Positions 1 to 36,708 of a stretch of DNA of 36,708 bases are shown in pieces. The DNA lies in the IMG/VR virus record IMGVR_UViG_3300044766_000037, positions 1-36,708 of that record. One strand, 5' to 3'. The notes beneath the pieces were generated by a model. It did not search any database and was not told the origin of the DNA. It saw only the letters and a program-made list of their open reading frames with translations. The position numbers and the translations under genes are program-made. Each line of letters begins with the position of its first letter. Positions within the stretch are counted from its first letter, which is position 1. The stretch comes from a virus.

Positions 1-459
1 AACCATTCTGGCAGTCAAGTACAAATGCATCTTAGCGGTACATCGGCAGTTATTTATTGTGCATCTGGGTCGTTCTATCTATCAACTTATCGTGGTAGTT
101 TTGGAGATATAGTTTTTTTTCCTGATGAGCGGCTTAGAGGGAGAATCTTAGGATCTAATGGTAATTGGGGAGTTAATTCAGATACCCCTGATGCAAAGTT
201 GTCAATAAATGGCGGCATACATGTCGGTGGAGACTCTGACCCTGGCGACAACAACCTTCTCGTCGATGGCACTGCTGAAATCACAGGCGCTTTTGGCTGT
301 AACACTAAAACCCCGCAGACCGCCTACGCAAGTGGTGGAGCGTTAGCGGCCTACGCGACTGGAGGGTTTGGTTTGGATAGTGATGCCCATATGCAGGCTC
401 TATTTGATTTGGTTGTAGCGATGAGAGCAGCTTTAGTAGCAAATGGAATAATGAGTTAA
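1..459 (+). CDS. Tail fibre protein, C-terminal part (5'-truncated by window edge)
   Basis: The frame is open from the first base (reads N-H-S-G-S-Q before the first Met at 25), so the gene starts outside the window. The visible ~152 residues are Gly/Ser/Asp-rich beta-type sequence. They are followed by a C-terminal signature common in phage tail fibres: FGCN-KTPQ, a Gly/Ala-rich linker, and a terminal helix with ALFDLVVAMRAALVANGI, which probably trimerises. The next gene follows after 12 bases with a clear Shine-Dalgarno (SD) sequence. It is likely the 3' end of a receptor-binding fibre. It could be the end of the LamG-like gene at the right edge if the molecule is circular, but that cannot be shown here. 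Confidence 0.75.
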   Translation, partial: NHSGSQVQMHLSGTSAVIYCASGSFYLSTYRGSFGDIVFFPDERLRGRILGSNGNWGVNSDTPDAKLSINGGIHVGGDSDPGDNNLLVDGTAEITGAFGCNTKTPQTAYASGGALAAYATGGFGLDSDAHMQALFDLVVAMRAALVANGIMS

Positions 460-471
460 AGGAGATAAACC

Positions 472-810
472 ATGATAATTGAGCAACCAATTACTGCAGC
501 TTTAGTGGCAGCAACAGCGACGGCATATTATACAAGCCCGGCGAACCTGAAACGGGCTATAATAAAAGCCGTAAGCTTTACAAACACTGATACCGTTCCG
601 CAGACGATCACGGTTCACTTGGTGCCCGCGGCCGGATCTGCGACAGACACGAATAAGCTGATTGCGGCTAGGAGTTTGAATGCTGGAGAAACTTTCCAGT
701 GCGCAGAACTGGAGAATAAGGTGCTTCTAGCCGGCGGTATGCTGCAAGCTTTAGCGTCGGCGGCAAGCAAAGTAAGTATCCAAGGAACGGTGCTCGAGCA
801 TTCATTTTAG
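472..810 (+). CDS. Small virion-associated protein, unknown function (112 aa)
   Basis: It starts at an ATG preceded by AAGGAGATAAACC, a strong ribosome binding site. The 112-residue product is Ala/Thr-rich with alternating hydrophobics (roughly residues 28-50 and 75-112), suggesting a compact beta-sandwich. There is no signal peptide or membrane segment. It lies between a tail-fibre end and a cupin-like gene, eight bases before the latter, in a run of virion genes. I recall similar small proteins near phage tail or ejection genes, but no precise function. A minor structural or fibre-associated role is inference from position. Confidence 0.6.
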   Translation: MIIEQPITAALVAATATAYYTSPANLKRAIIKAVSFTNTDTVPQTITVHLVPAAGSATDTNKLIAARSLNAGETFQCAELENKVLLAGGMLQALASAASKVSIQGTVLEHSF

Positions 811-817
811 GGGCAGT

Positions 818-1285
818 ATGGTAAGGAATTTTTTGAAGAAGATCTTTCGACAGAAGGCTGTTCGGGTAAGGCGAAATCTTGACCTCGCGGCGCTCGAGTC
901 CCATATGCTCGGCTTGCCGGGTCAAATTAAAATTCCGACGGACCATATCTTCTCTGGCGGCGTTTATATCCGCCAGGTAAAAATTCCCGTCGGCACCTTG
1001 GTCATGGGGATGCGGCATCGGAATGCGACATGCAACATCCTGCTCAAAGGCGTGCTGCAAGTATACGTCGAAGAGGGAAAGCCGCCGATCACGATCGTCG
1101 GCCCGCATATTTTCACTTCACCTCCTGGAGCTAAAAAGTTCGCCTACTGCCAGGAAGAGGCGATTTTTATTAATATCATTCCAACGAATGAGATAGATCC
1201 TGACGAGATTGAAAGGCAGGTTATCATTCCAGAACAGGAATATTTAGCGCAGAAGGAGGAAGCGAGATGTCTTTCATCGCAGTAG
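818..1285 (+). CDS. Cupin-like phage protein (155 aa)
   Basis: After a basic N-terminus the protein shows a double-stranded beta-helix pattern. Short Gly-bounded strands run from about residue 45 to 130: KIPVGTLVMGMRHR, CNILLKGVLQVYVEEG, GPHIFTSPPGAKKFAYC. Such cupin-like proteins occur in phage structural modules, usually without a known enzyme activity. I do not see the complete His/Glu metal set, so catalysis is doubtful. A sensing, binding or virion role is possible. The last 19 bases overlap the start of the next ejection-protein gene, so translation is probably coupled. Confidence 0.55.
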   Translation: MVRNFLKKIFRQKAVRVRRNLDLAALESHMLGLPGQIKIPTDHIFSGGVYIRQVKIPVGTLVMGMRHRNATCNILLKGVLQVYVEEGKPPITIVGPHIFTSPPGAKKFAYCQEEAIFINIIPTNEIDPDEIERQVIIPEQEYLAQKEEARCLSSQ

Positions 1286-2190
1286 CAATCGGCGGCGCGA
1301 CCGCCATCGGTGGCGCTTTAATTTCTAGTAGCGCCGCAAAATCAGCCGCAAAAACTCAAGCTGGATCTGCAGATAAAGCAACGGCTGAGCAGCAGCGCCA
1401 GTATGACATAGGCCGCGAAGATTTAGCTCCTTATCGTACGCAAGGGACGTCAGCGCTTAATGAGCTTGCGGGGCTTCTTGGGCTCCCTACGACTGGCGGA
1501 GAGGCAAGTGTAGTTACAGATCCGTATGCTGCTCAACGGACGCAGCTGACGAACGAAATAGAAACGTTGATGGCCGATCCGCAAAACCGCGATACGAGAA
1601 TATTCGGCGCAGGTGGATCATCGACGACAAGAATTGGGGAACTCCAAGCTCAACTAGCTAAGCTGCCGCCGGCCCCCGCTGCCGGAGGAGCGCAGCCTGC
1701 CGCCGCTGGTCCAACAGACATCATGGCTAAGTTAGAGGCGCAACCCGGGTTCAAGTTTCGGCTCGCTGAGGGCCAGAAGGGCGTCGAGCGCAGTGCCGCC
1801 TCGCGGACCGGCACCCTCTCAGGCGCTGCCACAAAAGCCATGGCGGAGTATAACCAGAACTTCGCGTCTAACGAATACGACAACGCGGTCAACCGGCTTA
1901 TGTCATTATCGAAGCTCGGACAAGAAAGCACCATGGCGACGGCAAATCTCGGGGCCCATACGGCGGACCAGATTTCCAGCAATACGATCGGCGCCGGAAA
2001 CGCGACGGCGGCCGGTCAAGTTGGAAGCGCTAATGCTTGGGGCAGCGCGGTAGGCAGCATCGGCAGTAACATCGGAAATATGGTGACGCTGCAAAATTTG
2101 AATAAGACGGGATACAGCGCTCCTAGTGTTCAGTTCCCTAATGGTGTGCCTAATGATTACGAAGCCCCTAATATATTCAAAGATCAATAA
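1267..2190 (+). CDS. DNA ejection/transfer protein, P22 gp7-like
   Basis: The 307-residue product begins with a hydrophobic Gly/Ala/Ser segment (residues 3-25) and continues with QQRQYDIGREDLAPYRTQG (about 43-61). Further on come QPGFKFRLAEGQKGVERSA, a Gly-rich GTLSGAATKAMAEYNQNFASNEY, and Ala/Gly repeats ending near residue 265. This pattern is typical of podovirus DNA-transfer (ejection) proteins, which leave the head with the DNA and help build a channel through the envelope. The start is fixed by AGGAGGAAGCGAG before the ATG. It heads a run of three large genes matching the P22 gp7-gp20-gp16 arrangement. Confidence 0.8.
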   Translation: MSFIAVAIGGATAIGGALISSSAAKSAAKTQAGSADKATAEQQRQYDIGREDLAPYRTQGTSALNELAGLLGLPTTGGEASVVTDPYAAQRTQLTNEIETLMADPQNRDTRIFGAGGSSTTRIGELQAQLAKLPPAPAAGGAQPAAAGPTDIMAKLEAQPGFKFRLAEGQKGVERSAASRTGTLSGAATKAMAEYNQNFASNEYDNAVNRLMSLSKLGQESTMATANLGAHTADQISSNTIGAGNATAAGQVGSANAWGSAVGSIGSNIGNMVTLQNLNKTGYSAPSVQFPNGVPNDYEAPNIFKDQ

Positions 2191-2199
2191 GGAGATACT

Positions 2200-3819
2200 A
2201 TGTCAACGATAAACGACGCAATTCCATTAGCCGCCCAAGCGCCTCAACAGCCTGACATAATGGCGAACTTGACCAAGATGCTAGCTTTGAAAAACATGCA
2301 ACAGCAGGGGCAAATGCAAGATCAGGCGATGCAGGAGAACCAGATCAAACTCCAGCAAATGAAACAAAGCGCGGCGGATAACGCAACGGCGCGCAAAATT
2401 TTAGACGAAGCTGGCGGTAATTTGAAAGTCGCGGCGCCTAAGCTGATTCAGGCGCTTGGTTCGCAAGCGCTTACCATCGTCGACGAGTTTACCAAGCGAG
2501 AGCAATCGCTGGCGTCGCTAGACGAAACCAAGCGTAAAACCGCGCTTGACAAAATGACTACTTTTTCCAGCGCCGTCGACGACGTGATGTCCCTTCCTCC
2601 GGCTCAGCGCCCGCAGGCTTGGGAGAATAAGAAAACCCTACTAATCCAAAGCGGAAGTATGTCGCAGGAGCAATCGGCCGGTCTTCCTATTTGGGACGAC
2701 GAGCTGATGTTAGGGAAAGGCAATGAGCTTAAGCAGACAATCAGCGACCTAGAAATGAGGAGCAAAAAGGCCGGGGCTGAGAAAGCAGAGTCCGACGCGA
2801 AGACCGCCGCGCAAACAGCTTCCGGCACGACGCCGATGACGCCGTACCAAAAGGCGACACTGAATAAGCCTGACTACGGGAAAAGTGTTCCGCTGCCACC
2901 AGCAGTTGAGGCTCAACAGATACGCATGGATGCGACGAAAGCTAAAGTAACAGGAGGCGGCGCGATTGCCCCAGAAATTCAAGGCGGAGCGTATACTGGA
3001 AAACCCGGAGAACTAAATATGAAAGTTCTTGAGGGTCTTCCTCCTGGGGAGGCAAATATAATCAAGGGCATGCGTGAGGGTCGAGTTAATATGCCGACAG
3101 GCATGGCGGCTGGGAAAGAACCGTGGGTGAGCCGGCTTAGAATCGCGAATGCTTATGATCCGGAATTTGATCAAACAAATTGGCAAAATCGGTTGACTAC
3201 TCGAAGGGAATTTAATACCGGCAAAGAAAGCGACCAAATACGTTCGCTCAATACACTGATAAAACATCTCGGACAATTATGGGAAGCTTCCGATGCTTTA
3301 GATAATACCGGTATCACAGGAGGCACAAAACTCGGCGGTTATTTGACTAACCTCGGTAAAGAGCAATTTGGAAGCAAAGCCTTGAAGTCATGGGATGTTG
3401 CCGCGGCCGCAGCCGGCGGTGAAATTGCCGCATTGCTCAAGGGTGGTGTTCCCGGCAAAGAGGAAATTGAACAGCAAATTAGAAATTTCAATCGAAACGA
3501 CCCTAAAGATGCTCAACGTCAAGCAATTAAAGATACTTGGCGCTTGGCAGTCGGTCGACTTTCAGCTTTAGAGTCCCAATGGGATACGGCTTTCCATTCA
3601 CCTCATGATATGAAGTTTATTAATGATACTTCAGAGAAAGTTCTTCAGCGAATGGGTCTTCAACCAGAAGAGAAAAATTACCAAGGACACGGGGCTGTTG
3701 CGCCTGTCGCGGCATCTACCGGCGTCGACCCACGAGTTAAGGCTTATGCCGACAAGTATTTTAATGGTAACGTGAATGCCGCGCAAGCGGCGATCGCTAA
3801 GCAACGAGGAGACCGATAA
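2200..3819 (+). CDS. Internal virion / ejection protein (P22 gp20-like position)
   Basis: The 539-residue protein is largely helical. It has a Gln/Met-rich N-terminal coiled coil (residues ~25-60), a charged Lys/Ala-rich middle (~190-215), and a folded region containing QIRSLNTLIKHLGQLWEASDAL (~340-365). It has no signal peptide. The start follows AAGGAGATACT. It sits between the gp7-like gene and another large ejection-type gene, whose ATG overlaps this stop codon (TAATG). By size, composition and order it matches the second ejection protein of P22-like podoviruses, delivered into the cell envelope with DNA. Assignment rests on context more than motif. Confidence 0.7.
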   Translation: MSTINDAIPLAAQAPQQPDIMANLTKMLALKNMQQQGQMQDQAMQENQIKLQQMKQSAADNATARKILDEAGGNLKVAAPKLIQALGSQALTIVDEFTKREQSLASLDETKRKTALDKMTTFSSAVDDVMSLPPAQRPQAWENKKTLLIQSGSMSQEQSAGLPIWDDELMLGKGNELKQTISDLEMRSKKAGAEKAESDAKTAAQTASGTTPMTPYQKATLNKPDYGKSVPLPPAVEAQQIRMDATKAKVTGGGAIAPEIQGGAYTGKPGELNMKVLEGLPPGEANIIKGMREGRVNMPTGMAAGKEPWVSRLRIANAYDPEFDQTNWQNRLTTRREFNTGKESDQIRSLNTLIKHLGQLWEASDALDNTGITGGTKLGGYLTNLGKEQFGSKALKSWDVAAAAAGGEIAALLKGGVPGKEEIEQQIRNFNRNDPKDAQRQAIKDTWRLAVGRLSALESQWDTAFHSPHDMKFINDTSEKVLQRMGLQPEEKNYQGHGAVAPVAASTGVDPRVKAYADKYFNGNVNAAQAAIAKQRGDR

Positions 3820-5528
3820 TGGGAAGCCAAGCTGTTCCAACTTTTGACGATTTTGTAAAGTCGTCGACTCCGGTCCCTGAACTTGCGCCGCCTCCCCTAG
3901 TTGCGATAAAACCACCTGCAGCTGCAACTGCGCCGCCAAGCTTTGATGAATTCGATAAGACTGAGGTCAAGCCCAGCCTCCTGAAAGAATTCGGGGTCGC
4001 GACGGTCGACCAGTTGATCGGCATGGCGAAGGGCGCGGGATCGACGGCTTGGGGCATAAATGAGATGCTTCACAAGTATATTCCAGGCATTTCGTGGGCC
4101 ACAAATAAGTTGAGCGATTACACGCTAGGTCACCACATTACGCCGGAGGAGTTCGCCAAGGCCCGCGACACTTTGAATCTAAAGCCGAAGAACCTCGCTC
4201 AGAAGGTGGGGTTCGGCGCCGAGCAGGTCGGAGAATTTTTGCTCCCCGGCGCGGCTATCTCAAAAACCCAAAAGCTAGCGGCAGCTGGAACGAGGTTTGC
4301 CGAGTCGTTTCCCCGGCTGGCTAAGCTCGCGCCTGTCGCCGAATATGGATCGCGCGGCGCGCTCGAAGCTGTCCCCGCAATGGCGATCGCTAAGGCCCAG
4401 GGCCAGGAAAATACCGGCGGACTAGGGGTGATGGCGGCGGTCAGCCCGACGTTCGGAAAGTTGCTTAATAAGACCGGCGCCTCAAGAGTGGTGACGGAGG
4501 CAGGCAAAGGAATCGTCGGCAAGGTATCGAAGACGCTGTCAGAAAAAATTCCTGAAGTTATGCAGTCGCCTCGTCAAATGATGTGGCGCGCTTTGAAGCC
4601 TGGCGTGCGCAATCGCGAGTTTGATAAATCTTTGAACTCTGCGATGCCGGAACTTTATACTCAAGCAAAAATAGCTGGTAAGAAATCTATTGAGAATATT
4701 GATGATTTTATTGAATTAACAAAGGCCACCAAGAAAAGAATTTGGGAGCCTTATCAAAAGTTTTTGGATACCGCAAAACCAGTAAAATCACCGGCCGCTG
4801 GATACTTCTCAGAATCCACAGCCGGAATTGCCGCGACTGCTAAAACCGCCGCCTCTAATGTAATGTTGGATGGATCAAAAATAGCCGACGCGATCGAGTC
4901 TGGTATTGCTACTCGTCAAACTGCAAAGAATCCTGCAGCGGTCGAAACTTTGAAAGAATGGGCCGCTACTTATAGAGCTAAAGGGCAAATTAATATTGCC
5001 GACGCTGAAGACTTTTTGCAAAATGCTAATGCGGAACTCCAAAGTTTTTATGCGAAATATCCTGCGGCTCGACATGCGGCAACCGAAGCGGATGTTGCTT
5101 TGTCCGGTACGGTTAAAGAGGCAGAAGCTTTAAGGGCTGGGATCAATAAAATTATTGCTCAAGCACATCCTAAAGTTAAAGAAGTTTATGGTGCTTTATC
5201 GAATCTTGAACAAGAAGCTTACAAGAGGGTCAATGTATCGAAGCGATTAGCCCCTGAGTCTCTGACGGAACAAATGAGCAAAGTTCATGCAGCTGGTAAG
5301 TTTGCCTTAGGCGTCGCGACTGGTCATCCGCTGCAGGCCGCTGGCGCGTTAGCCGAGGGAATCGCATACCGTGAAGCCGGCAAGATGATCGCTAAGCGGA
5401 ACACCAGCGACTACCTGATCAAGCAGGCGTTTAAGGATTTCGGTGAATACGTCGAGAAAGCGAAGATGGCGCATCGAGTTCCGACGGCGCTAACCGGCGC
5501 CGCACAAAAATCTGGTACTACACCTTAG
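3819..5528 (+). CDS. Large internal virion / ejection protein (P22 gp16-like position)
   Basis: The 569-residue product starts with a Pro-rich tail carrying two similar short motifs, FDDFVKSS (residues ~8-15) and FDEFDKTE (~40-47), spaced by PPxxAxxPP. Such N-terminal FDDF-type repeats are common in internal virion proteins of podoviruses. The rest is mixed helical sequence with Ala-rich stretches (~150-215 and ~480-515) that could insert in membranes. I see no lysozyme or transglycosylase motif. The ATG overlaps the previous stop by one base, so the three ejection proteins appear translationally coupled. Base composition drops in GC between about 4620 and 5260. Confidence 0.7.
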   Translation: MGSQAVPTFDDFVKSSTPVPELAPPPLVAIKPPAAATAPPSFDEFDKTEVKPSLLKEFGVATVDQLIGMAKGAGSTAWGINEMLHKYIPGISWATNKLSDYTLGHHITPEEFAKARDTLNLKPKNLAQKVGFGAEQVGEFLLPGAAISKTQKLAAAGTRFAESFPRLAKLAPVAEYGSRGALEAVPAMAIAKAQGQENTGGLGVMAAVSPTFGKLLNKTGASRVVTEAGKGIVGKVSKTLSEKIPEVMQSPRQMMWRALKPGVRNREFDKSLNSAMPELYTQAKIAGKKSIENIDDFIELTKATKKRIWEPYQKFLDTAKPVKSPAAGYFSESTAGIAATAKTAASNVMLDGSKIADAIESGIATRQTAKNPAAVETLKEWAATYRAKGQINIADAEDFLQNANAELQSFYAKYPAARHAATEADVALSGTVKEAEALRAGINKIIAQAHPKVKEVYGALSNLEQEAYKRVNVSKRLAPESLTEQMSKVHAAGKFALGVATGHPLQAAGALAEGIAYREAGKMIAKRNTSDYLIKQAFKDFGEYVEKAKMAHRVPTALTGAAQKSGTTP

Positions 5529-5536
5529 GAGGTTGT

Positions 5537-6844
5537 ATGCGTAAATTTGGCCTATGCATTTTTTTGATAGTCGTTCTGGCGTCGTTTGGGTTTGGACAGG
5601 GGTCGCTTTCTCCAATGCCGCATCTGCAGTTTTTCAATAACACGGGTACAGTCTGCGCTTCATGCATTCTTTACACCTACGCGGCTGGAGGCACTACCCC
5701 GCTTGCGACTTATTCTGACGATAATTTGGGAACCGCGAATCCGACAACTATTACTTTGAATTCAGCCGGACGGCCGTCGGTGAGTAATGCTGAGGTCGCA
5801 ATTTATCTAGATCCGGCGACGGCTTACAAATTCTTGCTTAAGACAAGCGTTGGGGCTACTGTTTGGACACAAGACACAATCAAAGGGATCGATGCGCTTC
5901 TTGAAGAGGATCTGGCGGCGGTGACGTCAGGAAACGGGGCTGCGAAGATTGGTTATAGCCAAGCGACTGGCGTCAACCGTACGGTGAAGTTAGTCTTAGA
6001 CGAGATGCCGACGTTGAAGGGCGAAGGCGCGCTTGGAAACGGCACGACAAACGATTCAGGGGCGTTATCGAGTGCCTGCACCGCGCATGATAGCGTAATC
6101 GTCGGTCCAGGGACGTACTTGATTGACTCGAACGTCTCAGTTAGTTGTGTCTTAGATTTCAGAGGCGGAATTTTTTCTATCTCGACTGGAAAAACGTTGA
6201 CGATTACCATTAAGCCTTTAGCGCCTGATACACAGATTTTTATGGGTCCTGGAACGGTCGTAGTGTCTAATGCAAAGGCGAAGTGGTTCGGGTCTACTAC
6301 CGAACAAATTGTCGCGCCTGGCGCGTTAACCGCCGCGGTGGGCGCCGCAACCGGTCTGACAGGAACTTATTACTACCAGGTCACATACGTGACTCCATTG
6401 GGAGAAACGCAAGCGGGCACGGTATCGACTGTCGTCTCTCCTTCAAACCAAAAAGTCAACCTGAGTTCTATCCCTGTCTCCTCTGATACTACGGTTACCG
6501 GCCGAAACATCTATAGAACTGTGGCAGCTGGCACTGGATTTAAATATCTTGTCACGAATCTTCTCAATAACACGACGACTACTTATATTGACAATATAGC
6601 GGACGGCTCGTTGGGAGCCGCGGCTCCGCTTGTCAACTCGACTGGTGGCCAATATTCTATCGACGGCCGAGTGCTGTTCTACGGTTTATCAAATGCCACG
6701 GCGTCAAGTCAAGTTTTTGATGTGAACGGCAGGTTGAGCATATTAACTTGCCCAGAGTACGCCGATAACGCCGCGGCGCTTGCGGCAGGCCTCAAAATCG
6801 GAGATATTTATAGAACGGTCGATGCGGTAAAGGTAGTTCATTAA
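5537..6844 (+). CDS. Tail spike/fibre-like protein with N-terminal signal peptide
   Basis: The 435-residue protein has a strong SD (TTAGGAGGTTGT) directly before an ATG that encodes a Sec-type signal peptide: basic MRK, a hydrophobic core to about residue 18, and a likely cut near FGFG/Q. The mature part begins with SPMPHLQFFNNTGT and then LATYSDDNLGT (~60), the typical N-terminal attachment domain of phage tail proteins. A pectate-lyase-like segment follows (GTTNDSGAL...GPGTYLIDSNV, ~168-200), then fibronectin-like repeats. The C-terminus, YADNAAALAAGLKIGDIYRT, is a common tail-fibre ending. A signal peptide on a virion protein is unusual. Confidence 0.75.
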   Translation: MRKFGLCIFLIVVLASFGFGQGSLSPMPHLQFFNNTGTVCASCILYTYAAGGTTPLATYSDDNLGTANPTTITLNSAGRPSVSNAEVAIYLDPATAYKFLLKTSVGATVWTQDTIKGIDALLEEDLAAVTSGNGAAKIGYSQATGVNRTVKLVLDEMPTLKGEGALGNGTTNDSGALSSACTAHDSVIVGPGTYLIDSNVSVSCVLDFRGGIFSISTGKTLTITIKPLAPDTQIFMGPGTVVVSNAKAKWFGSTTEQIVAPGALTAAVGAATGLTGTYYYQVTYVTPLGETQAGTVSTVVSPSNQKVNLSSIPVSSDTTVTGRNIYRTVAAGTGFKYLVTNLLNNTTTTYIDNIADGSLGAAAPLVNSTGGQYSIDGRVLFYGLSNATASSQVFDVNGRLSILTCPEYADNAAALAAGLKIGDIYRTVDAVKVVH

Positions 6845-6870
6845 ATGCAGGTTTTTTGAGGGTTTTACCT

Positions 6871-7104
6871 ATGTTGACTCCAGGAGAAATTTGGCCAATG
6901 ATTGCTGGTTCGGCCGTAGTAGTATATGGCGCTGGTCATTTTATTGGAAGTATTGTAACGAAAATCAGCAATGGAAAACATGTGACGAAAGAAGTATGTT
7001 CTGCGGTTCACATGGCGACTGCGGAACACCTAAAAAGAATTGACATAAATGTCGACCGTATTTGGAGGCGTCTTGACGGTCAAACAATAGAAGGTGACGA
7101 ATGA
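6871..7104 (+). CDS. Small membrane protein of the lysis cassette (77 aa)
   Basis: I place the start at the ATG preceded by GAGGG eight bases upstream. A TTG at 6856 would add five residues but has no SD. Residues ~8-29 form one hydrophobic segment (MIAGSAVVVYGAGHFIGSIV), and the rest is a charged amphipathic helix (AEHLKRIDINVDRIWRRL). Its stop overlaps the endolysin ATG (ATGA). One membrane helix followed by a coiled-coil tail fits a pinholin-, spanin- or XhlA-like accessory lysis protein. The exact class cannot be decided. Confidence 0.6.
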   Translation: MLTPGEIWPMIAGSAVVVYGAGHFIGSIVTKISNGKHVTKEVCSAVHMATAEHLKRIDINVDRIWRRLDGQTIEGDE

Positions 7105-7526
7105 ACGTACTCTGGCAAGACTACCAACTAACACTTCTGGCGTTGGTAATATGGCGCGAAACTCGAGGAGCCGGGGCTGCCTGCATGGCAGCGGTCGGAT
7201 GCAGTATCCGCAATCGCGTAAAGAAACCAACATGGTGGGGCAAGAACTACATCGACGTCATTACTAAGAAGTGGCAGTACAGCTCAATGGCTGCATTGAA
7301 TGACCCGCAGTTGGTCAAGTACCCGCAAGCCGGAGATACTGAGTTCGATTTTGCCTTGCGTTTAGCCGCTGACGTTATTATTGACAAAACTATCAGTCCT
7401 TTTCCTGGTGCCGACAGTTATTTTGACGACTCGATTCCAGCGCCGAAATGGGCGACGCCTGAAACTTTTTGCGGTAAGATCGGACGCATTTCGTTCTATA
7501 ATTTAGACAAAGATGTGGAGGCATAG
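7101..7526 (+). CDS. Endolysin, SleB/CwlJ-type cell wall hydrolase
   Basis: The 141-residue protein matches the SleB/Hydrolase_2 family. LALVIWRETRGAG (residues 13-25) has the predicted catalytic Glu20. It is followed by AAVGCSIRNRV, WWGKNY, a WQYSSM motif (~60), and ADSYFDDS...PKWA (~107-121), ending with IGRISFYNL. These enzymes cleave peptidoglycan. In phages they act as endolysins released by the holin. There is no signal or anchor sequence, so it needs a membrane-permeabilising partner, and small membrane-protein genes flank it on both sides. Confidence 0.85.
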   Translation: MNVLWQDYQLTLLALVIWRETRGAGAACMAAVGCSIRNRVKKPTWWGKNYIDVITKKWQYSSMAALNDPQLVKYPQAGDTEFDFALRLAADVIIDKTISPFPGADSYFDDSIPAPKWATPETFCGKIGRISFYNLDKDVEA

Positions 7527-7527
7527 C

Positions 7528-7770
7528 ATGAAAAGATGGTATGATGTGCTATTGGATGAAAAGATAATTACATGCTTGTTAATTATATTTTGCGCCCTTT
7601 GCATTTTTGTTCTAGTTCATATGCAAGCAGATGAAAAGTATATTGTCGTCTTCGGGGCTGCAATTACTACGTTGGTTGGTTCTTTGGTACGCGGCACTAC
7701 GCATTCCATTCAACCAACAGATTCAAGTCAATCTGTTTCACAAACAACAACTATCACTCCAAAGGAGTAA
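7528..7770 (+). CDS. Holin candidate (80 aa, two membrane helices)
   Basis: The ATG at 7528 lies six bases after GGAGG (7517-7521), so the in-frame ATG at 7513 is unlikely to be the start. Residues ~13-33 (IITCLLIIFCALCIFVLVHM) and ~39-57 (YIVVFGAAITTLVGSLVRG) are hydrophobic, and a Ser/Thr/Gln-rich polar tail follows. Size, two helices and its place directly after the endolysin fit a small holin that forms membrane lesions at lysis. It has no diagnostic family motif. The gene at 6871 is the alternative holin. Confidence 0.6.
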   Translation: MKRWYDVLLDEKIITCLLIIFCALCIFVLVHMQADEKYIVVFGAAITTLVGSLVRGTTHSIQPTDSSQSVSQTTTITPKE

Positions 7771-7776
7771 AACTAT

Positions 7777-8280
7777 ATGAAAACTTTTCTACGACTTTTG
7801 ATTTTACTAGTTTCCTTGCCTTTAATGTTTCTTTGTACTGCTACTGCTCAAGATCAATCTACTTCACGCTTTGGCGCCTTAGGCCTAGGATACGATAATC
7901 TCGGCAGTCCTTCAATACAGGGATTCACGGCCTTTGGGATTCCTATTTCCGATAAATTCATCAACTACACGGCTATGGATATTTCACGTGTACAGCAAGA
8001 CGGTATGGTTACAGTGGCAGGCATCCCGCTTACTTATCGGTTCAGGTCGGGATTTGCTTACAAGATTTATGCCATTACCCCTGGAACAACCCTTTATGGC
8101 CTTGGTGATGCGGGTATGGCAGCAAACGGTAGTGTGTTGGTGGGTGCTTTTGAGTACGGTGGATTTATAGACCAAGCTCTTGGTAAAGGATGGGGGTTGA
8201 TGGTGATCCTCTCTGCCCAAAGAGATGCCATAAATGGGACTCGATTTAATCCTGGATTCGGGCTGAGGAAGAAGCTTTAA
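7777..8280 (+). CDS. Exported, outer-membrane-barrel-like protein (167 aa)
   Basis: A strong AAAGGAG precedes the ATG. Residues 1-25 form a clear signal peptide (MKTFLR, hydrophobic core, cleavage near ATA/Q). The ~142-residue mature part alternates hydrophobic and polar residues with many Gly and aromatic residues (GALGLGYDNLG, QGFTAFGIPI, YKIYAITPG, AFEYGGFIDQ, GWGLMVILSAQ), resembling a small outer-membrane beta-barrel. Phage-encoded outer-membrane proteins such as lambda Lom are precedents. A role in receptor masking, superinfection exclusion or envelope disruption is inference. The stop overlaps the next ATG by one base. Confidence 0.6.
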   Translation: MKTFLRLLILLVSLPLMFLCTATAQDQSTSRFGALGLGYDNLGSPSIQGFTAFGIPISDKFINYTAMDISRVQQDGMVTVAGIPLTYRFRSGFAYKIYAITPGTTLYGLGDAGMAANGSVLVGAFEYGGFIDQALGKGWGLMVILSAQRDAINGTRFNPGFGLRKKL

Positions 8281-8522
8281 TGGACATTACTGGATTACAA
8301 AAAGCTGTAGATAAATTAACTAATGAAGCCGTCCCCGCTCTTACAGGGGCGGTTGAAAAACTTATAGAGTCGGCTGATAAACATATAGATGAAGATCTCG
8401 TTCAAATTATTGCTAGCCTTAATGGATTGGCCTTAACTGTCGTCAATGACCTTCATTGCCTTTTGGATCGGCTAAACGGTTCTACTATTACCCACACTTT
8501 CAATATTCCCCCGAGGGTTTAA
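8280..8522 (+). CDS. Small helical protein of unknown function (80 aa)
   Basis: The ATG overlaps the previous stop (TAATG), with GAGGAAG upstream. The product is mostly amphipathic helix up to about residue 66 (LQKAVDKLTNEAVPAL, VEKLIESADKHIDEDLVQII). A short beta-like tail, THTFNIPPRV, follows. It has no signal peptide or membrane segment. It sits between two exported proteins in the same operon and is separated from the next ATG by one base. It may partner the exported proteins, but nothing in the sequence states its job. Confidence 0.5.
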   Translation: MDITGLQKAVDKLTNEAVPALTGAVEKLIESADKHIDEDLVQIIASLNGLALTVVNDLHCLLDRLNGSTITHTFNIPPRV

Positions 8523-8523
8523 A

Positions 8524-8871
8524 ATGAAAAACCTATTCTTGATAATTCCTTTGCTTTTTATAGGGTGCGCCAAAGCAGCCGACGTAAAATGGGCTTGGGA
8601 TCCGCTTATACCGGCGCCTTCAGGCGTGGAGATTCGCATCATGGATAGCACGGACGTGGTTATCCAGACTCAGGATTGCGGACCAGCTCCTCTATCAGAA
8701 TGCCTCACGCCAGCGGTCACGCCTGGGAATAGGAAGGGTCAGGCATTTGCGTATCAGCTCGGAGTTCCTACTGCGATCAAGCAATACGGGCTTGGGAGTA
8801 ATATTGTGTCGTTTACTGTGCCAATCACTCCTGGCACTATCATAAATAACCACATAAAAATTCCGCAGTAA
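8524..8871 (+). CDS. Exported or lipoprotein-like protein (115 aa)
   Basis: GAGGG lies seven bases before the ATG. The N-terminus (MKNLFLIIPLLFIGCAKA) is a short signal peptide. FIGC is a near-lipobox with Cys14 as a possible lipid-attachment site, and AKA/A is an alternative signal-peptidase I site. The remaining ~100 residues begin VKWAWDPLIP and look like a single fibronectin III-like beta-sandwich with a Cys pair (about Cys53 and Cys61). It is the last gene before the terminator. An envelope-anchored accessory lysis or exclusion lipoprotein is possible. A spanin is less likely because it is not Pro-rich and short. Confidence 0.55.
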   Translation: MKNLFLIIPLLFIGCAKAADVKWAWDPLIPAPSGVEIRIMDSTDVVIQTQDCGPAPLSECLTPAVTPGNRKGQAFAYQLGVPTAIKQYGLGSNIVSFTVPITPGTIINNHIKIPQ

Positions 8872-8882
8872 TTGCTGCTTTA

Positions 8883-8912
8883 AGGACGCTCGTGAGACAA
8901 CACGAGCGTCCT
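8883..8912. terminator. Bidirectional hairpin terminator between convergent blocks
   Basis: A perfect 12-bp inverted repeat, AGGACGCTCGTG / CACGAGCGTCCT, with the six-base loop AGACAA lies 11 bases after the last plus-strand lysis gene and 6 bases after the minus-strand gene ending at 8919. Its location between convergent operons and its perfect stem support transcription termination. The U-tract is poor on both sides, so it may depend on Rho or simply block read-through. Confidence 0.75.
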
Positions 8913-8918
8913 CTCGCC

Positions 8919-9374
8919 TTATACCTTCATCCACGTTCGACCGGCTTTGAGCCATATGTCTTCAGCTACGAGATGTGAGTACAACTCGTGATAGCAAATT
9001 TGTCTGCAGCTGGTGTTGAGAAGAAGTTTGATGCAGGTAATACATGGAGAAGTCGTAACATAGCATGCGTCGATTTCATGCACGTCACGACACTGCAGCA
9101 ACGCATTCTGTTCTGCATGAATTGCCTGGCATAAATCGAGGTCCTTTCCGCTTTCAGCTTGAGCACCGGTACATGAAAACGGGTATTGTTGTTCCCCAAA
9201 TTTATTTTCTTCATTACAATGCGGTAAGCCAGCCGCCACGCCGTTATAGCCGGTTGACAACACGTGGCCACGAGCATTTAGCAACACGCAACCGACGTGG
9301 CGGCGCAGACAGGTGCTACGTTTCGCAGTTACTGCCGCCATCTCCATTGCCCATTGATCTTTACTTGGTCTCAT
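8919..9374 (-). CDS. dCMP deaminase
   Basis: The 151-residue zinc-dependent cytidine/deoxycytidylate deaminase-family protein shows the catalytic HAEQNAL (His86, Glu88) and PCITC (Cys111, Cys114) zinc motifs, plus GYNG (residues 42-45) typical of dCMP deaminases. It would convert dCMP to dUMP in the cytoplasm. It is the last gene of the minus-strand operon, and its start overlaps the end of the ThyA-family gene by 14 bases. Phage T4 encodes the same activity next to its cytosine-replacement pathway. Here it may feed dUMP to thymidylate synthesis or balance the dCMP pool. Confidence 0.85.
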   Translation of the reverse strand: MRPSKDQWAMEMAAVTAKRSTCLRRHVGCVLLNARGHVLSTGYNGVAAGLPHCNEENKFGEQQYPFSCTGAQAESGKDLDLCQAIHAEQNALLQCRDVHEIDACYVTTSPCITCIKLLLNTSCRQICYHELYSHLVAEDIWLKAGRTWMKV

Positions 9375-10158
9375 AGTACCACCACCTTAATGTCGACGTA
9401 GTTGACGACGTGCGAAGCCGTTCAAGCGCAGTTATTAGGATCGTCGGACTTTGGAAAAATTCAATTGGTGTGTATAGTTGATTATACTTGTATTCACTGC
9501 AGATGCAAGCCTTGGCTTGCTCCCAGTTTTCTTTATATAAATGGCTTGACACCGCCGTCAAATAAAGCAGTCCTGGGTTGTAGTTAGTTTTCCCGCAGTT
9601 GACATAATTCAGCGTTGCGCAAATGTAATGGCTCAACATGCTGAAATTAAACACGTCGTACGGAATGCCGAGCCATACGTCGCTTGAGCGCATAAGAACA
9701 CTGGTATGAAGCACGCCATCACGAATATTGAAGACGAGGCCGATGGTGCATGGTACGTCTTTTGTCTTTGGCGGATTTTCACGCCAGATGGTCATCGCCG
9801 CTTGGCGAGTGTCGCGGTTTTCTAACAGCGTGTTTATAACGTAGTCAAGTTGATCATGGATCCGCGGCCCGTATGCGCCGTAGAACGTTCTGCCGTCATC
9901 ACTAAATTCAGCGATGCGCTTATTAAACGGCGCGATGGTCTCAACGCGATTATCGCCTGAGAGTATCCAATATGCCTCAGCCGCCATGAACTGATAGCTG
10001 AGCTTTCGTTCAGGTATGACCAGCACTGGACGCCTCATATCGACAACGATCGTCTGATGAAGCAGCTCCTTAGTCGTCAGGCCTCGTGGCGTCGTGTTCT
10101 GTCCGTCGCATAAGATGCGGTCTAATAAATGCAACCACTCTTGGTCGAAGTTCTTCAT
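9361..10158 (-). CDS. ThyA-family enzyme, probable dCMP methylase/hydroxymethylase
   Basis: The 265-residue protein has the ThyA core. The nucleophile is Cys137 in DVPCTIG. Exactly 20 residues later, as in E. coli ThyA, comes RSSD (157-160) and then LGIPYDVF. The substrate-base position (E. coli Asn177, eight residues after the RS-D Asp) is Asp168. Asn at this site marks dUMP enzymes, while Asp is found in T4 dCMP hydroxymethylase and in engineered dCMP-methylating ThyA. The His after the catalytic Cys is replaced by Thr138. HLY (206-208) is kept. I therefore favour a dCMP methylase or hydroxymethylase over a plain thymidylate synthase. The start overlaps the kinase stop (ATGA). Confidence 0.8.
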   Translation of the reverse strand: MKNFDQEWLHLLDRILCDGQNTTPRGLTTKELLHQTIVVDMRRPVLVIPERKLSYQFMAAEAYWILSGDNRVETIAPFNKRIAEFSDDGRTFYGAYGPRIHDQLDYVINTLLENRDTRQAAMTIWRENPPKTKDVPCTIGLVFNIRDGVLHTSVLMRSSDVWLGIPYDVFNFSMLSHYICATLNYVNCGKTNYNPGLLYLTAVSSHLYKENWEQAKACICSEYKYNQLYTPIEFFQSPTILITALERLRTSSTTSTLRWWYYETK

Positions 10159-11075
10159 AGAACGCCTTTCAGTTTGAACTGTTGGTATAGTGGAAAATAT
10201 GTGTCAGACTTAAATCGCTTCCAATACTGTGGGTGCTCGATCTTTACTACGGAGTCACACATTGGACGTACTACGTCGTAAGCATTGTCTCCGAAGGCAA
10301 TAATTAGCTTACGCTCGGGCTTGAGAATTTCCTCAAGCGGCTGATCGGCGTTGACCCACGCAATTCGGCTTTCACGAATTTGGAAATTAATTAATTCGTC
10401 AGTCAGCCAACGACTGCAGCCATCGTCGCTGAACGACGCGAACGGCCATTGATAAAATAGATCTTGCTTTTTATGATTGGCGAACTTGTCACCGATCAGC
10501 AGCACCTCGCCCTTCCAATTTCCGGCTGAATTTAAGCTCCATGGATGCCTCAAATATCGGTGCTGGTCGACTGTCTTTAATATTTCGTAGTTCATCTCTG
10601 TGTAGTCATAAGTAATAGACGGCAGGTCGAATTTATCGATGCGGTAAAGATTATGGATTATCTTCATCTGTTTCATCACGTCATAAATAATCCTGCTATG
10701 GCTAGATTTAATGAAGTTTGCCATGACTTCGTCCCAGCCGGGGTCGCAGTAAACTACCACGGCGCCGCATTTCATTGCCAGCCGTTCGAGCATCCGGCAG
10801 TCGGCACGCGTTAAGCGTGAAGTACCTTCACGCAGCACCGCACCATATGGCGCTTCGCTCAACCAACAACGGTCGAATACTACGTCTTGGTATCCCAGGA
10901 GCGCCGGTATCATGGCCTCGGCGTACATCCGTGCCAGGCCTGCACCAACTCGCGGTAGGTCGTTGAAGTGAACCAGTCGTGCATTGGTCTCTTCGGCATA
11001 GCGTATAGCAGCCGTGGTCTTGCCGCTACCATTGCAGCCTTCAAATATTGTCAGCTTTTTGCAGGTGAATAGCAT
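10155..11075 (-). CDS. dNMP kinase fused to a UDG-superfamily-like domain
   Basis: I choose the ATG at 11075 (306 residues), with GGGAG upstream. A longer TTG start at 11180 would overlap the previous gene by 140 bases. Residues ~1-165 are a P-loop nucleoside monophosphate kinase, with Walker A GCNGSGKT (13-20) and the phosphate-binding DRCWLSEAPYG (68-78). Residues ~185-306 resemble a uracil-DNA glycosylase fold: EVLLIGDKFAN, PFASFSDDGCSRWL, IAWVNAD, LIIAFGDNA and HPQYWKRF correspond in order to UDG-superfamily motifs. The kinase would make dNDPs, perhaps of a modified base. The role of the second domain is unknown. Confidence 0.75.
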   Translation of the reverse strand: MLFTCKKLTIFEGCNGSGKTTAAIRYAEETNARLVHFNDLPRVGAGLARMYAEAMIPALLGYQDVVFDRCWLSEAPYGAVLREGTSRLTRADCRMLERLAMKCGAVVVYCDPGWDEVMANFIKSSHSRIIYDVMKQMKIIHNLYRIDKFDLPSITYDYTEMNYEILKTVDQHRYLRHPWSLNSAGNWKGEVLLIGDKFANHKKQDLFYQWPFASFSDDGCSRWLTDELINFQIRESRIAWVNADQPLEEILKPERKLIIAFGDNAYDVVRPMCDSVVKIEHPQYWKRFKSDTYFPLYQQFKLKGVL

Positions 11076-11490
11076 CGTCACGTTGGTTCTCCCTTCTAGC
11101 GGCTTTCGCCCGATAACCATGTTTATGGAGGATCTTCTGAGTCTGAGGACCTTTCCATCCCGGTGGCTTGACGCAATCAACTAGGTGGCCGCGAGGTCCG
11201 ACGCCGCGGACCTTCGTCATATTGGCTCGCTGTACGTCGTCCCAAAGTTCGTCCCACGGAATGCCAAGCATGCATGCCGTGCCCTTGGCGAAGTAGACAA
11301 GATCTATCAGTGCGTCGGCCTGAGCCGCCAGGTCTTGGTTAAACACGGCTTCATTGAACTCTCTAAGTTCTTCATACATGCATTCGAAGCGCTCAACTAG
11401 TTTTCGTTTGGTTAGATGGCCGGGAACGCCGAATTCGAGAATCCCAAATTTTTTGTAGAACGTGCGAACGTCTTCAAGTTCTTTGTCCAT
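11041..11490 (-). CDS. MazG-like nucleotide pyrophosphohydrolase
   Basis: The 149-residue all-alpha NTP pyrophosphatase-like protein has the acidic helix MYEELREFNEA (residues ~39-48) and ADALIDLVYFAKGTA (58-72). WDELWDDVQRANMTKV and a C-terminal KPPGWKGP, usual in phage MazG-like proteins, follow. The family hydrolyses (d)NTPs to monophosphates and pyrophosphate. T4 dCTPase (gp56) belongs to the same all-alpha superfamily. The gene overlaps the methyltransferase stop by one base and the kinase start by 35 bases. In this cassette a dCTP-hydrolysing role is attractive but not proven. Confidence 0.8.
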   Translation of the reverse strand: MDKELEDVRTFYKKFGILEFGVPGHLTKRKLVERFECMYEELREFNEAVFNQDLAAQADALIDLVYFAKGTACMLGIPWDELWDDVQRANMTKVRGVGPRGHLVDCVKPPGWKGPQTQKILHKHGYRAKAARRENQRDDAIHLQKADNI

Positions 11491-12284
11491 TAGAATGACC
11501 TCCGCGGAAGTTTGGCGGTGATCATCTTAGATGGTCGGCGGCAGACCCACAAATTATTGCGGGCATGGTTAGGAAACAACGGCGCGAAGATACAACTGAT
11601 CGCGTCGTTGTCGTAATAAGCACTCAACGCCTTTGCTACTTGCTGCAGCCATACGTGATCGCAACCGGTAGGCGGCAGACCTTTGCCGATATTTTTTATA
11701 TCCATGAACGTACCGAACCGCTTTTCAACTTGGAGCCCGGTTTTTTGAATTAAAGCGCCGAGCTCATCAATTTTCCACTCGTGTATATGATTGGCGGCGT
11801 GCCTCACGCCATCATAGCATGGGGTAGACATGAGCATGATGCCGCCAGGCTTGAGGCATTCATAGCAGGCGTTCATGAACTTCTTGCCGTTGGCAGCGTT
11901 CATGTGTTCAAGCACCTCGAAATGCACCAGCACGTCGTAGCCGCCAGGCCGGAGCTTGAGGAGCTCCTTATACCGCTCGACGAAGTTAAACTCGCTAAGA
12001 AATGTCAGCCGCTGAGATTCAGATGGTTTGATTTTATTGAGGTCGACACCGACGTAGGTGTTCACATGAGCGGCCGCGCCGCCCGTAAGAATTTTAGAAA
12101 GCGGTTTGTCCTCACCACACCCAACCTCAAGCACGTGGTCCTTTGGAGTAATGAATCTTCTGGCAAAGGACCAGCGAAAAAAATGAGCTGAGTAGTCTCT
12201 GGCGAGTACTTTCCCATGACCATGTTCTCGTAATTGTGTGGTGTCATATTCACGAGTGTCGCGTTCTTTCACTCTTCTGATCAT
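11490..12284 (-). CDS. Class I SAM-dependent methyltransferase
   Basis: The 264-residue protein has motif I VLEVGCGEDKP (51-61), an acidic ribose-binding residue in VGVDLN (Asp81), FEVLEHM (122-128), and LKPGGIMLMSTP (~143-154). It is a Rossmann-fold methyltransferase of the Methyltransf_11/25 type. No target-recognition domain is seen. Small molecules, nucleotides, protein or a modified base are all possible substrates. It is the first gene of the nucleotide-metabolism cassette, with AAGGAGA six bases before the start and a strong hairpin directly upstream of that SD. Confidence 0.8.
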   Translation of the reverse strand: MIRRVKERDTREYDTTQLREHGHGKVLARDYSAHFFRWSFARRFITPKDHVLEVGCGEDKPLSKILTGGAAAHVNTYVGVDLNKIKPSESQRLTFLSEFNFVERYKELLKLRPGGYDVLVHFEVLEHMNAANGKKFMNACYECLKPGGIMLMSTPCYDGVRHAANHIHEWKIDELGALIQKTGLQVEKRFGTFMDIKNIGKGLPPTGCDHVWLQQVAKALSAYYDNDAISCIFAPLFPNHARNNLWVCRRPSKMITAKLPRRSF

Positions 12285-12296
12285 AAAGTCTCCTTT

Positions 12297-12323
12297 TGGC
12301 CTCCGGCATCAAACCGGAGGCCA
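12297..12323 (-). repeat. Perfect hairpin abutting the methyltransferase ribosome binding site
   Basis: TGGCCTCCGG / CCGGAGGCCA form a perfect 10-bp stem with a 7-base loop. On the minus strand the stem ends directly against AAAAGGAG, the SD of the methyltransferase gene, so it has no U-tract. It lies between the gene ending at 12338 and the one starting at 12284. It could be a transcript-end, processing or stability element. Confidence 0.7.
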
Positions 12324-12337
12324 TAGTAGGACATGGG

Positions 12338-13015
12338 TTACTTTTTGGCTTCGACGGCGTCTGGCGGGTTCTTTCCGGCTTTCTTGAGGAAATTTCGATA
12401 CCACGCGACGTAGCCGCGCTTTTTCGCGTCAAGACCGTACTTGCCTTGGACCTTGGTGAAAATCTGGTCGTCGGTCAGCTTGCCTTCCATGATCAGATCT
12501 TTGAACAGCTGCGACGCCGATTCGCGTGGCTTGTCGGATTTCTTCGCGGCTGCGGGTTTGGTAGTTTTCGTTGTTTTGGTGGATGACTTGCCTGTTGATT
12601 TGCCGCCTTTTGCCGCCGGCGTCGGGTGAAGCCCTTGGGCTCGCGCCATTCGTTCATTGTCTTTTCTGATTTCGTCTTGGCTCTTCGGCATTTTATACTT
12701 CTCCTTGTTTAAATTTGGAATGATACGCCCGATAAAGTCGAGCGCTTCGTTTGAGATTCTGATGTACTGGCTATATTCGAGAAATGCTTCACAAGCTTTG
12801 CGCGGCGATTGATCTATGAGGAGCTTGTTGTAGTTGTGCTCGAATGGCTCCATCGCGGCGCGTCTCACGACGACGCCGTCTTCAGTTATCGCCAGATATG
12901 TTACAATGCCATCCTTTCGTTCAATTTCAAGGCAGGCATGGCTGTTATGGTCGTGATAAACAAAATAAGAATTTTCAGGTGTCGGTTGTTCGGTGATTTT
13001 GGCTTTTCGCGTCAT
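12338..13015 (-). CDS. Two-part protein with Lys-rich linker and paralogous C-terminal domain
   Basis: The ATG at 13015 has GAGGA eight bases upstream, while the ATG at 13030 has no SD. The ~225-residue product has an N-terminal domain (~1-105; SYFVYHDHNSHACLEIERKDG, IPNLNKEKY) and a Lys/Thr/Ala-rich basic linker (~130-160). Its C-terminal ~55-residue domain (LFKDLIMEGKLTDDQIF ... GYVAWYRNFLKKAGK) also occurs in the gene at 22289-22531. The basic linker and small helical domain suggest nucleic-acid binding, but no family is certain. It is the first gene after a strong promoter at 13060-13088. Confidence 0.65.
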   Translation of the reverse strand: MTRKAKITEQPTPENSYFVYHDHNSHACLEIERKDGIVTYLAITEDGVVVRRAAMEPFEHNYNKLLIDQSPRKACEAFLEYSQYIRISNEALDFIGRIIPNLNKEKYKMPKSQDEIRKDNERMARAQGLHPTPAAKGGKSTGKSSTKTTKTTKPAAAKKSDKPRESASQLFKDLIMEGKLTDDQIFTKVQGKYGLDAKKRGYVAWYRNFLKKAGKNPPDAVEAKK

Positions 13016-13059
13016 TGTCGTAGTCCTCATTAAAATCTCGGCTTTTTATCTTGGACCAT

Positions 13060-13088
13060 ATTCTAATGAATGATTTGATTAATGTAAA
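13060..13088 (-). promoter_or_regulatory. Sigma70-type promoter, TTTACA-17-TAGAAT
   Basis: On the minus strand, -35 TTTACA (13083-13088) and -10 TAGAAT (13060-13065) each match consensus at five of six bases with the optimal 17-base spacer. It is placed to transcribe the gene starting at 13015 and the nucleotide-metabolism cassette below it. The -35 box overlaps a short palindrome, GTAAA-CA-TTTAC (13084-13095), which could be an operator. The same hexamers and spacing occur at 22589-22617. Confidence 0.75.
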
Positions 13089-13099
13089 CATTTACTTTA

Positions 13100-14584
13100 C
13101 TATTTTTTCATCTTTTTTAGGGCGTCGAAAAGCGCGTTCTGGCCGCGTCGCTTAGACTTCAACGCCTCCAAAATCGCCTCGTCGATGGTATCTTCGGCGA
13201 TCAGATGGTATACAAAAACCCGCTTAGCTTTATTGCCCTGTCGGTGGACACGACGGATGAGTTGGTCATATAGCTCATAGTTCCATGTCAACGAATGCCA
13301 GCAGACATGGCACCCCACTTCTTGAAGGTTCAACCCGTGCGCTACCGCTTGCGGGTGACCGAATAACACCGGCAGTTTGCCCCTATTCCAAAGGTTGACG
13401 AGTTCGTTCGACCGCTTAGCCGAGACGCCGCCACCGATATATGGAATATCGCGTCCGAAGCGCTTGCGCAGCCGGTCTAGGTCGTGCTCGAAGTCGTACG
13501 CCACCAACAGCGGGGCTCCTTGAAGCTCGTCAATTAAATCCTCAAGCGCGTCGATTTTTTCGTTATGAAGATTTACCCATTCACGCTGAGGGTTGTGCAT
13601 CCTTAAAAGTTCGCACATTTCTTGGTCGAGGTATACGCCGCCATTGGCGATCTGGCGGCACTTCATGCTAGCAGCCGCGGCGTTTTTGGCGATGACGTGT
13701 CCTTTAGCAATTTGCGCGAAGAGTTCGTGGTGAACTTGATTATAAGTTTCCATTAAACCAGGCTCAAGGGTGACATGAATATTTTGCTCAATCAGCTCTG
13801 GCATCTCCAAATAATCTTCCGCCGCCATGCGTAGTGACAATGGCTTAATGCGCTCATAAATTTCCTGGTCAGCACCTTCTCGCAGCACCCAATTATAACC
13901 GTCATAAGATTCGGTAAAATACTTCATACGAAAATGCGTGATATAAGGCCCTAATGACCGCCCCTGATCAAGCACAAAACACTGGCCGAATAAGTCAAGC
14001 AGACCGTTCGGCGCCGGGCTTCCAGTTAAGCCCCAGCGCCGGCTGAACGTGCCAAGCGTAAGCTTCAACGCCTTAAATCGGATCGTGTTCGTATGCTTGA
14101 ACTTCGACAGCTCATCTACAACCAAAGTGTCGAAGTCAAGCTTTTTCCATCGCTGCATGTCGAAGTTGACCTTGGTCCGACCGAATTGTGATGTGCTTTT
14201 TTCTGCTTGAAGAAGCCACGATAACCCCTCCGGGTTGATGATATAAATGTCAGCGTCGGCTTTGAGCGCTTCATTTTTCTTAGGTCCGTGAAGCAGGCTG
14301 AACTTCAAACCGGTAAAGTCCTCCCATTTTTTGATTTCCGCCGGCCATACGCTGTAGCATACACGCAGGGGCGCAATCAGCAGAACCTTACTCAGGAGCT
14401 TCCGCTGTTTGAGAAACTTAATCGCAGCCAGCGCAATTGATGTTTTGCCAAGTCCCGGATCGAGGAAAAGCGCCGCGGCGGCATGCTCTAAAAGGAACTT
14501 GAGCGACTTCTTCTGGTACTTATGAGGAGCCCAGGGAATGGCCTCTAGAATGACATCAGACGCAGGAATCAATGATTTATGCAT
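13100..14584 (-). CDS. SNF2-family (SF2) helicase/translocase
   Basis: The 494-residue protein shows SF2 motifs in order: Walker A DPGLGKT (42-48), motif Ia LLIAPLRV (68-75), DELS in place of DEAD/H (157-160), LTGSPAPNG (186-194), and a C-terminal lobe with GHPQAVAHGLNLQ and QLIRRVHRQGN (motif VI). It is an ATP-driven DNA translocase, probably supporting replication or recombination. Such helicases commonly accompany VRR-NUC nucleases and family A polymerases in phage replication modules, as here. Its spacing from the VRR-NUC gene is 39 bases. Confidence 0.85.
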   Translation of the reverse strand: MHKSLIPASDVILEAIPWAPHKYQKKSLKFLLEHAAAALFLDPGLGKTSIALAAIKFLKQRKLLSKVLLIAPLRVCYSVWPAEIKKWEDFTGLKFSLLHGPKKNEALKADADIYIINPEGLSWLLQAEKSTSQFGRTKVNFDMQRWKKLDFDTLVVDELSKFKHTNTIRFKALKLTLGTFSRRWGLTGSPAPNGLLDLFGQCFVLDQGRSLGPYITHFRMKYFTESYDGYNWVLREGADQEIYERIKPLSLRMAAEDYLEMPELIEQNIHVTLEPGLMETYNQVHHELFAQIAKGHVIAKNAAAASMKCRQIANGGVYLDQEMCELLRMHNPQREWVNLHNEKIDALEDLIDELQGAPLLVAYDFEHDLDRLRKRFGRDIPYIGGGVSAKRSNELVNLWNRGKLPVLFGHPQAVAHGLNLQEVGCHVCWHSLTWNYELYDQLIRRVHRQGNKAKRVFVYHLIAEDTIDEAILEALKSKRRGQNALFDALKKMKK

Positions 14585-14623
14585 AATCTATAAAACCTCG
14601 TTTGAAAATAGGCCTACCTAGCC

Positions 14624-14935
14624 TCAGATGAGCCATTTTAGCGCCAGAAGTTCCACCTCTACCGTATCTACGGCTTGTTTCGGTGAAACGCAGATCTTAA
14701 CATCATAACCAAGAGTCCGAAGTTGACCAATGACGTGTTCCTGTTTAGCCCGAAGCTTCTCACCTGGGCGCTTAAACTCGATCATCAACGGCTTGCCGCC
14801 AGGGAGCCAAAAAATTCGATCGGGATAGCCGGTCGACTGAGTCGGTGTCAGCTTGACGCTAGTGATGCCGAATTTATTAAGGATTCGGCTGCATGCAATC
14901 TGCTCGATTTGAGCTTCATTTCTCAGTATCGGCAC
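14624..14935 (-). CDS. VRR-NUC domain nuclease
   Basis: The 103-residue protein has the PD-(D/E)xK-type VRR-NUC core. GYPDRIFW (residues 36-43) supplies the Asp, MIEFKRPG (51-58) supplies the Glu53-x-Lys55, and a downstream Gln65 lies in AKQ. VRR-NUC proteins cut branched or flap DNA structures. The start is a GTG with GGAGG seven bases upstream, inside the 3' end of the Cas4-like nuclease gene (13-base overlap). This indicates coupled translation. Association with SNF2 helicase and PolA is a recurring phage theme. Confidence 0.85.
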   Translation of the reverse strand: MPILRNEAQIEQIACSRILNKFGITSVKLTPTQSTGYPDRIFWLPGGKPLMIEFKRPGEKLRAKQEHVIGQLRTLGYDVKICVSPKQAVDTVEVELLALKWLI

Positions 14936-15630
14936 TGGCCGCCTCCAGCTGCCTTGTTAGAATGACGGTAAAAGCACCAGATGCATTTGTTGTTCGGCCG
15001 TGGCGCGAAGCGCTTGTCGTTGAGCATCGCGCGAGTACGCTTCAACCACGTCTGTTGGAGCGCCGGAAGCTGGTCACGGTAAAACGTCATCGGGTATTCA
15101 GCCTTGGCGTCAAGATAGAGCAGCGTGGCATTTATTCGTTTGACTTCCGGGTACAACAGAAAGCCGGCTAGCGCATAGAGCTCGAGTTGTTCAGTATACA
15201 TGGTCGCGGCTTCCTCGACCCTGAACTTCCCGGTTTTCCAATCGTAAATGTCCATTACACCTTTTGTGATCTCAGCGCAATCGACTTTGACCCGCAGCCA
15301 ACACTCGGCCCAATCATTCCATACCGTCCGGCTCCAATCTTTTCTGAAAGCCCATGATTCCTCGATGATCAGCGCTTTGCCGGCTTTGACCCTATTTCGT
15401 AAAACCACGAACAGGATTTTGTATTTCACCAGCTCTGGCGGCAGCTTAACAATGACTCCCCTGAGATAGTCGCGGGCCAGGTCGTGGATCCCGGCTCCAC
15501 GGGCCATGGCCTCATTAGGCGGCTCTGCGATCTTGTCTAAATGTTTAAGTTTTGCCTTAAGCGGGCAAAGAATATAGTCAGAATAACGACTGAATGACCA
15601 TGCGAAAATCATTTTCAATTTTTTGAACAT
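14923..15630 (-). CDS. Cas4/RecB-like PD-(D/E)xK exonuclease with Fe-S type cysteines
   Basis: The 235-residue protein has Cys22 near the N-terminus and three C-terminal cysteines (216, 219, 233), the arrangement that binds a 4Fe-4S cluster in Cas4 and AddB nucleases. Catalytic-core candidates are GIHD (His49), KVD (Asp117), DWKTGK (Asp130, Lys132) and the QLELY motif (148-152). It is probably a replication/recombination exonuclease. There is no CRISPR array nearby, so a CRISPR role is not indicated. AAGGAGAACT precedes the ATG, and the gene overlaps the DNA polymerase end by 16 bases. Confidence 0.8.
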   Translation of the reverse strand: MFKKLKMIFAWSFSRYSDYILCPLKAKLKHLDKIAEPPNEAMARGAGIHDLARDYLRGVIVKLPPELVKYKILFVVLRNRVKAGKALIIEESWAFRKDWSRTVWNDWAECWLRVKVDCAEITKGVMDIYDWKTGKFRVEEAATMYTEQLELYALAGFLLYPEVKRINATLLYLDAKAEYPMTFYRDQLPALQQTWLKRTRAMLNDKRFAPRPNNKCIWCFYRHSNKAAGGGQCRY

Positions 15631-17534
15631 AGTTCTCCTTTTTTGTCATAATCTTTTAGCTCATTCCAGTTTGTGCTAGAAATTGAACCCTCAGACAGCA
15701 TCGGCAAATCAAATTCTACAGACTCCATAGTAGAGCGCAGCATCTCCATTACAGGTTTCAACTGACGTTTCGGTGCCGACACCATTTCTTCATCATGCAC
15801 GCTGAGGATCATCTTCCAAGACGAATCACGAACGTCGTTGAACCGGATAATAGCTTCTTTGGTGCAGTCGGCCGCGGAGCCTTGAATAAGTACATTAACC
15901 AATTTGTAGTCATATTTCTGAATGCGACCGTTCTTCACCTGAGGCTCTTCGCAATAATATTCTCTTCCGCCCCAGGTGCGAATCGGCTCATGGGCCTCAG
16001 CCCGACGCCTCATTTCTTGATACATCGCCTTCAGACCAGGGTACAACGACAACACAGCTTTTTTCAGCATTGCCGCTTCATCAACCGCCATGTTGTTCTT
16101 CATAGCTAACTTGCCAACGCCCATCCCATATAAAAGCCCGAAGTTGGTATTTTTTACCGGCTTGCGATCGTAACGAAGCCCCATCTTTGCCAATTCTTTT
16201 TGGGCGTATTCATGCACATCCATCCAATTGTCTTCTTGGTAGCGCCTGAGCAATGCGCCGCCATCGAAGTGAGCTAAGATTCGCAGTTCTTGCTGAGAGT
16301 AGTCACGATCGACTAATACCTCGCCTTTAAATGGAGTAATATAACTACGTATCATCGGAAGTGGTAGAAGTCCGCTGATTGGACATTTCGGCAGCTTTAA
16401 CTTCGGCGCCTCATGATAAAAGATCGGCGCAAACTCCTTAGGGATATTTTGAAAATTCGGCGTAGATGACAACCGTCCTGTACGAGTACCTACGTTAGAA
16501 TCGCCTTGTGGCGTCTTAACCTGATTCCACGTAGTATAAATGAGGCCATTTGAGGCCTCAGCCGTTTCAAGCCATGGCAACATAAACGTGCTCATGCACG
16601 TCTTCAACTGCGCCCGATATTTCAGCACCGCCAGTAGGTACTTGTCGGTAATTCCCAGAATGAGCGCTTCCTTATTGGTTTGATACTTGCCGGTAGGGGT
16701 GCGAGGCAGCAGCTCTGGCTCTACTTTTCCGGCTTTGATCATCGCCTCTACTAACTGAGGCCCGGAGTCTAAGTTGGCCCTTGTGTTTCGCAACTGGCTT
16801 CGAATCCAACGGTCAATCTTGAGTTGAATGCCGCCGTACATCATCACGTCATTATGAAGCCGCTTCAGATCGACAGATACGCCGCGACGCTCCATGTCGA
16901 GCAGGATCGGCATTAATCGGCGCTCACGATCGTAAGCTTCGAGCATGCCGCGCTTACCGTTCGACTTATGAAGCTTCTCGAACAGCTTCTCAGTCCGAAT
17001 CACGTCGCCGTTGGCATATTCAGCCACTAAGCTCCCTGGGGCGTATCGGATATACTTCATAAAATAATGATCAGATTCAGGAGAACGACTGATCTTAACA
17101 CCGCGAACAGGTTGCTTCTCGATCAGCCAGTCAGCTACGGCGTCGCGCTCCGCGGGTTTCATGCCGAGGATTCGCTCAGCCGAGGGCTTCAATGACAAGC
17201 TGGTCTGATGCGGGTCGTCAAGAAATAAATGAAACATTGTATCATGATATGACGCCCAATGAAGACGCGGCATTTTGAAGAACGTCTCAGCCACGTCAAC
17301 GTCAAATTTCCCATTTTGAAAAAGCAAGCCGTCATAATCGTCTTTCCAAATCCTAAAGAGCTCTCGCCGCGCGTCTTCTTTAGTGCAGTTGTTTTCAGAC
17401 TCATGTCCAAAGGCAAAATAACGGGCATTGCTTCCTGGCAACTTAATGCTGACACCTACCGGCCGCGGCGGATAACTCGGCCGCGGCTCGATGGCGTCAG
17501 TTTCGAAGTCCACTACGATCGGTTCTGGTTTCAT
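15615..17534 (-). CDS. Family A DNA polymerase with 3'-5' exonuclease domain
   Basis: The 639-residue protein has a proofreading domain (Exo I VDFETD with Asp9/Glu11; Exo II NGKFD, Asp78; Exo III YANGD, Asp177). The polymerase domain follows: TRTGRLSSTPNFQNIP (~351-365), motif A DRDYSQQELR (Asp411), motif B RKPVKNTNFGLLYG (Arg457, Lys461, Phe465), and motif C VHDEE (579-583). It lacks a 5'-3' exonuclease domain, as usual in phages. Phe465 corresponds to Phe762 of E. coli Pol I. It is the replicative polymerase. GAGGA lies upstream of the ATG. Confidence 0.95.
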   Translation of the reverse strand: MKPEPIVVDFETDAIEPRPSYPPRPVGVSIKLPGSNARYFAFGHESENNCTKEDARRELFRIWKDDYDGLLFQNGKFDVDVAETFFKMPRLHWASYHDTMFHLFLDDPHQTSLSLKPSAERILGMKPAERDAVADWLIEKQPVRGVKISRSPESDHYFMKYIRYAPGSLVAEYANGDVIRTEKLFEKLHKSNGKRGMLEAYDRERRLMPILLDMERRGVSVDLKRLHNDVMMYGGIQLKIDRWIRSQLRNTRANLDSGPQLVEAMIKAGKVEPELLPRTPTGKYQTNKEALILGITDKYLLAVLKYRAQLKTCMSTFMLPWLETAEASNGLIYTTWNQVKTPQGDSNVGTRTGRLSSTPNFQNIPKEFAPIFYHEAPKLKLPKCPISGLLPLPMIRSYITPFKGEVLVDRDYSQQELRILAHFDGGALLRRYQEDNWMDVHEYAQKELAKMGLRYDRKPVKNTNFGLLYGMGVGKLAMKNNMAVDEAAMLKKAVLSLYPGLKAMYQEMRRRAEAHEPIRTWGGREYYCEEPQVKNGRIQKYDYKLVNVLIQGSAADCTKEAIIRFNDVRDSSWKMILSVHDEEMVSAPKRQLKPVMEMLRSTMESVEFDLPMLSEGSISSTNWNELKDYDKKGELCSKN

Positions 17535-17739
17535 GGCATTTAGTCCTCAGCTCTTCTCGTTCTCGGTTTGCGCGTACACGTTTTAGTCTGCTGTGAATTC
17601 TCAGCACGAACAGCTGACGCCGCCGACCGAAAAGCTCAGCTGCCAGCAGCTCTTTGCACTGCTTTTCGTCGGCCTTTGCGATGACTGCGTTGAGCGTCAG
17701 CCAAGTCCGAAGAATTTTTTTATTCTCTAAGTGAGACAT
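17497..17739 (-). CDS. Small basic protein upstream of DNA polymerase (80 aa)
   Basis: GGAGG lies five bases before the ATG, and the 3' end overlaps the polymerase start by 38 bases, so translation is likely coupled. The product is helical and strongly basic in its second half (FGRRRQLFVLRIHSRLKRVRANRE). I recall similar short proteins next to replication genes in other phages but no known function. A nucleic-acid- or polymerase-associated role is inference. Confidence 0.6.
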   Translation of the reverse strand: MSHLENKKILRTWLTLNAVIAKADEKQCKELLAAELFGRRRQLFVLRIHSRLKRVRANREREELRTKCHETRTDRSGLRN

Positions 17740-17748
17740 AAGACCTCC

Positions 17749-17775
17749 AGCCCGGCGGTCGCTAATCGCCAGGCT
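17749..17775 (-). repeat. Hairpin abutting the ribosome binding site of the polymerase-upstream gene
   Basis: On the minus strand AGCCTGGCG / CGCCGGGCT form nine pairs (one G-U) around a nine-base loop. The stem ends directly against GGAGG, the SD of the gene starting at 17739. This is the same hairpin-then-SD arrangement as at 12297-12323. It lies in the 48-base gap after the SSB-like gene. Confidence 0.6.
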
Positions 17776-17787
17776 ATTAAATGAAAA

Positions 17788-18588
17788 TTAATACCGGCCG
17801 CGCTTTACTTTGTTCTGCGGCGCTCGTTGCTGTTTGGAAGCCGAAGGAGGCAATTCCTCGATTGGCGTGTATGGAAACGCGATCAAAGATTGGGCTTCTT
17901 GATGGCGTTTTTTCATAATGCCGAGCATCTCATTTGGAAGGGTGATGAGCGGCTCGAATACGACTTTGAACTGAGTTTTCGCGTCTGCCACAACGCGGAT
18001 CTTGGTAGCGACATAATGAGGCGGCCGATGAAGCCCGCCAGCCAGGTTCTTCACATAACCGGCATAGCCCTTAACGCTGGTCACAGGGAGCTTCATGAAG
18101 CCGAGCGCGGTGTTCTCATAATCTTCTACGTCGAAGAAAACGAGCTTGCCTTGATGGTCGAAGTTCCCAGCGGCGATCATTGCCAACCGTCTCGTATTGC
18201 GGCACGCCTTCCCGCGACCTGTGTCGGCCGAAGCCCACTCATTCCAACGACAGTTCTTGCAGAGGTCGCATTGCGCAGTGCCAGCGTCGACCACAACTTT
18301 ATGTGGCGTCATAGTCTGCTCGTCGCGGCCGAACGCAAAGCATGTCGGCGACTGAGGAGAATCCGGTTCGAACTTTCCGGCATAGTACACGTTCTCCATA
18401 ATCGCGTCTAAAATGATCACAGCCATCATGTTGTTCGGCAGCGGCGCGTCGTTCCACGTCAACTGTCCGTTACGCAGGCTGAAGAACTGCCCAGTTACTA
18501 CGCTGTTTTCCATCGCAGCTGCGAGCTCAGCTTCTCGCGCCATTTCCTCGTCCCACTTGACTGGGAGGTTTCTCTTTTCAGATTTCAT
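17788..18588 (-). CDS. Putative single-stranded DNA-binding protein with zinc-finger-like cysteines
   Basis: The 266-residue protein has a Cys cluster, C107-x2-C110-x2-C113-x15-C129, inside a stretch reading CRWNEWASADTGRGKAC. A beta-rich region (LVFFDVEDYENTALGFMKLP, then YVATKIRV and FKVVFEPL) and a polar basic C-terminus follow. Such proteins occur between primase-helicase and DNA polymerase genes in phage replication modules and are plausible ssDNA-binding proteins. The fold is not certain from sequence alone. AAGGA lies ten bases before the start. It follows the gene at 18605, its probable partner, by 16 bases. Confidence 0.55.
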   Translation of the reverse strand: MKSEKRNLPVKWDEEMAREAELAAAMENSVVTGQFFSLRNGQLTWNDAPLPNNMMAVIILDAIMENVYYAGKFEPDSPQSPTCFAFGRDEQTMTPHKVVVDAGTAQCDLCKNCRWNEWASADTGRGKACRNTRRLAMIAAGNFDHQGKLVFFDVEDYENTALGFMKLPVTSVKGYAGYVKNLAGGLHRPPHYVATKIRVVADAKTQFKVVFEPLITLPNEMLGIMKKRHQEAQSLIAFPYTPIEELPPSASKQQRAPQNKVKRGRY

Positions 18589-18604
18589 TTTTAAGTTGTC
18601 CTTT

Positions 18605-18994
18605 CTAGAGTTTGTTCATCGAAATAGTTGCATATTTGAAGCTGTCAACTCCTGGGATCTTTTTACCGGCTTCCCAGATTTCCGTGATAGCGGCGTCGCT
18701 CAATCGGCGCTGCATCAGGTCAAACCGCCCCGTCTTCTTCACGAATCCGTAGAACTTGTCCCAATTATCCACGCGAGGCACGGTCTTAGTCACGACCGTG
18801 ACGCGCACGAACTTTCCGGCTACGCCCGACGCCTTCGATTTCGGCAGCGTACTTATAAGATGTTCCTTCATCGCCTTTTCCTCGGCGTCGATCTCATCCG
18901 TCAGCTTCTGAGCGGCCAACCGCTTTTCACGAAGCTCATAGAGCCGATCGGCGCACGCTCCCAAGGCTTTAGGGAACTTATAAATTTTCGGCAT
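18605..18994 (-). CDS. Replication-module protein of unknown function (129 aa)
   Basis: The protein has an N-terminal coiled coil (CADRLYELREKRLAAQKLTD, ~14-33, continuing to ~47). A compact domain follows, with KASGVAGKFVRVTVV (~53-67), VDNWDKFYGFVKKTGRFDLMQRR (~75-97) and KIPGVDSF near the end. AGGAGG lies upstream of the ATG. Its position beside the SSB-like gene and its coiled coil resemble phage Gp157-like or SSB-accessory proteins. I cannot name the family with certainty. Confidence 0.6.
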   Translation of the reverse strand: MPKIYKFPKALGACADRLYELREKRLAAQKLTDEIDAEEKAMKEHLISTLPKSKASGVAGKFVRVTVVTKTVPRVDNWDKFYGFVKKTGRFDLMQRRLSDAAITEIWEAGKKIPGVDSFKYATISMNKL

Positions 18995-19025
18995 AATGCT
19001 TCCTCCTTTGTAATATGAAGCCAGA

Positions 19026-21095
19026 CTAATATTTTACCTTCACCACGCCTTGACACAAATTCCATGCGTTTAAATGTCCGCAGATTTCTTTGTGCGAGCT
19101 CTCCACCCACTTTTTAATATTTCGCACCACGTAATATCTTGATTGGCTTCCATCAGCCAGCTTGACCGGCTGCCCTTCTAGCACTTGGCGAATTCCTGCC
19201 CGCGCCAACTCGCGCCCAAGCCCGTTAGCCGTGGTGCCGGTGTGGTTGGTCGGATCGTACAGCTGCAGCAGCTCCTTAGACGTGAACAGGTCTTTCATGA
19301 TCTGAATTTCGCCGACTCTCAACACCACGTCAGGCGTGAGTTGAAGTTGTCGAACCCATCCTGCTAAATCAGACTGCATGTTTGTAATCATGCGGTCTCG
19401 GGCCTTGGTTTTATACGCCGGCGCCGCCGGATTGAAATCGCCTAGGTCGATCTTCAGAAGATAATCGAACACCGCAGCCGCGCCTCCTGAGTCGAGCCAT
19501 AAATCGTATTGGACGTAGAACTCCTCGTCAAGCGGCTCGATCGTCACTTCATGGATGAAAAATCGACGGTCGTCGTCTTCTAAAAAGAAGCTGTCTGGGT
19601 GGTTCGCCGTAAAAAAATAGTTGATGCAGTCGTCGATCACGTATGACGGCACGTATTTTGTATTGACCCGCATCTCCTTCTGCGTGATCAGCTTTTTCAA
19701 AAAGTCAGCGTCGGTCCGCTTGTTGCTGCCCGTGACGTCATCTCCCATCACGAACTGTTTAGCCTCCGCCCATTCGTTGAAGTGGTTGTGTAAGTCTACC
19801 TGGCTGATCTCGGTGAAGTTCTTTCCGTAGATCCGGCCGAGCGTATAACCGACAAGCGATTTGCCGGTGCCGTGCTTAATGCCGTGAAGTACGACTGATG
19901 TAAACAGCTTGACGCCTGGATATTTCAACGGGTATGCACACCAGCGGAGAAACCACTTCTTAGCGTAAGGCTCTGAACCCGTAAATAAGTGGTCGACAAG
20001 CTGCGTGAACAGCTCTACGTCGCCCGACTTGGCCTCAAGCCCCCATCCAGGCCAGACGTTGAACCTTTGAGGCTCGCCGGTAAATTTCTCAGCACCCGGC
20101 TCATAGCTGATTCGAGCAGCTTCGTTTCTTAGCGGCCACTTGATCCATGAGCTAGCCCCAGACACTGGCTTGTATGACGGATTATTATTTATATCAGGCT
20201 GCCGCTCTTGGTACACCTCCGTGGCTTCTAGGTGATTCACGAATGCTCCTGGGTCGATTTTAGCATGGGTTTGCTGGTTAATGATCAAACCAGGGTTCGC
20301 AATATAGGCATAGTCGTCGTTGAACTTCCACAATACGCGCGAAAGCCCGATAGGCTCAGCCATATGCATGATGTTGTTAAAATTATCTCGACCTGGCTGG
20401 CCTTTATAATAGACGAAAAAGTCGTCAACCCCCACTTTTCCCTCGATTTCAGGAATGTCCGGCAAGCTCGCCATGAAGACGTAAGCCCCGTGCTGCTCCA
20501 CAGCTTCCGCTAAATCCCGCAAAGCCAAGCATACCTGCGGGTTCGTGCGAAAGTCGCTGTCAAAGCAGATATATACCGGGCGGCGCGGCCACTTGATAAG
20601 GTCTAAACTTGGGAGCCATGTAATCCCTCTTTTTATCGCCTTCCAATTAGAGACACCGCCGAGGCCGATGGCAGCAAAGCCTTCCTTGCACGCTTTCGCC
20701 GATTTCAACTCGCCTTCGGTGATGATAATCCTGGCGCTTGGGTCCATGGCGATCGCCTTCCAATTTGCGTTGGCTGGGTAATACGCCACAGGCGCCGTGT
20801 CTGGCTCTTGGATGTATCTAAGCTCCTTTTTTTCTTCCATGAACGACCTCGGCTGTTCAAGATAGCGAAGACGATAAAACCCTTTGGCCTTAGGCCAATC
20901 AGGCAGCGGCTTTCCCGCAAAGTCGAGGTAGTTTATCTTAAGCGCGCATGCCGGCTTGTAAATGCGGTGAAGCTTAGATACCTCAATGACGTCTAAGCAT
21001 TCGATGCCTAGAATTTTTGCGTCGTCTAACGTCAAGCCGGATTTTTCTAATTTCTTCTTTCCTAGATCTACTGCGTGAGATAACCGCTTCATCAT
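19026..21095 (-). CDS. Primase-helicase (TOPRIM-like N-terminus, SF3 helicase C-terminus)
   Basis: The 689-residue protein has a TOPRIM-like domain (IIITEGELKSAKAC, 123-136; VYICFDSD, 174-181), as in DUF3854-type phage primases. An SF3/D5-like helicase follows, with Walker A GIKHGTGKS (405-413), Walker B KQFVMGDDV (446-454) and a downstream NYFFTANHPDSFFLEDDDRR sensor segment. It would unwind the fork and probably prime synthesis. The initial ATG-ATG has only a weak SD, AAGGTTGG. It is the largest early gene and follows a small membrane-protein gene by ten bases. Confidence 0.85.
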   Translation of the reverse strand: MMKRLSHAVDLGKKKLEKSGLTLDDAKILGIECLDVIEVSKLHRIYKPACALKINYLDFAGKPLPDWPKAKGFYRLRYLEQPRSFMEEKKELRYIQEPDTAPVAYYPANANWKAIAMDPSARIIITEGELKSAKACKEGFAAIGLGGVSNWKAIKRGITWLPSLDLIKWPRRPVYICFDSDFRTNPQVCLALRDLAEAVEQHGAYVFMASLPDIPEIEGKVGVDDFFVYYKGQPGRDNFNNIMHMAEPIGLSRVLWKFNDDYAYIANPGLIINQQTHAKIDPGAFVNHLEATEVYQERQPDINNNPSYKPVSGASSWIKWPLRNEAARISYEPGAEKFTGEPQRFNVWPGWGLEAKSGDVELFTQLVDHLFTGSEPYAKKWFLRWCAYPLKYPGVKLFTSVVLHGIKHGTGKSLVGYTLGRIYGKNFTEISQVDLHNHFNEWAEAKQFVMGDDVTGSNKRTDADFLKKLITQKEMRVNTKYVPSYVIDDCINYFFTANHPDSFFLEDDDRRFFIHEVTIEPLDEEFYVQYDLWLDSGGAAAVFDYLLKIDLGDFNPAAPAYKTKARDRMITNMQSDLAGWVRQLQLTPDVVLRVGEIQIMKDLFTSKELLQLYDPTNHTGTTANGLGRELARAGIRQVLEGQPVKLADGSQSRYYVVRNIKKWVESSHKEICGHLNAWNLCQGVVKVKY

Positions 21096-21105
21096 AATAC
21101 CAACC

Positions 21106-21303
21106 TTACCAGAGACGTGGGTGGAGTTGATCAGAGATGTGCCTGTACTTGTTAAGCTGCTTTTTTTCCAAGCGCTTCAGCAAACATGCTGTGACACACG
21201 CAAGCAGCACAAAAATCATTACCACCCAGGTATACCCTTTACTGGTGTACACGCCGGATAAAAGCAGAAACGTGACTAAAAGACTACTAAGAAAACTCCA
21301 CAT
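21106..21303 (-). CDS. Small two-helix membrane protein (65 aa)
   Basis: AAGGAGG precedes the ATG, a very strong SD. Residues ~3-18 and ~24-43 are hydrophobic, and a basic cytoplasmic-type tail (KRLEKKQLNKYRH) follows. The gene is in the early operon, away from the lysis cassette, so a holin role is unlikely. Early phage membrane proteins often block superinfection or alter host physiology. A ~110-base structured spacer lies just upstream. Confidence 0.55.
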   Translation of the reverse strand: MWSFLSSLLVTFLLLSGVYTSKGYTWVVMIFVLLACVTACLLKRLEKKQLNKYRHISDQLHPRLW

Positions 21304-21325
21304 AGAAACCTCCTTAAGTTAAAAT

Positions 21326-21436
21326 AGAGGGCGGCGGGACGCCTGCTGCTTTGGAACGAACGCACAGGGTTAAATGTTTAGTGGAGCATCTACTCCTGTT
21401 GATATAAAGATCTGAGCCCCGCTCGCCGCGCCCTCT
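21326..21436 (-). ncRNA. Candidate structured RNA element in the early operon
   Basis: The ends pair perfectly (AGAGGGCG / CGCCCTCT; 21326-21333 with 21429-21436). A second helix, GCGGG/CCCGC, stacks inside (21334-21338 with 21418-21422, one side bulged), and ACAGG/CCTGT pairs further in (21364-21368 with 21395-21399). GGAG/CTCC is an alternative inner hairpin. The stretch carries no convincing gene and fills the 137-base gap before the strong SD of the 65-aa membrane protein. It is a leader or intercistronic structure by inspection only. No known riboswitch or tRNA pattern fits. Confidence 0.35.
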
Positions 21437-21440
21437 GAAG

Positions 21441-21779
21441 TTATTGCTTTGTTTTTTCTGCCAACACCCGGACCATGAGCTGGTATGCGCTTTGCACCGG
21501 CAAATCAAGAAAATTATCTTTAATAAGGTCACGATTTTCTTGAAAATTTGCTGCGCGAACAACTAATTCACACTGAAACGGACAACCGCCGCCTTTCGCC
21601 CATTTAAGAAACTTTTTCGGGCTCGGGTGATTTGAGGCGTCATAACGCATTAAATCAAGAGTCAACGAATCTGAACATCTACCCCATGCCGCTGTTAAAA
21701 CAACAGCGGGGTTAAGGCCTTTCGCGCCATGCAGGTCCGCATAAGGTTTGACGTTTAATTCTCTACCGTTGATTAACAT
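21441..21779 (-). CDS. Unknown early protein (112 aa)
   Basis: AAGGAGATACC precedes the ATG. The 112-residue protein is mixed alpha/beta. It begins LINGRELNVKPYADLHGA and includes WGRCSDSLTLDLMRYD and a Cys-containing loop, GGGCPFQCELVV (~64-75). There is no signal or membrane segment. The start overlaps the end of the preceding gene (21773) by seven bases. I do not recognise the family. The position suggests an early accessory function. Confidence 0.55.
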   Translation of the reverse strand: MLINGRELNVKPYADLHGAKGLNPAVVLTAAWGRCSDSLTLDLMRYDASNHPSPKKFLKWAKGGGCPFQCELVVRAANFQENRDLIKDNFLDLPVQSAYQLMVRVLAEKTKQ

Positions 21780-22117
21780 GGTATCTCCTTTTCTTCCGGC
21801 AGGCCGGCAGACCGCATAGCAGCGCGAATCTCAGCGATCGACCGGTGCGGAAAGTGGTTCATAAGAAGATCGAGCACGCAGCCGTCGACCGCCGACAATT
21901 CCTGGGTATCAGCGTGTCGGTAGACATCAGAGATAAGAAGCACCAAGTCGTCGGGGTTGATAAGGTCTCGCGGCTCTGACGCCTCAAGCAGATGCGAGTT
22001 CAAATCAGTGGCGACGGCGTCGGCATCTGATTTACGAGGAATCGTGCTGACGACGACGCGGCCGTTATACATAACAGCGTATCCAGTTTCGTAAGTGACT
22101 ACAGAGTATTTTTTCAT
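21773..22117 (-). CDS. Unknown early protein (114 aa)
   Basis: GGGGGGAG lies ten bases upstream of the ATG. The N-terminal ~45 residues (YSVVTYETGYAVMYNGRVVV, then RKSDADAVATDLN) look like a small beta-hairpin plus helix module of a kind common in phage accessory proteins. The C-terminal half is helical and acidic. The start overlaps the stop of the 22114 gene (ATGA). No function is assigned. Confidence 0.55.
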   Translation of the reverse strand: MKKYSVVTYETGYAVMYNGRVVVSTIPRKSDADAVATDLNSHLLEASEPRDLINPDDLVLLISDVYRHADTQELSAVDGCVLDLLMNHFPHRSIAEIRAAMRSAGLPEEKEIPC

Positions 22118-22287
22118 CGGTAAAACTCCCCCCTTCTAAGAAGTTCGTCAGTGACGGCGTTGGCGTAAGCTTTCACGCAAGCCAGGATATACCACACGAT
22201 CAGGAAAAAAATCGCCGGGAGCCAAGCGCCTGAGCAGGCGCAACCGATAGTCGCGAAAAGAGAAACGACACACATAAAAGATAACAT
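22114..22287 (-). CDS. Small membrane protein (57 aa)
   Basis: I choose the ATG at 22287, seven bases after AGGCGG, rather than the in-frame ATG at 22305, which lies inside the previous gene. The product has two hydrophobic stretches (~2-17, MCVVSLFATIGCACSG region; ~20-36, WLPAIFFLIVWYILACV) and a charged tail (VTDELLRRGEFYR). It is a second small membrane protein in the early operon and may modify the envelope or exclude other phages. The family is unknown. Confidence 0.5.
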   Translation of the reverse strand: MLSFMCVVSLFATIGCACSGAWLPAIFFLIVWYILACVKAYANAVTDELLRRGEFYR

Positions 22288-22288
22288 A

Positions 22289-22531
22289 TTATGCCGCCTT
22301 TCCATTGCGGATCATCTCAGCGCGGTACCAACCAGGATAAGATTTTTTAGAATCGGGGAGGTTGAATTTGATCTTTGCGACTTCGAAGATTTGCTCGTTC
22401 GTGCGGCCCTCGCGTATCAGCTGGCGCATAAATGAAGAGACGGAGACTTTTTTCGGGGCAGCAGCTCTAAACGCGACCGCAACTTTTTTTATTGATTTTT
22501 TAACAGCGGACTTCTTCGTTGACTTTTTCAT
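22289..22531 (-). CDS. Lys-rich small protein with paralogous domain (80 aa)
   Basis: AAGGAGAATCAA precedes the ATG at 22531, so the in-frame upstream ATG at 22582 is less likely. Residues 1-30 are extremely Lys/Ser/Ala-rich (MKKSTKKSAVKKSIKKV). Residues ~30-78 (SFMRQLIREGRTNEQIF ... SYPGWYRAEMIRNGK) match the C-terminal domain of the 12338-13015 protein at about 18-20 of 50 positions. A basic tail plus a small helical domain suggests DNA or RNA binding. It is the first gene after the promoter at 22589-22617. Confidence 0.65.
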   Translation of the reverse strand: MKKSTKKSAVKKSIKKVAVAFRAAAPKKVSVSSFMRQLIREGRTNEQIFEVAKIKFNLPDSKKSYPGWYRAEMIRNGKAA

Positions 22532-22588
22532 TTGATTCTCCTTTTTAGTTTCAAGTTTTTCGTTGCTAGTGTTTTTGTTCATAAGAAG

Positions 22589-22617
22589 ATTCTACCTCAG
22601 CTTAAAGTGGATGTAAA
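22589..22617 (-). promoter_or_regulatory. Sigma70-type promoter, TTTACA-17-TAGAAT (second copy)
   Basis: On the minus strand -35 TTTACA (22612-22617) and -10 TAGAAT (22589-22594) are separated by 17 bases, exactly as at 13060-13088. The two also share TG directly before the -35 box. It lies in the 64-base gap before the next gene start region and would transcribe the early operon from the Lys-rich gene at 22531 onward. Confidence 0.75.
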
Positions 22618-22646
22618 CAATTATTTATGTGAAAACGCATTATTTT

Positions 22647-23213
22647 TTAAGTGCCCTTAAGCTCTTTCTTTTCAAGCTCTTTGAGCCGTTTATATAAAAG
22701 ATGTGTCCCAAATATATCAAGTAAGTGATCAAGTGGTGGCGTCCCTTGCTCAGAATCCCAAGTAGATTCATTAACGTACAACATCTCGCCGTTGCGTGTA
22801 TAAATTTGAAAACTGCCGTCGGAGCTGGTCATTTTTTTCTTAAGCGCTTGCGGCGACTTCATGCCGGCTATGACTACCGCTTCTAATAATGAATAGTAAC
22901 CGTCTAAGTTTTCAGGCGGCTCGTGATACACGTGGTAATATGTTTCCGGCTTAGCGGGTTTTTCTAAGACTTCTTTTGTGAGAATGATAAATTTGGTGGG
23001 GTTCTTAGGATTTTTAAATTTCGTAATGCCGTTATCACGAATCAGGTAAGACATCACCGTGTTTACGCTTTTACCGACCGACTCAGCGGCGGCTTTATAG
23101 TCATTAACGATTAATTCACGCCCGTTGTCCCAGGTAAGCCGTAGTTGAACGAGCTTTTTCTTCCAACTGCCTTTCTGGTGTGTTATTGGATTTTGCTTTA
23201 ATAATTTTGACAT
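22647..23213 (-). CDS. Putative early DNA-binding protein (188 aa), paralogue of neighbour
   Basis: Residues ~15-80 (QLRLTWDNGRELIVNDY, then AAESVGKSVNTVMSYLIRD and KFKNP) match the neighbouring gene at 23222-23566 over about 64 residues. The segment around AAESVGKSVNTVMSYL has the look of a helix-turn-helix. The C-terminal half is different and contains YYSLLEAVVIAGMKSPQALKKK, another possible HTH, and a polar tail. GAGGA lies before the ATG. It is the second gene of the early operon, which suits a regulator, but the DNA-binding role is inference. Confidence 0.55.
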   Translation of the reverse strand: MSKLLKQNPITHQKGSWKKKLVQLRLTWDNGRELIVNDYKAAAESVGKSVNTVMSYLIRDNGITKFKNPKNPTKFIILTKEVLEKPAKPETYYHVYHEPPENLDGYYSLLEAVVIAGMKSPQALKKKMTSSDGSFQIYTRNGEMLYVNESTWDSEQGTPPLDHLLDIFGTHLLYKRLKELEKKELKGT

Positions 23214-23221
23214 ATGGTCCT

Positions 23222-23566
23222 CTATGACGGTATCAATTTAAAAGAATCAGAAATTTTTGTGATAGTAATAATTTCTGATCCATTTGGATTTTGAAATTTT
23301 ACTGACCCGCCTTGTCGATAAATATATAATGCTAAAGTCTTAGCTTTTTTACCGACATATTTTGCGGCGACTTCATAGTCATCAGTAGTTATTTCACGCC
23401 CGTCGTCCCAAGCTACTTTAAGGTGTGACCGTTTAATTTTCCAACTATCTTCAGATTCTGCTAAAGGTGCCGTTGGTTGGTTTAATGCGCTAATTTTTTC
23501 AATAGCTTGTTGGCGTTGTTTTTTTGGTAAAGCTTTTAAAATTTGACTTAATGCTAAGTTGTCCAT
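23222..23566 (-). CDS. Putative early DNA-binding protein (114 aa), first early gene
   Basis: AAAAGGAGATAAT precedes the ATG. After a helical N-terminus (LSQILKALPKKQRQQAIEKI) the last ~70 residues (HLKVAWDDGREITTDDY, AAKYVGKKAKTLALYIYR, VKFQNP) are paralogous to the next gene. The pair probably arose by tandem duplication. As the first gene transcribed leftward from the divergent control region, it is a candidate early regulator or nucleic-acid-binding protein. No named family is recognised. Confidence 0.55.
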   Translation of the reverse strand: MDNLALSQILKALPKKQRQQAIEKISALNQPTAPLAESEDSWKIKRSHLKVAWDDGREITTDDYEVAAKYVGKKAKTLALYIYRQGGSVKFQNPNGSEIITITKISDSFKLIPS

Positions 23567-23582
23567 ATTATCTCCTTTTAAG

Positions 23583-23610
23583 TTTACGAAATTATCAATA
23601 TTTATAGAAT
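23583..23610 (+). promoter_or_regulatory. Candidate rightward promoter, TTTACG-16-TAGAAT
   Basis: -35-like TTTACG (23583-23588) and -10 TAGAAT (23605-23610) are 16 bases apart on the plus strand. The -10 box is identical to the two strong minus-strand promoters. It could drive the terminase-to-tail operon with a ~360-base leader containing the inverted repeats. The AT-rich context makes chance matches more likely, so confidence is low. Confidence 0.35.
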
Positions 23611-23665
23611 ACTACAAATTTAGATTCTTGTACACCGCGTTGCCCCATCATTTTACTGACGCTGG

Positions 23666-23835
23666 AAAAATACAGATACAGAAAAAAGGACCAAGGTTCT
23701 CTAGATATACCTGCTTATTGAAATAAATAATAATAATATTGTTCCTTAGTATCCTATCTATATATTATTATTTATTTTGATAAGCAAAAGCAGCCAGCTA
23801 ATATAGACGGCCCTTTTACTGTACTCTGTATTTTT
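23666..23835. repeat. Nested long inverted repeats in the divergent region
   Basis: The outer arms AAAAATACAGATACAG (23666-23681) and CTGTACTCTGTATTTTT (23819-23835) are complementary apart from one inserted base. The inner arms 23713-23735 and 23763-23785 pair at 21 of 23 positions around a 27-base AT-rich loop. The stretch between the arms is only partly complementary. Such structure fits an origin, a regulatory RNA or a terminator between divergent promoters. No iteron array is visible. Confidence 0.7.
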
Positions 23836-23972
23836 TAAAATGACATCAAAATGCTATGTACTTTGCGCTTTGCTTATGCTAGGTCATTGTTCCCACCCAT
23901 AATAATGATTTTAAAATGATGTATACACGTTCTATGGTGTAGATCTATAGTTCGTGGCATAAGGAGATTGTA

Positions 23973-24527
23973 ATGGCAGCAAGGACCGGCAAGCACGCGG
24001 GCGGAAGACGGACAAAAGGTGGTGAAAAAACAAGCCCGACTTTTGTACTGCTTCGCGTCAGCAAAGTTGCGGAGATGTACCTTACTGGTATGTCAATGAT
24101 AGCAATTGGGCGTGAGCTAAAAGTCAGCGCTGTGACAGTATACCGTGATCTTCAAACTGCTCACGAACAATGGCGCACTAAAGCTAGTGAGAATATTGAA
24201 AAGCTCAAGCAGAACGAACTCAGTCATGTCGATTGGGTAGAGATGGAGGCGACTAAGGCGTGGTATCGCTCAGTTGGGCTGCATAAAAAGACCATCTCTA
24301 AAGAGGGAACGTCGCCCGGCGACAATGGAGGCGCATATGAGGAAACTGTCGAGCATGCCGAAGAGCTTGCCGGCGATCCGCGGTTTCTTGACGTCATTAA
24401 TAAGAGCATCGACCAGCGTTGTAAGATCATGGGGCTTATCGCCCCGATTAAGTCTACGGTATCTAACCCTGACGGCAGTCCGCTTCTGACTGGGATAAAG
24501 GTGGTTGAAGTTGGCCGCACAGCTTAA
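23973..24527 (+). CDS. terS: Terminase small subunit
   Basis: The 184-residue protein has a helix-turn-helix (VAEMYLTGMSMIAIGRELKV, ~32-51, then SAVTVYRDLQ) and a helical oligomerisation region, followed by a linker and a C-terminal tail. Small subunits recognise packaging DNA and load the large subunit. AAGGAGA lies six bases before the ATG. The gene overlaps TerL by about 20 bases. HTH, size and position immediately before TerL make the assignment firm, although small subunits diverge strongly. Confidence 0.85.
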   Translation: MAARTGKHAGGRRTKGGEKTSPTFVLLRVSKVAEMYLTGMSMIAIGRELKVSAVTVYRDLQTAHEQWRTKASENIEKLKQNELSHVDWVEMEATKAWYRSVGLHKKTISKEGTSPGDNGGAYEETVEHAEELAGDPRFLDVINKSIDQRCKIMGLIAPIKSTVSNPDGSPLLTGIKVVEVGRTA

Positions 24528-25800
24528 GGACCAAATTAAGGAAGTCTGGGCTAAATATGAGCGGCATCATTTAGTGTCGTTTTTGGGCGAGCCGCATCCT
24601 TATAAGGTGCTATACGGCGGCCGTGACGGCATTAAGTCGTGGTCGATCGCTAGGCAGCTGTTGGTCGACGCCGCTTCTCGGCCCCTCAGGACGCTCTGCT
24701 GCCGAGAAACTATGATGTCGTTGGACGAGTCGGTGAAGCAGCTTTTATCCGACCAAATTTATCTTCTTAAGCTCGGCGCTCATTTCCAAGTCCTTCAAAA
24801 TGAAATACGCGGTATCAACGGTTCACTGTTCTCTTTTGCCGGCCTTCGGACCGACGCGCGAAAGATCAAGTCATTCGAAGGCTACGATCGCGCGTGGGTA
24901 GAAGAAGCGAACAACGTATCGAAGCATAGTTGGCAGATCTTGCTTCCGACTATCCGCAAAGAGGGCTCAGAGATTTGGGTAAGCTTTAATCCAGAGCTCG
25001 AGGGCGATTATACCTATCAATATTGGATTTTGAACCCGCCGCCTGATACGGTCGTTAAAAAGACTAGTTATCATGACAACATCTGGTTGACTCCGAAGTC
25101 TCGCAAAGAAATTGAGTTCATGAAGGAGACCAACCATGACGACTATTTGAATATCTATGAAGGCGAATGCGTGCAGACAATTAAGGGCGCGGTGTTCGCT
25201 AAAGAGATGAACCAGGTTGACCTGAGCCATCGCATCAAGCATGTGCCTTATGTGAATTCAGTGCCGCTTGACACTTATTGGGACCTCGGCGATCGGTATA
25301 CCAGCATTTGGTTTACGCAGTCAGTCGGGTATGAGACGCGTTTGATCGATTTTCTTGATTCTGAGGGCGCGGGGCTTCATCATATTATAAAAGAGCTGCA
25401 GCGGCGCGAATATGTTTACAGCAGGATGTGGCTCCCATGGGACGCCCGTATGCCGCAGTTAAGTACTGGCCGTACTATCGAAGAGCAACTGCGCAGTGCT
25501 GGATTTAAGGTCAACGTTATCCCCCAAGTGTCGTTTAAAGCCCGGTTAAATATGTGCCGGTTGCTTTTTCCTCAACTTGTGTTTGACGGAGACCATTGCC
25601 TTGACGGTATTCAAGCATTGCGTCATTATAAATGGCCTAAAGATGGCGTTGACGGTCAGGTGAAGAATAAGCCGTTGCACGATATCAACAGCCATCCTGC
25701 CGACGCGCTTATGTACATGGCTGTGGTGCTAAAAACTCCGATCAGTGATATGTCTCAACCAAAGAAGCAAAAGCCTCAGGTAATAAGCCCATGGGTATAA
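24505..25800 (+). CDS. terL: Terminase large subunit (PBSX/XtmB-like)
   Basis: The 431-residue packaging motor has an N-terminal ATPase and a C-terminal nuclease. The P-loop is atypical, GGRDGIKS (38-45), with Ile where the classical Gly precedes Lys, as in some phage terminases. Walker B is AWVEEAN (130-136). Nuclease acidic residues are in WDLGD (Asp260, Asp263), PWD (Asp313) and HPAD (Asp400). There is no ATG at the start. TTG at 24505 or TTG at 24511 follows AAAGGTGG, and the second has the better spacing. It cuts and pumps DNA through the portal. Confidence 0.9.
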   Translation: MKLAAQLKDQIKEVWAKYERHHLVSFLGEPHPYKVLYGGRDGIKSWSIARQLLVDAASRPLRTLCCRETMMSLDESVKQLLSDQIYLLKLGAHFQVLQNEIRGINGSLFSFAGLRTDARKIKSFEGYDRAWVEEANNVSKHSWQILLPTIRKEGSEIWVSFNPELEGDYTYQYWILNPPPDTVVKKTSYHDNIWLTPKSRKEIEFMKETNHDDYLNIYEGECVQTIKGAVFAKEMNQVDLSHRIKHVPYVNSVPLDTYWDLGDRYTSIWFTQSVGYETRLIDFLDSEGAGLHHIIKELQRREYVYSRMWLPWDARMPQLSTGRTIEEQLRSAGFKVNVIPQVSFKARLNMCRLLFPQLVFDGDHCLDGIQALRHYKWPKDGVDGQVKNKPLHDINSHPADALMYMAVVLKTPISDMSQPKKQKPQVISPWV

Positions 25801-25874
25801 TTATTGCCGGGTTTAATTTAATGGTGACAATTTTGTTTTGCATCTATTTAATAAGGATGGACAAAAATGGCTAA
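25791..25874 (+). CDS. Possible 27-residue transmembrane microprotein
   Basis: A short frame starts inside the last codons of TerL and ends inside the first codons of the next gene, giving full overlap at both sides. The product reads MGIIIAGFNLMVTILFCIYL followed by a short basic tail, i.e. a single membrane helix. CAGG lies about ten bases upstream as a modest SD. Tight overlap suggests translation, but a frame this short may arise by chance. Confidence 0.4.
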   Translation: MGIIIAGFNLMVTILFCIYLIRMDKNG

Positions 25875-26133
25875 AAAAGAAATTGAAGATATTCGAATAA
25901 CACCGGCTGAGAATGGTGGTATGACAGTGCATTGTTGCTATAAACGGCAAGTAAAGAAATCTTCCAAAGAAGCGATGGGCATTGGATATGATTCACCGAC
26001 TTCAGACGATTACGTGTTTGGCGCGTCTGAAGGGGCCAAGGCCGCGGCGTTTATCCTTAAAGCGATCGGCATCAAGGGCGCGGCGGAAGAGGCTGGCGAG
26101 AAGGAGCACGACGGAGATGAAGACGAAGATTAG
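25867..26133 (+). CDS. Small acidic-tailed phage protein (88 aa), unknown
   Basis: AAGGAT lies eight bases before the ATG. The first half is beta-like (IRITPAENGGMTVHCCYKR). The centre carries DSPTSDDYVFGASEGAKAAAFILKAIG, and the C-terminus is Glu/Asp-rich (GEKEHDGDEDED). Comparable short proteins are frequent between terminase and portal genes. Function is unknown. The 3' end overlaps the next gene by 17 bases. Confidence 0.6.
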   Translation: MAKKEIEDIRITPAENGGMTVHCCYKRQVKKSSKEAMGIGYDSPTSDDYVFGASEGAKAAAFILKAIGIKGAAEEAGEKEHDGDEDED

Positions 26134-26290
26134 CAAGACCGCGGCCGAGCGGATTATGGCGAAGGTCAGCATGCCAAAGTCAGAGTTTATCAACGAGCAT
26201 AAGAAGCTAGTCAAGGTGCTGAGGCGTGGGTCATTAAAGGCGCGCCGGCAAGAGGCGACAGACCAAGCGAAAGAGCTGGAGGAGTATTAG
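26117..26290 (+). CDS. Small basic helical protein (57 aa), unknown
   Basis: I place the start at the ATG at 26117, with GGAG ten bases upstream. The product is a Lys/Arg/Glu-rich helix (KTAAERIMAKVSMPKSEF, then KKLVKVLRRGSLKARRQEA) with no hydrophobic segment. It overlaps the preceding gene's 3' end and is two bases before the next ATG. A packaging accessory role is possible from position only. Confidence 0.55.
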   Translation: MKTKISKTAAERIMAKVSMPKSEFINEHKKLVKVLRRGSLKARRQEATDQAKELEEY

Positions 26291-26292
26291 TT

Positions 26293-26604
26293 ATGGCGAT
26301 TTTATCTGTACGGGACGCTGGAAATATCATGCGCAGAGCTAACACCAACATGGCAATCCGTCCGATTACGAGCCCCTCGCCTCGGATGTTGCCAAATGCC
26401 GGTGGCTTCGATCCCGAAGAATTGAAGAGAAAGGCGGCCGGTATCTTCAGTGCTCCTCAGCCGCCTATTCAAATGCCCCAGACGGCTTATCAGCAGCCGA
26501 TGGGGTTGACAAACGGCTATCGTCCCGGATCGGCTGGTGTGTTGCAGCCTCCTGGCGTTACAATGCCGCTGGGTTTGCTTTACCCAAAACTACGTTGGAG
26601 ATAA
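26293..26604 (+). CDS. Pro-rich small protein (103 aa), unknown
   Basis: GGAG lies nine bases before the ATG. After a short basic N-terminus (ILSVRDAGNIMRRANTNM) the protein is Pro/Gln/Gly-rich and probably disordered (APQPPIQMPQTAYQQPMG). It sits in the small-gene run between terminase and portal. There is no recognisable domain. Confidence 0.5.
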   Translation: MAILSVRDAGNIMRRANTNMAIRPITSPSPRMLPNAGGFDPEELKRKAAGIFSAPQPPIQMPQTAYQQPMGLTNGYRPGSAGVLQPPGVTMPLGLLYPKLRWR

Positions 26605-26606
26605 CG

Positions 26607-27134
26607 ATGCAAGACCGCTCTGAGAAAAGACGAATCAATCGAATGCTTTCAAACCACGGTTTGCCGACGCTCGACGCACCTAACGGTTTGATGGAGGCTA
26701 TGGGGCGGCGGATCGTCGACCATGGACATTTTCGGTCGTTGCTTAGCCGGTGCGACCCTCGTGAGCGCTATACGATGTACGAGGCGCTTAAGCCGCATCT
26801 GAAATTCACGCCGAAGCCGTTAGACGTCTATGTCGGCGAGGCTGGTTACATCGCGGACAAGAAGCAGCTGCCGACGATGCGGGAAGACGGCACGTTGGCG
26901 CCATACCAGCCGATGGAGTTCCGGTATTTCTGGTCGACGGTCGTTAAGCTAGACAGGATATCAAAAGAAAATTTCGACCAAGCGATGCGGTATCTGATGC
27001 GTGACATTCCTGAAGATAAGTTGGACGAGGTTATTTATAAGGTCCATATCATGCGAAAGACAGATACCGGCGAAGATTACTTGCGAGTCGCCGCCGGTCT
27101 TTATGTTAACGGCGAGGTGCAGAGGATTCAATAA
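26607..27134 (+). CDS. Unknown protein upstream of portal (175 aa)
   Basis: GGAGATAACG precedes the ATG at 26607; a TTG twelve bases upstream would overlap the previous gene. The protein starts with a basic helix (RSEKRRINRMLSNHG). Its middle is rich in aromatic and Pro residues (RERYTMYEALKPHLKFTPKP, ~50-69). Its C-terminal half is helical (FDQAMRYLMRDIPEDKLDEV). No signal or membrane region is present. Its stop overlaps the next microprotein ATG. A head-assembly accessory is plausible, unproven. Confidence 0.55.
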   Translation: MQDRSEKRRINRMLSNHGLPTLDAPNGLMEAMGRRIVDHGHFRSLLSRCDPRERYTMYEALKPHLKFTPKPLDVYVGEAGYIADKKQLPTMREDGTLAPYQPMEFRYFWSTVVKLDRISKENFDQAMRYLMRDIPEDKLDEVIYKVHIMRKTDTGEDYLRVAAGLYVNGEVQRIQ

Positions 27135-27241
27135 TGTTATCTTTTTTGCCGGCATGGATGTTGTGGGTTGCTTTGGGCGTCGGCATATTATTGGTCCTTT
27201 ACATAGCAGCGGTAATTATTTTCATGTTTAAAAGGAAATAA
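27134..27241 (+). CDS. 35-residue transmembrane microprotein
   Basis: The ATG overlaps the previous stop (TAATG), and the frame stops two bases before the next ATG. The product is nearly all membrane helix (LWVALGVGILLVLYIAAVII), with a FKRK basic end giving a positive-inside orientation. The exact packing between neighbours supports real translation. Function is unknown. Confidence 0.5.
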   Translation: MLSFLPAWMLWVALGVGILLVLYIAAVIIFMFKRK

Positions 27242-27243
27242 TA

Positions 27244-27393
27244 ATGCCTTGGACACGGCGTCAAGTTAAAAAGCTTTTGAGCTCGGGATCGCCGCTTACC
27301 CCTGAGCAGCAAACGAAGATGAAGGCGGAACTTCATGAAAATCCTAAGCTTGGGCATGCGCGCAAAGGCTCAAAAGAAATGAAGAGGTCATAG
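27244..27393 (+). CDS. Small basic protein before portal (49 aa)
   Basis: The product reads MPWTRRQVKKLLSSGSPLTP and then KAELHENPKLGHARKGSKEMKR. I recognise this as a frequent short conserved protein encoded next to portal or head genes in phages, without known function. Its stop overlaps the portal GTG by one base, and it follows the membrane microprotein by two bases. Confidence 0.65.
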   Translation: MPWTRRQVKKLLSSGSPLTPEQQTKMKAELHENPKLGHARKGSKEMKRS

Positions 27394-29516
27394 TGGAAGA
27401 CGATCTTAAGGACGTACGAGACGAATTTGCGTATTTAGATGATAAATGGAAAAAGCCTCGCGAAGAGCGCAAAACAGATCTTCGTTACCTCATGGGAGAC
27501 CCCTGGGACCCAAAGGACCGTAAAGCTCGCACTGACGCCGGCCGCCCTTGCCTCAACCACGACGAGCTTAGACAATATGTTAACCAAGCCATCAACTCAA
27601 TGCGCCAAAATAAGCGCGGCATTAAGGTCGACCCAGACGGTAAAAACAGCGACGAGAAGTCGGCTGAGTTGCGACAGGACTTGATCAGAACTATTGAGTA
27701 CAAATGCGGTGCGCCGTACATCTATATATCAAGCGGCTTCGAACAAGCTATTCGTGGCGGCTACGGATTTTTCAGGATTGGGCGGCGCTACGTCGGCAAA
27801 ACGTTCGACCAGGAAATTACGATCAAACCGTTTATGAATCCCGATTCGGTGCTGTTTGATTGGGATTGTAAAGAAGTTGATTGGAGCGATGCGCGCCGCT
27901 GCTTTGTCTTGGACTGGATGCTCAAAGACGACTTTAAGAAGAAATACCCCAAAGCCGAGGCCAAAAGTTTCAGCGCCGAGTACCGGGAGCGGGCTAGCGA
28001 CTGGGTTCACGAGGACAAGATCCTCGTAGCAGAATATTGGAAGGTGGAATGTAAGACGTCGAAGCTTTACATGCTCGAGGGCGGTCAAGTGGTCGATAAA
28101 GTCAACCCTGGGGAATTTGTTAAGAAAGATGAAAGCGGAAAACCTATTACGCGTGACTACGAAGAGAAAACCGTAGTGCAACGGATTACGAACGGCATTG
28201 AATATCTGAAAGAAATTCCGCAGCCTGGCGAGATAATCCCGATCATTCCAGTGATCGGAGAAGAAATTTGGGTTGATGAAGGCATGGGAGCTGAGCGAGT
28301 GTTACTTTCGCTTCCACGGTTGGCGCGTGACCCTCAAATGTCGCTAGCGTATCTGATCTCCCAAATGGCGGAAGAGGCTAAGTTAACGCCGAAGTCGCCG
28401 TTCATGGGGTATAAAGGTCAATTCGAGTCTGACCATGAGGCGTGGGAAAAGCTGACCTCGGACCCGCGGGCGTACATCCAAGTCGACCCAGTGGTCGACG
28501 GCGCCACTGGTCAGGTGCTGCCACTCCCTAATCGCCTTCAGTTTACGCCGAACTTTCAGCAATACATTATCGCTCAAGACAGCTGCCGACGGGCGGTGCA
28601 GGCCGCCATGGGAATTAGTCCGTTACCTACTGCGGCGCAACGGCAAAACGAGAAATCCGGAATCGCGCTTCAACGAATCCAAGAATCACAAGCGGTTGGG
28701 TCGTTTCATTTCAGCGATCGCTTCGATATGTTCCTTTGCTTGGCCGGCAAGGTAATGAATTCATGGATCGATGTCGTCTATGATACTGAGCAAGAGCTTA
28801 CGTTGCGGAAAGCCGACGAGACGACGTATAAGGCGAGGCTTAACACCGAGACGCCTTATATCGATGAGAAAAACCAAGAGCGCCATTATAAGATCGAAGA
28901 AAGTGAGCACCATATTACAATTAGCACCGGCCCAAGCAATCAAAGCCAGCGCGAAGAGGTGACGGACTTCTTAGATTTGATGGTCTCTAACATGGAGACA
29001 CTGCCCGTCGAGCCTCAGCAAAAAGCTAAGATCATGGGGTTGATGATTCGCATGAAAGGCATGGGGCCGCGTGGCGACGAAATGGCCGACATCGTCGATC
29101 CAAAGCCGAAAGAAGGCGAGCAGCAGATTCCTCCTGAAATTCAGCAGCAACTGCAGGAGATGATGCAGAAAATGGAAGCGTTGAATGAATACGCGCAGCA
29201 AAAAGAAGTGGAAATTGAAGAGCTGAACCGTAAGCTTCAGGGACAGGTGATCAACAACCAATATAAGATGGAAATTGAGAAATTAAAGTCTGAAGCTGAG
29301 ATAGCAAAAGCAGAAATTACGACTAAAGCGCAGAGCATGGAAGAGCGCTTGAAGTTTGTTGAGGATATGTTTCAACAGATTCATAGCCAGAACCATGAAG
29401 CGTCTTTGCAAACGGCTCAGCAGGAGCATGAAAGAACTTTGGCCGAAAGTCAACAAACGGCCGCCCAAGCTTCGGGCGCAGTGCCTGAAGGTCAACCAGC
29501 CCAGGAGGGCTTGTAA
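27393..29516 (+). CDS. Portal protein (P22-like)
   Basis: The 707-residue protein has the P22-type portal hallmarks: RKTDLRYLMGDPWDPKDRKA and GRPCLNHDELRQYVNQ (residues ~26-66), FEQAIRGGYGFFRIGRRYVG (~114-133), and PDSVLFDW. The C-terminal ~150 residues are a Gln/Glu/Lys coiled coil (~555-695), the barrel/crown-like extension. It forms the dodecameric ring through which DNA is packaged and ejected. Translation starts at GTG overlapping the previous stop, with GAAGAGG upstream. It is followed by a small gene and the scaffold. Confidence 0.9.
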   Translation: MEDDLKDVRDEFAYLDDKWKKPREERKTDLRYLMGDPWDPKDRKARTDAGRPCLNHDELRQYVNQAINSMRQNKRGIKVDPDGKNSDEKSAELRQDLIRTIEYKCGAPYIYISSGFEQAIRGGYGFFRIGRRYVGKTFDQEITIKPFMNPDSVLFDWDCKEVDWSDARRCFVLDWMLKDDFKKKYPKAEAKSFSAEYRERASDWVHEDKILVAEYWKVECKTSKLYMLEGGQVVDKVNPGEFVKKDESGKPITRDYEEKTVVQRITNGIEYLKEIPQPGEIIPIIPVIGEEIWVDEGMGAERVLLSLPRLARDPQMSLAYLISQMAEEAKLTPKSPFMGYKGQFESDHEAWEKLTSDPRAYIQVDPVVDGATGQVLPLPNRLQFTPNFQQYIIAQDSCRRAVQAAMGISPLPTAAQRQNEKSGIALQRIQESQAVGSFHFSDRFDMFLCLAGKVMNSWIDVVYDTEQELTLRKADETTYKARLNTETPYIDEKNQERHYKIEESEHHITISTGPSNQSQREEVTDFLDLMVSNMETLPVEPQQKAKIMGLMIRMKGMGPRGDEMADIVDPKPKEGEQQIPPEIQQQLQEMMQKMEALNEYAQQKEVEIEELNRKLQGQVINNQYKMEIEKLKSEAEIAKAEITTKAQSMEERLKFVEDMFQQIHSQNHEASLQTAQQEHERTLAESQQTAAQASGAVPEGQPAQEGL

Positions 29517-29517
29517 T

Positions 29518-29733
29518 ATGTCTGCAATCACGCAATTAGCAAAAGATAAAGTGATCCGTGAGCTGGACTACCTTAAAGGCAAGCTCGAGGCTTACGGGTT
29601 GGACCCCAAATGGGACGCAGCAGCTGTCGGCAAGAACCAAGGCAACGCAGCGCTTTCATATGGCATCGAAAAAACCGCGATTCAAGCGGCGGTCACCGAC
29701 ATTGATTCGACGATCGCAACTTGGGTCACTTAA
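29518..29733 (+). CDS. Small protein between portal and scaffold (71 aa)
   Basis: AGGAGGG lies eight bases before the ATG at 29518. Residues 1-25 are a charged helix (LAKDKVIRELDYLKGKLEAYG). GLDPKWDAAAVGKNQGNAAL follows, then an Ala/Thr-rich helix. A longer in-frame reading from 29356 lies inside the portal gene and has no SD. A head-assembly accessory role is suggested only by position. Confidence 0.6.
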   Translation: MSAITQLAKDKVIRELDYLKGKLEAYGLDPKWDAAAVGKNQGNAALSYGIEKTAIQAAVTDIDSTIATWVT

Positions 29734-29747
29734 CCTTAGGAGTTTGA

Positions 29748-30794
29748 ATGCGCGACGAAAATGTTGTTGTGAATCAACCGGCCGATGCAGCACCGTCGCA
29801 GGCCGTGGAAGTTCCAAAGAATTCTGAAGATTACGCCAAATGGCGCTTGACTGGCGCGTTGCCGGAAAAGCCCCAAAAGGCACCCGCGGACGGAGACGCG
29901 AAACCCTCCGATTCCGACGCAGCCGGTAAGGCTGACGAAAAAGGCGCCCCCGCCTCGGAAGCGGGAAAAGAAACTAAGGGCAAAGAGCAACAACCGCGAA
30001 GCACAGCGGCTACTAGGCTCAACGAAATTCTCGCTGACCTGAAGACCGCTGGGTTATCGCCGGCAGAACTCAAGACATTCAAGCGTGAGCACCAAAAGCC
30101 GCTTCCAGTGATAGCAGCACCGGAAAAACCCGTAGAACCAGTGGAACGGCCGAAACGGCCTAAGTACGAAGATTTTGAGGGCGACAACGAGGCTTACGAA
30201 GCAGCCATGGACAAGCATGAAGAATCGCTTGCCGAATGGAAAGCTGAGCAGGCGATCGAACGTTTCAAAAAGAACGAGTCCGATAAGGCGACACGCAATG
30301 AATTGACTTCTAAACTTGCTGAGGCAAAAACTCGGTACGGCGAAGAGGCTCAGTCAGTCATCACGACCACGGTGGGACAAATTGTTGGCGATGCTAAGAT
30401 TTCGATGGAAATCAAACGCATCATCAACGAGTCGCCTGTGTTGGTTGATTTGATGTTTGTTATGGGCCAAAAAGCTGAAGACTTGGCTGATTTTATCAAC
30501 ACGGCACAGGTTGATCCGGGGGCTGCGATTCGTAAGGTCATTCTTCTTGAACGTCTTGTGATGGAAGAGTTGACCAAAAAGAAACCAGCTAAGGCCGATG
30601 GCGATGAAGAAGAGCTTGAGGTCGTTGCAACAACCCTGAAAAAACTCACTAAAGCTCCGCCGCCGCCTGAGGAACTTGGAGGCCATAAAGGTGGCCTTCC
30701 CGACGAGGTGGCAGAAGCTGGCAAGGACGGAGATTTTGCGCGATTTCGAAGGACCGCGAATTCTCGGGACCTTGCGCGTGCGAAAGGACTGTAG
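29748..30794 (+). CDS. Scaffolding protein
   Basis: The 348-residue protein is highly charged. It has an Ala/Pro/Lys-rich disordered N-terminal third (~20-85), a long helical centre (~140-260; EAYEAAMDKHEESLAEWKAE, LTSKLAEAKTRYGEEA), and a basic C-terminal helix (RFRRTANSRDLARAKG) that fits a coat-binding helix-turn-helix. Scaffolds shape the procapsid and leave before DNA packaging. The position between portal and major coat is the P22 order. AGGAG precedes the ATG. Confidence 0.85.
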   Translation: MRDENVVVNQPADAAPSQAVEVPKNSEDYAKWRLTGALPEKPQKAPADGDAKPSDSDAAGKADEKGAPASEAGKETKGKEQQPRSTAATRLNEILADLKTAGLSPAELKTFKREHQKPLPVIAAPEKPVEPVERPKRPKYEDFEGDNEAYEAAMDKHEESLAEWKAEQAIERFKKNESDKATRNELTSKLAEAKTRYGEEAQSVITTTVGQIVGDAKISMEIKRIINESPVLVDLMFVMGQKAEDLADFINTAQVDPGAAIRKVILLERLVMEELTKKKPAKADGDEEELEVVATTLKKLTKAPPPPEELGGHKGGLPDEVAEAGKDGDFARFRRTANSRDLARAKGL

Positions 30795-30797
30795 CAA

Positions 30798-32036
30798 ATG
30801 CCTACAAATAATTTTATCAATACCAACTGGGTGAGCATGGAGATTTTACGCCTTCTGCTCAACAAGTTGGTCGCAGCCGAATATTTCAGCCGTGATTGGG
30901 AGAAAGAATTCAACAAAGAATTCGCGGTTGGAAGTTCGATCAAAGTTAAATTCCCTTGGAGACCGCGCACCATCGACGGGATGGGCTACGTACCTCAGGG
31001 AATCGACCGAATTTATACCACGGTTAACCTCGACCAGTGGATTCAAATCCCCTTTGAGTGGGACGACTACGAAAGAGCCGTCAAGCTTGAGCGCAGTGAA
31101 GAAGAGCTTCGTGAGAACTACTGGGATCCTTGCGCCGCTGCAATGGCGCAGGACATCGACAGCCGTTGTGCGCTTTGGGCTTATCAACATGCCAGCAACG
31201 TCGTTGGCATCGTAGGCACGAACGCGACTAGCGTCGCGACGGCCTATTCTGCTCGTCAGGTTCTCATGGAGCAGGCTTGCCCATCCGGCAAGAAATGCAT
31301 GTTGATTTCGAGCTCTCAGATGAACAGCCTCGGCTCGAACATTACCAACTTCTTTCAACCGGCAGATGAGTTGACGAAGATGTTCAAAGAAGGCGCGCTC
31401 GGCAAATTAGCTGGGTTTGACTTCTTCGAATCGAATTCGTTGTATTCTCATACGACTGGGGTATGGGCCGGTGCGATCACCGTGACTGGCTCCAACCAGA
31501 GCGGAAACTCGCTGATCATCACTGGAACAGCTGGTGACACGTTGAAAAAAGGAGACAAGTTCTCCATTCTTAATGTGAACCAGGTCAACCCGCAGACTCG
31601 GCGGATCGCCGGCGTCGCAAAGGCGAAAACCTTTACGATCATGGAAGATTACACGCTGACAAGTGGTCCTGACACGATCAGCATCCTCCCGGCGATTTAC
31701 GGGCCGGCTTCACAGTATCAGAACGTCGATGCATTGCCGGTCTCCGGCGCGGCATTGACTTCTTGGCCTGGGAGCTCCATGAGCACCTCGGCGAAAACTG
31801 GAACAATCGGCCTTGGGCTTTCACGGTTCGCTTTCATGCTTGTCGGCGCGAAGTTATATGTACCGAAAGCTGTGGAGCGTGCTGGTCAGGCTCAGGACCC
31901 CGATACGGGAATTGCTGTCAGAAAAGTCGAAGCATGGGATCCGGTCCGGTCGATGCAAGTCAACCGTATGGATAGCCTGCTCGGTTTTGGCGATGGCTAT
32001 CAGGATAACGGCGCCGTAGTTTGGGCGATGGCATAG
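30798..32036 (+). CDS. Major capsid protein (P22 coat-like)
   Basis: The 412-residue HK97-fold coat protein has a helical N-arm (~8-45), WRPRTIDGMGYVPQ, WIQIPFEWDDYE (~75-87) and the E-loop region. The insertion-domain-like stretch at ~220-300 (ITVTGSNQSGNSLIITGTAG, then GDKFSILNVNQVNPQTR) matches the telokin-like domain of P22-type coats. The C-terminal VRSMQVNRMDSLLGFG is a strong family signature. It assembles the icosahedral head with the scaffold. Only a modest SD (AGGA) precedes the ATG. Confidence 0.9.
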   Translation: MPTNNFINTNWVSMEILRLLLNKLVAAEYFSRDWEKEFNKEFAVGSSIKVKFPWRPRTIDGMGYVPQGIDRIYTTVNLDQWIQIPFEWDDYERAVKLERSEEELRENYWDPCAAAMAQDIDSRCALWAYQHASNVVGIVGTNATSVATAYSARQVLMEQACPSGKKCMLISSSQMNSLGSNITNFFQPADELTKMFKEGALGKLAGFDFFESNSLYSHTTGVWAGAITVTGSNQSGNSLIITGTAGDTLKKGDKFSILNVNQVNPQTRRIAGVAKAKTFTIMEDYTLTSGPDTISILPAIYGPASQYQNVDALPVSGAALTSWPGSSMSTSAKTGTIGLGLSRFAFMLVGAKLYVPKAVERAGQAQDPDTGIAVRKVEAWDPVRSMQVNRMDSLLGFGDGYQDNGAVVWAMA

Positions 32037-32045
32037 GAGGCCAAC

Positions 32046-33020
32046 ATGAGAAAACTTTTTACAATTTTTGCTTTGCTTCTGTGCCTTGCAGCTCCAATTT
32101 GGGCGCAGACTGATACTACCAATACGACTTTGTCCGCTGCGGTGACTTCTACCTCGGCTACCACGATCAGAGTAACGTCGGCCACTGGGTTTACGGCAGG
32201 ATCTACGTTCGCTTATGTCGACCATGAGCAAATGGAAGTTTTGTCGGTGACTGGCACGTCAATCGGCGTACGGCGTGGTTCGGGATCTACTGGCGCGAGC
32301 ATTCATGCCAGTGGAGCTAGAGTATATGTCGGTCCTTTCTCGGCATTCGTATCTTGGGTGATTAACCCGCTCGGCGCTTGCACTGGTTCAAATTATCCGT
32401 ATCTTCCGGTTATCAACACTAGAACCGGTGCGATATATAACTGCGTTTCTAGCTTATGGACTACGGAGGATTCGTTTACCTCTTTGTTCACGGCGAAGAG
32501 CGCGACGCCAGGTACTTACCGCCAGATCCGCGGTGAGGTGACTACCTACAGCACTATGACTTCAGGAAACTTGGTCGGCGTGCGCGGCGCGGTCACTATG
32601 CCGGCAGCTTCTACTGTTTCAGGGGGCTTTCTTTATGGCGCGCAGGGCAAGGCGATAACAGGAACCGGAACTTTTTCAGGGACTTCTCTGGCCGGCATTT
32701 ATGGTCAATTGGACGTTACTGGAGGCACGGTTTCTGCCGGAAATGTCGCGGCGGTTCAAGCCAACATCTTCGGTTACAATACTGGAACTTCCACGATCAT
32801 CAATAGCATTTACACGGAAGCGGCTGGTGGCGGTATCATCAATGCACACATTCGTATGTTTGGAAAAGCAACCTACGTCTTTGACATTGAAACTAACGTC
32901 CATACTCCGGAAGCCAATACTACATGCACCCCGAGTGCCGTTACAGGCGCCACGGGCGGCATTAAGGTGCTTGTTGATGGGGTAGCTCGTTATATTCCGT
33001 TGGCCGCGACTTGTAGTTAA
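32046..33020 (+). CDS. Signal-peptide-bearing virion-like protein after the coat gene
   Basis: GGAGG lies five bases before the ATG. Residues 1-21 are a Sec-type signal (MRKLFTIFALLLCLAAPIWAQ, cleavage near WA/Q). Next come TTIRVTSATGFTAGSTFAYV and a motif ending IHASGARVYVGPFSAF (~80-95), a pattern seen in phage decoration or tail proteins. The remaining ~200 residues are Gly/Thr-rich repetitive beta-sequence (GTFSGTSLAGIYGQLDVTGG). It follows the coat gene and precedes a terminator. A secreted or surface-exposed version of a decoration-type protein is possible. Function unproven. Confidence 0.65.
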   Translation: MRKLFTIFALLLCLAAPIWAQTDTTNTTLSAAVTSTSATTIRVTSATGFTAGSTFAYVDHEQMEVLSVTGTSIGVRRGSGSTGASIHASGARVYVGPFSAFVSWVINPLGACTGSNYPYLPVINTRTGAIYNCVSSLWTTEDSFTSLFTAKSATPGTYRQIRGEVTTYSTMTSGNLVGVRGAVTMPAASTVSGGFLYGAQGKAITGTGTFSGTSLAGIYGQLDVTGGTVSAGNVAAVQANIFGYNTGTSTIINSIYTEAAGGGIINAHIRMFGKATYVFDIETNVHTPEANTTCTPSAVTGATGGIKVLVDGVARYIPLAATCS

Positions 33021-33040
33021 CCTTTAACCAATATTTTTCA

Positions 33041-33066
33041 GGGCGGGCTGAAAGGCTCGCCCTTTT
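33041..33066 (+). terminator. Rho-independent terminator after the coat operon
   Basis: GGGCGGGC (33041-33048) pairs with GCTCGCCC (33055-33062) over eight positions with one G-U. The loop is TGAAAG and the stem is followed by TTTT. It lies 20 bases after the signal-peptide protein gene and would reduce transcription of downstream tail genes relative to the coat. Confidence 0.8.
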
Positions 33067-33074
33067 AGGGCTTT

Positions 33075-33419
33075 ATGAAATATTTTGTTCGGCTTCTTAT
33101 CCCCTTATTTTTTTGTTTCTCATTGTTCGCTCAGACGTTAGAGCTTCCAGAAGGAGTAGAAATTATGAAGGATCAAACATCAGATCCTAAGCCTTTAGTG
33201 ATTTCCAAAGTTGACTTAGAGCAGCGGCTTGAATCGCTGAAAAAAGCGCATCAAGAGGCGATCGCGAACGTCAACGCCCTCGGCGGAGCAATCCAACAAG
33301 TCGAGATGTTTTTGCAAGAATTGAACGCTCGTGAGCTTGAAGCAAAAAAGCCTAAAATCAAAGAAGTTCCAGGCGTTGTTGAAAAGTCAAAAAAGTGTGA
33401 TGCTAAGGGATGTGAATGA
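33075..33419 (+). CDS. Signal-peptide plus coiled-coil protein (114 aa)
   Basis: The long form has a clear signal peptide (MKYFVRLLIPLFFCFSLFAQ, cleavage near FA/Q). A coiled coil follows (LEQRLESLKKAHQEAIANVN, ~51-70, continuing to ~95), with a Cys-containing basic tail (SKKCDAKGCE). An in-frame ATG at 33165 is preceded by AAGGAG at perfect spacing and would give an 84-residue cytosolic form without the signal. The upstream ATG has a weaker SD (AGGG). Both forms may be made. It may be a tail or head accessory. The stop overlaps the next ATG. Confidence 0.6.
   Translation: MKYFVRLLIPLFFCFSLFAQTLELPEGVEIMKDQTSDPKPLVISKVDLEQRLESLKKAHQEAIANVNALGGAIQQVEMFLQELNARELEAKKPKIKEVPGVVEKSKKCDAKGCE
33151..33167 (+). 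promoter_or_regulatory. Internal ribosome binding site and ATG inside the 33075 gene
   Basis: AAGGAG (33151-33156) with eight bases to an in-frame ATG (33165) is the strongest start signal in this gene. It would bypass the signal peptide, so the gene could yield exported and cytoplasmic products. Confidence 0.5.
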
Positions 33420-33832
33420 GCATCAACGAGCATCGTCATCAAAACGTGTCCTTTAATTGGACACCACGACAAAAACAAGAAGCCGAAGCGGCATGCTACG
33501 GCTTTAGACCGGAGGATTTAACAATGTTAGATATAAAATTTTCAGAAGAAGAAATTCAGAATATGCGCACACTAATTGCGCAGCATGACAAGCAAGGGAT
33601 TCGGGAGTTCGACCTTAACAACCCGCCAAAGAAGCCCTATACACATCAGGAATACCCGAAGATGATGTATAAACACGCGACCGGTGAGCACCGCGTGGCT
33701 GATACCGTCGAAGCAGAAGAAGCCGCGGTTGAAGCTGGTTGGAGCACCAGCTCGGTACCGGTTCCTGAAACGCAGTCGGCGGATGAAGAACACAATGAGC
33801 CGACTGAGAGGCCTAAAGGCCGCCGGCGGTAG
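33416..33832 (+). CDS. Tail/head accessory protein, unknown (138 aa)
   Basis: The long form starts at an ATG overlapping the previous stop (ATGA). A second in-frame ATG at 33524 follows GGAGG with eight-base spacing and gives 102 residues. The shared part contains KPYTHQEYPKMMYKHATGEH and an acidic, Pro-rich tail ending RPKGRRR. The YPKM-Y-ATGEHR pattern is common in short phage structural-module proteins, function unknown. The N-terminal 36 residues of the long form include WTPRQKQEAEAACYGF. Confidence 0.6.
   Translation: MSINEHRHQNVSFNWTPRQKQEAEAACYGFRPEDLTMLDIKFSEEEIQNMRTLIAQHDKQGIREFDLNNPPKKPYTHQEYPKMMYKHATGEHRVADTVEAEEAAVEAGWSTSSVPVPETQSADEEHNEPTERPKGRRR
33511..33526 (+). promoter_or_regulatory. 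Internal ribosome binding site and ATG inside the 33416 gene
   Basis: GGAGG (33511-33515) and an in-frame ATG (33524) with eight-base spacing form a near-ideal start, stronger than the coupled start at 33416. It may be the main start or produce a shorter isoform. Confidence 0.5.
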
Positions 33833-33867
33833 TCCAGAGTTTTACCAGATGTGGAAGGCGGTAAAAT

Positions 33868-34602
33868 ATGAGTACAGGATCAGAAATTATCACCGACGCT
33901 TTAGTCGAAGCCAACATTTATGACATCGGCGAACCGATCAGCGGAGAGCACGCGACCTTCGGGCTGAAACGTTTGAACCGAATTATCGACCAATGGGCGG
34001 CTCGGAAAGTTTATGCCTGGAACGTCGCTTTTAACGCGTACACCCTCACCGTGAACCACCAACCGCATCTGATAGGGCTCGGGTTGTCGTCCCCTGATTT
34101 CGCCGCGCCGCGTCCAGTCGAGATTGAAAACGCTGCGCTGATTTTAACAAACTCGTCTCCTAACATCGACCTTCCTCTGAATCTTCGAGACGATGATTGG
34201 TGGGCGTTCAAACGCGTCAAGTCGTTAGCTAGCAGCGTCCCGACCGATATTTATTACTCGCCAGATGTTCCAAATGGTGCCTTATATCTGTGGCCGGTGC
34301 CGAACTTCGCTTATGGCTTGCGTCTTGAGACCTGGAATGTTCTGGCTCAAATCACCGACCCTGCAGTGGCGTTCGTATCGCCGTACGGCTACGAGCTGGC
34401 CGTTATGCTGACATTATCCGAGGAGATTTGTGGCCCGATGGGACGGACGGTGCCGACTGACTTAGCGGCAAAGGCATCAAGGGCACGGGCCGCAATCCAG
34501 CGGAATAACGATAAGTCGCCTCGCACTACTACTAGTGAGCCGGGGACAAGGGGAAGATCGAGCGGCGGGGACTTCAATTATTTAACTGGGGGTCCTTCCT
34601 AA
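33868..34602 (+). CDS. Tail accessory factor, P22 gp4-like
   Basis: The 244-residue protein begins TGSEIITDALVEANIYDIGE and continues with FGLKRLNRIIDQWAARKVYAW (~33-53), both typical of P22 gp4-like head-completion proteins. GALYLWPVPNFAYGLRLETW follows (~130-150). P22 gp4 binds the portal ring after packaging and connects it to the tail (it also has murein-cleaving ability in P22; no such motif is visible here). GGAAGGCGG precedes the ATG. The stop overlaps the gp10-like gene (TAATG). Confidence 0.85.
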   Translation: MSTGSEIITDALVEANIYDIGEPISGEHATFGLKRLNRIIDQWAARKVYAWNVAFNAYTLTVNHQPHLIGLGLSSPDFAAPRPVEIENAALILTNSSPNIDLPLNLRDDDWWAFKRVKSLASSVPTDIYYSPDVPNGALYLWPVPNFAYGLRLETWNVLAQITDPAVAFVSPYGYELAVMLTLSEEICGPMGRTVPTDLAAKASRARAAIQRNNDKSPRTTTSEPGTRGRSSGGDFNYLTGGPS

Positions 34603-35819
34603 TGAAAGGCTGGCTCAGCGGACAATCTTATGAAGCGATTTCAAAAGCTCTCAGCAACGAGCGCTGCATAAACCTTATTCCTCAAGTCGTCCCGCCGCCT
34701 CCTCAATCTCACGCGAGGAATACTCTGATCTTCTACGGCACGCCGGGTCTTTTAACGAAATACACAGTAGGAGTCGGCCCAATACGCGGATCATGTTTTT
34801 CAAATGGGCGGTGTTTCGTAGTTTCTGGAAACAAACTTTTCGAGCTTTTCGCCGACTTGACCTATCTAGACCGCGGCACCGTCGCGAATGATCAAAAAAC
34901 GGTGTGGGTCGTATCGAACCGATTTCAGCTAGCTATCGTGTCGCACGAATCGACATACATCTACGATTTGGCGACTAATACGCTCGTAGACGTCGACGTG
35001 CCGTTAACCCAGGTACGCTTCGCTGACGGCTATTTTATCGGGCTAACCCCGGCTTCGCAGATGATCAGAATTTCGGGGCAGTACGACGGGATAACTTGGG
35101 ACCCACTTGATTTCGCCTCGGCAGAAGGAGACCCCGACGACATAGTTTCAATAATCGCCGACCATCGAGAAATATGGACACTAGGAGCTGAGAGCATTGA
35201 GGTATGGGCGGATTCAGGAGCGCAGGCGTTCCCATTTGAACGGATTCCAGGCGCTTTGATTGAGCAGGGCTGCGCCGCTGCCGCCAGCCCGTTAAAGGCG
35301 GACAACTCATTATTTTGGCTGGGCTCTGATACGCGCGGAAACGGGATTTTCTGGCGCGCAACTGGTTATACGCCTCAAAGAGTCAGCACCCACGCCATTG
35401 AGTTCCAGCTTTCTAAGATGACCACGATAGCCGACGCGATCGGATATTCATACCAAGACCAAGGGCATACGTTTTGCATTTGGACGTTTCCTATCGGCGA
35501 CCGGACGTTCGTATATGACTGCTCGACTCAGCTCTGGCACGAACGCGCTGAGTGGGTCTCAACCACGGCGAAATGGCATCGCCATAAGTCCCAAACTCAT
35601 TGTTTTGCGTTCGGCATGCATTTGGTAGGGGCGTATGACAGCGGCATTGTCTACGACCAATCGGTGGATTACTTCAGTGATAACAGCGCGCCGAAACGCT
35701 GGTTGCGGTCAGTGCCGATCGCGTCGAACGAAAATAAATATCTTTTTCCGAAAGATTTAGAACTTGATATTGAATCAGGTATGGGTGTTCCAGTGGTTCC
35801 TCCTCTCGGTCCGACATAA
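34602..35819 (+). CDS. Packaged DNA stabilisation protein, P22 gp10-like, C-terminally shortened
   Basis: The 405-residue protein matches the Phage_stabilise family: SNERCINLIPQVV, NTLIFYGTPGLLTKY, GGNKLFEL-like SGNKLFELF, RFADGYFIGL (~143-152), WTLGAESIEVWADSG and FWLGSDTRGNGIFW. It plugs the tail after packaging. P22 gp10 is 472 residues. Homologues continue past LELDIESG with a WSDDGG / WRRLG-type C-terminal region, which is missing here: after ESGMGVPVVPPLGPT there is a stop, and a different gene follows nine bases later. No remnant is visible in the other frames. Confidence 0.85.
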   Translation: MKGWLSGQSYEAISKALSNERCINLIPQVVPPPPQSHARNTLIFYGTPGLLTKYTVGVGPIRGSCFSNGRCFVVSGNKLFELFADLTYLDRGTVANDQKTVWVVSNRFQLAIVSHESTYIYDLATNTLVDVDVPLTQVRFADGYFIGLTPASQMIRISGQYDGITWDPLDFASAEGDPDDIVSIIADHREIWTLGAESIEVWADSGAQAFPFERIPGALIEQGCAAAASPLKADNSLFWLGSDTRGNGIFWRATGYTPQRVSTHAIEFQLSKMTTIADAIGYSYQDQGHTFCIWTFPIGDRTFVYDCSTQLWHERAEWVSTTAKWHRHKSQTHCFAFGMHLVGAYDSGIVYDQSVDYFSDNSAPKRWLRSVPIASNENKYLFPKDLELDIESGMGVPVVPPLGPT

Positions 35820-35828
35820 GGATATGAC

Positions 35829-36708
35829 ATGGCGAATATACTCGATAAATTGTGGGCTTACTGGCCGTTGGGCGAAACTGGAGGAACAAGATTCGACGTC
35901 TCGGGATACAATCGTCATCTCGGTGAGTACTTAGACCCGATAGGAAACGCTCCGGGTAAAATCGGGAACGCTGCGGTTTTATCTGTAATAACTAAAATAC
36001 TCGCAATTCCCGGCTCCGATGTTTTTCCGAATACCGGTAATCCCTACACAGTTTCATTTTGGTATAAGCACAACAACCCGGGAGCAAATAGCGCGCCGTT
36101 GATAATTGTCTTGTCGAAACAAGCTAGCAGCGGAGAGGTCGTAATTTGGGTTTGGCGGGATACCGTACACGACGCCTCACATGATGACGTGTTTGACTCC
36201 TCGGCAGAAGGCTTTGCCGAATCAGGATTCGTCGTCACTCAATCTGCTTGGCATTTCGTAGTGGTGCAGATGTCGTTGGCTGATGGGTTGCAGGTTTTTG
36301 TCGACAATGTGCTCGTCGGAAGCAACCCGGCAGTAACTAGCCAAGCCATAGAGTTGACAGGCGCATCTCTGACCGTCCACGCCGAAAGAGACACGACCGA
36401 CGAGTATTTGTTGAATGCCCTAATGATCGGGGAAAGGGCTTTCTCTTCTCAAGATAGGGATGATCTCTGGAATAACGGGAACGGGGTTGACCTACTTGAT
36501 AACTTGAACGACGGCGGCCATTTCGACCCATCTGGTAATTGGGTTTACGGCTATACCGTGACGTTCAACGTAAACGGCAGCGGCTCAGGTTCTATGGGCA
36601 ACCAGACAGCCACAGTTCCGACGACGTTGACTGGCAATGCTTTCACTTGGCTTGGGCATACCTTCCTTGGATGGAGCACGCAAGCTGACGGGTTGGGAGT
36701 TTTCTATG
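35829..36708 (+). CDS. LamG-like tail/fibre protein with InlB-type repeat (3'-truncated by window edge)
   Basis: AGGA lies eight bases before the ATG, and the frame stays open to the window end (293 codons seen). Residues ~1-225 form a concanavalin/LamG-like jelly roll (LWAYWPLGETGGTRFDVSG, then YTVSFWYKH, WHFVVVQMS, LQVFVDNVLVGS, LMIGERAFS). From ~238 onward a Listeria-Bacteroides (InlB B-type) repeat begins: VTFNVNGSGSGSMGNQTATV, LTGNAFTWLGHTFLGWSTQAD. It replaces the usual gp10 C-terminal segment in position and is probably a carbohydrate-binding virion fibre. Confidence 0.7.
   Translation, partial: MANILDKLWAYWPLGETGGTRFDVSGYNRHLGEYLDPIGNAPGKIGNAAVLSVITKILAIPGSDVFPNTGNPYTVSFWYKHNNPGANSAPLIIVLSKQASSGEVVIWVWRDTVHDASHDDVFDSSAEGFAESGFVVTQSAWHFVVVQMSLADGLQVFVDNVLVGSNPAVTSQAIELTGASLTVHAERDTTDEYLLNALMIGERAFSSQDRDDLWNNGNGVDLLDNLNDGGHFDPSGNWVYGYTVTFNVNGSGSGSMGNQTATVPTTLTGNAFTWLGHTFLGWSTQADGLGVFY

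Follow-up and report, generated by a model that had tools for sequence, protein, structure and literature searches.

Tailed-phage assembly is in textbook accounts wholly cytoplasmic, and we know of no tailed phage in which a tail spike and a coat-adjacent protein carry export signals. Virion proteins with cleavable Sec signals are reportedly found in the filamentous phages, as with pIII and pVIII of Ff, and in this respect the phage described here resembles them; the Ff proteins, however, are seated in the inner membrane and extruded, whereas here the signals lie only on apparent outer parts of a tailed phage. Lambda Lom and Bor and T5 Llp are likewise said to be phage proteins with signal peptides that act outside the cytoplasm, a likeness to the present set, but, in contrast to the spike and post-coat protein described below, none of them is of virion type with a head-binding or tail-fibre fold. 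A further parallel is provided by endolysins with Sec signals, such as that of UFJF_PfDIW6 (PMC8951688), which are also late phage proteins but are lysis enzymes, while those described here are read as virion parts. In the literature searched, most subscription journals lying outside its scope, no account came up of a tailed phage whose virion proteins bear signal peptides.

The window, that is the whole 36,708-nt stretch analysed (positions 1 to 36,708 of IMGVR_UViG_3300044766_000037, one strand), belongs to a phage that its gene content makes a probable P22-coat podovirus. The coat protein matches PF11651 at E 1.7e-22 (80.2 bits, cut-off 24), placing it in the P22 coat family, and PHROG 283 at E 2.7e-52. 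Both this coat family and the general gene order of small terminase, large terminase, portal and coat are common to the window and to P22-type podoviruses such as Vibrio phage VvAW1. In contrast, the post-coat gene of VvAW1 (locus L056) has no signal peptide while that of the window has one, and the signal that precedes the spike-type domain in the window is absent from three further phage records, in which this domain opens the protein. The phage and its relatives are soil phages; several relatives sit inside Acidobacteriota genomes, and the host of the window phage is probably a member of the Acidobacteriota. The features are listed in Table 1, and open reading frames (ORFs) are named by their first position.

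Table 1. Coat gene and the five genes with predicted signal peptides (SP) in the window.
Feature	Position	Strand	Length (aa)	Characteristics
Tail-spike-like protein	5537..6844	+	435	SP residues 1-20; head-binding-type domain residues ~22-120; CxxC pair
Orphan	7777..8280	+	167	SP residues 1-24, TATA/Q; rule score 9.93
Orphan	8524..8871	+	115	SP AKA/AD or lipobox-like FIGC; rule score 9.43
Major coat protein, P22 type	30798..32036	+		PF11651, PHROG 283; negative by the SP rule, the cytoplasmic reference
Post-coat protein, predicted exported	32046..33020	+	324	SP 1-20, WA/Q; mature part with N-terminal virion-type beta domain 1-122 and conserved Cys pair C92/C113
Coiled-coil-like protein (coiled coil by eye)	33075..33419	+	114	SP; rule score 7.39

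Signal peptides were called with a crude home-made rule for n-, h- and c-regions, not with SignalP. The benchmark was an E. coli stretch of 49 genes, of which 45 were scored after two truncated and two very short genes had been set aside (localisations partly from general background). Here the rule at a score of 6.5 or more found five of six exported proteins and called one of 39 others (ybhI), while at 7.2 it found three of six, ybhI still being the only false call. The first-pass annotation had described Sec-type signal peptides on five late proteins, and all five ORFs are present where it placed them. They score 7.4-9.9, with the positive n-region, hydrophobic h-region and small-x-small c-region of type I (Sec) signals as judged by this rule, and among the 26 late plus-strand genes of the window they alone reach 7.2. 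The cleavage sites it had named are plausible, and inspection by eye disclosed no RR motif of twin-arginine export. Its count of four clear Shine-Dalgarno (SD) sequences is fair, as these are clear at 5537, 7777 and 32046 (AGGAGG or AAGGAG), weaker at 8524 (GAGG) and poor at 33075. When the 26 late proteins were shuffled over their whole length, 9 of 5200 sequences passed the rule; shuffling only residues 1-40 of the five gave 0-8 passes in 500. The rule also called 22114, a 63-aa two-helix early protein of the window, which is taken as a false positive. Relatives were scanned at 7.2 plus an SD for whole loci, at 6.5 in aimed scans and at 7 plus an SD for G805, a 42-kb relative, and in the later scans one charged residue was tolerated in the c-region. 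The locus scans also listed positive ORFs outside the spike and post-coat families, some of them likely false; those in L103, L104, L114, L116 and L121 are not plainly virion parts, and some lie on the opposite strand. Ten other positive ORFs of relatives gave one PHROG match (minor tail protein) and no Pfam match. The five proteins are not one functional set. By sequence comparison 5537 and 32046 represent conserved, predicted exported families in which the signal peptide is a conserved character, while 33075 has one known relative and none was found for 7777 and 8524.

The spike scores 8.47, with a cleavage site by eye at GFG/Q and the rule's own best cut (VLA/S) five residues earlier. PHROG 26190 matches residues 31-115 and PHROG 511 residues 259-367; beyond the first domain only PHROG 511 and 17680 were matched, and the C-terminal part has no Pfam match. 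The N-terminal domain is homologous to the annotated tail spike of Xanthomonas phage PBR31 (tblastn E 1e-12; alignment A4), and 16 phage records contain homologues whose alignment opens at residues 23-28, the three retrieved proteins beginning at that point. Signal-less homologues begin mostly at the domain edge, which supports the reality of the signal in 5537. Among 80 unique head-binding-type domains, 25 with a signal and 55 without, exactly two Cys are found in 23/25 of the former and 0/55 of the latter, kinship between domains being ignored; 52 of the signal-less domains have no Cys and three have one. The Cys of the signal-bearing domains follow three layouts. The L066 and L067 spikes carry a signal yet lack domain Cys, those of the window and L119 have an odd total, and some signal-less spikes are Cys-rich beyond the domain. 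The domain tree is weak and forces a single signal change, and an independent-pairs test cannot reach significance. Loci L101-L180 are the best 80 of at least 583 confirmed for query A6, and signal-bearing spikes are over-represented among them because A6 was made of such domains. Six spike matches were called positive by eye (L077, L110-112, L115, L119), and in L077 no clear start lies near the signal. The spike domain occurs in one copy per record in 18/18 signal-bearing records, which may be incomplete.

The post-coat family was compared in alignment A8, made of 22 hand-chosen rows trimmed at or next to the Gln, with L103, L119 and later finds left out. Both Cys are invariant in the 22 rows and the Cys number is even in 22/22. 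The Gln at +1 is partly by construction because the rows were cut there, and the uncut test comprises nine rows, in all of which the Gln following the signal and both Cys are invariant while the hydrophobic cores have diverged; the L119 protein lacks the Gln. An AF2 model reaches pLDDT 77-97 over mature residues 1-120 and falls below 50 past the first ~122. The closest folds of this first domain include phage virion proteins, which occupy ranks 1-6 in VIA-align (Z 8.3-10.7). The fold is a common one, since many ATP-synthase barrels follow at Z 7-8, and Foldseek against the PDB gave no match under 1e-3. On the signal codons alone pN/pS is 0.27/0.38 for the post-coat gene and 0.50/0.54 for 33075, a stretch too short to use.

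The two signals were compared across genomes. The post-coat protein carries one in 16/16 genomes that combine a full-domain-model homologue with a signal-bearing spike (the window, L049, L051, L052, the G001 pair L046/L077, L101-L105, L108, L114, L115, L119, L121 and L140), of which the 13 whose coat was available fall into 12 coat clusters at 95%. A member of the Acidobacteriota, Acidicapsa dinghuensis strain 4GSKX, contains one of the 16 in the form of a prophage-like stretch. Where the spike has no signal, the post-coat gene lacks one in 35/35 loci (14 coat clusters), the post-coat gene being picked in this survey as the gene next to the coat, a rule of thumb under which L101 and L103 were overlooked. 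A signal-bearing spike is accompanied by a signal-less post-coat gene in L106, L109, L110-112, L113, L116, L124 and L167, whose post-coat genes have no or only a partial domain-model match. In G805 the positives among 52 ORFs are the spike and post-coat genes together with two large ORFs of the tail region, while the coat, portal-like, scaffold-like and terminase-like ORFs (named by size, order and eye) are negative. Genome samples were searched at E 1e-6 or 1e-10, with about a dozen candidates scored per genome. VKOR, a family of disulfide-forming enzymes, is present in 6/7 genomes holding such loci. Coat proteins are likewise richer in Cys in genomes with signals (0.74 vs 0.27 per 100 aa).

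The export potential of the spike and post-coat protein is well supported by their sequences, and signals on these two proteins suggest that the outer parts of the virus mature beyond the cytoplasm and are added to the particle at a late stage. The reading proposed here, to which we give about an even chance, is that the virion parts facing outward are exported by Sec, become disulfide-bonded outside the cytoplasm and attach to the capsid at lysis. The spike and post-coat protein would be synthesised as Sec-routed preproteins, lose the signal, most simply ahead of the N-terminal Gln, and fold and gain disulfides outside the cytoplasm, while the capsid, portal, packaging and internal proteins, which carry no signal, would assemble in the cytoplasm. 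Cell lysis would bring the exported and cytoplasmic sets together, the head-binding domain of the spike docking on the finished tail and the post-coat protein attaching to the outside of the shell. P22 spikes reportedly add to finished heads in vitro. The proposal is weakened by the exceptions given above (spikes with a signal but no domain Cys or with an odd total, signal-less post-coat genes beside signal-bearing spikes, the L119 protein, post-coat cuts away from the Gln), by the weak domain tree, by the Cys content of the coats and of some signal-less spikes, and by positive ORFs that are not plainly virion parts. Slightly more tentative is the extension to tailed phages of Acidobacteriota at large, which might be built in two compartments, with cytoplasmic DNA-filled cores and periplasmic disulfide-bonded spikes and shell proteins joined at lysis.

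Signal peptides and Cys pairs would suit any exported protein, and 7777, by eye, may be an outer-membrane protein; both points favour an alternative in which the set is released before or at lysis as free depolymerase, decoys or receptor-masking proteins, never as virion parts, and the virion uses another receptor-binding protein. We consider this unlikely, given the retention of a head-binding-type domain in single copy in 18/18 possibly incomplete records, the resemblance of the post-coat first domain to virion proteins, the adjacency of its gene to the coat and the location of both genes within the late structural stretch. Decoys, free depolymerase and receptor masking, all raised in the first-pass annotation, give a poorer account of a trait common to a single spike and a coat-adjacent protein, and the "unusual periplasmic step" that it also offered is the option favoured here. 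Inefficient export, leaving a cytoplasmic share for the virion and an exported share for a second role, would agree with the conserved second start of 33075 and with GTG codons that follow an SD close to where the mature L103 spike would begin; it is nevertheless a rather remote prospect, as an internal start with an SD near the mature end is absent from 21/22 signal-bearing spike genes and the Cys pairs suggest an oxidised working form.

A hydrophobic core by itself would also anchor a protein, and in 9/22 post-coat rows the rule's own cut differs from the Gln site used for trimming, as might be expected of an uncleaved membrane or virion anchor that is no export signal. The persistence of the Gln in the nine uncut rows despite diverged cores argues against such an anchor, as do the rule's cut before Gln in 18/22 spikes, the similar habit of signals called on the Acidicapsa contig (Gln at +1 in 8/16, the rule slightly favouring Q, A, D and E) and the association of Cys pairs with signals, which together make it improbable. 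Hydrophobic N-termini that arose by chance, or misassigned start codons, conceivable with a crude predictor that made one false call in the window and another in E. coli, are hardly credible as a general explanation in view of the shuffle controls, the SD at the annotated start of 19/22 rule-positive spikes and the conservation across many contigs. For 5537 and 32046, shuffles and conservation lead us to reject this explanation as very unlikely; it may still apply to 8524 and in part to 33075. The earlier claim of real, translated signals is well supported for 5537 and 32046, whose signals are kept across contigs together with Cys pairs.

Should the receptor-binding parts be produced and oxidised beyond the cytoplasm, lysis would double as a step of assembly. 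The export and disulfide enzymes of the host would then count as host factors of the phage, and the signals would single out the structural genes whose products face outward. They may also serve as a sequence marker for phages of Acidobacteriota, whose hosts are hard to assign, and the Acidicapsa prophage-like locus is a candidate experimental system.

For 7777 and 8524 the phage envelope proteins Lom, Bor and Llp are a possible parallel; a Lom-like outer-membrane protein would have an eight-stranded beta-barrel. Mature 7777 may, by eye, read like a small outer-membrane beta-barrel, which is not claimed because the AF2 model of the protein alone was uninformative (pLDDT 34.6); no relatives were found in viral contigs, the loci collected, phage records, Pfam or PHROGs. 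The signal of 8524 could instead be a lipoprotein signal (FIGC). No relative of it was confirmed in viral contigs, the loci collected, Pfam or PHROGs, phage records gave only a weak 46-residue match (E 0.7), and all PDB sequence matches of both orphans had E above 0.1. The homologue of 33075 in L003 is 58% identical and also has a signal peptide. An internal ATG at 33165, preceded by a good AAGGAG, is kept in L003, and a start there would possibly give a cytoplasmic form. The terminator scan did not list the segment 33040-33063, which folds as a strong hairpin (z -2.8) with a counterpart in L003 (z -5.1).

The 36.7-kb window, a virus record, carries a P22-type coat (PF11651, PHROG 283), and the five ORFs that the first-pass annotation had singled out for signal-like starts are all present, with the N-termini it described. 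Signal peptides were called with a simple n/h/c rule checked on 45 E. coli genes, which detected 5/6 exported proteins and called 1/39 others at a threshold of 6.5, and detected 3/6 exported proteins at 7.2. The five ORFs (named here by their start positions) score 7.4–9.9 and are the sole passers of 7.2 among the 26 late genes of the window; when the whole proteins of these genes were shuffled, 9 of 5200 passed. By the same rule the window's coat carries no signal, nor do its ORFs with the sizes expected of portal, scaffold, terminase and tail accessory genes.

The residues of the tail spike-like protein (5537) just past the signal match a domain that opens annotated phage spikes. Sixteen phage records were matched and, in the three examined, the homologue begins at this domain, without a signal. 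The domain is found with a signal in three Acidobacteriota-titled contigs (loci L049, L051 and L052) and occurs in 4/396 sampled Acidobacteriota genomes, three with a signal (G007, G248, G288) and one without (G200), the post-coat gene of the latter also lacking one. In the phylum to which G001 belongs by its MAG title (Pseudomonadota), four of 398 sampled genomes hold the domain, three without a signal and G001, whose contig is perhaps mis-binned, with a signal recognised by eye. A single spike domain is present in each of 18 signal-bearing virus records, which are possibly incomplete.

The coat search of IMG/VR returned 43 loci, and the gene after the coat was identified in 40. This post-coat gene carries a signal in 11 (L003–L009, L011, L023, L033 and L040, with L007/L008 and L023/L040 apparent copies), all homologues of 32046; in the other 29 it carries none, and A5, the domain model of the 32046 protein, matches none of them. 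In most of the loci L010–L045, close coat relatives, the signal-less post-coat protein measures 133–147 aa, and the presence in the slot of this protein, unmatched by A5, suggests that the slot is exchanged as a cassette. Seven coat loci came from the genome collection: six have titles of Acidobacteriota type (two placed by order name, whose phylum we take to be this one), and one is from a Betaproteobacteria MAG. Among the seven is a locus on a contig of 1.16 Mb from Acidicapsa dinghuensis strain 4GSKX (Acidobacteriota). The post-coat gene bears a signal in six of the seven, the seventh contig ending at that point. All nine uncut aligned rows share two Cys and the Gln that ends the hydrophobic stretch. 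Both Cys are also invariant in a 22-row alignment, whose rows we chose and cut at or beside the Gln, with identity to the window protein mostly ~30%; the rule's own cut falls directly before the Gln in 13 of these rows and the Cys count is even in all 22 proteins. The L119 protein, outside this alignment, is without the Gln. In the AF2 model mature residues 1–122 of the 32046 protein fold well; structurally the protein comes closest to tail-fibre and uncharacterised proteins of phages and, within PDB, to virion chains of phages VP1, Chi, JBD30, Mystique, GP4 and LKA1, with barrel domains of ATP synthases ranking next.

Sixteen genomes combine a signal-bearing spike with a post-coat homologue matching the whole of A5, and the latter bears a signal in 16/16; coats are in hand for 13, among which only L051 and L104 lie within 95%. 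For L101 and L103 the post-coat signal was seen by homologue search, automatic picking of the next gene having landed in a wrong frame. Where the spike lacks a signal, so does the post-coat gene in 35/35 loci with a next gene (14 coat clusters at 95%), one further locus having no next gene. A signal-bearing spike but a signal-less post-coat gene is found in L106, L109, L110–112, L113, L116, L124 and L167; A5 does not match these post-coat genes, apart from a part match in L116 and L124. The coat tree requires at least two changes of spike label, and in it the coats of L106, L109 and L110 fall on the signal-less side, their spikes grouping with signal-bearing ones. L106, L109 and L110–L112 have coats of a distant lineage and spikes that group with the signal-bearing spikes of the window's lineage; the exported spike gene was likely transferred between lineages, signal and spike together.

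Cys content was scored in 95 spike-domain matches (22 with a signal by rule, six by eye, namely L077, L110, L111, L112, L115 and L119, and 67 without), a set drawing on the best 80 of at least 583 IMG/VR loci, those kept from the scan with the domain. Among 80 unique domains, 23 of the 25 with a signal contain exactly two Cys (L066 and L067 contain none), against 52 without Cys and three with one among the 55 lacking a signal (Fisher p 1e-14, kinship uncorrected). On the spike-domain tree signal and Cys each change four times, just one signal change being forced, and an independent-pairs test was unable to reach significance. Three layouts occur among the Cys pairs: GGC..NCASG, then CxxC, seen in the window and L140, and KLC..GTC, seen in L119. 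Whole mature spikes have a median of 2.0 Cys per 100 aa with a signal (n = 25) versus 0.25 without (n = 57), some of the latter also being Cys-rich, and the Cys count of complete spikes with any Cys is even in 19/21 versus 17/33. We read this pattern as a sign that these spikes fold in an oxidising compartment. Of seven genomes holding loci of this kind, six have VKOR, a family of disulfide-forming enzymes.

The best reading of these data is a two-compartment route, in which the spike and the post-coat protein would pass through Sec, be cleaved before the Gln, form their disulfides outside the cytoplasm and meet DNA-filled cores at lysis. Such late joining is physically plausible because P22 spikes and capsid decoration proteins attach to finished particles from outside. 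What the sequence shows is export potential alone; particle membership and the timing of joining we infer. Rival readings take the two proteins as free exported effectors or assign them a split fate, and another regards the N-terminal segments as uncleaved anchors. An SD-preceded start near the mature N-terminus is absent from 21 of the 22 rule-positive spike genes, and the spike in the particle, if present there, would most simply be the exported form. The protein kinds (spike, fibre-type domain) are known, and the export signal with its matching Cys pairs is new; searches of an open-access library brought up no recognisable report of signal peptides on tailed-phage virion proteins. If proved, two-compartment assembly would be categorically new.

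In G805, a 42-kb relative read in three pieces, 4/52 ORFs carry a signal with an SD: the post-coat gene, the spike and tail-region ORFs of 828 and 1360 aa. None is seen in its coat, portal-, scaffold- and terminase-like ORFs, named by size, order and eye. On the G248 chromosome the spike domain sits in the first of three successive signal-bearing ORFs. From the G805 set and these three ORFs, the trait therefore seems to mark outward-facing parts, though not these alone: further nameless signal-bearing ORFs, part of them on the opposite strand, turned up when other relatives were scanned. Sampling the Acidicapsa contig at 16 stretches gave 16 signal calls among 223 ORFs, with Q as first residue after the cut (+1) in 8/16 and AQ within residues 15–36 in 11. 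Q lies at the rule's cut in 18/22 spikes, the rule awarding a small +1 bonus to Q, A, D and E. What by eye may be a third signal-bearing family in related phages has a paired-Cys motif past the signal, of which CTARSCVYMQVP is an example; neither Pfam nor PHROG gave a name to the three members scanned, namely L102:102, L108:16291 and L113:18254.

No relative of 7777, a protein that may be an outer-membrane barrel, was found in viral contigs, collected loci, phage records or PDB sequences. For the orphan ORF 8524, a type I and a lipoprotein signal are both conceivable. The single relative of 33075 (L003, 58%) keeps the signal. The long, signal-bearing start of 33075 has a poor SD and an internal ATG with a strong AAGGAG is shared by the window and L003, so this possible dual-start gene may yield an exported and a cytoplasmic form. 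The hairpin preceding it is kept in L003 with stem bases that partly differ, and may terminate the coat/post-coat transcript.

Features in the window and in related loci
Source	Position	Feature	Remark
Window	35829-36708 and 1-459	ORFs running past both ends	a piece between the ends may therefore be missing
Window	7101-7526	SleB-like cell wall hydrolase (PF07486)	no signal called by rule; probable lysis gene
Window	7513	85-aa protein, single hydrophobic stretch	adjoins hydrolase; probable lysis gene
Window	33040-33063	GC-rich hairpin	between post-coat gene and 33075
L003	~11190-11213	GC-rich hairpin	counterpart
Window	33075-33200	two starts of 33075	internal ATG at 33165
L003	11226-11340	two starts of relative	
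L081 (G248, Acidobacteriota)	10693-16680	successive signal-bearing ORFs	315, 456, 1216 aa
Related phages	L102:102, L102:18241, L103:19133, L104:19013, L108:16291, L113:18254, L006:6913	possible third signal-bearing family

Follow-up and report, generated by a model that had tools for sequence, protein, structure and literature searches.

A five-gene phage cassette predicted to replace cytosine with 5-hydroxymethylcytosine at the nucleotide level

The window analysed here (the whole of a 36.7 kb virus record) carries at 8919-12284, on the minus strand, a cassette of five genes that ORF calling shows each overlapping the next (Table 1). A preliminary description had read these as five overlapping minus-strand genes for a methyltransferase, a MazG-like pyrophosphohydrolase, a dNMP kinase fusion, a ThyA-family enzyme and a dCMP deaminase, and the ORFs and family matches bear this out; its label "podovirus-like" is backed by two proteins of the window, a P22-like portal and a DNA-ejection protein. 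In most relatives a SNF2/DEAD-type helicase gene lies upstream of the cassette. Pfam and PHROG scans of the window's other sizeable ORFs found no glycosyltransferase, DHFR, ThyX or TET-like enzyme.

Table 1. Genes of the cassette and two further genes of the window, with their profile matches
Feature	Coordinates	Strand	Length	Matches
dCMP deaminase (zinc cytidine/deoxycytidylate deaminase family)	8919..9374	-	151 aa	PF00383 1.8e-18; phrog_174 1.4e-35
ThyA-family pyrimidine hydroxymethylase, predicted dCMP hydroxymethylase	9361..10158	-	265 aa	PF00303 2.4e-22
TMK/YorR-like dNMP kinase + C-terminal domain (about 10155-10553)	10155..11075	-		phrog_761 5.7e-11
MazG/PRA-PH-type all-alpha NTP pyrophosphohydrolase, candidate dCTPase	11041..11490	-	149 aa	PF01503 3.3e-14
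Class I SAM methyltransferase, UbiG/Hen1-like, candidate 5hmC modifier	11490..12284	-	264 aa	PF13489 2.7e-13
SNF2/DEAD-type helicase, replication module	13100..14584	-		PF00176 3.5e-19; phrog_62 6.5e-142
Family A DNA polymerase	15615..17534	-		PF00476 1.7e-55

The same block of genes is found in about 85 viral contigs, and isolated phages have it too. In 86 loci carrying the ThyA-like gene, one of them the window, the deaminase is present in 73, the methyltransferase in 70, the MazG-like gene in 67 and the kinase in 62, always on the same strand as the ThyA-like gene and nearly always within 2.5 kb of it. Because the partner genes recur beside the ThyA-like gene across these loci, the five-gene grouping is not chance. 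Two isolates, Stenotrophomonas phage AXL3 (gp27-gp31) and Pseudoxanthomonas phage PW916, have the genes in the same order as the window, with ThyA-like proteins 53-55% and methyltransferases 65-66% identical to its own; they differ in having siphovirus morphology and in also encoding ThyX. In AXL3 the ThyA-like protein is gp28 and the methyltransferase gp31.

Three of the partners can be described briefly. The zinc motifs of the deaminase (HAE and PCxxC) are conserved throughout 73 loci. The MazG-like protein has the metal-ligand motif EExxE with its downstream Asp in the window, E40, E41, E44, D59 and D63 are invariant across 67 loci, and the protein is a candidate dCTPase, its substrate guessed from context. 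The kinase could start at a TTG (10155-11180) or an ATG (10155-11075), and the ATG is more likely as it fits the relatives' lengths. Its TMK match is weak in Pfam (0.027) and clear in PHROGs, where it falls with thymidylate kinases, and Foldseek matches its predicted structure (AF2 pLDDT 89) to YorR (3kb2) and to thymidylate kinases; here too the substrate is guessed, from gene context. The kinase had been called a fusion, and its C-terminal ~130 residues do form a separate conserved domain, with no convincing match in the PDB. This domain may weakly resemble uracil-DNA glycosylases (of 20 family members, 4 match PF03167, at 2.6e-4 at best, and the window copy does not).

The ThyA-family enzyme has the superfamily fold and keeps the catalytic residues Cys137, Glu61 (E. 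coli Glu58), Arg157 and Asp160. Its closest PDB match is the CMP 5-hydroxymethylase MilA (3.7e-20). MilA prefers ribonucleotides and has Lys and Ala at the Arg126/Ser167 positions (PMC5175136); the window enzyme retains Arg126 and Ser167. In E. coli numbering (in brackets), its informative residues are Asp134 (143), Cys137 (146), Thr138 (147) and Asp168 (177). The Asp reported earlier at the dUMP/dCMP selector is confirmed, as Asp168 aligns with N177 of E. coli ThyA; Asp177 is found in 85 of 85 relatives, and so is Asp143, three residues ahead of the catalytic Cys. Among reference enzymes, the D/T/D signature at 143/147/177 is that of T4 dCMP hydroxymethylase, and AXL3 and PW916 have it too; Xp12 relatives have N/P/D, makers of hydroxymethyl-dU D/N/N and thymidylate synthase L/H/N, the rule for position 143 being drawn from a small number of characterised enzymes or close relatives of these. 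Asp145 of T4 gp42, which corresponds to 143, has been proposed to swing the pterin from hydride transfer and lead water to the methylene (PMC6400193), and in MetaGPA no two positions separated C-modified from unmodified phage contigs better than 177 and 147 (PMC8670742). In our tree the window enzyme falls in its own clade with 100% support, separate from T4 gp42. It scores under every NCBIfam thymidylate synthase cut-off. A gp42-type enzyme would be expected to lack the C-terminal ThyA tail that serves THF; the last residues of E. coli ThyA find no partner in the window enzyme, but the alignment is poor at the C-termini.

The signature fits T4 gp42 and differs from the other references, which narrows the predicted product to hydroxymethyl-dCMP, not methyl-dCMP; this prediction draws on Asp134 and Thr138, with mild help from the absence of DHFR. 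The preliminary description proposed "5-methyl- or 5-hydroxymethyl-cytosine". There is good support for cytosine being replaced at the nucleotide level, and of the two bases the methyl one gives way to the hydroxymethyl one. A dUMP hydroxymethylase, which needs Asn177 together with Asp143, is rejected by Asp177: phages that make hydroxymethyl-dU (M6, SPO1, Vi1-like) have Asp143 in common with the window enzyme, a hydroxymethylase feature, but differ in Asn177 and Asn147, which denote a uracil-type substrate.

We consider it likely, judging from sequence and gene context, that the cassette carries out nucleotide-level cytosine replacement before replication and leads to 5hmC in the phage DNA. 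The substrate of every enzyme in the scheme is a prediction, as is 5hmC in the virion. The MazG-like enzyme would convert dCTP to dCMP, thereby barring ordinary cytosine from DNA and supplying dCMP; the ThyA-family enzyme would turn dCMP and methylene-tetrahydrofolate into 5-hydroxymethyl-dCMP and THF; and the TMK-like kinase would phosphorylate 5hm-dCMP on its way to the triphosphate, which the family A DNA polymerase would incorporate. Excess dCMP would pass through the deaminase to dUMP, feeding dTTP synthesis. The modified product may in turn serve the methyltransferase as substrate, one possible reaction being O-methylation of its 5-hydroxymethyl group. No glucosyl- or carbamoyltransferase is recognisable in the window, so without further modification, by the methyltransferase or by some unrecognised gene, 5hmC would stay bare and type IV restriction could attack it.

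These steps are the same as in the T4 5hmC pathway (gp42 dCMP hydroxymethylase, gp56 dCTPase, gp1 dNMP kinase and cd dCMP deaminase), and the earlier term "T4-like" holds for the logic but not for descent: gp42 is distant in sequence and outside the window clade, while the TMK/YorR-like kinase and the PF01503 pyrophosphohydrolase, judged by their family matches, are probably distinct from gp1 and gp56. T4 has its genes scattered over 169 kb, whereas here five genes adjoin in a 36.7 kb record and a methyltransferase stands in place of the T4 glucosyltransferases. On C-modified contigs MetaGPA found the TS domain together with PRA-PH and dCMP-deaminase domains (PMC8670742), and its 5hmC-carbamoyltransferase phages (5-carbamoyloxymethyl-C) likewise combine an Asp177 ThyA with PRA-PH and dCMP deaminase domains. 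In contrast to those phages, the constant partner in the cassette records is the methyltransferase: the carbamoyltransferase PF02543 is found in 0 of 46, window included, which rules it out as the further modifier.

Two other readings of the ThyA-family enzyme have to be weighed. It could methylate dCMP, like the enzyme of phage Xp12, and the DNA would then carry 5-methylcytosine. Asp177 alone converts thymidylate synthase to a dCMP methylase, according to work cited in PMC8670742, and the Xp12-type phages (Xp12, AXL1, DoCa6) have Asp177 and a deaminase gene adjoining the ThyA gene in common with the cassette; AXL1, an Xp12 relative and 5mC candidate, even has a similar deaminase-ThyA-pyrophosphohydrolase run, and AXL3 and AXL1 DNA give similar digestion patterns. 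However, AXL1 and DoCa6 have Asn143 and Pro147 where the window has the Asp143 and Thr147 of gp42, and their enzymes join the thymidylate synthases in the tree (99%), not the window clade. The Xp12-type phages also have no homologue of the cassette methyltransferase, and a DHFR gene adjoins the ThyA gene in AXL1, whereas a direct search found DHFR neither in the window nor in the other cassette records searched. On this evidence a 5-methylcytosine phage is improbable. AXL3 virion DNA resists all 35 tested enzymes with G/C in their site, TasI and Tru1I being the only ones of 37 to cut (PMC7504290), at AATT and TTAA; this pattern is compatible with 5mC as much as with 5hmC. It does argue against the other reading, that the cassette is only nucleotide supply along the ordinary route dCMP to dUMP to dTMP to dTDP. 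Every enzyme family would fit that route on paper, the AXL3 authors read the genes so (PMC7504290), and the AXL3 and PW916 annotations speak of thymidylate synthesis or "deoxyuridylate hydroxymethyltransferase". Thymidylate synthase, though, would be expected to have Asn177, His147 and Leu143, unlike the window enzyme with Asp177, Thr147 and Asp143, and a direct search found ThyX as well in fifteen cassette records, which implies that those phages do not use the ThyA-like enzyme as their thymidylate synthase. We think a pure dTMP pathway very improbable.

Given a 5hmC cassette, the acceptor of the methyltransferase is the least certain step. The protein (AF2 pLDDT 91) matches UbiG (1.4e-8) and Hen1 (8e-5) besides PF13489, and an ExxEH motif (E123xxE126H127) and the later H166 are invariant in 44 homologues. 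In Hen1-type O-methyltransferases ExxEH and a later His bind metal; ExxEH is also present in UbiG, and the NCBIfam Hen1 model gives 21 bits where its cut-off is 340. By eye it has no DPPY or C5-type motif, and no Pfam DNA-methylase matches it, which speaks against a DNA-base methyltransferase. Foldseek returned generic class I methyltransferases alone (TM about 0.5), naming no substrate. 5hmC might thus be made while the methyltransferase acts elsewhere, on a tRNA, an RNA end, a small molecule or a host protein. This is a serious contender, if somewhat short of an even chance: sequence and fold relatives are diverse (UbiG, Hen1, N-methyltransferases), the acceptor is unreadable from them, and three records of 38-59 kb (L146, L154, L172) have the methyltransferase and no ThyA that we could find. 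Set against it is the company that the gene keeps: only five matches among 50,697 phage records, all five carrying the cassette; linkage, in 76 of 84 loci, to a ThyA with the selector Asp; and a distance to the ThyA-like gene of at most 2.5 kb in 67 of 70. Because it is almost exclusive to the cassette, the methyltransferase is a good candidate for further modifying 5hmC. That it acts on a modified base or nucleotide at all is close to a balanced proposition, leaning slightly against; the narrower proposal, that it O-methylates 5-hydroxymethylcytosine in DNA or nucleotide and so gives a phage group with 5-methoxymethylcytosine or a methylated hydroxymethyl base akin to it, is speculative and on balance unlikely. 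The literature searched made no mention of methoxymethylcytosine together with phage.

MetaGPA (2021; PMC8670742) had already described the general logic and the co-occurrence of the domains; what is new is a methyltransferase almost exclusive to the cassette in records that have no carbamoyltransferase. If the 5hmC reading is right, cytosine replacement would be a portable module of ~3.4 kb in small phages, not a property of T4-like large viruses alone, and three residue positions would predict the product type (dTMP, 5mC, 5hmC or hmdU) from sequence. It would also explain the restriction-resistant DNA of AXL3 and correct the "thymidylate synthase" label there. The methyltransferase would then be singled out as a candidate enzyme that may give rise to a new DNA base, and AXL3 is available as an isolate. 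Should it indeed O-methylate the hydroxymethyl group, it would fill the place of the T4 glucosyltransferases and the MetaGPA carbamoyltransferases, and a widespread phage group would carry a 5-methoxymethylcytosine-type base that has yet to be described from phage DNA.

Cytosine-replacement logic is well established in T4. In the window, an IMG/VR virus record of 36,708 bases, the five ORFs of the cassette lie where the preliminary description placed them, all on the minus strand and overlapping end to end; its family assignments were borne out by strong domain matches (deaminase, ThyA, PRA-PH/MazG, methyltransferase) and, for the kinase, by PHROGs and fold. Its label "podovirus-like" is fair given the P22-like portal and DNA-ejection protein among the virion genes. 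ThyA-Asp177, PRA-PH and dCMP deaminase domains co-occur in the C-modified phages of the MetaGPA study (PMC8670742), as they do in the cassette, and production of 5hmC by the cassette is well supported.

The product had been left as 5-methyl- or 5-hydroxymethyl-cytosine. Residues 143, 147 and 177, read from alignment to E. coli ThyA, are D143/T147/D177 in the window enzyme, a signature common to it and T4 gp42, and in all 85 of its relatives (one with Ser at 147); in thymidylate synthases (E. coli, CC31 td) the set is L143/H147/N177. AXL1 and DoCa6, both related to the 5mC phage Xp12, share D177 but carry N143/P147, and hmdU-type enzymes (M6, SPO1L1, GG32) share D143 but carry N147/N177. The mechanism proposed for T4 has Asp145 (position 143) turning the pterin and bringing in the water molecule for hydroxylation of the methylene intermediate (PMC6400193). 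Residues 177 and 147 were experimentally the top two positions separating C-modified from unmodified phage contigs (PMC8670742). Arg and Ser mark deoxynucleotide enzymes, MilA having Lys/Ala instead (PMC5175136); the window enzyme keeps the former and lacks the latter. Judged by its active site, a product narrowed to 5hm-dCMP is well supported: the hydroxymethyl part of the earlier proposal probably stands and the methyl part probably does not. Folate use bears on the same choice, as hydroxymethylation gives back THF and methylation DHF (PMC6400193). No DHFR was found in the window or the other cassette records searched, and in AXL1 DHFR adjoins ThyA. T4 has a DHFR match too, and T4-type phages carry their own thymidylate synthase, so the absence lends only mild support to hydroxymethylation over methylation. 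ThyX, not found in the window, occurs in 15 cassette records, which shows that those phages make dTMP by another route.

In the ThyA-family tree the window group forms one clade (100% ultrafast bootstrap), AXL1/DoCa6 group with thymidylate synthases (99%), and T4 gp42 sits on a very long branch of uncertain placement; the cassette appears separate from T4 by descent. Phage G (L182), AB434P2 (L183), DSL-LC01 (L185) and ctIqW946 (L186) also have a ThyA-family protein with D143/T147/D177, in some cases labelled thymidylate synthase; these proteins may be dCMP hydroxymethylases.

Using the ThyA-like protein as query gave 80 viral loci and five regions of isolate or assembled phage records. Including the window, these 86 loci (picked by similarity, hence non-independent) have on the same strand the deaminase in 73, methyltransferase in 70, MazG-like gene in 67 and kinase in 62, counts that are lower bounds because many contigs are incomplete. 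All kinases and 72 of the 73 deaminases lie within 1 kb of the ThyA-like gene, and 67 of the 70 methyltransferases within 2.5 kb. In the kinase-less loci inspected, other short ORFs fill the slot before ThyA, some weakly resembling DUF1599, "nucleotide modification associated domain 1" (E 0.03-0.06), others DUF6378. Cassette contigs L174, L175 and L176 belong to MAGs named Lentisphaera, Chromatiales and Betaproteobacteria, but their size (34-54 kb) suggests phages that were binned together with a host; L174 shares its gene layout with IMG/VR locus L104.

The methyltransferase (METHYLTRANSFERASE) gave tblastn matches in 5 of 50,697 phage records, all of them cassette-bearing, whereas no fewer than 2,170 contain a ThyA-family protein. 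A wider search yielded 84 loci: 73 have a selector-Asp ThyA within the fetched stretch, and in three more the ThyA lies in another part of the record and has DxPCT as well as the selector Asp. Five of the remaining eight are contigs of 4-14 kb; no ThyA was detected in L146, L154 and L172 (38-59 kb). The methyltransferase is also the better conserved of the two enzymes, at 65-66% identity to AXL3, PW916 and MW202621 against 53-57% for the ThyA-like protein. It resembles the O-methyltransferases UbiG (NCBIfam, 1.4e-8) and Hen1 (8e-5), and Foldseek with its confident AF2 model (pLDDT 91) returned generic class I methyltransferases only. E123xxE126H127 and H166 are invariant; HEN1 uses an ExxEH set and a His further along to coordinate the metal that holds the acceptor hydroxyls (PMC10781085), and H166 may be the counterpart of that His. 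Being apparently of a hydroxyl-directed kind and nearly always found with a predicted 5-hydroxymethyl-dCMP maker, the enzyme is therefore a good candidate hypermodifier; that it methylates 5hmC further is speculative. In MetaGPA phages a carbamoyltransferase accompanies the 5hmC enzymes, but none was found in the 46 cassette records searched.

Additional features of the window and of kinase-less relatives
Location	Strand	Feature
window 10155-10553	minus	conserved kinase C-terminal domain, weakly uracil-DNA glycosylase-like
window 12338-13030	minus	protein with short C-terminal domain phrog_17205
window 22289-22582	minus	protein with short C-terminal domain phrog_17205
window 22001-24000		G+C 0.40 (rest about 0.5)
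L003:5597-5998		short ORF in kinase slot
L022:5621-6001		short ORF in kinase slot
L049:338-637		short ORF in kinase slot
L054:5739-6014		short ORF in kinase slot

PF03167 matches the kinase C-terminal domain in 4 of 20 family members, the window copy being unmatched; fusion of a nucleotide kinase with a domain that recognises bases would be unusual. Many relatives have two or more copies of phrog_17205 near the cassette. The low-G+C stretch, at the junction of the minus-strand early and plus-strand late blocks, is a possible promoter or origin region.

Stenotrophomonas phage AXL3 carries the window's five genes in identical order (gp27 deaminase, gp28 ThyA, gp29 kinase, gp30 pyrophosphohydrolase, gp31 methyltransferase). 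Among 37 enzymes, just two cut AXL3 virion DNA: TasI and Tru1I, which recognise sites made up of A and T only. The phage's authors concluded that G/C bases may be altered, leaving the chemistry unassigned (PMC7504290). The pattern is equally compatible with 5hmC, 5mC or a derivative. AXL3 gp28 (L083) and its counterpart in Pseudoxanthomonas phage PW916 (L084) carry the database labels "thymidylate synthase" and "deoxyuridylate hydroxymethyltransferase", neither of which agrees with the Asp selector; the two proteins resemble enzymes that act on dCMP. What is new here is the residue signature that would restrict the product to 5hm-dCMP, the conservation of all five genes as a block with its near-exclusive methyltransferase, the apparent separation from T4 by descent, and the link between this cassette and AXL3's unexplained restriction-resistant DNA.

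Follow-up and report, generated by a model that had tools for sequence, protein, structure and literature searches.

A recurrent three-helix domain of probable phage regulators, encoded first behind matched promoters and predicted in a nested gene product

Results

Two basic proteins that carry a common domain

The window analysed here is the whole of IMG/VR record IMGVR_UViG_3300044766_000037, 36,708 nt (36.7 kb) of an uncultivated virus. Its plus strand carries head and tail genes, and a leftward replication block encodes a primase/VapE-like helicase, polymerase A, a RecB-type exonuclease, VRR-NUC, an SNF2 helicase and gene A, followed by a methyltransferase, MazG, and kinase-like, thymidylate synthase-like and dCMP deaminase products. 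The coordinates that a first-pass annotation had given for gene A and for a second, smaller gene, gene B, hold for both (Table 1); their strand is minus, the plus strand being packed with stops at both places. The likely start of gene A is the ATG at 13015, with a further in-frame ATG at 13030. In gene B, an alternative in-frame ATG at 22582 falls at about the expected transcription start and AAGGAG lies 6 nt ahead of the ATG at 22531, so that the latter is the likelier start.

Table 1. Positions of gene A, gene B and their associated features in the window
Feature	Position	Strand	Details
Gene A, full-length product	12338..13015	-	225 aa, pI 9.6; N-terminal domain, disordered Lys-rich linker, C-terminal three-helix domain
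Gene A, conserved N-terminal domain	12692..13015	-	~108 aa; small beta barrel plus helices; AlphaFold pLDDT ~94 over core; conserved in A3
Internal Shine-Dalgarno AAGGAG	12701..12706	-	9 nt ahead of internal ATG
Predicted nested short product of gene A	12338..12691	-	117 aa, pI 10.1; linker plus domain; internal ATG 12691
Shared domain, copy A	12350..12532	-	profile E=3.9e-30; helices 167-177, 182-193, 202-212
Promoter A, AAGTAAATGTTTACA ... N17 ... TAGAAT	13060..13097	-	-35 at 13088-13083, -10 at 13065-13060
Gene B	22289..22531	-	80 aa, pI 10.8; Lys/Ala-rich N-terminal tail plus domain
Shared domain, copy B	22295..22459	-	profile E=2.4e-26; helices 31-40, 45-56, 65-75
Promoter B, AAATAATTGTTTACA ... 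N17 ... TAGAAT	22589..22626	-	-35 at 22617-22612, -10 at 22594-22589; seen ahead of gene B in relatives

The two products share a domain of about 55 residues, as the first-pass annotation had proposed. BLASTP aligns them with 29 of 78 positions identical (E=3e-10), part of the basic segment included, and the PHROG 17205 profile, which was built without the window copies, independently matches both (E=9e-4 and 3e-5). Exactly two copies occur in the window, at the E-values of Table 1, which come from a profile of 13 copies with both window copies among them. The basic segment said to adjoin the domain is likewise present in each protein: the gene B tail is 36% Lys with a net charge of +11, and the gene A linker is 20% Lys with a net charge of +10.

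A phage protein family with two old branches

Searches across phages, among them the profile search that the same annotation had called for, establish the domain as a family of phage proteins, present in about 70 phage records and in a further 34 viral contigs. With gene B as the tblastn query, 44 phage records were recovered; a Bradleyvirinae copy recovered 69 records with a total of 244 places, which shows that single genomes carry several copies. A single profile run over 37 records counted up to six copies per genome, mostly two in the closest relatives of the window and four to six in Bradleyvirinae. Among viral contigs, an alignment-based scan added 32 further loci; single-protein scans yielded two loci with gene A and none with gene B, for which an alignment query was needed. 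A plasmid search returned no domain copies. In a genome scan with A5 just two loci came up, and since gene A is flanked by the phage gene order in each, the scan yielded no chromosomal version. As far as we searched, the domain is confined to one group of bacterial viruses.

In a tree of the domain, all gene B copies, the window's included, form one clade (support 100/95), and gene A and gene B are old paralogs in separate clades; the tree rules out a recent duplication of the two window copies. At the N-terminus, the gene B products of relatives carry a further module (RDSATSALRKLG..ARDYN), which is missing from the window copy.

No Pfam or NCBIfam model covers the domain. It is held in common with PHROGs 17205, 38698 and 34102, which have no assigned function and are called 'TolA protein' in some records, a label that probably reflects K/A-rich tails only. 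The window copies match these PHROGs weakly (E 1e-3 to 3e-5), the match to the PHROG 17205-like family extending over the 55-residue domain. Full-length gene A has an ortholog in Stenotrophomonas phage AXL3 (Axeltriavirus), AXL3_32, which is 36% identical over 89% and retains the internal start described below; AXL3_34 is the gene B counterpart, and both are annotated as hypothetical. AXL3 differs from the window in the spacing of B and A, which are two genes apart, and in that no separate promoter precedes A. Our literature search found neither protein nor the domain described, and the available text of the papers on AXL3 (PMC7504290), PW916 (PMC9414467) and Mesyanzhinovviridae (PMC11946847) holds no description of the family.

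A conserved gene slot and a clade-typical promoter

Gene A keeps its place among relatives. In those examined it follows the SNF2 helicase gene directly or within a few genes and precedes MTase/MazG/thyA-type genes, and this slot after the DNA polymerase/SNF2 helicase genes is also that of the PHROG 17205-like family: in Bradleyvirinae, Pamexvirus and Xiamenvirus, members of the three PHROGs occupy the gene A slot after the helicase without the gene A N-domain. Gene A differs from these PHROGs by an additional N-terminal domain and by a nested start.

Both domain genes lie first downstream of matched promoters, in agreement with the first-pass annotation: GTTTACA-N17-TAGAAT (TTTACA-17-TAGAAT) has two exact copies in the window and no others. 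Between positions 8500 and 24600 there are 34 sigma70-like sites against 18.5+/-4.3 expected, and promoters A and B share the best score with four other sites. Two other leftward open reading frames (23222-23566 and 22647-23213) lie upstream of promoter B.

Of 21 related records, 20 contain the degenerate pattern GTTTACA-N16-18-TAnnAT, with 58 sites in all, whereas its reversed counterpart never occurs. An A-rich extension, AAnTAnnT, is common to the promoter sites; the extended 15-mer on its own occurs 33 times against 1. This A-rich stretch could be an UP element instead of an operator. The promoter stands directly ahead of gene B in six relatives (L014, L015, L020, L023, L024 and L035), with variants in L004 and L005, and a like promoter precedes gene A in the window, in L031 and L033 and, more weakly, in L002. 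Most relatives with gene B just upstream of gene A have no promoter ahead of A; a separate promoter for A occurs chiefly where gene B lies elsewhere. Since the promoter precedes gene B in some relatives and gene A in others, having a domain gene first after a strong promoter is, judged by comparison of sequences, a conserved arrangement. Although linked to the domain genes in this way, the promoter class also precedes other genes, and it was not seen in the Bradleyvirinae promoters examined.

A probable nested start in gene A

Within gene A, the window DNA reads AACAAGGAGAAGTATAAAATG around an internal ATG preceded by its own Shine-Dalgarno sequence (Table 1). In a 21-row alignment this codon is the sole invariant Met of gene A, in the context EI.MATxKK at the boundary of N-domain and linker; in the AlphaFold model a low-confidence helix extends past this boundary to about residue 126. 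The in-frame Met is kept in 26 of 27 gene A orthologs, the exception being the divergent L091, with Leu in its place and no internal start. In all 26 Met-bearing orthologs the energy of the duplex with the 16S tail is -4 or lower (mean -7.77), as strong as at true starts. Across nine gene families, and in the eight neighbouring ones, only true starts otherwise score alike (methyltransferase 0.95, dCMP deaminase 1.0), and scores of 0.64-0.67 are the highest among the remaining internal Met columns.

The internal start could be an accident, with K/Q-E-x-x-M kept for protein reasons and only full-length A made. The residues themselves do favour a Shine-Dalgarno sequence, as the mean of -6.06 under a synonymous-codon null indicates, and L091 does without the start. 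Even so, the observed energies fall below that null in 400 of 400 reshuffles (mean -7.67), a count that carries no independent P value because the rows are related, and orthologs spell the Shine-Dalgarno sequence through differing residues and frames (QGE, QED, QKD, KEV and QEA). The position of the Met, bordering a disordered linker, and the lower scores of all other conserved internal Mets across the nine families also speak against coincidence, which we regard as unlikely. Synonymous constraint around the start could not be demonstrated, just 3 codons being informative. We favour a functional start: a conserved in-frame codon whose Shine-Dalgarno sequence compares with those of true starts, from which gene A probably yields a nested second, shorter protein. 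Its predicted size and charge resemble those of the gene B product (Table 1).

Fold, fusions and the case for DNA binding

AlphaFold predicts a confident three-helix C-terminal domain in both products (pLDDT ~90) and, in A, a confident N-domain of beta barrel and helices joined to it by a disordered linker. Helix 3 of the shared domain holds an invariant W and R and a near-invariant Y (WYR..L). The first-pass annotation had suggested AlphaFold as a check for an HTH fold. The nearest solved structures to the three-helix models are mostly HTH domains (LuxR/NarL/GerE, DeoR, linker histone H1.0 and Lrp-type), but the scores are low (VIA Z <= 4.9; Foldseek E > 2 for B), and the likeness is on that account a resemblance only. 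Foldseek with the full model of gene A returned nothing at E <= 0.001; its N-domain shows a weak likeness to small beta barrels (Sm/SH3/Tudor-like) by Foldseek and VIA. A PDB sequence search gave no credible relative; its top matches (CAP REPEAT and designed proteins) aligned only short low-information stretches and were set aside.

One known family offers a similar pattern, Mrr_N (PF14338), the N-terminal domain of the Mrr restriction enzyme (...G...eI...v...f.L...r...vgWar..LkkaGL). Weak matches arise in 13 of 44 domain copies (best E=0.0049), neither window copy among them, and hhalign assigns the pair a probability of 24%. The match is partial: the phage domain has neither the nuclease nor the insertion that separates helices 2 and 3 in Mrr_N. 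Membership was rejected, as the one member for which a score was listed reaches 12.6 bits against a curated cut-off of 29.5 bits. The likeness nevertheless raises the idea that the module recognises modified phage bases, as type IV restriction enzymes do with their winged helices, and keeps enzymes fused to it on phage DNA instead of that of the host. Gene A lies beside thymidylate-synthase-like, kinase and methyltransferase genes, and the authors of the AXL3 paper report that the DNA of that phage resists restriction (PMC7504290). With a match that is partial and below cut-off, and with window enzymes that match ordinary thymidylate synthase and kinase families, we consider such a reader highly improbable.

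The domain is also found within larger proteins, at N-terminal, C-terminal or internal positions. A C5-cytosine DNA methyltransferase of L041 (PF00145, E=2e-13) has a third copy as its C-terminus, and in Bradleyvirinae a head protein of about 1198 residues, encoded beside the portal gene, contains two copies between its MuF (PF04233) and ADP-ribosyltransferase (PF01129) domains. These fusions mark the module as promiscuous. The first-pass annotation had mentioned neither them nor the conserved internal translation start.

Such promiscuity, at 1-6 copies per genome, would suit a protein-binding module whose three helices dock on a common partner (host RNA polymerase, helicase, portal or capsid) and bring it differing cargoes: a basic tail, a methyltransferase or an ADP-ribosyltransferase head protein. 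The copies inside the MuF-ADP-ribosyltransferase protein are in keeping with this, though that protein fits DNA binding equally well. The methyltransferase fusion favours DNA binding, and the fold neighbours, mostly DNA-binding HTH domains, together with the basic and conserved helix 3, point the same way; docking on a protein partner appears rather unlikely.

From the predicted fold, the basic tails, the methyltransferase fusion and the weak Mrr_N likeness, we infer that the module binds DNA, and, because its structural neighbours are mostly HTH-like, that it does so through helix 3. What such binding would serve is a separate matter. The module and its basic tails could coat or bend phage DNA (or ssDNA) with no sequence preference, as an accessory of replication or of the nucleoid acting alongside the neighbouring SNF2 helicase and DNA polymerase, its promoter placement serving merely for high expression. 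Many phages do keep the gene directly after the polymerase/helicase genes, and the Lys/Ala-rich tails have a pI of about 10. Against this, the tails of Bradleyvirinae are mixed K/A/E and not purely basic, and the old, conserved A/B split and the nested isoform suggest more than bulk coating, which leaves the accessory role possible but doubtful.

The first-pass annotation had spoken of a family of early nucleic-acid-binding regulators, perhaps acting on their own promoters or on host chromatin. The family stands; the reading as nucleic-acid-binding regulators is plausible on the model-based and comparative evidence just given. Regulation of their own promoters is speculative and compatible with the conserved linkage of promoter and gene B, and nothing in our analysis supports an action on host chromatin.

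Discussion

We give about an even chance to the best joint explanation of these data, in which ancient paralogs, a nested isoform and promoter-first genes together serve to tune phage operons through DNA binding. The module would be a basic, HTH-like unit of three helices and about 55 residues from a phage-specific family. One frame of gene A would give rise to two proteins: a full-length form, in which a small beta-barrel domain is joined by a flexible Lys-rich linker to the HTH-like module, and a short, gene B-like form of linker and module made from the internal Shine-Dalgarno/ATG. Both genes stand first behind the clade-typical promoter AAnTAnnTGTTTACA-N17-TAnnAT, presumably read by the host sigma70 polymerase. 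The module would bind DNA by its third helix (WYR..L), with the basic tail adding affinity, and once bound may tune transcription from the early or replication operons of the phage itself, much as T7 Gp5.7 does. The short form might act as a competitor of the full-length form or set its dose; such competition, like autoregulation, is speculative.

The closest functional analogue may be T7 Gp5.7, a 7 kDa winged-HTH-like protein that represses initiation by the host RNA polymerase at T7 promoters and binds DNA and RNAP by experiment (PMC5569994). The likeness is that of small phage proteins, predicted to fold in an HTH-like way, which might act at host-type promoters on the genome of the phage itself. 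No sequence relation to Gp5.7 was seen for the gene A and gene B products, whose binding activity is predicted. Gp5.7 does not appear, by sequence or structure, among the PDB matches listed, though this absence does not prove the proteins unrelated. Because of the promoter linkage and the Gp5.7 precedent, action at the phage's own promoters would be the likeliest use of the module. We know of no nested isoform of Gp5.7.

A bolder and decidedly unlikely extension is that a phage-only DNA-reading module, present at up to six places per genome, addresses regulators with nested isoforms, a DNA methyltransferase and an ADP-ribosyltransferase head protein to phage DNA or to AAnTAnnTGTTTACA promoters. 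If true, regulation, modification and head-protein functions would share one common targeting code.

Already known is the family in the form of unnamed PHROGs and of hypothetical or 'TolA' annotations; new, as far as we searched, are the nested start, the A/B paralogy, the fusions and the promoter class. Copies of the domain turn up in dozens of phages, some of them cultured phages of Pseudomonas, Xanthomonas, Stenotrophomonas, Achromobacter and Roseobacter, and despite this wide recurrence it has neither a Pfam or NCBIfam model nor any label beyond hypothetical or TolA. The nested start predicts a second product that is absent from the gene tables consulted for these phages, and the common promoter class provides a first handle on early transcription in the group. 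The domain of genes A and B defines a new family, probably of viral regulators, that lends itself to testing.

Domain fusions and tandem copies

In related viruses the three-helix domain common to genes A and B is found in larger proteins and in repeated copies. In the head protein of a Bradleyvirinae phage, two copies of it share one chain with MuF and ADP-ribosyltransferase domains, and a C5-cytosine DNA methyltransferase carries this shared domain as a fusion. One viral contig encodes three successive domain genes in tandem, with a fourth copy close by within a 481-residue open frame. Both the internal Met and the Shine-Dalgarno sequence are lost from a divergent gene A ortholog.

Neighboring genes and sites

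Two small ORFs that lie side by side upstream of gene B are paralogs, matching at 42% over 72 aa (E=5e-19); they have the motif WD.GRE...DY..AA..VGK...T...Y..R in common, and no Pfam family was found for either. The inverted repeat (24 nt, 92%, 27-nt loop) is possibly an origin or a regulatory hairpin. The N-terminal part of the two-part protein is thymidylate-kinase-like (phrog_761), and related loci L090 and L091 carry the same gene; the product could belong to a base-modification pathway. Its C-terminal part, of unassigned kind, reads LLIGDKFA..PFASFSDDGCSRWLTDEL.

Features in the window and in related viral loci
Feature	Location	Strand	Remark
Small ORF	22647-23213	minus	upstream of gene B
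Small ORF	23222-23566	minus	upstream of gene B
Inverted repeat TGCTTATTGAAATAAATAATAATA	23712-23786		A+T-rich gap between leftward and rightward gene blocks
Two-part protein gene	10155-11180	minus	next to thyA and a methyltransferase gene
Divergent gene A ortholog	L091:4599-5177
Bradleyvirinae head protein	L048:2923-6516 (ON331942.1 22922-26515)		~1198-residue single chain
C5-cytosine DNA methyltransferase	L041:6413-7768		domain at C-terminus
Tandem domain genes, further copy	L028:1894-4341, G014:C1:6397-6552		one viral contig

The promoter class AAnTAnnTGTTTACA-N17-TAnnAT is clade-wide among 21 related records (for example G015 and W02), with at most six sites per genome, and these sites could serve for mapping transcription units.
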